A stretch of 35,036 nt of DNA from an uncultured Verrucomicrobiota bacterium (GTDB lineage Bacteria > Verrucomicrobiota > Verrucomicrobiia > Opitutales > Opitutaceae). The translations under genes and the position numbers were made by a program. Under the pieces are notes generated by a model. It made no database searches. It saw nothing but the letters and a program-made list of their open reading frames with translations, and was not told the DNA's origin. The DNA lies in contig CAJCBL010000144.1 of assembly GCA_903960515.1 (NCBI GenBank), positions 1-35,036 of the forward strand, in the 5' to 3' direction. Shown piece after piece: positions 1 to 35,036 of the stretch (positions are counted from its first letter, which is position 1; each line of letters begins with the position of its first letter).

Positions 1-81
1 CATCAGCGCTCCGCCATGCAGCCAGACCGTGAGCACCGGCCGATCATCGCCGCTTCGCCGGCCTTCACGCCGACAGCTCAC
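1..81 (-). CDS. Possible carboxylesterase/alpha-beta hydrolase, N-terminal fragment cut by window edge
   Basis: Read on the minus strand, positions 48 to 1 encode DDRPVLTVWLHGGALM. This closely resembles the oxyanion-hole segment (PVLVWxHGGxxx) of type-B carboxylesterases and related alpha/beta hydrolases. The frame leaves the window at position 1, so the GxSxG nucleophile elbow and the rest of the catalytic triad would lie outside. The frame stays open well to the right, past position 300, but the residues there do not look like an esterase. The start is therefore unknown, and the GTG at 81 is only one candidate. A degenerate or frameshifted gene is also possible. The motif is seen directly; the family assignment is inference from about 16 residues. 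Confidence 0.35.
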   Translation of the reverse strand, partial: MSCRREGRRSGDDRPVLTVWLHGGALM

Positions 82-554
82 CCAAGGGCCACCGGCTCCG
101 GCAGCGGCTCGCCGCCCCCCGGAGAACCGGTCAAAGACCGGTCCTACCTCGGGCGGAATCCTGCAACTACAGAGCCGAGGCCTCCTGCGGAAAATCGCAT
201 GGTCACGGCAGGGGCGCGCCAGGCAGCAGTTTGGGAAACAGCCGCTGTTGCTCCCCTTCAGGGGATACGCGTTTGGCGAGCGGACCTGCCTGGCGATGCC
301 TTGATCGACTACGGATGGGCGAAACCATGCCCGTTGCCCATCCGGGGTACTCCCCGCTTGCCCCGACCGTATCCGCCATCCTAGCCTCCTTGTCGCCTAT
401 GGCCTGCCACAAGGCTCCGGGCTTCGTTGGAATGCAGAATGCAAACGACAGAGGGTCGAAGAGCGGCTGACGGCTCCGGCCCGTGTTCAGAGTTCCCTGT
501 TCTTCTTCCGGCATGCTTTGCCCCTGCTCGCGTGCACCATCCTAGCGTTCCGCT
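82..554. other. No gene recognised
   Basis: This stretch is GC-rich and holds several overlapping open frames, but none has a recognisable domain, a signal peptide or a convincing start. I see no tRNA, riboswitch core or terminator. The word CGTTGGAAT occurs at 425-433; its complement recurs three times near the right end of the window. Confidence 0.5.
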
Positions 555-703
555 CTTCAACCCTAACTCCCAGCTTGAACTCTCCGGCCTCCGCGCCGCC
601 CGCCCCTTGGCCCCAGGGCGTTATTGCTTCGCCCCTCGCTGCGTCTCCGCAACTCAACTTCTTCGCTCTGCACTCTTCATTTTCCCTTAGGTCATCGACC
701 TCC
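555..703 (+). promoter_or_regulatory. Pyrimidine-rich leader upstream of the first GWIN-repeat gene
   Basis: This is the first instance of a leader that recurs through the cluster. A variant of box A (TTCAACCCTAACTCCCAGCTT) lies near 556-577. A variant of box B (CTCTTCATTTTCCCTTAGG) lies at about 673-691, just before the start codon. There is no purine-rich ribosome binding site ahead of the ATG at 704. Whether the leader carries a promoter or is only a duplicated spacer cannot be decided from the sequence. Confidence 0.35.
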
Positions 704-1597
704 ATGCGCTCACTATTCTTTGCCTCCCTCCTCGCCCTGCCGCTGGCCACCCCGGGCCAGTCCGCACCGTCCACCATCGATACCACCGCCGCCTACGCCT
801 ACAGCGCCAACGCCGGCTGGATCAACCTGCGTGGCGATGGCACCAACGGCGTGCGCGTTGGCGAGACCTTCCTCTCCGGCAAGGCCTATGGCGCCAACTT
901 CGGTTGGATCGACTGCGGCTCCGGCAGCCCCGCCAACGGCTTCAGCTACGCCAACACCTCACGCGCCGACTTCGGTGTGAATCGCTCCGATACCGGGTTG
1001 CTCTCCGGCTACGCCTACGGCGCCAACGTCGGCTGGATCAACTTCGGCTGGTCCACCAACCCCATCGATCCCAATACGCCGGCCATCGACCCGATCACCG
1101 GGGATTTCTCCGGCTTCGCCTACGCCGCCAACCTCGGCTGGATCAACCTGGGCACCGGCTACCTCAAAACCAGCTCGGTTGACCGCACCGACTCCGACGG
1201 CGACGGCATTCCCGACGCCTGGGAGCGGCAGCACTTCGGCAACCTCACCAAGGCGGGCATCGCCACCGATGCCGACAGCGACGGCCAGAGCGATGCCGCA
1301 GAATATATCGCCGACACCGATCCCAGCAGCGCCGCCAGCTTCCTCAAGATCGTCTCCCATACCTATGCCGGTGGCATGACGACCGTCGCGATCAAGTTCA
1401 CATCCCAGCCCACGCGCCTCTACCGCATCCAGGAATCCACCAACCTGACCACCTGGACCACGATCGCCACCGCAGTGGGCGGCCAGTCGCTCAACCCCTT
1501 CGAGGCCGACGTCGGTACCGAGACCACCAAGACGGTGGCCTTCACCGGCAGCGCCCGGCACTTCTTCCGCGTGGTCGCCGTCCTGCCGTTACCGTAA
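704..1597 (+). CDS. Secreted GWIN-repeat protein with calcium-binding repeats (paralogue 1)
   Basis: The 297-residue product has a signal peptide (about 1-21). Four copies of an AY(G/S/A)AN-x-GWI(N/D) motif follow at about residues 32-41, 61-70, 104-113 and 139-148. Next come two Asp-rich thrombospondin-type-3/dockerin-like loops (DSDGDGIPDAWE at 163-174, DADSDGQSDAAEY at 189-201) that probably bind calcium. The C-terminal domain carries YRIQESTNLTTW and ends FFRVVAVLPLP. I associate this tail domain with secreted Verrucomicrobiota proteins. The function is unknown, and an extracellular location is inferred. I chose the ATG at 704 over an in-frame start at 518 because it directly precedes the signal peptide; the upstream frame lies in the repeated leader. 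The gene at 10677 is a full-length paralogue. The beta-helix gene cluster starts 179 bp downstream on the same strand. Confidence 0.85.
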   Translation: MRSLFFASLLALPLATPGQSAPSTIDTTAAYAYSANAGWINLRGDGTNGVRVGETFLSGKAYGANFGWIDCGSGSPANGFSYANTSRADFGVNRSDTGLLSGYAYGANVGWINFGWSTNPIDPNTPAIDPITGDFSGFAYAANLGWINLGTGYLKTSSVDRTDSDGDGIPDAWERQHFGNLTKAGIATDADSDGQSDAAEYIADTDPSSAASFLKIVSHTYAGGMTTVAIKFTSQPTRLYRIQESTNLTTWTTIATAVGGQSLNPFEADVGTETTKTVAFTGSARHFFRVVAVLPLP

Positions 1598-1624
1598 CGC
1601 GGGGGGGGCGAGCTAAGGGTTCTC

Positions 1625-1656
1625 CGTCGGATCTGTCGTATCCGGCTGATCCGACA
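1625..1656. repeat. Short TCGGAT-type spacer repeat with dyad symmetry
   Basis: GTCGGAT and ATCCGAC face each other across about 16 bases, with internal TCGTATCCGG echoes. The tract resembles the heptamer-like TCGGTCTGATCCGACCG tract at 18026-18058. There is no T run, so a terminator is not supported. It lies directly after the first GWIN-repeat gene. Confidence 0.4.
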
Positions 1657-1690
1657 ACCCACCGCGGAGCGTCCACAGCCGCTGCCAGCG

Positions 1691-1776
1691 GTATCCGATC
1701 TTCAACCTATACTTCCGACTTCAACTCGGCCGCCTCTGTCACTTCTGCAATCAGCATTCTTCGTTCTCACTTAGCC
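1691..1776 (+). promoter_or_regulatory. Duplicated leader (boxes A and B) of beta-helix gene 1
   Basis: Box A (GGTATCCG, then TTCAACCTATACTTCCGACT) spans about 1691-1727. Box B (TCAGCATTCTTCGTTCTCAC, then TTAGCC) runs up to the ATG. The same two boxes occur before other genes of the cluster, with 20 to 80 bp between box A and the start. No Shine-Dalgarno sequence is present. A shared regulatory role is possible but unproven. Confidence 0.45.
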
Positions 1777-3402
1777 ATGCGCTCGTTCTATTTCGCCGCC
1801 GCCCTGCTCTCCGTTCCCGCCTTCGCCCTCGCTCAGGGCGCGCTCACCCCGCCCGGCGCCCCCGCGCCGACGATGAAGACGCTCACCCAGATCGAGCCGC
1901 GCACACCGCTACAAGCCGGCGCTACCGGCGTTACCGCCAACACCAACGGCGGCTTCACCATCTCGGCTCCAGGTTCCTACTACCTCTCCGGGAACCTCAC
2001 AGTCGCCTCTGGCGATGGCATCAAGATCGACACCAACAACGTCACCCTCGACCTCAACGGCTTCACCCTCTCCTCCACCTCCAATCCCGCCTCCGACATC
2101 GCTATCTTCATTCCCTCCATATGGGCGAACATCATTATTCGCAACGGCCACATTAGAGGTACTGGAACGATAGATAACACAACCGGCGAGTTCTCCGGTG
2201 CGGGTTTCGGTTACGGGATCGTCGGCCTCGGTGTCCATAATGTCCTAATCTCCGACATCACCATTAGAGACGTGGTGCTGCACGCGATCTACTTGGTCTC
2301 CGGCTCCACTGTAGAACGCTGCGCGGTCACCTGCTGCGGCTACAGCGGTATCCGCGCTGATGTGGTTACCAACTCCTCGGCGATCTTCTGCGCAAATACC
2401 GCCATAGAAGGCACCACCGTCAGCAACAGCCAGGGCTCCAGTGTGAACGGTGCTGGAGTCAGCGCTACAACCGCTTCGGCATCCATCGGCACCAGCAATT
2501 CCGGTATCGGGCTAATAGTCACCCAGAGCGCCGCAAATTGCTCCGGCACTACGCAAAGCGGCCCCTACGGCCTGCGCGTTGCCAGCAATGACGCCACACC
2601 AGTCCTTGGCTCGGCCGAAAACTGCAACGGCACCGTAGCCAGCGGCACCGGCATCGGCCTCTCTGCCGGCACCGCCACCAACTGCCACGGCACCAGCGCC
2701 TCCGGCTCCGGCATCGACGCCAAGAGTGTCGCCAACTCCTACGGCAAAAGCGCCGCCGGCCACGGGATCAGCGCCACCACCGTCACCGGCAGCACCGGCG
2801 AATCCACCGACAAGGACGGCGTCCACTGCACGGTTGCCTCCGATTCCTTCGGATACAGCTACAACATGACAGGGCTCTCCGCGGCCACCGCCACCAATTG
2901 CTACGGTGCCAGCCATGTAGGATACGGGCTCTACGCCCAGGAAGCCACCAACTGCCACGGCAAGTCCGATACCGGTACCCGTGGCCTCCACGCCGACAAC
3001 ACAGCCACGGGTTGCACCGGCGAGATCACCACTGCGTCCGGAGGTGGCTCAAGCTGCGGGCTGTGGACAATCATCGCCACCAACTGCCGCGGGCTCCTGT
3101 TTAGTAGTACCGGCAGTATCCAGGGCTACTATGGCCTGTCGGCCGACATCGCCCAGAACTGCACCGGGACGTCGTTTGGGGGCAACGGACTCCGGGCCAC
3201 CACGAGCGCACTCAACTGCTCCGGAGCCACCGGACGGACGGACGGTATCGGGTTGAATGCCTCCGGAGGCACCGCCAACTCCTGCCGCGGCGACGGCCTA
3301 GGCACCGGAACCGCCCTCAAAGCCGAAATCGCCATCGGCTGCACCAGCAGTCACGGAGTGATCGATGTTCCCGCCGGGGGGAAGTTCCTGGGCACCCCCT
3401 GA
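1777..3402 (+). CDS. Secreted beta-helix repeat protein 1
   Basis: The product has 541 residues. The signal peptide covers 1-19, with cleavage likely after FALA. The family's constant module follows (about 20-100): LTPPGAPAPTMKTLTQIE, PGSYYLSGNLTVASG and VTLDLNGFTLSS. The middle part has NIIIRNGHIRGTG, typical of parallel beta-helix proteins. From about residue 180 there are rungs of the A-T-N-C-x-G-x-S type, many 18 residues long and most with an Asn-Cys pair. The protein ends KFLGTP, a tail shared with paralogues 2, 3 and 5. It is presumably exported through Sec and stays on the cell surface or is released. No enzyme motif is visible, so I assign no activity. A structural or adhesive role is the simplest guess. 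This is the longest of the nine paralogues. Confidence 0.85.
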   Translation: MRSFYFAAALLSVPAFALAQGALTPPGAPAPTMKTLTQIEPRTPLQAGATGVTANTNGGFTISAPGSYYLSGNLTVASGDGIKIDTNNVTLDLNGFTLSSTSNPASDIAIFIPSIWANIIIRNGHIRGTGTIDNTTGEFSGAGFGYGIVGLGVHNVLISDITIRDVVLHAIYLVSGSTVERCAVTCCGYSGIRADVVTNSSAIFCANTAIEGTTVSNSQGSSVNGAGVSATTASASIGTSNSGIGLIVTQSAANCSGTTQSGPYGLRVASNDATPVLGSAENCNGTVASGTGIGLSAGTATNCHGTSASGSGIDAKSVANSYGKSAAGHGISATTVTGSTGESTDKDGVHCTVASDSFGYSYNMTGLSAATATNCYGASHVGYGLYAQEATNCHGKSDTGTRGLHADNTATGCTGEITTASGGGSSCGLWTIIATNCRGLLFSSTGSIQGYYGLSADIAQNCTGTSFGGNGLRATTSALNCSGATGRTDGIGLNASGGTANSCRGDGLGTGTALKAEIAIGCTSSHGVIDVPAGGKFLGTP

Positions 3403-3407
3403 CCGGA

Positions 3408-3440
3408 TTGCGGAGTGCGGCATTCGGATTGCGGATTCGG
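3408..3440. repeat. Heptamer spacer repeat (TGCGGAT type)
   Basis: A period-7 tract reads TGCGGAG, TGCGGCA, TTCGGAT, TGCGGAT, TCGG. It begins 6 bp after the stop of beta-helix gene 1. Near-copies follow beta-helix genes 3 and 5 and argB, and inverted copies precede argD. Confidence 0.7.
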
Positions 3441-3490
3441 CACTCAGCCCCCGGCGCCGCCTACACCCTTCGTCTGCGGCCCTGGCCCCG

Positions 3491-3604
3491 GCATCCGCTC
3501 CTCAACCTAAACTTTCCACTTCAACTAGGCCTCCTCCGCCATCGCCGCACCGCACCCGTCCTTCCTCCACTTCTACAGTCAGTATCCTTCGTTCTCCCTT
3601 AGCC
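3491..3604 (+). promoter_or_regulatory. Duplicated leader of beta-helix gene 2
   Basis: Box A (GCATCCGCTC, then CTCAACCTAAACTTTCCACT) is at 3491-3527. Box B (CAGTATCCTTCGTTCTCCCT, then TAGCC) is at about 3578-3604 and touches the ATG. No ribosome binding site is seen. Confidence 0.45.
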
Positions 3605-4744
3605 ATGCGCCTCATCCTCCTTTCTCTGCTCGCCATACCCACCCTCGGCTTCGCCCAAGGCCAGCTCACCCCGCCCGGCGCCCCAGCGCCGACGATGAAG
3701 ACACTCGACCAGCTCGAGCCCCGCCGCGTAATCGGCACACCCGGCGCCACCCGCACCACTGGCTACACCATCTCGACCTCCGGCTCCTACGTGCTCGCCG
3801 GCCCGATCGCCGTCGACTCCGGCAACGCCCTCACGATCTCCGCCAGCAACGTCACCCTCGACCTCAACGGCTTCGAACTCTCCTCCTCCGCAGATCCGAA
3901 GGCCGGCACCGCCATCTCCATCGCCGCCGGCCGCTCCAGCATCGCCATCACCAACGGCTTCATCACCAACTTCGCCGGCGGCATCGTCAGCGACGGAACC
4001 ACCAGCCACTCGATACAAGTTGCCGACGTCACGGTCACCTCCGCCGGCGTCGACGGCATCGTACTGGCGCGCCGCGACAGCACCTACAACCTGCCTGCAC
4101 TCGACACCAGCATCGACCGCTGCAGCGCCTATTCCACCACGGGCCACGGCCTGAGCGGCATCGGCCTGAGCGCCAACCGCGTAGCCCTCAGCTACGCAGA
4201 CTCGGATGGCCCTCGCGCGATCCAGGCCGGCACCGTCACCGCCTCCCGCGCCTCCGGCGCCACCGGCTACACGATCGATGCCCACGTCGCGGACTCCTGT
4301 CACGCCACGTCCAACAGCGCCATCGCCCTCGGAGCCGCCAACGGCTGCACCGCCACCAACTGCCACACGTTTTCCTATTTCGACTATGGCCTCGATGCCC
4401 TCAACGCCACCGGCTGCTACGCCGGCAGCCAGACCAGTTACGGTGCGCGCGTCTTCTTCACCGCCACCGGCTGTTACGCCGCGGTTGAGAGCGAGACCGA
4501 GGGCGGCGCCTTCGCCCTTTCCGCCACCGAGGCGATCGCTTGCGTGGCCGACCACAAGGGCACCTACGGCACGCGCTGGGGCCTGTACAGCAGTGGCACC
4601 ACCAGCTTCTGCTACGCCCACGTAGACGGCGTCGGGATCACGGGCGGCGTCACCCTCACGGCCGCCATCGCCATCGGCTGTGTCATCGACGGAGTGAGCA
4701 CCACCAACGTGCCCGCCGGAAAGAAATTTCTCGGCACCCCTTGA
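3605..4744 (+). CDS. Secreted beta-helix repeat protein 2
   Basis: The product has 379 residues, with a signal peptide at 1-17 (cleavage after LGFA). The constant module follows (LTPPGAPAPTMKTLDQLE, SGSYVLAGPIAVDSG, VTLDLNGFELSS). Its repeats are more degenerate than in the other paralogues: rungs such as ATGCYAGSQTSYGARV keep the Cys but often replace the Asn with Gly. The tail is GKKFLGTP. The start at 3605 is chosen because it begins the signal peptide and sits directly after TTAGCC, as in paralogues 1, 5 and 7. The frame is open further upstream, but that part reads through the heptamer repeat and leader. The stop lies only 42 bp before beta-helix gene 3, so the two may share a transcript. 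Function is unknown. Confidence 0.83.
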   Translation: MRLILLSLLAIPTLGFAQGQLTPPGAPAPTMKTLDQLEPRRVIGTPGATRTTGYTISTSGSYVLAGPIAVDSGNALTISASNVTLDLNGFELSSSADPKAGTAISIAAGRSSIAITNGFITNFAGGIVSDGTTSHSIQVADVTVTSAGVDGIVLARRDSTYNLPALDTSIDRCSAYSTTGHGLSGIGLSANRVALSYADSDGPRAIQAGTVTASRASGATGYTIDAHVADSCHATSNSAIALGAANGCTATNCHTFSYFDYGLDALNATGCYAGSQTSYGARVFFTATGCYAAVESETEGGAFALSATEAIACVADHKGTYGTRWGLYSSGTTSFCYAHVDGVGITGGVTLTAAIAIGCVIDGVSTTNVPAGKKFLGTP

Positions 4745-4786
4745 GCGTCACCTCCGGCCCACCACCACGTTCTTCGTTTTCCGTCC

Positions 4787-5896
4787 ATGAAGCACCTTTC
4801 TATTCTCGCCCTCCTTCTCCCCTCGCTGGCCTTCGCCCAAGGCGCCCTCACCCCGGCATCCGCTCCGGCTGCCTCGATGAAGCGGCTCGACCAGATCGAG
4901 GCCCGCTGCCCCGTCCAAGCCGGCGCGCCCGGAGTCACGGGCAGCCCCACCACCGGGTTCACCATCTCCGCGGCCGGCTCGTACTACCTCACCGGCGACA
5001 TCGCCGTCGCCTCCGGCAACGCCATCACCATCACCGCATCTCCGGTAACTCTCGACCTCAACGGTTTCACCCTATCCTCCACCGCCAACCCCGCCGCCGG
5101 CTACGCCATCAAGGGCGGTCTCGCCCGCATCTCCAATGGCCGGATCCAATGCGCCGGCACGGCGTCGGCCACCGGCTTCTCCGGCCCCGGCTTCACCTCC
5201 GGCATCTCGCTCACCTCCGGCTCGGTCACCCGGGTTTCCGTGGCGGGTATTTCCGGCACCGGCATCAGCGGCGCCGGGCTCGTCACCCACAGCTCCGTGC
5301 GCCAAAGCGGCATCGGCATCAACGCCGGCATTGTGGCCGATTGCACCGCATCGGCCTGCCGCACCACTGGCATCGCCAGCACCATCGCCGTGCGCAGCAC
5401 CGCCGATACCTTCGGCCAAGGCATTAACGCCGCCGTCGTCGCCGATACCACCGCGACCAGCTCCGCCGGCGACGCGATCGTCGGCACCGTCGTACGCTCC
5501 AGCATCGGCCTCTCGGACACCGGCTACGGCATCGATGCCAAGGTCGTGCACGACAGCACCGGTCGCAGCCGCGTCGACTCCGCCGGCACCGGCCCCACCG
5601 GTCTGCGCACGTACATTGCCTACAACTGCCACGGCACCACCGCCTCTTCCAACGCCTACGGGATCCAGGCCACCTACGTCGCATTCAACTGCACCACCGG
5701 CAACACCGCTGGCGGCCTAGGCCTATGGGTCGAGAAAGGCCCTGCCGTCTTCAGCAAGGCCTTCATCTCGAACGCCGGCGGCAACGATGTTGCCATCTCC
5801 GCCCCGCTCGCCATCGGCTGCACCGTGAGCGGCCTGCCCGCCGGCATGAGCGGTGTGGGCACGCCCGCCGATATGAAATTCCTGGGCACGCCCTGA
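4787..5896 (+). CDS. Secreted beta-helix repeat protein 3
   Basis: The 369-residue product is the shortest paralogue. The signal peptide is at 1-17 (LAFA). The constant module has drifted: LTPASAPAASMKRLDQIE, with RCPVQAG in place of the usual RTPLQAG, then GSYYLTGDIAVASG and VTLDLNGFTLSS. The middle carries short Gly/Ser/Thr/Ala rungs (GISGTGISGAGLVTHSS and similar) with fewer Asn-Cys pairs than its relatives. The tail is ADMKFLGTP. It follows gene 2 by 42 bp without the usual leader boxes, suggesting cotranscription with gene 2. No catalytic motif is visible. Confidence 0.82.
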   Translation: MKHLSILALLLPSLAFAQGALTPASAPAASMKRLDQIEARCPVQAGAPGVTGSPTTGFTISAAGSYYLTGDIAVASGNAITITASPVTLDLNGFTLSSTANPAAGYAIKGGLARISNGRIQCAGTASATGFSGPGFTSGISLTSGSVTRVSVAGISGTGISGAGLVTHSSVRQSGIGINAGIVADCTASACRTTGIASTIAVRSTADTFGQGINAAVVADTTATSSAGDAIVGTVVRSSIGLSDTGYGIDAKVVHDSTGRSRVDSAGTGPTGLRTYIAYNCHGTTASSNAYGIQATYVAFNCTTGNTAGGLGLWVEKGPAVFSKAFISNAGGNDVAISAPLAIGCTVSGLPAGMSGVGTPADMKFLGTP

Positions 5897-5901
5897 ATCA
5901 A

Positions 5902-5932
5902 TTGCGGAGTGCGGAATTCGGAGCGCGGATTC
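5902..5932. repeat. Heptamer spacer repeat (TGCGGAT type)
   Basis: TTGCGGAGTGCGGAATTCGG followed by AGCGCGGATTC begins 6 bp after the stop of beta-helix gene 3. It closely matches the tracts at 3408 and 8906. Copies in the same position after three paralogues suggest that gene and spacer were duplicated together. Confidence 0.7.
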
Positions 5933-6033
5933 ACCACTTGGGGCGCGGCCGCCGTTCACAATCCACCGATCTATCGCTCGTGTTCCTGCTACTTGGTCAC
6001 CGGCAGCGTCCCACCTCCGCACCGCCCTCCGCG

Positions 6034-6080
6034 CTTCAACCAAACCTCCAACTTCAACCCTCTCATTCTCCGCCACCGCC
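6034..6080 (+). promoter_or_regulatory. Duplicated leader (box A) of beta-helix gene 4
   Basis: CTTCAACCAAACCTCCAACT and TCAACCC end 20 bp before the ATG. Box B is reduced to a short pyrimidine run (CTCTCATTCTCCGCC). No Shine-Dalgarno sequence is visible. Confidence 0.4.
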
Positions 6081-7289
6081 ATGCGCCCGACCTTTCTCGC
6101 AGTCGTCTTGTTTCTTCCCTCCCTCGGCTTTGCCCAGGGTGCGCTCACCCCTCTTGGCGCTCCCGCGCCGACGATGAAGTCCCTCGACCAGATCGAGGCG
6201 CGAACCCCTCTCCAGGCCGGCGCGCCAGGGGTCAGCCCTGACCAAAACGGCGGCTTCATCATCGAGAGGAGCGGCTCGTACTACCTCACCGGCCCGCTGG
6301 AGGTCGGCTCCGGCAACGCCATCTCCATCTACGCACCCAACGTCACCCTCGACCTCAACGGTTTCACGCTCTCCTCCACTGCCGACGACGCCGTCGTGCG
6401 CGGCACCGCCATCTACGCGCCCAACAGCGCCGACCACCTCATCATCCGCAACGGCCACATCAGCGGCGAGATCATCAGCCAAAACAACGGCACGTTCACC
6501 GGCCGAGGGTTCGAAAACGGCATCGACGCCCCCTCCGTCTCGGCCGTGAACCAAGCGGCGGCAAACACTCTGGTCGAACACGTCACAGTGGAAGGTGTGA
6601 TGAAAAACGGGATTTCCCTCGAGCGCCCCACAAGCAGCATCCGCGCCTGCTCGGTGTACCAGTGCGGCCAGTTCGGCCTGAGCGCCACGGACATAGCAGA
6701 TTCCAACGCCGCCATGTGCGGCAGCATCGCGCTCATCGCCAAGGGCACCGCCAGCAACTGCTCCGCCAGCGGCCAGCGCGGCGGGATTTCGGCTGTCACC
6801 GCGATCAACTGCCACGGTCGCAGCGGCACCGATACTGGGCTCGCGGCCACAGTCGCCACCAACTGCACCGGCGAAAGCTACTCCGGGGTGGGCTTGCAGG
6901 CCAGGGAATGCGCCACCGGTTGCTCCGGCACCACCACCACCGGCAGCTACGGTATCCGCGTGGCTACACTGGACAGCACTCCTGTCGCTGGCACCGCTGA
7001 GAACTGCCGCGGCAGCGCCACCGGCGGCGGCACGGGGCTCTCGGCCGAAACGGCATCCAACTGTTTTGGACAGAGCAATTCCGGCATCGGCCTCTCCGCG
7101 GGCACCGCCAGCAACAGCTTCGCATCCACCGCCTCCGGCACGATCGCGATGGAGATCACCGGTGCCGCCACCAACTGCCGGGGCAACTGCCCTGCCTTTC
7201 GTGGTTCGGCGATCAGGGCGTCCATCGCCGTGAGCTGCACCGCAGCGGCCGGCAGCATCATTGCCACCAATAAATACAACATGCCGTAA
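6081..7289 (+). CDS. Secreted beta-helix repeat protein 4
   Basis: The product has 402 residues. The signal peptide is at 1-18 (LGFA). The constant module contains LTPLGAPAPTMKSLDQIE, GSYYLTGPLEVGSG and VTLDLNGFTLSS. HLIIRNGHISGE follows, then about ten rungs of the A-x-N-C-x-G type such as ATNCTGESYSGVGLQA. One rung (ATGCSGTTTTGSYGIRVA) is close to a rung in paralogue 5 and to one in paralogue 1, which suggests segmental exchange. The protein ends NKYNMP, the alternative tail shared with paralogues 7 and 9. Export by signal peptide is clear; the molecular role is unknown. Confidence 0.84.
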   Translation: MRPTFLAVVLFLPSLGFAQGALTPLGAPAPTMKSLDQIEARTPLQAGAPGVSPDQNGGFIIERSGSYYLTGPLEVGSGNAISIYAPNVTLDLNGFTLSSTADDAVVRGTAIYAPNSADHLIIRNGHISGEIISQNNGTFTGRGFENGIDAPSVSAVNQAAANTLVEHVTVEGVMKNGISLERPTSSIRACSVYQCGQFGLSATDIADSNAAMCGSIALIAKGTASNCSASGQRGGISAVTAINCHGRSGTDTGLAATVATNCTGESYSGVGLQARECATGCSGTTTTGSYGIRVATLDSTPVAGTAENCRGSATGGGTGLSAETASNCFGQSNSGIGLSAGTASNSFASTASGTIAMEITGAATNCRGNCPAFRGSAIRASIAVSCTAAAGSIIATNKYNMP

Positions 7290-7478
7290 ACGGGCAGCAA
7301 AGAGCGGGAACTTGATCGTGGGGTTCACCGCCACAATCCCCGCATGCACCGGGCGTCCGCGAATGGTCGCGGATTCGGCATCCGGTGTTCCGTGTTCGAG
7401 TTCCTGTTTAGTCGCCGCTGTATTCAGCCGGTTTCAGCCATTCATCCCTGCCGTCGCGCCACGGTCCACGGGCCTCCG

Positions 7479-7592
7479 GTATCCGCGCCTCAACCTAAGC
7501 TTTCTATTTCAACTGGGCCTGCTCCGCCATCGCGGCTTCGCGCCCGTCCTTCTGCCACTTCTGCATTCAGCATTCTTCATTCTCACTTAGCC
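7479..7592 (+). promoter_or_regulatory. Duplicated leader (boxes A and B) of beta-helix gene 5
   Basis: Box A (GGTATCCGCG, then CCTCAACCTAAGCTTTCTAT) is at about 7479-7517. Box B (CTGCATTCAGCATTCTTCAT, then TCTCACTTAGCC) is at 7561-7592 and abuts the ATG. It is among the best-preserved examples of the leader. Confidence 0.5.
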
Positions 7593-8900
7593 ATGCGCCT
7601 TCCCCTCATCGTCCTGCTCGCCCTTCCCACCCTCGGCTTCGCCCAGGGCACGCTCACCCCGCCCAGCGGGGCCTTCGTTGGAGGCGCCCCGGCGCCAACG
7701 ATGAAGTCCCTCGACCAGATCGAGGCGCGCACGCCGCTCGGTGCCGTCGGCGGCAGCTTCGCCGCGATCTCCATCGACTCGCCGGGATCCTATGTGCTGC
7801 TCGGCAATCTCAGCGTGCGCGCCGGCGACGGCATCACGATCAACTCCGACAACGTCACCCTAGACCTCAACGGCTTCACCATCTCCTCAAGCGCCAATCC
7901 CGCTTCTGGTATAGCCATTAGTATTAGCGGCGCCTACTCCGCCATCTCTATTCGCAACGGTCATATTCGCGGCACCACCAACTACACCGACTATCCCACT
8001 CCGACCTTCACCGGCGGGGGGTTCAATTCCGGCATTGTTTCCGGGTTCGCCTACAGCCGAGGCCAGGGCGCGACCGGGATTGCAGTAGTGGGTGTTGCCG
8101 CGACCGGGATCCGACTCAGTTCGGAGGGATCAACCATCACGGACTGCACCGTTACCATTTGTGGCGGTTCAGGACTCTCCTCCACGACGGTGCATAACTC
8201 CTCCGCGATTACCTGCGGGGCCTATGCCATCAGCGCTCATGCGGTCGCCAATTGTTACGCCACCTGCGTCGCCCCCTCGAGCGGTTACTCCGGCATCTAT
8301 GCGCAGACCGTCACCAATTCTTTCGGCACCAGCACCTCCGGCAATGGTATCTACGCAGAGACCGCCACTAACTGCTACGGGACCAGTACCTCCGGCACCG
8401 GCCTGTCGGTTGACGTTGCCACCAATTGCAGTGGCCAAAGCACCACCGGCACGGGACTTCTAGCGCGTGTGGCCACCGGTTCCGCAGGCAACAGCACTTC
8501 CGGAAGCGGCCTGCAGGTTTCGGAATGCGCCATCGGCTGCTCCGGTACCACCTCCACCGGTGCCTACGGCGTCTGGGTCGGGTCGCCCGTCGACACCGGC
8601 ACCGCCGATAATTGCCGTGGTACTGCCACCGGGCCGGGGCGAGGACTCTCGGCCGAGAATGCCACCAACTGCTTCGGCAGAAGCAGCTCCGGGTTGGGCG
8701 TCTACGCCATCACCGCCAGCAATTGCTCCGCATATACAGGCTCTGGCGACCTCGCCATGGATGTCGTGGGTGCCGCCACCAACTGCCGCGCAGTCTGCAG
8801 CAAAGCCGGAGGCAAGGCCATCCGTGCCGCTGTGGCGGTGAGCTGCACCACCGGAGGCGGCACCATCGACGCCCCCCAGAAGTTCCTGGGCACGCCCTGA
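7593..8900 (+). CDS. Secreted beta-helix repeat protein 5
   Basis: The product has 435 residues. The signal peptide is at 1-17 (LGFA). The constant module carries a seven-residue insertion (LTPPSGAFVGGAPAPTMKSL), then GSYVLLGNLSVRAG and VTLDLNGFTISS. This protein shows the 18-residue period most clearly: VTNSFGTSTSGNGIYAET, ATNCYGTSTSGTGLSVDV, ATNCSGQSTTGTGLLARV and ATGSAGNSTSGSGLQVSE follow in direct succession. The DNA repeats with a 54-bp period. The tail is PQKFLGTP. The frame is open upstream to 7344, but that part is leader sequence, and the ATG at 7593 begins the signal peptide. No active-site motif is present. Confidence 0.84.
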   Translation: MRLPLIVLLALPTLGFAQGTLTPPSGAFVGGAPAPTMKSLDQIEARTPLGAVGGSFAAISIDSPGSYVLLGNLSVRAGDGITINSDNVTLDLNGFTISSSANPASGIAISISGAYSAISIRNGHIRGTTNYTDYPTPTFTGGGFNSGIVSGFAYSRGQGATGIAVVGVAATGIRLSSEGSTITDCTVTICGGSGLSSTTVHNSSAITCGAYAISAHAVANCYATCVAPSSGYSGIYAQTVTNSFGTSTSGNGIYAETATNCYGTSTSGTGLSVDVATNCSGQSTTGTGLLARVATGSAGNSTSGSGLQVSECAIGCSGTTSTGAYGVWVGSPVDTGTADNCRGTATGPGRGLSAENATNCFGRSSSGLGVYAITASNCSAYTGSGDLAMDVVGAATNCRAVCSKAGGKAIRAAVAVSCTTGGGTIDAPQKFLGTP

Positions 8901-8905
8901 CCCAA

Positions 8906-8936
8906 TTGCGGAGTGCGGGATTCGGACTGCGGATTC
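8906..8936. repeat. Heptamer spacer repeat (TGCGGAT type)
   Basis: TTGCGGAGTGCGGGATTCGG followed by ACTGCGGATTC begins 6 bp after the stop of beta-helix gene 5. It is nearly identical to the tracts after genes 1 and 3. Confidence 0.7.
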
Positions 8937-8983
8937 AGTGCGCCGTACGCTGCACCGTCTCCGACCTTCGCCCGAGGGCCCTC

Positions 8984-9053
8984 GGTATCCGCTCTTCAAC
9001 CTAGATTTCCCACTTCAACTCGGTCCTCCTCAATCTTCCATCGCCCCTCGTCC
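8984..9053 (+). promoter_or_regulatory. Duplicated leader (box A) of beta-helix gene 6
   Basis: GGTATCCGCTCTTCAACCTA and GATTTCCCACTTCAACTCGG form a strong box A at 8984-9023. The box B region is diverged (CAATCTTCCATCGCCCCTCG). The ATG follows after TCC without a purine-rich site. Confidence 0.45.
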
Positions 9054-10640
9054 ATGAAACCTCTCCTCCTGGCCCTGCTCTCCCTTCCCGCCCTCGGCTT
9101 CGCCCAGGGCGCCCTCACCCCTCCCGGCGCCCCCGCGCCGACGATGAAAACGCTCACCCAGATCGAGCCCCGCACCCCGCTCCAAGCCGGCGCTCCCGGC
9201 GTCACCGCCAACGCCAACGGCGGCTTCACCATCAGCACTTCCGGCTCCTACTACCTCGCCGCCAACCTCACGGTCGCCTCCGGCAGCGGCATCGTCATCT
9301 CCGCCAGCGATGTCACCCTCGACCTCAACGGCTTCACCATCGCCTCCATCGCAAGTGCGGCCAGCGGCAGCGGCATCGAGTGCAACGGCAGCGCCACCAA
9401 CATCGCGATCCGCAACGGCAGCATCCGCTCCTCAACCACGTTCAACGGCACCTACTCCCCGGGCGGCTTCATCAACGGCGTATACAACAACACCGCGGCC
9501 CCCAACAATTCGGTCGCCGACCTCAGCGTGCTCGGAGTGTCCCAGTCTGGGATCATCCTCCCCGGGCCTGCTTCCAGCGTACGCAACTGCCGGGTATGCG
9601 TGTGCGGTGCAGTTGGGATCAGCGCCTCCATCGTCAGCGATTGCGTGGCTTTGGTCTGCGGCAACAACGGTATCACCGCCACCTCCGCCAGCAATTGCTC
9701 CGCAGAAAGCAAAGGCGCCGGGAGCGGCATCGCTGCCGCCACTGTTACGAACTGCTCCGGCATCTCGGTCAGCGGCTTTGGCATCAGCGCCACCTCCGCC
9801 ACCAACTCCACCGGGCAATCGACCTCCACCTCCCCCGGCCTCAACGCCGACACCGCCAGCAATTGCCGCGGCAACAGCACCTCAGCGACAGGGCTTTCCG
9901 CCAGCAATGCGATCAACTGCACCGGCACAAGCACGGAGGCTATCGGCCTGCGCGCCTACTGTTCCGCCCTCAACTCGATCGGGAGCAGCACAAACGGGAT
10001 AGGCCTCCAGGCTGTAACCGCCGAGAACTGCCGTGGTTCCAGTACCACATCCACCGGACTTTACGCGGAGCGCTTGGCCACAGGCTGCATGGGGTCGACC
10101 ACTTCTGGTACCTACGGCTTGAGCGCCGTAATCGCCTCCAACTGCGAGGCGACCAACTCGGCAGGCCGTGCCAATGCCTACGGCTTGTTTGCCAGTCGCT
10201 CGGCGGTCAACTCCTCCGGCTACACCAAAACCGGCAGTGCGGGCGTCTTTGTAGGTGAGCACGCCACTGGCTGCACCGGCTCCACCGAGATGGGAACCTA
10301 CGGGCTGCAATCACAGGGCACCGCGAGCAATTGCACAGGGTCCGTCACCAGCGGTGCCAATACCATCGCAGAGTCCGCCGGCCTCTCGGCGAGCATCGTC
10401 AGCGACTGCTCCGGTTCCAACAACAGCCTCGTCGCCGGCACCTACGGCATCCGGGGCACGGTTACGGTCAACAATTCCTCCGGGAGCGGAATCATCGGCA
10501 TCCGCGCGACCAACGCCGCCAACTTCAGCCACGGCCGCTCCTGGGCCTCGGTGAGCCCCGTCGCCATCCAGGCACCCGTCGCCATCGGCTGCACCTCCAG
10601 TGCCGGCGCCATCTCCGGCACCCACTATATCACGCCCTGA
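9054..10640 (+). CDS. Secreted beta-helix repeat protein 6
   Basis: The product has 528 residues. The signal peptide is at 1-17 (LGFA). The constant module contains LTPPGAPAPTMKTLTQIE, GSYYLAANLTVASG and VTLDLNGFTIAS. NIAIRNGSIRSS and a GGFINGVY segment follow. The repeat region has more than a dozen Asn-Cys or related rungs (for example AINCTGTSTEAIGLRAYC). The tail, HYITP, is a divergent form of the family ending. The start at 9054 fits the signal peptide; the frame continues upstream to 8913 but reads through the heptamer repeat and leader there. The second GWIN-repeat gene begins 36 bp after its stop, the only place in the cluster where the two families are this close, so the pair may be cotranscribed. 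Confidence 0.84.
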   Translation: MKPLLLALLSLPALGFAQGALTPPGAPAPTMKTLTQIEPRTPLQAGAPGVTANANGGFTISTSGSYYLAANLTVASGSGIVISASDVTLDLNGFTIASIASAASGSGIECNGSATNIAIRNGSIRSSTTFNGTYSPGGFINGVYNNTAAPNNSVADLSVLGVSQSGIILPGPASSVRNCRVCVCGAVGISASIVSDCVALVCGNNGITATSASNCSAESKGAGSGIAAATVTNCSGISVSGFGISATSATNSTGQSTSTSPGLNADTASNCRGNSTSATGLSASNAINCTGTSTEAIGLRAYCSALNSIGSSTNGIGLQAVTAENCRGSSTTSTGLYAERLATGCMGSTTSGTYGLSAVIASNCEATNSAGRANAYGLFASRSAVNSSGYTKTGSAGVFVGEHATGCTGSTEMGTYGLQSQGTASNCTGSVTSGANTIAESAGLSASIVSDCSGSNNSLVAGTYGIRGTVTVNNSSGSGIIGIRATNAANFSHGRSWASVSPVAIQAPVAIGCTSSAGAISGTHYITP

Positions 10641-10676
10641 GCCGCCGCTGGCCGTCGCCCACGATCCCCTATCTGT

Positions 10677-11528
10677 ATGAAAGCCATCCTCACCAGCGTA
10701 GTGGCGCTGCTCGCGCTGCCCGGCGCCGCGCTCGCCCAGCCCACCTTCGCCTACTCCGCCAACGCCGGCTGGATCAACGTGGCCCCGCTGCCCGACACCT
10801 ATATCGACGTTGGTGAGACCTTCCTCTCCGGCTATGTGTACGGGGCCAACATCGGCTGGATCAGCATGGGCGACGGCACGCCCACCAACGGCTACTCCTA
10901 CGCCAACACCTCCGGCGACACCGGAGTGAACAACGACGGCACCGGCAACCTCTCCGGCTTCGCCTACTCCGCCAACACCGGCTGGATCGACTTCGGTTGG
11001 GCCGGCCTGGCCGACCCCAACCGCCCCCGCTTCGATCTCGCCGACGGCCAATTCCACGGCTTCGCCTACTCGGCCAACTGCGGCTGGGTGAATCTGGGGA
11101 GCGGCTATCTCACCGTCCTCAATATCAACCGCCCCGATACCGATGCCGACGGCATCGACGACACCTGGGAGCGCAAGTGGTTTGGCAACCTCACCACCGC
11201 CGGTCTGGGTACCGACCGCGACGGCGACGGCGCGAGCGATGCCGCCGAGGCCATCGCCGACACCGACCCGCTCGATCGCTCCGATTACCTCAAGATCACC
11301 TCCCAGGCCTACACCAACGGGCAGACCACAGTTTCCCTGGTGTTCACCTCGCAGCCCTCGCGCCGCTACCGTATCCAGCATTCTACCGACCTGGTGAACT
11401 GGAGCGACTCCCCGCTGGCCACCTTCGCCCCCGACGCCGGCCCCACCACCGCTCGCGGCTTTACCTTCGCCGGCAACGCCCGCCACTTCTTCCGAGTGGT
11501 CGCCGTGCTCCCACTACCCGAGCCCTGA
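10677..11528 (+). CDS. Secreted GWIN-repeat protein with calcium-binding repeats (paralogue 2)
   Basis: The 283-residue product has a signal peptide at 1-20 (GAALA). Four AY-S/G-AN-x-GW-I/V motifs lie at about residues 25-33, 54-62, 97-105 and 130-138. Next come the Asp-rich loops DTDADGIDDTWE (154-165) and DRDGDGASDAAE (180-191), and a C-terminal domain with YRIQHSTDLVNW that ends FFRVVAVLPLPEP. It aligns with the product at 704 along its whole length, including the spacing of the motifs, so the two arose by duplication. The fourth motif (YSANCGWVN) carries a Cys, whereas in paralogue 1 the Cys follows the second motif. Function is unknown; an extracellular calcium-stabilised protein is inferred. 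Confidence 0.85.
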   Translation: MKAILTSVVALLALPGAALAQPTFAYSANAGWINVAPLPDTYIDVGETFLSGYVYGANIGWISMGDGTPTNGYSYANTSGDTGVNNDGTGNLSGFAYSANTGWIDFGWAGLADPNRPRFDLADGQFHGFAYSANCGWVNLGSGYLTVLNINRPDTDADGIDDTWERKWFGNLTTAGLGTDRDGDGASDAAEAIADTDPLDRSDYLKITSQAYTNGQTTVSLVFTSQPSRRYRIQHSTDLVNWSDSPLATFAPDAGPTTARGFTFAGNARHFFRVVAVLPLPEP

Positions 11529-11621
11529 ACGGTGCCGGCCCGCGGCGGGCCTAAGGGAAATCGCGATATGCCGGAAGCAGATGGCCAGCCCTTCTGCTTC
11601 CGTAGCCCGCCACTTCTCACG

Positions 11622-11749
11622 CTCGCTTCAACTTTGGGTCTGCCGTCCGCCCCTTCTCCGCTCCCAGCTCTTCCTTTTGCCTTGGGTTTTTCGTCCGCGT
11701 CTCCGCCTCCGTCATTTCTGCATTCTTCACCCTGCCTTCAACCTTAGCC
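11622..11749 (+). promoter_or_regulatory. Duplicated leader (mainly box B) of beta-helix gene 7
   Basis: A weak box A remnant (CTCGCTTCAACTTTGGG) lies near 11623-11640. A good box B (TTTCTGCATTCTTCACCCTG, then CCTTCAACCTTAGCC) spans 11715-11749 up to the ATG. The segment between is pyrimidine-rich. Confidence 0.4.
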
Positions 11750-13321
11750 ATGCGCCTCACCCTCATCGCCCTTCTCGCGCTGCCCACCCTCGCCTTCGCC
11801 CAAGGTTCGCTCACTCCTCCCGGCGCCCCCGCCGAGACGATGAAAACCCTCGACCAGCTCGAGCCGCGCACGCCGTTGCAGAAGGGCGCCGCCGGGGTGT
11901 CTCTGGAAGATAATGGCGGGTACACCATCTTCCGCCCCGGCTCCTACTACCTCACGGCCAGTTTCAGCGTCGGCTCCGGTACCGGCATCACCATCGCGAG
12001 CAACGACGTGACCCTCGACCTCAATGGCTTCACCATCGCCTCCACCGCCTCCCCGGCGAGCGGCACTGGCATCATCATCAGCGACCTGCGATCCAACATC
12101 ACCATCCGCAACGGCCATATCCGAGGCGCCACCACCTACGCCGCCCAAGTCTTCACCCGTGGAGGTTTCCAATCCGGCCTCACCAGCGGTTCGCCCAACA
12201 CGACCACCCAAGCGACCCGCCTCACCGTCACCGGGGTGGCGCAATCCGGAATCTCCGGCATCGGCAGCGTCGACCAATGTGCTGTGGACATCTGCGGGCA
12301 GTTCGGAATCGCCGGCGTCATCATCGTCGACTCCCTCGCCAACAACTGCGGTGCCACCGCCATCTCCGGGTCCACGGTCTCCAATTGCTTCGGCGACGCC
12401 TCCGCCGGCAGCGGGATGGGCATCACAGCCTGGGTGATCTCCAATAGTTACGGTGTTAGCACGTCCGATACCGGTCTCATGGCCTCCTATACGGCCACCA
12501 ACTGTTACGGCTTCTCCACCTCCGGCAAAGGGCTGTCCGCCTTTAGCGCGGCCAATTGCCGCGGCCAAAGCGGCACCGCCTTCGGTCTCGATGCCTACAC
12601 TGCCGAAAACTGCTACGGCTACAGCGCCACCACCAACGGCCTCTACGCCGAAGCCAGCGCCACCAACTGCTACGGGGTCAGCAATTCCGGCACAGGACTG
12701 TGGGCGTCCAGCGCACAAGGCTGCCGCGGCATCAGCACCAGCGGCTGGGGACTGGCGGTGGACAGAACTGCCGAGAACTGCTTCGGCCAGACCACGACCG
12801 GCAGCCACGGGCTGTACGCTGGAGATACGGCCACCAACTGCTCGGGCAACAACACCACGGGAGCCCCCGGAGCCTCCGGGTTATCCAGCGGAGGCACGGC
12901 CACCGGCTGCAAAGGATTCACCCAAGCCGGCTCCGCTGGACTGCGTGCGACGGTGGCTGAAAACTGCCAAGGCACCACCACTACCGGCACCTACGGGCTC
13001 AACGCCACCGATTCGGCCACCAACTGTTCCGGCACCACCGCGAACACCGACATCAACTCCATCACCTATGGCCTCAAGACGGACACCGCCCTCAACTGCA
13101 AAGGGAGTGCCGAGATTGGTACAGGGCTCTTCGCCATTAACGCCACCAACTGCAGCGGCACCAGCACCTCTGGTTCTTACGGGCTGCGTGCGAGCGGCAC
13201 CGCCACTTCGTGCCGCGGCACCAACAGCGCCGGGGGCGTCGCGCTCTCCGCCCCCATCGCCATCGGCTGCACTGCCGGCACCGGCACCATCTCCGCAACC
13301 AACCGCTACAACATGCCGTGA
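11750..13321 (+). CDS. Secreted beta-helix repeat protein 7
   Basis: The product has 523 residues. The signal peptide is at 1-17 (LAFA). The constant module is a distinct subtype shared with paralogue 8: LTPPGAPAETMKTLDQLE with QKGAAGV, then PGSYYLTASFSVGSG and VTLDLNGFTIAS. NITIRNGHIRGATTY and GGFQSGL follow. About sixteen rungs follow, most with an N-C-x-G core (ATNCYGFSTSGKGLSAFS, AENCYGYSATTNGLYAEA). The spacing is near 18 residues, with occasional longer loops. The tail is NRYNMP. The rungs are regular enough that DNA-level repeats of about 54 bp run through the gene, a plausible substrate for unequal recombination. No enzymatic motif is seen. Confidence 0.85.
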   Translation: MRLTLIALLALPTLAFAQGSLTPPGAPAETMKTLDQLEPRTPLQKGAAGVSLEDNGGYTIFRPGSYYLTASFSVGSGTGITIASNDVTLDLNGFTIASTASPASGTGIIISDLRSNITIRNGHIRGATTYAAQVFTRGGFQSGLTSGSPNTTTQATRLTVTGVAQSGISGIGSVDQCAVDICGQFGIAGVIIVDSLANNCGATAISGSTVSNCFGDASAGSGMGITAWVISNSYGVSTSDTGLMASYTATNCYGFSTSGKGLSAFSAANCRGQSGTAFGLDAYTAENCYGYSATTNGLYAEASATNCYGVSNSGTGLWASSAQGCRGISTSGWGLAVDRTAENCFGQTTTGSHGLYAGDTATNCSGNNTTGAPGASGLSSGGTATGCKGFTQAGSAGLRATVAENCQGTTTTGTYGLNATDSATNCSGTTANTDINSITYGLKTDTALNCKGSAEIGTGLFAINATNCSGTSTSGSYGLRASGTATSCRGTNSAGGVALSAPIAIGCTAGTGTISATNRYNMP

Positions 13322-13453
13322 ACGAGTAGTGAGCATCGCGTAGCGGGTAGTTCGATCCCCGCCCAAATCCTGGGCTTTCCCCGGAGCCCCCGGGGCGCAG
13401 ATTCCAAGTCGGGTGCCAGAGGATACGAGCGCCGAGCCCGTGCAGGAGTATTC

Positions 13454-13584
13454 AGCCGTTCCTTCCCCGTTCTGCCCTCTGCATTCCCACTTCCACCTTA
13501 GGTCCTCCGCGCTCGCCTCCGCCCTCCGATTCCGCTCTGCAAGCTAAACTTCCCACTTCAACGCCGCCATTTTCGGCCCTCGCC
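13454..13584 (+). promoter_or_regulatory. Duplicated leader of beta-helix gene 8, boxes in reversed order
   Basis: A box B-like segment (CTCTGCATTCCCACTTCCAC, then CTTAGG) lies at about 13479-13502. A box A-like segment (GCAAGCTAAACTTCCCACTT, then CAACGCC) lies at 13538-13564. The order is the reverse of that before genes 1, 2 and 5. No ribosome binding site precedes the ATG at 13585. Confidence 0.35.
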
Positions 13585-15078
13585 ATGCGCTCACGCATTC
13601 TCGCCGTCGCCCTCCTCGCACTCCCCGCCCTCGCTTTTGCGCAAGGCTCGCTCACCCCGCCCGGCGGCCCCGCGGAGACGATGAAGACCCTCGACCAGCT
13701 CGAGGCCCGCACCCCGGTCCAAAAGGGTTCCCCCGGTGTCAACACCCAGGCCAACGGTGGTTTCACCCTCGATCGCCCGGGCTCCTACTATCTGACCACC
13801 GGCTTCAGCGTCACCTCCGGCAATGCCCTCACCATCGCCGCCAGCGACATCACCCTCGACTTGGGCGGCTTCACCCTCTCCTCCACCGCCTCGCCCGCGG
13901 AAGGCAGCGCCATCCTCATCCAAGCTTCGCTCTCCAACGTGCGCATCCACCACGGCCAGATCCGCAGTACAACTACCTACACGGCCCCCAGCTTCACTCT
14001 GGGCGGCTTCTATGGCGGCATCTTCGCCCAAGACTTCACCGATACCTGTCGGATCGACAATATCGCCATCCGCGGCGTCGCCCTCAGCGGTATCTATTTG
14101 CCCGGCGAAAACAGCGCGGTGCGCGACTGCTCGGTCGTCACCTGCGGTTCCTCCGGGATCGTCGCCGCCAACATCCACTCCTCCACCGCCCAGATTTGCG
14201 GTGCCACCGCGATCAGGGGCATGACTGTCGCCGATTGCGTGGGAGCGACCGTCGCCGACACCGGCGAGGGCATCTCCGCGGTCACCGCAAGCAATTGCCG
14301 CGGCACCGGCAAAGGCAGCCACGGAGTCTACACCACCTCCGCAGCGCTCAACTGCGCCGGCCGCTCCACTGACGGCATCGGGCTCTATTCACTCGGCTCC
14401 GCCACCAACTGCACCGGAGCCAGCATCAGCGGCACCGGCCTGCACGCGCTGCTCGCCCAGAGTTGCACTGGCACCAGCAGCAGCGCCGCCGGGGTCCTCG
14501 CCATCCAAACCGCCGAGAACTGCTACGGCGAGACCGCCACCGGTCCCTACGGCTTGGCTTGCGGCCGCGCCGCCACCAACTGTTTCGGCAACACCACCAC
14601 CGGCACCGCGACCGCCTTCGGACTCTACGCCGACATCGCAACCGGCTGCTTCGGGTTCAGCACCACCGGCTCCGCCGGCCTCTTCGCCAAGAACGCGACC
14701 AACTGTATCGGAACTACTGCCACTGGCACCTACGGTCTCCACGCGCTCAAGCTCGCCACCAACTGCACCGGCACCATCACATCGACCGCCGGAGGCACCG
14801 CCGGCCTGCGCACCGGGATCGCCTCCCATTGCACTGGCGAGAACCTCAGCACCACCGCGAACACCTACGGGCTCTACGCCACCCAGAGCGCCCACTACTC
14901 GAACGGCGGCGGTGTGATCGGTATGTTTGCCAGCGTATCCGCCAGCTACTGCCACGGCACCGCCTCGACAATCGGCGGCGTCGCAATTCAGGTCGGCGCC
15001 GTCGGCAGCGGTATCGCCGTCTGCTGCACCTCCGGTGCCGGCACCATCACCGCCGTTAGCAAATACCTAATGCCCTAA
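13585..15078 (+). CDS. Secreted beta-helix repeat protein 8
   Basis: The product has 497 residues. The signal peptide is at 1-19 (LAFA). The constant module (LTPPGGPAETMKTLDQLE, QKGSPGV, PGSYYLTTGFSVTSG) matches paralogue 7, but its last element is ITLDLGGFTLSS, with Gly replacing the usual Asn as in paralogue 9. Then come NVRIHHGQIRSTTTY and GGFYGGIF. About a dozen A-x-N-C-x-G rungs follow, such as ATNCTGASISGTGLHALL. The tail is SKYLMP, intermediate between the two tail types. Gene 9 starts 43 bp after its stop with no leader boxes between, suggesting an operon pair like genes 2 and 3. Confidence 0.84.
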   Translation: MRSRILAVALLALPALAFAQGSLTPPGGPAETMKTLDQLEARTPVQKGSPGVNTQANGGFTLDRPGSYYLTTGFSVTSGNALTIAASDITLDLGGFTLSSTASPAEGSAILIQASLSNVRIHHGQIRSTTTYTAPSFTLGGFYGGIFAQDFTDTCRIDNIAIRGVALSGIYLPGENSAVRDCSVVTCGSSGIVAANIHSSTAQICGATAIRGMTVADCVGATVADTGEGISAVTASNCRGTGKGSHGVYTTSAALNCAGRSTDGIGLYSLGSATNCTGASISGTGLHALLAQSCTGTSSSAAGVLAIQTAENCYGETATGPYGLACGRAATNCFGNTTTGTATAFGLYADIATGCFGFSTTGSAGLFAKNATNCIGTTATGTYGLHALKLATNCTGTITSTAGGTAGLRTGIASHCTGENLSTTANTYGLYATQSAHYSNGGGVIGMFASVSASYCHGTASTIGGVAIQVGAVGSGIAVCCTSGAGTITAVSKYLMP

Positions 15079-15121
15079 CCCACCCCTCCGCCGACCGTCC
15101 ACAGTTCACCGTCCACCGACC

Positions 15122-16720
15122 ATGCGCTCCCTCCTCCTCGCCCTCCTCGCGCTTCCCGCCCTCGCCCTCGCCCAGGGCTCGCTCACCCCGGCAGCCGCCC
15201 CGGCGCCGACGATGAAAACCCTCGCCCAGATCGAGCCCCGAATCCCGCTCGGCACCCCCGGCCAGACCACCACCACCCCGCTGGTCATCTCCAGCTCCGG
15301 CTCCTACATTCTCACCGGTAGGATCACCATCACCGCCGGCGACGCCATCACCATCAATGCCAGCGATGTCACCCTCGACCTCGGCGGCTTCACCCTCTCC
15401 TCCTCCGAGACGATCCCGACGGGCAGCGGCATCGTTCTGGCTCCCTCCGTGCGCAACATCACCATCCGCAACGGCATCATCCGCGGCAACGTCGTGTTCG
15501 CCGTCGGCTCCTTCGCCGGCACCGGCTTTGCCAACGGTATCTACTCCGTCAGCACCGCCAACACCGTGGTGGAGGATGTCGCCGTCCGCGGGGTGGCCCA
15601 GCACGGCATCTTCTACGTGGGCATCATCCGCAACTGCTCGGCCAGCGTCTGCGGCGACCGCAGCCTCCAGGCCGAGAGCGTCACCAACTCCCGCGCCGAC
15701 ACCTGCGGTAACTACGGGATCCGCGGCGCCACCCTCGAGAACTGCTCAGCCACGATGACCACCGGCGGCACCGCCATCCTCGCCACCCACACCGCCACCG
15801 ATTGCTACGGCTCTACCACCGGAGGCACCGGGGTGAGCGCCCTCACCGCCACCAACTGCTCCGGGGTCAGCGCTACCGGCACCGGCATCGCCGCTACCAA
15901 CGTTGCCAACTGCCGCAGGGTCAGCAGCAGCGGCACCGGCATCAGCGCCATCACCGTATCCAACAGCTCGGGCCAGAGCACCTCCGACACCGGCCTTGAC
16001 GCCACCTCCGCCTCCAACTGCTCCGGCGACAGCACCTCCGGCATCGGCCTGCGCGCCCTCACCGCCAACGACTGCCACGCCACCACCGACACCGGTGCCT
16101 ACGGCCTATTTGCCATCCACACCGCCCAGAACAGCCGCGGCACCATCGCCACCGGCGGCGCCACCGCCTCCTACGCCCTCTACGCCAAGACTGCCCTCAA
16201 CTGCGTGGGCAATATCGATACCGTGGTGCCAACCCCGGCAACCTGCTACGGCCTCTACGCCTACGCCGCCGCCAACTGCTACGCCACCAGCCCCACCGGC
16301 TACGGTCTGCGCGCCGCCTTCACCGCCACCAACTGCTACGGGGCGAGCCCCTCCGGCGCCGGCCTCGATGCCTCCACGGCCGACGCCTGCTACGGCTCCA
16401 GCACCTCCGGCTACGGCCTGCGCGCCAACCTCGCCAGCAACAGTCACGGATACACCGTCTCCGGCACCGGCCTCGTCGGCGCCCTCGCCGCCACCAATTG
16501 CAGCGGCCAAAGCACCTCCGGCATCGGCCTCTCCGCCCGCAACGCGAGCAATTGCTTCGGCCAAAGCACCTCCGGCGACTACGGGCTCCTTGCCTACGGC
16601 ACCGCCAATGGCTGCACCGGCCAACGTGTCGGAGGTGTCGCCATCGCCGGGAACATCGCCATCGGCTGCACTTCCGGCGGCGGCACCATCGAGTCCCTCA
16701 ACCGCTACAACATGCCGTGA
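15122..16720 (+). CDS. Secreted beta-helix repeat protein 9
   Basis: The product has 532 residues. The signal peptide is at 1-18 (ALALA). The constant module contains LTPAAAPAPTMKTLAQIE, RIPLGTPGQ, GSYILTGRITITAG and VTLDLGGFTLSS. NITIRNGIIRGN follows. A long run of regular rungs comes next (ATNCSGVSATGTGIAATN, ASNCSGDSTSGIGLRALT, ASNCFGQSTSGDYGLLAY), followed by the IAIGCTSGGG segment common to nearly all paralogues, and the tail NRYNMP. It is the last gene of the array; the next gene encodes an unrelated secreted protein. Function is unknown, with the same inference of an extracellular fibre or adhesin. Confidence 0.85.
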   Translation: MRSLLLALLALPALALAQGSLTPAAAPAPTMKTLAQIEPRIPLGTPGQTTTTPLVISSSGSYILTGRITITAGDAITINASDVTLDLGGFTLSSSETIPTGSGIVLAPSVRNITIRNGIIRGNVVFAVGSFAGTGFANGIYSVSTANTVVEDVAVRGVAQHGIFYVGIIRNCSASVCGDRSLQAESVTNSRADTCGNYGIRGATLENCSATMTTGGTAILATHTATDCYGSTTGGTGVSALTATNCSGVSATGTGIAATNVANCRRVSSSGTGISAITVSNSSGQSTSDTGLDATSASNCSGDSTSGIGLRALTANDCHATTDTGAYGLFAIHTAQNSRGTIATGGATASYALYAKTALNCVGNIDTVVPTPATCYGLYAYAAANCYATSPTGYGLRAAFTATNCYGASPSGAGLDASTADACYGSSTSGYGLRANLASNSHGYTVSGTGLVGALAATNCSGQSTSGIGLSARNASNCFGQSTSGDYGLLAYGTANGCTGQRVGGVAIAGNIAIGCTSGGGTIESLNRYNMP

Positions 16721-16749
16721 GCAGGTAGCGACGAGATCGGTCCGGCCTG

Positions 16750-16791
16750 CTCCTGCTCATTCTCGTTCCCATTCTCGCTCTCGTTCTCTCC
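16750..16791. repeat. Hexamer tandem repeat (CTCGTT type)
   Basis: Seven consecutive period-6 units: CTCCTG, CTCATT, CTCGTT, CCCATT, CTCGCT, CTCGTT, CTCTCC. The tract lies 29 bp after the last beta-helix gene in the 221-bp gap before the next gene. It is one of several short-period repeat types used as spacers here. Confidence 0.7.
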
Positions 16792-16865
16792 CAGCGGTAG
16801 CGAGTATCAAGTAGCGGGGGCCACGCCACCAATCCTCTCCTTCGTCGCTTCCTCGGGGCTCAACA

Positions 16866-16895
16866 TTGAGAGTTGAGAGTTCAGCGATCAGAGTT
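16866..16895. repeat. Heptamer spacer repeat (TTGAGAG type)
   Basis: TTGAGAG, TTGAGAG, TTCAGCG, ATCAGAG, then TTCC: two perfect and two decayed 7-bp units, ending about 45 bp before the next gene. Confidence 0.55.
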
Positions 16896-16941
16896 CCCCG
16901 CCGCCCATCCGCCTCATTGGTCACTCATCCGCCCCTCCTCC

Positions 16942-18021
16942 ATGTACCGCGCCGCCTGCACCGCCCTCCTCCTCTCCGCCGCCGCCACCATCGCCCACCC
17001 AGCCGCGCCGCAGGCCCTCGTCGTCGAGGCCAACTGGACACGCTTCGACCAGCGCACCGACCTGCGCTACTGGCACCTCGGCACGCAGACGCGCATCGAG
17101 TCCACCGACACCGACAAGCCCGATCCCTACCTCCTGATCGACACCGCGCAGGACCAGCGCCTCACCGTCTACCGCCACAACAGCTCCTGGCGCTGCGACC
17201 CGCTCGAACCCACACCCCGTGCCACGCCCGGAATGCCCGGCCGTCCCACCGCGCCGCAACCTCCGCCCGGTATCGGGCCGCAGGGCACCATCGGTCCGCG
17301 CGATCTTCCCGACGCCGGCCGGCCCGGGATGCCCGGGAAGCCGCAGATGCCGACGATGCCTCCGCCTCCCACCGGTATCCGACCACAACCACAGACTTCG
17401 GTTACACCTGGGGCGCCCGCTCCCCAGGCCGGTATCGGTCCACAGGGCACACTCGGTCCTCGCAGCGGCGCTGGTGCGGCAGCGATGCCCGGCATCCCGG
17501 TACAACCCGGCATGCCCATCCGCCCGGAAATGCCCCCGATGCCAGCCGGGGTTGGCCCGCAGAGCGGAGTCGGCCCCGGCGCGATGCCCCCGATGCCCGG
17601 TGCCGGCATGGGCGTGGGTATGGGAGGCGGCATGCCCATGCCCGGCCGTGAGCAAGCGCCCTCGCTCACCAAAACCGAGGAGTCCCAAACCCTGCTCGGC
17701 CGCACTGCCGTCAAGTACACTCTCGCCGGACGCATGATGGAGACGGTCGAAATCTGGGCCGTGCCCGACGCCGATTTTGGCCCCTTCTTTGCCTACCGCC
17801 CCCATCCCCCGCACCGCTTCGGCCCGGTGGACCTCCAGGACCAGTGGGATGCCCTCGTTCGGCGCGAGGGGCTGTTCCCCCTGCTCGCGATCTTCAAGCA
17901 GGGGGAGCGCGAGATCGGGCGCTTCACTGTGACCAAGCTCGATACCCGCGAGGTTGCCGAGCCAGCCGCCTTCTTCGCGCCACCGCCGGCCTACTACAAG
18001 AGCCCGCCCGATCCGTTCTGA
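16942..18021 (+). CDS. Secreted Gly/Pro/Met-rich protein with DUF4412-like C-terminal domain
   Basis: The 359-residue product starts with a likely signal peptide (about 1-18). A small N-terminal domain (about 25-85) contains RYWHLGTQTRIES. About 145 residues of low complexity follow (roughly 92-238), built from GMPG, GIGPQGTIGPR, MPPMP and similar units, collagen-like in look though not strictly Gly-x-y. The C-terminal domain (about 240-359) reads LGRTAVKYTLAGRMMETVEIW and ends RFTVTKLDTREV...FFAPPPAYY. This resembles the end of DUF4412-type secreted proteins (FxVTxI...LFxxPxGY), a family of unknown function. The ATG at 16942 is preferred because it begins the signal peptide; the upstream in-frame region is heptamer repeat. 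It stands alone between the beta-helix array and parC. Confidence 0.72.
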   Translation: MYRAACTALLLSAAATIAHPAAPQALVVEANWTRFDQRTDLRYWHLGTQTRIESTDTDKPDPYLLIDTAQDQRLTVYRHNSSWRCDPLEPTPRATPGMPGRPTAPQPPPGIGPQGTIGPRDLPDAGRPGMPGKPQMPTMPPPPTGIRPQPQTSVTPGAPAPQAGIGPQGTLGPRSGAGAAAMPGIPVQPGMPIRPEMPPMPAGVGPQSGVGPGAMPPMPGAGMGVGMGGGMPMPGREQAPSLTKTEESQTLLGRTAVKYTLAGRMMETVEIWAVPDADFGPFFAYRPHPPHRFGPVDLQDQWDALVRREGLFPLLAIFKQGEREIGRFTVTKLDTREVAEPAAFFAPPPAYYKSPPDPF

Positions 18022-18025
18022 ATAG

Positions 18026-18058
18026 ATCGGTCTGATCCGACCGCTCGGACCGCTCCGG
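18026..18058. repeat. Heptamer-like GATCGGTC/TCGGACCG spacer repeat
   Basis: Decayed 7-bp units (GTCTGAT, CCGACCG, CTCGGAC, CGCTCCG) begin just after the stop at 18021. They resemble the tract at 1625-1656. There is no T run. Confidence 0.4.
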
Positions 18059-18175
18059 CCGCGCGGCCATTTCGCCGAGGTCTTTTCCTCGCTTGCAGGC
18101 CGCACACACCGCGTGCTCCCTGAGGGGTTTCAGAACTGCGCGCCCCTCCGGTGCCGCGCCCGTACTCTCCCGTCC

Positions 18176-20476
18176 ATGCCCAAACGGAAAAAAGATTCCG
18201 AACAGCCCGAGCTGAACTTCGACGCCTCCGGCGCCGCTATCCCTGCGCCCAGGTCCACCGAACACGGAGACGAGAAACCGGAGGCCGGAAACCGGGGATC
18301 GGAAACCGGAGACCGGAAGCCGGAGACTGGCTGCCCAATTCCCGGGGCGGCATCGGAGCTGCCCATCGTAACCCAAGGCACGCCCACGGACTCCGCAGCC
18401 GGGGATGATACCGGTGAGCCTTCTCTTGAGTCCCCGAGCACGGAGCTCGGCGTCCCGCCCCCGCCGGCCGCCCCGCAGCCGCTGCTGCCCGCCAGCGACG
18501 ACCCCGCCCCGCTAGCCCAGGCCTACCGCGGCTGGTTCCTCGAATACGCCAGCTACGTAATCCTCGACCGCGCCGTGCCCCATGTCGACGACGGCCTCAA
18601 GCCCGTACAGCGCCGCATCCTCCACACGCTTTGGGAGATGGACGACGGCCGCTTCCACAAGGTCGCCAACGTAGTGGGCGCCTGCATGCGCTTCCATCCC
18701 CATGGCGACGCCTCCATCGGCGCCGCCCTCGTGCACCTGGGCCAGCGCCGCTGGCTGGTGGAACCGCAAGGCAACTACGGCAACATCCTCACCGGCGACG
18801 GTGCCGCCGCCCCCCGTTACATCGAGGCCCGGCTCACCCCCTTCGCCAAGGAGGTGCTCTTCAACCCCAAGACCACCCCGTGGCAACTCAGCTACGACGG
18901 GCGAGCCAAGGAACCGGTGACGCTCCCGGCCAAGTTCCCCCTCGTGCTCCTCGAGGGCGCCGAGGGCATCGCCGTGGGCCTCTCGACCAAGATCCTGCCC
19001 CACAATTTCAACGACCTCTGCCACGCCGCCATCAACCACCTTCAGGGGAAACGCTTCCGTTTCTTCCCCGACTTTCCCACCGGCGGCATCGCCGACTTCG
19101 CCGAGTACAACGACGGCGAGCGCGGCGGTAAGGTGAAGATCCGCGCCCGCATCGAGGTACGTTCCAAATACCTCCTCGCGATCACCGAGCTGCCGTTCGG
19201 CACCACCACCGAGTCGCTCATCGAGTCGATCCTGGCCGCCAACGCCAAGGGCAAGCTCAAGGTCCGCCACATCGACGACAATACCGCCGAGAAGGTCGAG
19301 ATCCTCGTCCACCTGCCCCAGGGCGCCGACGCCGAGCAGCTCATCCAGCAGCTCTACGTATTCACCGCCTGCCAGCAGTCCATCTCCCCGGCGGCCTGCG
19401 TGATCGACCGCATCAAGTCCGCCGACGGCCGCTCCGAGCACGACAAGCCCGTGTTCACCAGCGTCTCCGAGATCTTGCGCCGCTCGGTCGACGCCACCGT
19501 AGCCCTCCTCAAGCTGGAACTGGAGATCCTCCTGGGCGAGCTCGAGCAGCAGTGGCACTGGGATTCCCTCGAGCGCATCTTCATCGAGGAGCGCATCTAC
19601 CGGCGCATCGAGAAATCGGAAACCTGGGAGAACGTGCTCGCCGAGATCCACGAGGGCCTCAAGCCCTTCCTCAAGCAGTTGCGCCGCCCCGTGGCCGACG
19701 ACGACGTCACCCGCCTCACCGAGATCCGCATCAAACGCATCTCCAAATACAACCGCTTCCAGGCCGATACCCAGATCAAGAAGATCGAGGCCGACATCAA
19801 GGCGGCGCAGGCCCACCTCAAGGCCCTCAACGCCTACGCCATCGCCTGGTTCGAGCGTCTCGCCGAGAAGTACGGCAAGGGCGTGAAGCGGCGCACCACC
19901 TACGACGAGATCGAGCAGATCAGCGCCCACGCCGTAGTCTCCACCAACCAACGCCTCTACGTCGACCGCGAGCAGGGCTTCATCGGCCTCAACTGGCGCC
20001 AGCACGACTATATCGCCGACTGCTCCATCCTCGACGATGTGTTGTGCATCATGGCCGACGGCTCCCTGAAGGTCTCCCGCGTGGCCGACAAGGTATTCAT
20101 GGGGCGCGACATCGTACATGTCTCCATCGTACCCAAGGAGGCGGATACCACCGTCTACACCCTCGTCTACCAGGACAAGGAGAGCGGCAAGGCCTTCATC
20201 AAGCGCTTCCAACTGGGCGGCTTCACCCGCGACAAGCTCTACACCCTGGCCTCCTCCGAGGGCTCCCACGTCGTCTGGCTCGACGTAGCCCGCTCCCCGG
20301 CCGAGATGCCCGTGAAGCTCCTCGTAGCCCTCGACGGCCGCAGCGGCGCCCGGGTGCGCGACTTCGAGTTCGACGCCTCCGAACTCGGCATTTCCAGCCG
20401 CTCGGCCAAGGGAGTCACCCTCTCGAAATGGCCGGTCAAATCGGTCAAAGTTATCAACCTGTCCCTTCGCGGCTGA
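18176..20476 (+). CDS. parC: DNA topoisomerase IV subunit A (ParC-type)
   Basis: The 766-residue product is the DNA-cleaving subunit of a type IIA topoisomerase. After a low-complexity N-terminal extension (about 1-110), the catalytic region starts with YRGWFLEYASYVILDRAVP and VDDGLKPVQRRILH. It continues with ACMRFHPHGDASIGAALVHL (winged helix), then GDGAAAPRYIEARLTPFA. Tyr215 in this last motif is the expected DNA-linking tyrosine. The tower, a coiled-coil segment (about 470-560) and a short C-terminal domain follow. The strict gyrase box (QRRGGKG) is absent, and the C-terminus (YQDKESGKAFIKRFQ, FTRDKLYTLASSEGS) resembles ParC of Bacteroidetes and Chlamydiae, so ParC fits better than GyrA. 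Its partner ParE is not adjacent. The start at 18176 is the first ATG giving a plausible Lys-rich N-terminus. The extension contains a period-7 DNA repeat (18274-18329). Confidence 0.93.
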   Translation: MPKRKKDSEQPELNFDASGAAIPAPRSTEHGDEKPEAGNRGSETGDRKPETGCPIPGAASELPIVTQGTPTDSAAGDDTGEPSLESPSTELGVPPPPAAPQPLLPASDDPAPLAQAYRGWFLEYASYVILDRAVPHVDDGLKPVQRRILHTLWEMDDGRFHKVANVVGACMRFHPHGDASIGAALVHLGQRRWLVEPQGNYGNILTGDGAAAPRYIEARLTPFAKEVLFNPKTTPWQLSYDGRAKEPVTLPAKFPLVLLEGAEGIAVGLSTKILPHNFNDLCHAAINHLQGKRFRFFPDFPTGGIADFAEYNDGERGGKVKIRARIEVRSKYLLAITELPFGTTTESLIESILAANAKGKLKVRHIDDNTAEKVEILVHLPQGADAEQLIQQLYVFTACQQSISPAACVIDRIKSADGRSEHDKPVFTSVSEILRRSVDATVALLKLELEILLGELEQQWHWDSLERIFIEERIYRRIEKSETWENVLAEIHEGLKPFLKQLRRPVADDDVTRLTEIRIKRISKYNRFQADTQIKKIEADIKAAQAHLKALNAYAIAWFERLAEKYGKGVKRRTTYDEIEQISAHAVVSTNQRLYVDREQGFIGLNWRQHDYIADCSILDDVLCIMADGSLKVSRVADKVFMGRDIVHVSIVPKEADTTVYTLVYQDKESGKAFIKRFQLGGFTRDKLYTLASSEGSHVVWLDVARSPAEMPVKLLVALDGRSGARVRDFEFDASELGISSRSAKGVTLSKWPVKSVKVINLSLRG
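18274..18329 (+). repeat. Heptamer repeat inside the parC coding region
   Basis: Eight 7-bp units in a row: GAAACCG, GAGGCCG, GAAACCG, GGGATCG, GAAACCG, GAGACCG, GAAGCCG, GAGACTG. Three units make 21 bp, so the tract encodes a seven-residue pattern (EKPEAGN, RGSETGD, RKPETGC). It resembles the heptamer spacer repeats found between genes, but lies in the non-conserved N-terminal extension of ParC. Confidence 0.8.
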
Positions 20477-20584
20477 CCCGCCGCGCCGCCCCTCCGACCA
20501 GCCCCATCCTCCCTCATCGCCGCCTCGCTCCGCCGGCCCATTTTCAGCATCCCCACGCTTCGCCCACGAAATCCTAAGAGGGCA

Positions 20585-20610
20585 TTGACCTAGGTTTTAA
20601 AACGTATGGT
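20585..20610 (+). promoter_or_regulatory. Weak promoter candidate upstream of the PilM-like/TonB/PEGA gene
   Basis: TTGACC at 20585 and TATGGT at 20605 resemble -35 and -10 hexamers, but the 14-base spacing is short. A locally AT-rich stretch (GGTTTTAAAACG) lies between. The gap from parC is 206 bp and the gene starts at 20683. The call rests on base composition and one good -35 match only. Confidence 0.25.
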
Positions 20611-20682
20611 GTGGAGCTTCAGCGCATCAGAGATGCTGGTCTGCGTCGCCCAGCCCCCATTCAGTCTCCCGAATCTAACGTC

Positions 20683-23600
20683 ATGAACCCTAGTGCTTCC
20701 GCTTCCGCGTCGAACTCCGCCGGCTCCAGCCAGGGCGGAGACACACCTGCAACGCACCTCGTAGAGCTCACGGGGAACACCGTGCAAGTGCTCAAGGTCG
20801 ATGCCGGAGCGGTGACCCTGTCGCGTAACGCCGCACTGGACAACAAGGCCATCCTCGAACTGCTGCTCAACGAAGCCGCCGCCGACTGGCAGGAGAACGG
20901 ATGGTCGGCTTCGGTTTCCAGCTTCCTGCCCTCCGCCTCCTGGCACATCGTAACCGAAGAGCAGGTACGAGCGGTGGGCGGCGACGCCACCCTGGGCGCT
21001 CTCGCCCACACCCTTCCCCACGGCTTCGCCGGCAACACGGTCGTGGCCGGTTGCACAGCAGGCAAGGGCGCCCCGGTGGAGACCGGCGGCGAGAACCGCT
21101 GGCTGGTAGCGGTGGCACCTTCCGAGGGTCTCGATAAGGTCATGACGCTGGCGGAGCGCTGCAAACTGCGCCCCAACCCCATCGGCCCCGGCGCGCTCGA
21201 CCATATCGGGGCGATCAGCCGCCTGCTCAGCGTCACCGGTCAAGAGTCTGTCGCCCTCTGGGAACTGGGCCTGGAGCGCTCCCATCTCTTTCTTGTCAGC
21301 GCCGCCGGGGTAGAGGCAGTCGTGCCCTGCGAGATCAAGCTCAGCGATATTTGGGAAGCCATCCGAGTGGAGCTCAACCTCAAGTATCAACTCGCCGCCG
21401 CCCGCCTCTTCTACGGCGATCTATTCGATTTTTCCGACGCCGCCCCCCGCATTGCCGGCCAGCTCGCCCCGGCGCTGACCGCCGCCCTGGACGCCCTGCC
21501 GACCAAGGGCGAGAAGCCCGCCTTTGCCTGCGCCGGCCTCACGCCCACGCAGAACTGGCTCGTCAATCATGTAGCCGCCGCGTTGGGCACGACCAACTGG
21601 CAGCCTGATCCGGAGACAGCCCTGAGCGAGCTCGGGCTGCACGTAGCCGGCGACCTCCTACCCGGACAGCTCACGCCGGCCTCGTTCGGCCTGTTGCATC
21701 GCGCCTCCGCGAATGCCAAGGGCACCAGTTTGTGGAAGCCGGTTTGGCATCCTGCCAGCGCCGCCAACTTCCGTATCGCGCTGCCTGTGGCACCCAAGGC
21801 CATAGCGCCCGTAGCCGCGCCGAAGGCGGCCGAGCCCGTAAAGGCTGCCCCTCAGCCCGCCAAGCCCGCCCCGATTCCCGCGCCTATCGCTGCGCCCAGG
21901 CCGGCCGCCAAGGTCCCCACTCCTGTACCACGGGCAATCCAGCCCTCGCCCAAGCTGGCCGCCCCGGCCCAGGCCCCGGCTGCGAAGGCTCCTGCTCCCG
22001 CCCCCGCTCAGGCGCAGGCGCCTGTAGCCCCAGCTCCTGCACCCGCTCCGGCGGCGAAAGCGCCGGCCCCAGCCTTGGCTCCCGCCCCCGCCACTGTAGC
22101 CAAGGCTACGGTACCGCAGCCCATCAAGCCCGCTGAGGCGCCCAAGCCGGCAGCTCCCGCTCCGGCGCTGACGCTGGCAAAACCTGCCCAGCCGGCAGCC
22201 CAGCCTGCGGCCAAAGCTCCCCAGCCTCAGCCCGCGCTTCAGCCTGCGCCCGCTCCAAAAGCTCCGGCTCAAGCGGCCGTCCAAGCGGCAGCCAAAGCTC
22301 CCGCCCCTCAGCCGGCTCCGGCAGCCAAAGCTCCGGCGCTATCCGATTCCCAGCCCGCTGCCAAGGCCCCCGCTGCACCGGTCTCAGCCTCCGGCAAGGT
22401 TTCCACCCCTACGACTCCCGCCCAACCCGCAGCGAAGAAGAAGTCACCGATGGCACTCATCGGGGGTATCGCCGCTGCCGTTATCATCGGCGCAGGCGTG
22501 TTCTTCTTCTGGCAGCAGAACCAAGCCGCCAAACGTGAGGCCGCGATGGTTGCGGCCGCCAAGGCCCAAGCTGCGGAAGCCGCCAAGATCGAGGCCGAGC
22601 GCGCTGCGGAGGCCCTGCAGGTAGCACAGTCCGAGGCGGCCCGTCTCCGCGCGGAGGCCGAACGCAATGCCGCCATCGCCGCCGAGAACGACCAGCGCCA
22701 GCAGGATGCCGATCGTCGAGCGCGGGAAGCCCAGGAAGCACTCGCTCGCGCCCCGGGCGTGATCTTGGTGACCTCCGATCCGATCGGTGCCGAAGTCGTT
22801 GTAGACGGTGCCACTCCGCAGGTAACCCCGGCGGTCATCACCAATGTGGCCCCAGGCCTGAGGAAGGTCACCCTCCGCCTTCCCGGTTACGAAAGCGTCG
22901 AGCAGCTCGCTCAGATCAAGGGTGCCCAGACCCTGGATATGGGGACGGTTTCCCTCCAGCGCCTCTTCGGCGAACTGATGCTGCGCAGCGAGCCAGCTGA
23001 TGCCGAGTTCGCCGTCTACCCAGCCAGTGCCCTGGAAGGCACGCCGCTGCGTACCGGCCGCACCCCCGGACGAGTCAACAACCTGCAGCCCGGCGAGTAC
23101 GTAATCAAATTCACCCGCCAAGGCCTGTTGCCGACCTCCGAGCACGCCACTATCACCGGCAAGGAAATCATCGACGTTAACAGCACCTTCATCGTTGGCG
23201 GGGTTTCACTCACCAGCAATCCCGTGGGGGCCACGGTGAGCATGAACGGGGAAACGCTGGGCATCACCCCGATCGTGCGCCCCAATCAGGCACCCGGCAC
23301 CGCCACCTTCGAGTTCACCCTTCCCAACCACGAGACGCAGAAGCTCACCGGGGAGATTACGAACAAGGATACCCTTCGCCTTCATGCCGAGATGCTCAAT
23401 GTCGACCGTATCGCCAAGAAGGATGAAGTGAAGACGGCGGTAAAGATCATCAAGCCCGTCATGCCCGAGATCCCGGCCGAGCTGGCCCCGATCAAGGGTG
23501 AGGTGGTGCTCTCCGTTGTCGTCACCAGGAAGGGCACCATCAGTGATATCCGTGTGGACAAGTCCTCCAACCCGGCCCTCACCGACCCCTGCCTGAAGGC

Positions 23601-23745
23601 GATCAACCTGTGGCAGTTCAGCCCGGCCATCAGCAAGGCCGGCCAGCCGGTGAACATGCGCATCTCGATCCCGTTCAAGATCGACATCGCACCCCCGCCC
23701 CCTCCGACGAGTGGACCCCTTCGCCCGATCGGCTTCGGTACGTAA
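20683..23745 (+). CDS. Transmembrane fusion: PilM/GspL-like region, TonB-type linker, three PEGA domains, TonB C-terminal domain
   Basis: The 1020-residue product has no signal peptide. Residues about 25-365 form a globular cytoplasmic region. Features such as HLVELTGNTVQVLKV at the start and ALWELGLERSHLFLVSAAGV suggest the actin-like fold of PilM/GspL-type proteins; this is inference. An Ala/Pro/Lys-rich linker follows (about 367-585; APAPAPAQAQAPVAPAP-type), as in TonB. One membrane helix (about 590-611) and an Ala/Glu/Arg coiled coil (about 612-690) come next. Three PEGA domains start near residues 693, 763 and 840 (VTSDPIGAEVVVDG, LRSEPADAEFAVYP, LTSNPVGATVSMNG). The TonB C-terminal domain (about 920-1010) contains GEVVLSVVVTRKGTISDIRV and AINLWQFSPA. 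It probably spans the inner membrane, with PEGA and TonB domains in the periplasm. I chose the start at 20683 because the 24 in-frame codons upstream look non-coding. A strong terminator follows, so the gene is likely monocistronic. Confidence 0.82.
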   Translation: MNPSASASASNSAGSSQGGDTPATHLVELTGNTVQVLKVDAGAVTLSRNAALDNKAILELLLNEAAADWQENGWSASVSSFLPSASWHIVTEEQVRAVGGDATLGALAHTLPHGFAGNTVVAGCTAGKGAPVETGGENRWLVAVAPSEGLDKVMTLAERCKLRPNPIGPGALDHIGAISRLLSVTGQESVALWELGLERSHLFLVSAAGVEAVVPCEIKLSDIWEAIRVELNLKYQLAAARLFYGDLFDFSDAAPRIAGQLAPALTAALDALPTKGEKPAFACAGLTPTQNWLVNHVAAALGTTNWQPDPETALSELGLHVAGDLLPGQLTPASFGLLHRASANAKGTSLWKPVWHPASAANFRIALPVAPKAIAPVAAPKAAEPVKAAPQPAKPAPIPAPIAAPRPAAKVPTPVPRAIQPSPKLAAPAQAPAAKAPAPAPAQAQAPVAPAPAPAPAAKAPAPALAPAPATVAKATVPQPIKPAEAPKPAAPAPALTLAKPAQPAAQPAAKAPQPQPALQPAPAPKAPAQAAVQAAAKAPAPQPAPAAKAPALSDSQPAAKAPAAPVSASGKVSTPTTPAQPAAKKKSPMALIGGIAAAVIIGAGVFFFWQQNQAAKREAAMVAAAKAQAAEAAKIEAERAAEALQVAQSEAARLRAEAERNAAIAAENDQRQQDADRRAREAQEALARAPGVILVTSDPIGAEVVVDGATPQVTPAVITNVAPGLRKVTLRLPGYESVEQLAQIKGAQTLDMGTVSLQRLFGELMLRSEPADAEFAVYPASALEGTPLRTGRTPGRVNNLQPGEYVIKFTRQGLLPTSEHATITGKEIIDVNSTFIVGGVSLTSNPVGATVSMNGETLGITPIVRPNQAPGTATFEFTLPNHETQKLTGEITNKDTLRLHAEMLNVDRIAKKDEVKTAVKIIKPVMPEIPAELAPIKGEVVLSVVVTRKGTISDIRVDKSSNPALTDPCLKAINLWQFSPAISKAGQPVNMRISIPFKIDIAPPPPPTSGPLRPIGFGT

Positions 23746-23771
23746 CGGGATCCCGGCACCGCTGTTTTCGG

Positions 23772-23803
23772 CCCGCCCGAGTCTGCGCTCGGGCGGGTTT
23801 TTT
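23772..23803 (+). terminator. Rho-independent terminator
   Basis: A perfect 10-bp GC stem (CCCGCCCGAG pairing with CTCGGGCGGG) with a 6-base loop is followed by six T. It begins 27 bp after the stop at 23745 and ends that transcription unit. Confidence 0.93.
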
Positions 23804-24089
23804 GTGAGCTACGGCTGACCCGGACGGTCAACCTGGTCCCTGAGCAAAGCGCGGTGCCGTCCTGCCCCCTCTGTCGCAGGAGGGCTAGCTGAGCTGCGGT
23901 GTCTTGCCGCTCCTCTCGGGGAAGAGGGTTTCGCGGTGCGGGAGGCTTGGGCACGCCACGGCCGTAACCAAGTGCAGGAGCGTGCCTACACGCGATCCGC
24001 GCTCTGAATCGCTGACACAAGCACGCTCCTACGACCGGCCCCGGAGACTCGGGCACTCTCCGAGCGCAGGGCGCTTGCTTCCCTGCTGC
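23804..24089. other. Convergent gap without a gene
   Basis: This lies between the terminator and the end of the minus-strand SpoIIE gene. Apart from one REP-like palindrome copy (23974-24034), I see nothing that supports a gene. Confidence 0.5.
23974..24034. repeat. REP-like palindrome, copy 1 (diverged)
   Basis: GCAGGAGCGTGCCTACACGC, a CTCTGAATC-containing centre, and CAAGCACGCTCCTACGA. The left arm is mutated relative to copies 2 and 4 (CCTACACG in place of CTTGCACG). It lies between two convergent genes. Confidence 0.75.
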
Positions 24090-26960
24090 TTAGCGCAGGC
24101 GCAGCAGCAGCAGAGTGCGGTCGTCGGCGGCGGGGGCGTTGAAGGCGAAGGTCTCCAGCGCCCGGTCCACCTGCTGGCGGATCTCCGCTAGCGGCAGGTG
24201 TCGAGATTCCCGCAGCACTGCAGCCAGGCGCAGCCGGCCGAATTCCTCGCCCTCGGGATTGGCTGTTTCGGTGATGCCGTCGGTGAACAGCACCAGGAGA
24301 TCCTGCGGGGCGAGGGCGACCGTCGACTCCTCCAGACCCTCGTCGAAGAGCCCGCCGGGGTCCAGCCCCAGCGCCATCCCCGAGGGGCAGAGTTCAAGGA
24401 CCTCTCCGGTGTCGGCCCGCACGAGCATCGTGGGCTCGTGGCCGGCGCGGCAGAAGGCGAGAGTACGCGTGTCCAGATCGAGGATCCCGTAGGTGGCCGA
24501 GATGAACATCGACTTGGGCATGTCCGGCTGGACGATGAAATTGACCATGCGCAGCACCGTCGCCGGATCCCAGCCGCCCTGGGCCTTCACGCGCAGGGCG
24601 GTGCGGCAGGAAGCCATCATCAGCGCCGCTGCCGTGCCCTTGCCGGAGACGTCGGCCACCGCGAAGCCCCAGCGCCGTTCACCCACTTGGAAGCAGTCGT
24701 AGTAGTCGCCGCCGACGAGGCGGGACGGCGTGTAGAGTGTCTCGATCTCCACCTCCCCGATGTCGGGATACACGCTGGGCAGGAGGTGTTGTTGCACTTC
24801 GTGGGCCACACGCAGGTCGCGCTCCCTTGCGAGCGTCTCGCGCGCCTCTACCTCCTTGCGGATTGTGCTGTCGGTCAGGATGCCCTCGTGGTGGGTCACC
24901 CGGGCCTCCGCATCGAGCCGCACGGCGGTGCGGTCGTCCACCCAGCGCACCTGGCCGTCCTTGCGCACGATGCGGTACTCTTGGCGGTATTCGGAGTGCC
25001 CGGCCACAGTGTGGGCGCGCACCTCGTCGATCACCCGCGCCGCATCCTCGGGGTGGATTATGTCGAGATAGCGCACACGCCCGGTTACCAGATCCTGCGC
25101 GCTGTAGCCGAACTGCGAGATGCTTTCCGACACGAACTGCACGGGCCAGCCCTCCTCCGCGCTCCAGAGCACCGCCACCGAGGGCGAGCGCGCGATGATG
25201 CGCTCCAGTTCCTCGCGGCGCGCCAGCGAGGCCCGCAACTCCGCCTGCGCCTCCCAGCGACGGGTGACGTCGCGCCCGATCCCGAAGAAGGAGGGAGCTC
25301 CATGCTCGTCGCGGATGACCGAGCCGGTCGATGCGTGCCAGCGCCAAGTGCCGTCCGCGTGGCGGATACGATATTCGTGGGAGTGGCTGGAGAGGCCCGC
25401 TTCGAGCACCTCGCGGAAGAAGGACTCGCAGCCGGGGACGTCCTCGGGGTGCACGAACTCGGAGAAGGGGTGGCCCACCACATCGCCCAAGGCGTACCCG
25501 AGTTTCAGTGTCAACGCCGGTGACACGAAGGTGTAGACGCCGTGGCTGTCCAGCGAGTAGAGGATCTCGCTGGCGTTCTCGAAGTAGCGGCGCAGCCGCA
25601 GCTCGCTGGCGCGCGCCTCCTGTTCGGCGCGCACGCGGTCGGTGATGTCCACGAGCATCGCGAACTGCTGGGTGATCCGGCCGGCCTCGTCGCGCAGCAC
25701 CGCCACGGTCAATTGGCCCCAAACCAAGCGCCCGTCCTTGTGGATGAAGCGCTTCTCAAGGGCGAAGCTGTCCATCTCGCCGCAGCGCAGTCGCTCCATG
25801 AGCTCCTCCTGATCCGCCCGGTCGTCGGGGTGGGTGGCCTGCAGGATGTTCTCGTAGCTGCGGGCCTCGGTGTAGCTCAGCCCGATGATCTCGCAGAACC
25901 GGTCGTTGAGATGGTGGATGTCGGGGGTGCCTCGCTCGACCCAGCTGATGCCCACCGGGGCGTGCTCAAAGAGGATACGCAGCTGGTCGTGGGCGGCCTT
26001 GAGCTGGGCGGTGCGCTCGGCCACCCGCTGCTCCAGCCCGAGGGTGAGCTGCCTCACCTCATTCTGGGCGAGCTTCTCGTCGGTAATATCGGTCAGGATT
26101 CCGTCGTAGAAGGATACCCGGCCGGCCGCATCGCGCCGGGTTACCACCCGGTCGCGGATCCAGCGCACCTGGCCGTCCTTGCGGATGATACGGTGCTCCA
26201 GCGGCGCGGGGTTGGTGCCCTCGAGGGCATCGCGGGCGTGGACGACCACTGCGGGCCGGTCCTGCTCGGGCACCATCGTCAGCCACAGGTGCGGATTCTG
26301 GCGGAACTCGTCGATGGTGTAGCCGGTGACCGCCAGGCAGGAGGGCGTGTGCGTGGTCTCCACCGCCCGCCCGTCGCGCACCTCTACGGTGTAGTGGTAG
26401 TCGGTCACCGCCGCCAGCAGCAGGCGGTAGAGTTTTTCGCTCTGCTGCAACTGGTCGGTGCGGTCGTGCACGTGCCGCTCTAGGTCGCGGGTGAGCCGGC
26501 TGAGCTCCTCCTCCACCCGCTTGAGCCGGGTGACCTCGGTGTGGATTGTGAGGAAAAACTGGGGGTTGCCGGCCGCGTCGGGCACCGGGGTGATCGTGGT
26601 GTCCACCCAGAAGATGCCGCCCTCCTTGGCGCGGTTGCGGATGACACCGCGCCAGATGCGGCCGGCCTGCACTGTTTCCCACAGGTCGCGCCAGAACGCC
26701 GCAGGATGGTGGCCGGAGTTGAGCAGGCGGTAGTTTTGGCCCAGCAGCTCAGCCCTGGGGTAGTGGGCCACTTCGCAGAACCGGTCGTTCACGAAGAGCA
26801 GAGTGCCCTTGGTGTCGGCGAGGCTCACGATGGCGTGAGCGTCCACCGCGACCCGCAACCGCTGCAGGAACAACTCGGAGTTGCCGCCCACGAACTGCTG
26901 CAACTCTGGAGGCAGTTCCGATTGGGTGGGGGACGGTTCGCTGGGATGGTCGCTGGACAT
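24090..26960 (-). CDS. PP2C-type (SpoIIE) phosphatase with five PAS domains
   Basis: The 956-residue cytoplasmic protein has five PAS/PAC sensor domains, at about 35-146, 173-298, 325-444, 455-570 and 585-705. The signatures are HxxDG-type PAC ends such as RIIRKDGQVRWIRDR and EYRIRHADGTWRWHAS, each followed by a DITD-like segment. The C-terminal SpoIIE/PP2C domain (about 715-956) has the expected metal-binding motifs: RLVGGDYYDCF, VADVSGKGTAAALMMAS, FTDGITE and ADDRTLLLLRL. Such proteins dephosphorylate anti-sigma-factor antagonists in partner-switching cascades, here in response to cues sensed by PAS domains. No membrane helix is present. No anti-sigma or STAS partner is encoded next to it, so its target is unknown. 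Some PAS domains could bind haem or flavin, but nothing here proves a cofactor. Confidence 0.92.
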   Translation of the reverse strand: MSSDHPSEPSPTQSELPPELQQFVGGNSELFLQRLRVAVDAHAIVSLADTKGTLLFVNDRFCEVAHYPRAELLGQNYRLLNSGHHPAAFWRDLWETVQAGRIWRGVIRNRAKEGGIFWVDTTITPVPDAAGNPQFFLTIHTEVTRLKRVEEELSRLTRDLERHVHDRTDQLQQSEKLYRLLLAAVTDYHYTVEVRDGRAVETTHTPSCLAVTGYTIDEFRQNPHLWLTMVPEQDRPAVVVHARDALEGTNPAPLEHRIIRKDGQVRWIRDRVVTRRDAAGRVSFYDGILTDITDEKLAQNEVRQLTLGLEQRVAERTAQLKAAHDQLRILFEHAPVGISWVERGTPDIHHLNDRFCEIIGLSYTEARSYENILQATHPDDRADQEELMERLRCGEMDSFALEKRFIHKDGRLVWGQLTVAVLRDEAGRITQQFAMLVDITDRVRAEQEARASELRLRRYFENASEILYSLDSHGVYTFVSPALTLKLGYALGDVVGHPFSEFVHPEDVPGCESFFREVLEAGLSSHSHEYRIRHADGTWRWHASTGSVIRDEHGAPSFFGIGRDVTRRWEAQAELRASLARREELERIIARSPSVAVLWSAEEGWPVQFVSESISQFGYSAQDLVTGRVRYLDIIHPEDAARVIDEVRAHTVAGHSEYRQEYRIVRKDGQVRWVDDRTAVRLDAEARVTHHEGILTDSTIRKEVEARETLARERDLRVAHEVQQHLLPSVYPDIGEVEIETLYTPSRLVGGDYYDCFQVGERRWGFAVADVSGKGTAAALMMASCRTALRVKAQGGWDPATVLRMVNFIVQPDMPKSMFISATYGILDLDTRTLAFCRAGHEPTMLVRADTGEVLELCPSGMALGLDPGGLFDEGLEESTVALAPQDLLVLFTDGITETANPEGEEFGRLRLAAVLRESRHLPLAEIRQQVDRALETFAFNAPAADDRTLLLLRLR

Positions 26961-27049
26961 CTAGAAAAGTCGGGTTTGTCGGGCCACAATGCAGCAAGGG
27001 CGCGCAAGCGCCAGCGGCTTTCCGATACCCTTGAAGGCATTCGCCTAGC

Positions 27050-27538
27050 TCATGTTTGGGCGCGCCAGCGGCGCAGGTGGGAGGCCAACGCCTCGCGGGC
27101 CGCCCGGGCCACCGTCTCCTGCGCTTGTTGGCGACCGGCCCCGGGGGCGGTCGCGAAGCCCTCCACCCACAGTTCGCTGTTGTCGGGCAGGCGGTGGCAC
27201 AGCGCCCAGAAGGCCCCGGGCTCGGGCTGGCCGCGGGCCGGCTGCGGCTCAGCGTATCCGGTGGTTGCCATACCGATGTCCGCCCCGAAGAGCGCACAGG
27301 CGCCCCGGGCCATCGCTCGGGCCACCGCGGCGGAGACCCCGTCAACCGCCGCCGCCTCCTTCGCATCCACTCCCAGATGCCGCGCCTTCTGGGCACCCGT
27401 GTAGGCGGTGATTCCGCCCAGGAAATACGCGGAGGCTCCCGATTCCCCCGTAACCAGCGACTGCAGCCAGCCCCCGGTCATGCTCTCGGCCACGGCCAAG
27501 CTCAGGCGGGGCGGCCCGACGAGTAGTTGCTTCAGCAT
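27050..27538 (-). CDS. pncC: CinA C-terminal family protein, likely nicotinamide-nucleotide amidase
   Basis: The 162-residue product corresponds to the stand-alone C-terminal domain of CinA (PncC), which hydrolyses the amide of nicotinamide mononucleotide in pyridine nucleotide recycling. The family motif AESMTGGWLQSLVT (residues 17-30, usually AES(C/T)TGG) contains the expected catalytic Ser19. ITAYTGAQKARHLGV (43-57) and ATTGYAEP are the other landmarks, with Tyr and Lys in the expected places. ATTGYAEP replaces the common ATTGIAGP. The length matches stand-alone PncC. I chose the ATG at 27538 because conservation begins there; the frame is open 102 codons further upstream, but that part is non-conserved. 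The activity is inferred from the family. Confidence 0.85.
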   Translation of the reverse strand: MLKQLLVGPPRLSLAVAESMTGGWLQSLVTGESGASAYFLGGITAYTGAQKARHLGVDAKEAAAVDGVSAAVARAMARGACALFGADIGMATTGYAEPQPARGQPEPGAFWALCHRLPDNSELWVEGFATAPGAGRQQAQETVARAAREALASHLRRWRAQT

Positions 27539-27684
27539 GGCGAAAGTATCCCGTACGCCCGGGCCCGGGGCAAATCTTCCCGCGCCGCCTGGCAAGCGGG
27601 CGGCCGGGAAGACGCTGGCCCAGGCGAGGCGAGGCCGACCAGAGCCGAGTGGCGAATGGCGAGAACCGAACCACCAGTGATCGG

Positions 27685-27708
27685 CTTGGAAGCAGGCGTG
27701 CTTCCAAG
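27685..27708. repeat. Perfect 10-bp inverted repeat
   Basis: CTTGGAAGCA and TGCTTCCAAG flank a GGCG tetraloop. It lies 61 bp beyond the stop of the small minus-strand gene and upstream of the pncC-like gene. With no T tract, it could be an operator, a processing hairpin or a weak terminator. Confidence 0.6.
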
Positions 27709-27768
27709 GGCTTGCTCGGTGATCAGGCCCTCGGCGCTCTGCTCTGGTCTCGACCGAATGGTCACCGC

Positions 27769-27993
27769 TCAGGCGAGGTGCCGGTATTTCACCGGCGGGA
27801 TCTTGAAACGATGCCCCGAGTCGAGGTCGGTGAAGATGTGCCACAGGGCGTCCCTCGCCTCGTGGACAAACACCTCCAAGACCTGCCCTCGGTTGTAGTG
27901 GTATTCTTCCGCTTCAATCAGGTGGTCCTCGTGCCGGATGGCTTCTCCGAGTTCCCCGGTATGGTTCTCCAGAATCTCGATTTTCCAATTCAT
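27769..27993 (-). CDS. Small conserved-looking protein of unknown function (74 aa)
   Basis: Starting at the ATG at 27993, the product is a compact, charged, soluble protein. It begins MNWKIEILENHTGELGEA, has a His/Glu-rich centre (HEDHLIEAEEYHYN) and ends with an aromatic segment (DALWHIFTDLDSGHRFKIPP). The amino acid mix and the absence of low complexity look like a real folded protein. I do not recognise the family. The frame extends 53 codons upstream, but that part is Pro/Arg/Ala-rich and looks non-coding. No Shine-Dalgarno sequence is visible. It is on the same strand as the pncC-like gene, 230 bp upstream of it. Confidence 0.6.
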   Translation of the reverse strand: MNWKIEILENHTGELGEAIRHEDHLIEAEEYHYNRGQVLEVFVHEARDALWHIFTDLDSGHRFKIPPVKYRHLA

Positions 27994-28172
27994 GGGAGTC
28001 AGGGGTTGCGCTGTTCGCGCTGGGGGGCGGGGCGCGGCCGGGATCATGGCCGGTGTCTCCGCGCGGTCAAGTCGGCCGGCCCTGCCGACTGCGCCGGGGA
28101 GATCGATGAGCCGGCAGGGTGCAGCCCCTGTGTCGGAGGAGAGTGCGCACACTCAACGGTATCCGCTCTGTT

Positions 28173-28232
28173 GTAGGAGCGTGCTTGCACGCGATTTCGC
28201 GCTCAGAGCGCGTGCAAGCACGCTCCTACGAC
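28173..28232. repeat. REP-like palindrome, copy 2
   Basis: GTAGGAGCGTGCTTGCACGC is followed by GATTTCGCGCTCAGAGCG and CGTGCAAGCACGCTCCTAC, a nearly perfect long hairpin. Its right flank (GGACAAGCAC) is the reverse complement of the left flank of copy 3 (GTGCTTGTCC). The conserved unit is therefore longer than the palindrome, and copies 2 and 3 are inverted relative to each other. Confidence 0.88.
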
Positions 28233-28288
28233 GGACAAGCACCTGCCCGCACTAGAGTGAAAAGCCGGCTCAAGTGCATGGTTGCGGC

Positions 28289-28834
28289 TCAGCGCTGTGG
28301 GCCCGCCGCTACCCGCGCCTGCAGGGAGGCCAGTCCTCGCTCCAGTTCCTGCCCCTCCTGGCGCTTCATCAAGAGACCGCTCCAGCGAACCAGCGGGTTC
28401 CAGCCCAGCCGGCCCTGGCTTGTCCAGGTGAGCACCGTGCGCCCGCCGCCCCCGGTGCTCACAAGTTGGAAACTCCCTTCGCCGGCCACCGGCAAATCCG
28501 CGTAGGTCATACGGTAGTCCACCCGCTCGGGCGGCTGCGCCAGCACGATCTCCGCGCGCCCGCCTTCCTGGCTGGCGCTGCGCCACTGTGCCCAGGCGCC
28601 GGCTCCGGTGGTAGTGGCCGAGAAGCTCACATGCAGGTTGGGATCGCGCGCGGCCCACGGGCTCCACTCCCGCCAGCGCGCCAGATCGCCCACCAGCGGA
28701 TACACCGCCTCCGGTGGTGCCGCCACGGTGACAGTGCGCTCAACCCGGTAGGCGCCCGGCAGGACCAGGCCTACGGCGGCCAGCACGGCTGCCAAGAGGG
28801 TGAATGCCAGGATGAAGCGAAGGAGGACGCCCAT
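28289..28834 (-). CDS. Membrane-anchored SRPBCC (START/Bet v1-like) protein
   Basis: The 181-residue product has one N-terminal hydrophobic helix (about 5-27), possibly an uncleaved anchor. A START/Bet v1-like domain of the polyketide-cyclase type follows (about 30-175): VERTVTVAAPPEAVYPLVGD, then LARWREWSPWAARDP and a final helix (QEGQELERGLASLQARV). The AxxExVWxxVxDxxxxxxWxPW pattern is characteristic of SRPBCC proteins, which bind hydrophobic ligands. Ligand and role are unknown. I chose the ATG at 28834 because it begins the helix; the 26 upstream in-frame codons are Pro/Ala/Gln-rich. REP-like copies 2 and 3 flank the gene on either side. Confidence 0.85.
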   Translation of the reverse strand: MGVLLRFILAFTLLAAVLAAVGLVLPGAYRVERTVTVAAPPEAVYPLVGDLARWREWSPWAARDPNLHVSFSATTTGAGAWAQWRSASQEGGRAEIVLAQPPERVDYRMTYADLPVAGEGSFQLVSTGGGGRTVLTWTSQGRLGWNPLVRWSGLLMKRQEGQELERGLASLQARVAAGPQR

Positions 28835-28956
28835 GGGAAAGGGTGGGGCAGGGGGCTGCAGGGCTAGGGGAGGCTGGGCGCTTGCAGGCTGGTCTGCACC
28901 GTGAACATGCAACTGATGCGGTTGGCCACTCTTGTGTGGGCAAGTGCTTGTCCGTT

Positions 28957-29015
28957 GTTGGAACGTGCTTGCACGCGTTCTGTGCTCTGAATCGCGTGCA
29001 AGCTCGCTCCTGCGA
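28957..29015. repeat. REP-like palindrome, copy 3
   Basis: TTGGAACGTGCTTGCACGCG, a CTCTGAAT centre, then CGTGCAAGCTCGCTCCTGCG. It has a few substitutions relative to copies 2 and 4. It lies between the exonuclease III gene and the SRPBCC gene; homology with copy 2 extends left to about 28939. Confidence 0.82.
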
Positions 29016-29029
29016 CAGAAGGGGCGGGC

Positions 29030-29788
29030 TCAGGCCAGTTCGACGCCCACCGGGCAATGGTCCGAGCCGGTAACCGTTGGCTGGATGAACGCGTGTTTGA
29101 GCCGCGGACGCAGTGCGGCCGACAGCCCGAAGTAGTCGATGCGCCACCCGATGTTGCGCGCGCGCGCGTTGCTCATGTGGCTCCACCATGTGTACTGGCC
29201 GGGGAGGCCGGGGTGCAGCTCGCGGAAGGTATCCACGAAGCCGGCCGCCACGAGGTTGGAGAACCCCTCCCGCTCCTCCACGGTGAAGCCGTGGGTGCGC
29301 ACGTTGGTCTTGGGATTGGCGAGGTCGATGGGCGTGTGCGCCACATTGAGGTCGCCGCAGAACACGACCGGCTTGATCTGCTCAAGCACGCGGAGGAACT
29401 TCAGGAAGGCCGGATCCCATTCCTTGTGACGGTAGGGCAGCCGCTCCAGCTCTCGCTTGGCGTTGGGCGTGTAGCAGTTGACCAGGAAGAAGTCGTCGAA
29501 CTCGGTGGTGAGCACTCGGCCCTCGTTGTCGGGCAGCAGGCCGCCCAGCCCTCGTTGCACGCTCAGGGTGGGGCGCCGGGTGAGGGTGAGGGTGCCGCTG
29601 TATCCGGCCTTGTCCGCGCTGTTCCAATGCGCCGCATAGCCCTCGGGCCAGATCACGTCGACCTGTTCCTCCCTCGCCTTGGTCTCTTGCAGGCAGACGA
29701 CGTCGGCCTGTTCGCGCTCGATCCAGTCGAGCAGGCCCTTGTTCAAGGTGGCGCGCACGCCGTTCACATTCCAGCTCACGAGCTTCAT
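29030..29788 (-). CDS. xth: Exodeoxyribonuclease III (AP endonuclease)
   Basis: The 252-residue product is a full-length member of the ExoIII/AP endonuclease family, which cleaves abasic sites and has 3'-phosphodiesterase and exonuclease activity in base excision repair. Motifs in order: MKLVSWNVNGVRA (start, Asn), CLQETKA (metal-binding Glu35), SGTLTLTRRP, VNCYTPNA, FCGDLNVAHTPIDLANP (catalytic Asp and Asn), WRIDYFGLS, and GSDHCPVGVEL at the C-terminus (catalytic Asp/His). All key residues are present. The ATG at 29788 is preferred; an alternative ATG at 29803 adds only five residues. It is in the same orientation as, and 226 bp from, the periplasmic TonB-like gene. A hairpin lies in that gap. 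Confidence 0.95.
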   Translation of the reverse strand: MKLVSWNVNGVRATLNKGLLDWIEREQADVVCLQETKAREEQVDVIWPEGYAAHWNSADKAGYSGTLTLTRRPTLSVQRGLGGLLPDNEGRVLTTEFDDFFLVNCYTPNAKRELERLPYRHKEWDPAFLKFLRVLEQIKPVVFCGDLNVAHTPIDLANPKTNVRTHGFTVEEREGFSNLVAAGFVDTFRELHPGLPGQYTWWSHMSNARARNIGWRIDYFGLSAALRPRLKHAFIQPTVTGSDHCPVGVELA

Positions 29789-29935
29789 GGGGAGCGCAGC
29801 CAAGCCGCATCGCCGCCCCGGCGGCGAGCGAAAACCGCCGCGGGCGTGGGGCTCCGGTTGCCGCGCCCCCGGAATCAGTAGGCCGTCGCCGCACTCTTGC
29901 CGGCCGCCCCGGCCGCCCGCCCCCGAACAAAATAT

Positions 29936-29963
29936 AGCCCGGGCCGCGCCTGCGGACCGGGCT
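29936..29963 (-). terminator. Probable terminator of the double-TonB_C gene
   Basis: A hairpin with AGCCCGG paired to CCGGGCT, extended past one mismatch by CCGC/GCGG with a 4-base loop, is followed on the minus strand by TATATTTTGTT. It lies about 50 bp beyond the minus-strand stop at 30015. Confidence 0.6.
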
Positions 29964-30014
29964 TTGTGCTTGAGTATACGATACCCGGCGGTGGGCTGGC
30001 GAACTCCCGCCGGC

Positions 30015-30782
30015 CTAGTTGGCGGGTTTGCTGGTTACGCTGGTCGTGGCGGAGCCGGGACTGAAGCTGAACTCCTGCACTGCGAATACGCGGGTGGGTT
30101 GCCCCTTGCGCCGCGGCGGCGCAAAGGTCCACTTGCCCACCGCCTCCAGCGCGGCGGCGGCGAACTCCGGCCGGGTGGTTCCGGCTACGGAGGGTGTCCG
30201 CACCCGGCCCTGCTCATCGATGAAGAACGAGACTGCCGCCCCTCCCTCGATGCCCTGCATTTTGAGCTCCTCGGGGTAGGCCGGCACGATCAGGGTGACC
30301 GGCTCGGGGGTGTTGTCCAAATCGCGCAGCTTGCAGGGCGCTACCGACGTATCGGAATCCTTTTGATTGAAGAACGAGCGCACGGTTTCTTGAACGTCGC
30401 CTTGGATCACAACCATCCCCTCCCGGCGGAAGTTGAAACGCACATTGAAACGTTGCGGCAGAGCACCGGCCACGGCCGGCTCGGAAGCCCGGAACAGCCA
30501 ACCCTGGACGGCCTGCTCGACTGCGGCGGCGAACTCCTGGTGGCTGTAAGCACTAACAAAGCACTCAACGATCCGGCCGTCGGCGGCCACCAGCAACTGG
30601 GCCTGCGCGTAGCCTTCGTTGGTCGTGGTGTTGCGGAAACGCAACGGGAAGCGCGGCTCTACATAGCGCTCAAGCCGGATGTCTCGGGCCAGCGCTGCCG
30701 GAGCCGGCGTGCTCGATTGATCCGCCGCAGGCATCGTGAGGGCTGCGGCGGCGAGAAGGATGGTCGTCAGGTAAGTTTTCAT
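30015..30782 (-). CDS. Periplasmic protein with two TonB C-terminal-like domains
   Basis: The 255-residue product has a signal peptide (about 1-20; MKTYLTTILLAAAALTMPAA). Two TonB_C-like units follow. The first (about 35-130) has EGYAQAQLLVAADGRIVECF and AVEQAVQGWLFRAS. The second (about 165-240) has PAYPEELKMQGIEGGAAVSF and AALEAVGKWTFAPPRRKG. The second unit shows the usual P-x-YPxxxxxxGxxGxVxVxFxIdxxGxV...W.F.P pattern of energy-transducing TonB. No membrane anchor or Pro-rich linker is present, so it is not a canonical TonB, and a periplasmic binding role is inferred. A GAGG ribosome binding site lies just before the ATG, unusual in this window, and supports the start. It is divergent from argB. 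Confidence 0.85.
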   Translation of the reverse strand: MKTYLTTILLAAAALTMPAADQSSTPAPAALARDIRLERYVEPRFPLRFRNTTTNEGYAQAQLLVAADGRIVECFVSAYSHQEFAAAVEQAVQGWLFRASEPAVAGALPQRFNVRFNFRREGMVVIQGDVQETVRSFFNQKDSDTSVAPCKLRDLDNTPEPVTLIVPAYPEELKMQGIEGGAAVSFFIDEQGRVRTPSVAGTTRPEFAAAALEAVGKWTFAPPRRKGQPTRVFAVQEFSFSPGSATTSVTSKPAN

Positions 30783-31023
30783 ATTTGCCTCTGTGACGAT
30801 GAATCCCGCATCCGCGGACATTCCCGCTCCAGGGCAGAACATTTCCGCGGCGGGGCCGGCCTCCGGAGCTCGCCCGGGGTTTTTTCTGGTCATGCCGCCG
30901 GGGCGCCCTTAAGCCACAAAGCGTTTCCCACCTTTGAGCACGACCGCGACTGTCTTCGCCAATCCACAACAACACGCCGCCTCCGCGGCGAGGTTGGCGT
31001 GCGCGAAAGTGCCCTGAACTGCG

Positions 31024-31905
31024 ATGGACGTTGCTGAAATCACGGCGAAAGCCCGCGTGCTCCTCGAAGCACTCCCCTACATCCAAGACTTCCGCGGCTC
31101 GACCTTCGTCGTGAAATACGGCGGGAGCTTCATGGACGATCCGAGTTCGGAGGTGCGCAACCGCGTGGCCTACGACATCGCGTTCCTCGCGGCCGTCGGT
31201 ATCCATGTCGTGGTTGTCCACGGCGGCGGAAAGGCCATCACCAAGGCCATGGCCGAGTCCGGCCTCAAGGCCAACTTCATCAACGGCCTGCGCGTCACCG
31301 ACGAGCCCACCATCCAGATCGTCAAGCGCACGCTCGACGAGGTGGTCAATCGCGACGTTTGCGCCGCCATCACCTTGGCGCGTGGCAAGCCCAGCGGCAT
31401 CGCTGGCGACAGCGTGCTGCTTTGCGAAAAGCTCACCGTCGATGACGACGGCAACACCGTAGACCTCGGATACGTGGGTGACGTCACCGAGGTGCGCGTG
31501 AAGGTCATCAAGAAGGAGATCGCCGAGGGGCTCATCCCCGTCATCTCCCCCGTGGCCGAGGACCGCGACGGCAAGCCCTACAACATCAATGCCGACGTGG
31601 CCGCCGGCCGCGTGGCCGCCGCGCTCAACGCCCGCCGCCTCGTCTACATGAGCGATGTCCCCGGCCTGCTCTCCAACCCTTCCGACCCGGGCACGCTCAT
31701 CTCCACGCTCAAGGTCAGCCAGGTGGACGCCCTCAAGAAGACCGGCGTCATCGACAAGGGCATGCGCCCCAAGGTCGCCAGCGCGGTGCGTGCGCTCAAC
31801 GAGGGCGTGCAGCGTGTCCACTTCATCGACGGCCGCCTGCCGCACAGCCTCCTGCTCGAGATCTTTACCGACAGGGGCATCGGCACCGAGATCGTGCACG
31901 GCTGA
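31024..31905 (+). CDS. argB: Acetylglutamate kinase
   Basis: The 293-residue product phosphorylates N-acetyl-L-glutamate, the second step of arginine synthesis. It shows the amino-acid kinase fold: [12 protein letters not shown] (Lys31), [15 protein letters not shown] (Gly-rich loop, 62-76), [14 protein letters not shown] (87-100), [56 protein letters not shown] and GGM-like [13 protein letters not shown] near the end. The N-terminal helix ([16 protein letters not shown]) is the feature of arginine-inhibited hexameric enzymes, so feedback inhibition by arginine is expected from the family. No clear Shine-Dalgarno site precedes the ATG. argD follows after a 189-bp repeat-filled gap. Confidence 0.96.
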
Positions 31906-31910
31906 GGTGA

Positions 31911-31933
31911 ATGCGGATTTCGGATTGCGGAAT
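31911..31933. repeat. Heptamer spacer repeat (TGCGGAT type) after argB
   Basis: TGCGGAT, TTCGGAT, TGCGGAA begin 7 bp after the argB stop. The tract is complementary to that at 32057-32090, so transcripts across the gap could form a long hairpin. Confidence 0.65.
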
Positions 31934-32039
31934 GGTCCCGGCCTTCCGCAGTCCTGATTCCAGCGATTCCGCCCCGGTATCCGTCGCCAGCTCCCTCGCC
32001 AGCGAGGCCCAGCTTGGATTCCGCCTCCAGCGTTCCGTA

Positions 32040-32056
32040 CTCGGAGGTCCTCCGAG
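32040..32056. repeat. Short palindrome in the argB-argD gap
   Basis: CTCGGAGGTCCTCCGAG is a near-perfect palindrome with 8-bp arms. It directly precedes the inverted heptamer repeat. Confidence 0.55.
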
Positions 32057-32090
32057 CATTCCGCAATCCGCACTCCGAAATCCGCATTCC
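32057..32090. repeat. Inverted heptamer spacer repeat before argD
   Basis: CATTCCGCAATCCGCACTCC and GAAATCCGCATTCC are the reverse complement of the TGCGGAT-type spacer found after argB and three beta-helix genes. The tract ends 5 bp before the argD start codon, leaving no room for a normal ribosome binding site. Confidence 0.65.
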
Positions 32091-32094
32091 CTCC

Positions 32095-33327
32095 ATGGAT
32101 CCGCAAACCTTCTCCCATGTCTCCGCAGTCACCGTATCCGGCACAGAGGCTCACTATGACGCCTATGTGATGAAGAACTACGGACGCCCGGCCGTGACGC
32201 TTGTGCGCGGCGAGGGCTGCCGGGTGTGGGATGACCGTGGGCGCGAGTTTCTTGATTTCACCTCGGGCATCGCCGTCACCGCGCTTGGGCATTCGCACCC
32301 GGTGTGGGTGCGCGCCGTGCAGGAGCAGGCCGCGCGGCTCGTCCATGTGAGCAACCTCTTCCGCAACCCGCTGCAGGGGGAACTCGCCCGCCGCCTCGTA
32401 GGCCACGCAGGCCCGGGCCGGGTATTTTTCTGCAACAGCGGCGCCGAGGCCAACGAGACGCTGATCAAACTCTCGCGTCTCCACGGCTACCAGACCACGC
32501 ACGAGGAGGGGAAGCGCTGCAAGGTGATCTGCGCCAAGAATGCCTTCCACGGGCGCACCTTTGGCGGCATGAGCGCCACCCCGCAGGAGAAGATCCAGAA
32601 GGGTTTCCGCCCGTTGCTCGACACCTTTGCCTTCGGGGAGTTCAACAACCTGCAAAGCTTCGTCGACCTCGTGGACGAGCGCACCTGCGCCATCTTTGTG
32701 GAGACGATTCAGGGCGAGAGCGGCGTAACCCCCGCCACGCCCGAGTTCCTCGTGGGCCTGCGCAAGCTCTGCGACGAGCGCGGCCTGCTGCTCATGCTGG
32801 ACGAGGTGCAGTGCGGCCTGGGCCGCACCGGCGCCTTCTACGCTTTCCAGCACTACGGTATCCAGGCCGACGCCATCGGCATGGCCAAGGGCATCGCCGG
32901 CGGCATGCCGATGGGAGCGGTTTGGGTACGCGAACCGTACGCCGAATATTTCCAGCCCGGCTCGCACGGCACCACTTTCGGCGGCACGCCGCTCGCCTGC
33001 GCGGCCGCGCTGGCGGTGCTCGATGTGATCGAGCGCGACGACCTCATGGGCAACGTGAGGCGCAACTCCCCGGCCTGGCATGCCGCGCTGCGGCAGCTCG
33101 CCGCCGATTTCCCCGCTCTATTGAAGGAGATCCGCGGTGTGGGCTATATGGTGGGCGTGGGCTTCCATGCCGACCCCGCGCCCTTCAACGCCAAGCTGCG
33201 CGAGGCCGGGTTGCTGTGTCCGCTGGCTGGCAACAATACGATCCGTCTCCTGCCGCCGCTCACCGCCACGCCAGCCGATCTGGCCAAGAGCGTGGAGTTG
33301 CTGCGCAGCGTGCTGGCGGCCGGTTGA
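32095..33327 (+). CDS. argD: Acetylornithine aminotransferase (class III, PLP-dependent)
   Basis: The 410-residue product belongs to the class III aminotransferases that convert N-acetylglutamate semialdehyde to N-acetylornithine. Motifs: VWDDRGREFLDFTSGIAV, VFFCNSGAEANETLIKLS (phosphate-binding loop), AFHGRTFGGMSAT, MLDEVQCGLGRTGAFYAFQ (cofactor-ring Asp), and IGMAKGIAGGMPMGAV, where Lys265 should form the Schiff base with PLP. HGTTFGGTPLACAAALAVLD completes the set. Linkage to argB supports the arginine assignment, although related ornithine or succinylornithine aminotransferases share these motifs. The ATG at 32095 is the likely start; the upstream in-frame codons read through the inverted heptamer repeat. 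Confidence 0.9.
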   Translation: MDPQTFSHVSAVTVSGTEAHYDAYVMKNYGRPAVTLVRGEGCRVWDDRGREFLDFTSGIAVTALGHSHPVWVRAVQEQAARLVHVSNLFRNPLQGELARRLVGHAGPGRVFFCNSGAEANETLIKLSRLHGYQTTHEEGKRCKVICAKNAFHGRTFGGMSATPQEKIQKGFRPLLDTFAFGEFNNLQSFVDLVDERTCAIFVETIQGESGVTPATPEFLVGLRKLCDERGLLLMLDEVQCGLGRTGAFYAFQHYGIQADAIGMAKGIAGGMPMGAVWVREPYAEYFQPGSHGTTFGGTPLACAAALAVLDVIERDDLMGNVRRNSPAWHAALRQLAADFPALLKEIRGVGYMVGVGFHADPAPFNAKLREAGLLCPLAGNNTIRLLPPLTATPADLAKSVELLRSVLAAG

Positions 33328-33361
33328 GCCGACGGTCTCCGGTTGCCCGTTTCTGTTCGCA

Positions 33362-33384
33362 GCGAAGCTCGCTGAGAGCTTCGC
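33362..33384 (+). repeat. Perfect 9-bp hairpin downstream of argD
   Basis: GCGAAGCTC pairs with GAGCTTCGC across GCTGA. It lies 34 bp after the argD stop. With no T run, it may protect or end the arg transcript but is not a standard terminator. Confidence 0.5.
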
Positions 33385-33402
33385 ATCCCCTCTCGTGTGA
33401 AG

Positions 33403-33423
33403 CTGAAGCGCGATGCGCTTCAG
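33403..33423. repeat. CTGAAGCGC palindrome, copy 1
   Basis: CTGAAGCGC, GAT, GCGCTTCAG: perfect 9-bp arms with a 3-base loop. The same element recurs at 33678 with one arm mismatch. Confidence 0.6.
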
Positions 33424-33525
33424 TCACTCCGGGGTCATTGTTCGGCACTTCAGTCGCCCGCTTATCCGTGACCATGCAGTCGCACCGCTTTGCGCTCGGG
33501 TAGCGCCCGAATTCCGGTGCTCGCC

Positions 33526-33584
33526 GTAGGAGCGTGCTTGCACGCGATCTGCGCTCTGAATCGCGTGCAAGCACGCTCCTACGA
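33526..33584. repeat. REP-like palindrome, copy 4
   Basis: GTAGGAGCGTGCTTGCACGC, then GATCTGCGCTCTGAATCG and CGTGCAAGCACGCTCCTACG. The arms pair almost perfectly. It is the copy nearest to the transposase-like relic at 34415. Confidence 0.88.
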
Positions 33585-33677
33585 ATGAATGGTCACGGCT
33601 TAGCTCTGTGGTCTTCTATGGCCAGTTGCTCTGGCTTCTATTCCAACGGAGGGCGACGTTTCCAGTCTCGTTTGTAG

Positions 33678-33698
33678 CTGAAGCGCGAAGCGATTCAG
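33678..33698. repeat. CTGAAGCGC palindrome, copy 2
   Basis: CTGAAGCGC, GAA, GCGATTCAG: same layout as the copy at 33403 with one mismatch. Both are preceded by AG and followed by TC. Confidence 0.55.
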
Positions 33699-33844
33699 TC
33701 CAGCCCCCCGAAGAGATCGGGGGACGCCTTGGCGTCTAGCGTTTCCGACTGTCCCCTTGAAAAATTGACGACGCGAAGCCGGCACCGAGCCCACCTCACC
33801 GGACAAACCCGGGAAGTGAATTTGGTTCGCAAATGGGGGCAGCT

Positions 33845-34393
33845 CTATTTGTTATCGAGAGCTTTCGGAGCTTGAGCGTCGATCCACGAGCCCACCACGC
33901 GCAGCGATTCCACCTCCGCCGGTTCGAAACGTCCGTTCGAATCTGGCGCGATCGACAAGAGCAGGCGGGCACCATGCTCACGGGCACGGCGCAGAAGTTC
34001 CACGCACTCCATGCCGGATTTGAATCCGGCGTCGGGCCGGGCTCTGTGCCAAAATCCGGGCCCATTGGAAAGGGAAATCACGGCCTCCCACGCACCTGAC
34101 ATCGGGGCCTTCGGAATTACATCTTCATAGGTGGGAAAGTCCGCCAACGCACCAGTGCCCCGATCGTTAACCCGAAGCCCGATTTGACGGCGCTTCACGT
34201 CTTCAAGCCACGCCCACAATTCGCCCGAGTCACGCAATCGCCAGCGTTCATCAAGCCAGAGCACATCGGGCCGATATCGATCAACCAGCAACGTAAGATC
34301 GGTAAGCGTGTCGCGCTTGAACTGCGACCATCGCTCGGGGAAGGCTTCTGAAAAGGCGGGTATATAGTGCGGGTGATAGGGAAACCCGACGCT
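33845..34393 (-). pseudogene. 5'-truncated GH29 alpha-L-fucosidase
   Basis: The minus-strand frame preserves the C-terminal half of a GH29 catalytic domain. It has HPHYIPAFSEAFPERWSQF, then LLVDRYRPDVLWLDERW, in which the Asp after LWL corresponds to the family's catalytic nucleophile. These are followed by ADFPTYEDVIPKAP, GAWEAVISLSN and ARLLLSIAPDSNGRFEPAEV, matching the usual PWE...LLLNxGPxxDG pattern. The N-terminal barrel half with its KHHDGF segment is missing. No proper start codon is available; the first candidate, a TTG at 34291, falls inside the domain. To the right the frame runs into sequence better read on the plus strand as a transposase relic. The fucosidase gene seems to have been cut at this junction, and the remnant is very probably inactive. 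Confidence 0.72.
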
Positions 34394-34414
34394 GTCTGCG
34401 TGGCGAAACGATAG

Positions 34415-34710
34415 CAGACATATTTGGGCGTCTTGGCCGAGGAAATGCCGCGCAAGCGGGCGGAGCGCTACGGGCAGATGAGCCGGGGATGGGCGCTGGG
34501 AACGGCGGAATTCAAGCGGGGGCTCATTAGCTGTTCAAGCAGCGCGGGGCCGATTTAGAGCAGGCGGCGTTATTGGGCGACACGCAGGAAGGACGTCTCT
34601 ATGTGCGCGAAATATGCTGGGAGGAAAAGCTGTGTCAGATAGCCGGTCCGGCGGCTATCGATCTGGACAAGCTGGGGCCGCGCGTTGCGGCTGTGGCGGT
34701 CCTATTCTTC
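34415..34710 (+). pseudogene. Degraded transposase relic, possibly REP-associated (RAYT-like) C-terminus
   Basis: Two plus-strand frames appear to join across a frameshift. The first encodes YLGVLAEEMPRKRAERYGQM, then SRGWALGTAEFKRGLI (to about 34528). The second, from about 34531 in another phase, encodes LFKQRGADLEQAALLGDTQE, then GRLYVREICWEEKL and AAIDLDKLGP (to about 34685). RGWALGTxEFKxxLL followed by a charged helix and WEEKL resembles the C-terminal part of REP-associated Y1-type transposases of Verrucomicrobiota as I know them. The catalytic HUH and Tyr region would lie upstream and is absent. The identification is from memory of the family and therefore moderate. Four REP-like palindromes in the same window fit the idea. 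Confidence 0.5.
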
Positions 34711-35036
34711 CCCCTTTCCTTTTGGTTCCTGTTCGACAAGCGTCCCCTTTCGTCCCTTTACCGAATGAATCCAAATACTCGGCAGAAATCTGTGCCTAGC
34801 CCGCAAGGGCCGAGCACGCCCGGTGGGCGATGGTGTCCGACCAGTGCTTCTCTTGATCGGGATATTCCGGAGGGCGTTGAAGGGCTCCCGAAATTCCAAC
34901 GGTGTCCGGGCGCGTGGGCTGCTATAGATTTTCAATGAGAGCGCCGTGGGGTAGTGATAGACGCAGCGCCACTAGTCGGGCCTGGTTGGTGTTTTTCGTT
35001 GGGCGATTCCGCGTTCGGAATTCCAACGTCCTGGGA
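34711..35036. other. No gene recognised at the right end
   Basis: The base composition is less GC-rich than in the genes. The word ATTCCAACG occurs at 34893 and 35020 (also at 33640, and inverted at 425). I see no domain, RNA gene or terminator. Confidence 0.5.

Follow-up and report, generated by a model that had tools for sequence, protein, structure and literature searches.

GWIN-repeat proteins and proteins that share an N-terminal tag of about 23 residues form, to judge from sequence comparison, a conserved pair of old origin that occurs in several phyla, and are not mere neighbours; the two families very probably work together. The window considered here, i.e. the whole stretch of 35,036 nucleotides that was analysed, is best read as holding two GWIN genes and nine tagged heads diversified by duplication and by changes in the number of coils. 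As a tentative model, the pair may be a secreted two-part system for protein display, with the GWIN proteins as holders and the tagged heads as exchangeable parts.

The window lies on contig 144 of the host genome (G000; 5.5 Mb in 379 contigs; G with three digits denotes genomes and L with three digits fetched loci or stretches). Between positions 704 and 16720 lie eleven open frames, all on the plus strand and with no intervening gene, which encode the two GWIN and nine beta-helix proteins (table 1) and are separated by spacers of 36 to 303 nt. All eleven starts are signal-peptide-like according to a crude script (Arg/Lys beyond the initial Met, a stretch of 14-18 hydrophobic residues and no lipobox), and the frames together with these starts confirm what an earlier note, made from the letters alone, had described as an uninterrupted one-strand array of signal peptide-bearing proteins; its range of 369 to 541 residues for the beta-helix proteins also holds, given that an internal ATG is taken for three frames with long upstream extensions (3365, 7344 and 8913). 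The nine helix frames, when checked, contained no internal stop, and the two GWIN frames read through stop-free. Compared with H7, the remaining eight helix proteins show 40 to 52% identity, and that nine frames are still open at such divergence argues for use, not decay. The two GWIN proteins are 57-58% identical to each other. Gapped DNA identity per gene segment was discarded as a measure because it is too permissive (shuffled baseline about 0.7). The bodies of the helix proteins are built of repeat units of 54-57 nt; the coils are about 18 residues long, with an NCxG step that recurs, and each protein contains 7 to 19 cysteines. The gene order G1 H1-H6 G2 H7-H9 may represent two GWIN-first units; by spacing, G2 is nearer to H6 (36 nt 3' of it) than to H7 (221 nt 5' of H7). 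No further copies of either family were found elsewhere in the host genome at E 0.001.

Table 1. Array genes and related features, in window coordinates unless residues are stated.
Feature	Position	Strand	Description
G1	704..1597	+	GWIN protein, 297 aa: signal-peptide-like start; TSP3 repeat; FN3-like C-terminal domain
G1 four-repeat GWIN domain	about residues 28-155		
H1	1777..3402	+	tagged beta-helix protein, 541 aa; tag 1834-1902
H2	3605..4744	+	tagged beta-helix protein, 379 aa; tag 3656-3724
H3	4787..5896	+	tagged beta-helix protein, 369 aa; tag 4838-4906
H4	6081..7289	+	tagged beta-helix protein, 402 aa; tag 6135-6203
H5	7593..8900	+	tagged beta-helix protein, 435 aa; tag 7644-7730 (6-residue insertion)
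H6	9054..10640	+	tagged beta-helix protein, 528 aa; tag 9105-9173
G2	10677..11528	+	second GWIN protein, 283 aa; TSP3 above Pfam cut-off
H7	11750..13321	+	tagged beta-helix protein, 523 aa; tag 11801-11869
H8	13585..15078	+	tagged beta-helix protein, 497 aa; tag 13642-13710; predicted right-handed solenoid
H9	15122..16720	+	tagged beta-helix protein, 532 aa; tag 15173-15241
Duplicated leader	3488..3680	+	intergenic + H2 start; 83% identical, ungapped, to 7476-7668 before/in H5

Short GCGGATTC-rich repeats stand directly past the stops of H1, H3 and H5 (3381-3482, 5875-5976 and 8879-8980) and a GCATTCCGAAATCC repeat is found at 32056-32090; both are perhaps copies of a dispersed intergenic repeat. 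Directly after the array, at 16933-18021, a secreted-looking Pro/Gly-rich protein is encoded that has no Pfam match at E 0.1.

The earlier note had expected the array products to be repeat solenoids. Two products were modelled, H8 and G1, and H8, the one modelled among the nine helix proteins, is predicted to be a right-handed parallel beta-solenoid (44-row alignment, pLDDT 90.8, pTM 0.86). Its best match among solved folds is the A-module of the mannuronan epimerase AlgE4 (2pyg_B; Z 22.2, 3.2 A over 275 residues, 13% identity), a finding that could be taken to mean that the helix proteins are secreted polysaccharide lyases or epimerases. Such an enzymatic role is very improbable: other solenoids score within Z 1 of AlgE4, a common solenoid tells little about function, and the residues invariant among 44 helix relatives are those of the tag plus scattered Gly, Leu, Asp and Tyr, with no catalytic cluster evident, so that the conserved positions look, in the alignment, structural and not catalytic. 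Tailspikes are also among the fold matches, and a derivation of the array genes from phage tailspikes has been considered, which we regard as most improbable of all, since PHROGs profiles gave no match at E 0.01 for the four proteins scanned (G1, H7, H8 and H9), the array proteins have signal-peptide-like starts and all of the six neighbouring genes that were scanned are of ordinary bacterial kinds; the genes at 18113-29803 encode topoisomerase IV/gyrase A, a PEGA-TonB_C protein, a multi-PAS SpoIIE phosphatase, CinA, Polyketide_cyc2 and Exo_endo_phos proteins.

The Pfam beta-helix families PF13229 and PF05048 share the fold of the modelled head, and differ from the window proteins, which have coils of about 18 residues with NCxG and a conserved N-terminal tag. 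Eight window helix proteins (all but H2) gave no match to either family at E 1 with hmmscan; in a six-frame search H8 reached 25.3 bits against PF13229 (cut-off 25.9 bits), and 26.5 when joined with its neighbours, and of 44 family members 15 match PF13229 and 8 match PF05048. The judgement that the helix family is functionally undescribed agrees with a search of open-licence PMC papers, which gave no functional description. As to the origin of the array, the tree of helix proteins requires 3 label changes to account for those of the window, against 8.6 for shuffled labels (0 of 500 shuffles as low). The window helices were not found to form a single clade: eight fall in a twelve-row group with four foreign proteins, and H9 is unplaced. 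Runs of 4 to 8 matching frames occur in 8 of 76 loci elsewhere, and one long array (L046:3532-13694) holds seven tagged frames by pattern, or a run of eight by profile, followed by one GWIN gene. Thus, of the earlier idea of an expanding extracellular repertoire, the probably extracellular solenoids and the lineage-biased expansion stand, although it had missed both the pairing and the tag.

The tag (QGxLTPPGAPAPTMKTLDQIEPR) lies directly past the signal-peptide-like start, where the mature protein presumably begins. Among the nine window helices, which were chosen without regard to it, invariant positions amount to 14 of 24 at residues 17-40, 19 of 86 at residues 41-126 and 9 of 397 beyond. 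In the 44-row alignment conservation is 0.82 at positions 19-45, a value inflated because the rows were picked by tag pattern, against 0.42-0.56 elsewhere after the tag (gaps ignored). The N-terminus is, as had been noted, strongly conserved in these proteins; what had been taken for a constant module of the family narrows to the tag as its best-kept part, and this occurs on other folds as well. It is present on propeller-like proteins (L033, L034, L194, L196 and L218), 'propeller' being a reading of their repeats with only sub-cut-off Pfam matches such as BNR_4, and, in partly divergent form, on Lcl_C (PF07603) proteins at L200, L253, L259 and L260. The PF07603 matches of the tagged proteins have E values of 4e-26 (twice, in L253), 1e-26 (L260) and 2e-23 (L259), and all of these lie less than 1 kb from a GWIN frame; in the ten window proteins scanned (all but H2) PF07603 is absent. 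The host itself encodes, at 3017-3919 of its contig 135 (L028, L215), an Hcp-domain protein of the type VI secretion tube family (PF05638, E 2.4e-27) with the same tag and a signal-peptide-like start; all that it has in common with the window helices is the N-terminal tag. A signal-peptide-like start followed by the tag is an odd combination for an Hcp. On this distribution, the tag is more than a beta-helix cap.

The model of G1 (28 rows, pLDDT 89.6) consists of four Trp-bearing hairpins, which make up the GWIN part, followed by the TSP3 repeat and the FN3-like end, the latter resembling 3mpc_A (Z 7.3, 2.3 A over 76 residues). The TSP3 profile PF18884 (cut-off 25 bits) is passed by G2 with 28.3 bits, and G1 stays below it with 21.6. 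The GWIN profile found nothing convincing among PDB sequences (best E 0.87); Foldseek with the whole G1 model gave nothing for the GWIN part (best E 0.06 in PDB and 0.036 in BFVD), and the VIA rows for G1 cover mostly residues 202-297, i.e. the region beyond the GWIN domain, which is in neither case evidence for a new fold. Neither the GWIN domain nor the tag is named by the Pfam, NCBIfam and PHROGs scans that were made. The TSP3-FN3 half was considered as a system-specific element and rejected: the C-terminal half alone has 33 matches in the host besides G1 and G2, and the module recurs in many host proteins, inside or at the end (a first regular expression for its placement was poor). It is also found in open frames of 1510-1931 aa on host contigs 275, 99, 142 and 89 (L116, L119, L120 and L121). 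GWIN domains in turn occur within open frames of 1531-3079 aa at L082:11126-20362, which is NHL-like by eye, L083:10965-15743 and L219:6249-10841.

That GWIN and tag belong together emerges from an even sample of 387 Verrucomicrobiota genomes, in which GWIN is found in 41 and the tag in 38, with 33 having both, 8 GWIN only, 5 the tag only and 341 neither (Fisher p 6e-35). Moreover, in 4 of the 8 GWIN-only genomes (G436, G262, G253 and G246) GWIN has as its neighbour a helix or Lcl_C gene whose tag is divergent and, in G436, was recognised by eye only. The sample gave 51 GWIN hits, 42 of them in genomes that also have the tag. For 32 of the 51, a tag hit lies on the same contig, in every case within 5 kb and on the same strand, the tag being upstream in 18 and downstream in 14; about 0.3 such cases would be expected by chance (a rough estimate that assumes a 4.4 Mb genome).

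The same picture is given by 76 loci with the helix family, fetched partly via the tag pattern from 60 assemblies (counted by accession prefix); these lean to the kin of the window because they are the best matches to its family. With a GWIN profile built from three sequences outside these loci, 48 GWIN frames were found across 47 loci, every one on the strand of the nearest tag or helix frame, at less than 600 nt in 44 of 48 and with the partner upstream in 42 and downstream in 6. GWIN is present in 58 of the 60 assemblies with near relatives (43 in the fetched stretch and 15 elsewhere, 17 having been searched whole). No frame matching GWIN plus tag or helix was found in the 31 stretches scanned, and an apparent tag-helix-GWIN fusion (L043) proved spurious, two separate genes being joined across a stretch of unknown letters. 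One pair lies on L263, from Haloferula sp. BvORR071, whose record carries no MAG label. Pairs also occur outside Verrucomicrobiota according to database labels, namely in Planctomycetes (two, L102), Acidobacteria (L108) and Sumerlaeota (L255, in the genome of L097). Within the family, the presence of the pair is patchy: among 120 genomes, the clear tag holders and the clear GWIN holders are the same four (G000, G036, G042 and G109), with weak tag hits in G050 and G072, and both congeneric genomes of the sample (G010 and G056) gave no match to either the helix or the GWIN family.

The exceptions to the pairing count against docking of the tag on GWIN. Half of the tag hits (50 of 100) have no GWIN within 5 kb; GWIN was not found in G489 and G491, searched as whole assemblies, where tag or helix relatives are present; the tagged Hcp gene of the host is on a 4.4 kb contig without GWIN; in G042 the tag and GWIN hits are on separate contigs; and 17 of 96 GWIN frames have no tag or helix neighbour within 1.5 kb, some of these being at contig ends and part of the set having been fetched because the tag was missing. 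In G475, a tag gene adjoins GWIN on another contig (L255).

A tree of GWIN proteins indicates how the partners have changed. It was built from 48 of the 96 non-identical frames, the 17 partnerless ones being left out, and comprises all 10 rows labelled Lcl_C or propeller, plus helix-partnered rows of which 16 were chosen and 22 drawn at random, the labels coming from our own small profiles; that of L254 is doubtful because its tagged frames match the helix profile. G2 groups with the GWIN of G109 (support 99/81), G1 joins them (94/84) and, more weakly, so does G036 (89/66); in these two sister genera the partners are propeller-like, and in the window they are beta-helices. A supported branch (100/98) sets off the five GWINs whose partners are Lcl_C proteins, along with eight rows that have helix partners. 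The side on which the partner lies changes 9 times over the tree, at least 4 changes being forced, against a mean of 13 for shuffled labels (1 of 500 as low). These changes of side and the differing heads imply that the linkage outlives both gene order and head type.

In the proposed display system, GWIN would be the constant exported partner, with its TSP3 (calcium-type) repeat and FN3-like tail and, in some relatives, a very long stalk. The heads would be interchangeable, each exported by its signal peptide and each presenting the same tag as mature N-terminus; the tag would dock each head, either on the GWIN domain itself or on something set up by GWIN, and the head (beta-helix, propeller-like or Lcl_C domain) would face outward and bind glycans or surfaces. 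The genes, the one solenoid model, the conservation of the tag, its linkage with GWIN and the differing heads beside GWINs of one lineage are what the analysis shows; the scheme further supposes passage through the outer membrane, direct tag-GWIN binding, outward orientation and glycan binding. In the H8 model, residues 21-40 have pLDDT values of 61-73, against mostly 95 and above in the coils, as a binding peptide might look in a prediction, although low values do not prove that a stretch is flexible, and those of a loop at 421-440 are even lower.

A somewhat unlikely alternative is that GWIN and the tagged heads, expressed together as components of a matrix or sheath, bind the same extracellular polysaccharide, with no docking and with the tag serving, e.g., to start oligomerisation. 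Linkage and co-occurrence need no contact, coiled-coil-like stretches follow the tag in the five loci with propeller-like proteins (by eye), and the Trp-, Tyr- and Asn-rich GWIN repeats recall some glycan-binding modules, which are rich in the same residues; against this, the H8 model has no more than a 4-residue helix after the tag, although the tag is the best-conserved part of the nine helix proteins. Less probable again, and in our view doubtful, is that the tag acts, once Sec export is complete, as a signal for secretion or sorting, with GWIN as its dedicated chaperone or outer-membrane acceptor. The place of the tag directly past the signal peptide, on unrelated folds, would suit such a signal, as would the GspD-like secretins of the host (best 325 bits, under the 351 cut-off), but the TSP3 and FN3-like end of G1, the Calx-beta and SdrD_B domains of the long GWIN protein of L219 and the tag hits in genomes without a GWIN hit speak against it.

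Returning to docking, a more general form of the model, held still more tentatively than the display system itself, is that the tag on unrelated exported folds is a client motif of GWIN, by which bacteria of the PVC group and neighbouring groups mount interchangeable heads on one scaffold. If so, the window would be one of the larger local head repertoires of that docking system. The partnership across phyla and the tag common to unrelated folds make this look like an undescribed way of assembly outside the cell; as far as tested, the parts are familiar folds and it is their pairing with a common N-terminal tag that is undescribed, open-licence PMC papers having yielded nothing on the GWIN-tag pair, nor on searching with motif strings. 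Little has been described of the machinery that Verrucomicrobiota and their neighbours have outside the cell, and the tag offers a handle for listing exported surface proteins across phyla. The tag also gives anonymous beta-helix proteins a context and names their partner; if docking is real, it would be a new protein-display pair.

Among known systems, cohesin-dockerin assemblies combine a constant receptor module with interchangeable clients that carry a common short module, and the proposed GWIN-tag docking would work alike; it differs in that Pfam scans gave no cohesin or dockerin match and in that the tag is N-terminal and about 23 residues long. The ChW repeats of clostridia (PF07538), which occur in secreted proteins, are likewise Trp-rich, and their profile touches 1 of 35 GWIN domains (best E 0.0082) and not that of G1. 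Closest to one kind of head, and a described precedent for the model, is the Legionella protein Lcl: its N-terminal region keeps it on the cell surface, and its exposed DUF1566/PF07603 domain binds glycosaminoglycans (PMC11162425). Lcl has a collagen-like stalk, and the passages on it mention no GWIN partner (PMC11162425), whereas the window heads are beta-helices; the likeness is that Lcl, too, is exported and N-terminally held (PMC11162425), and that its PF07603 domain is, elsewhere, a tagged head near GWIN.
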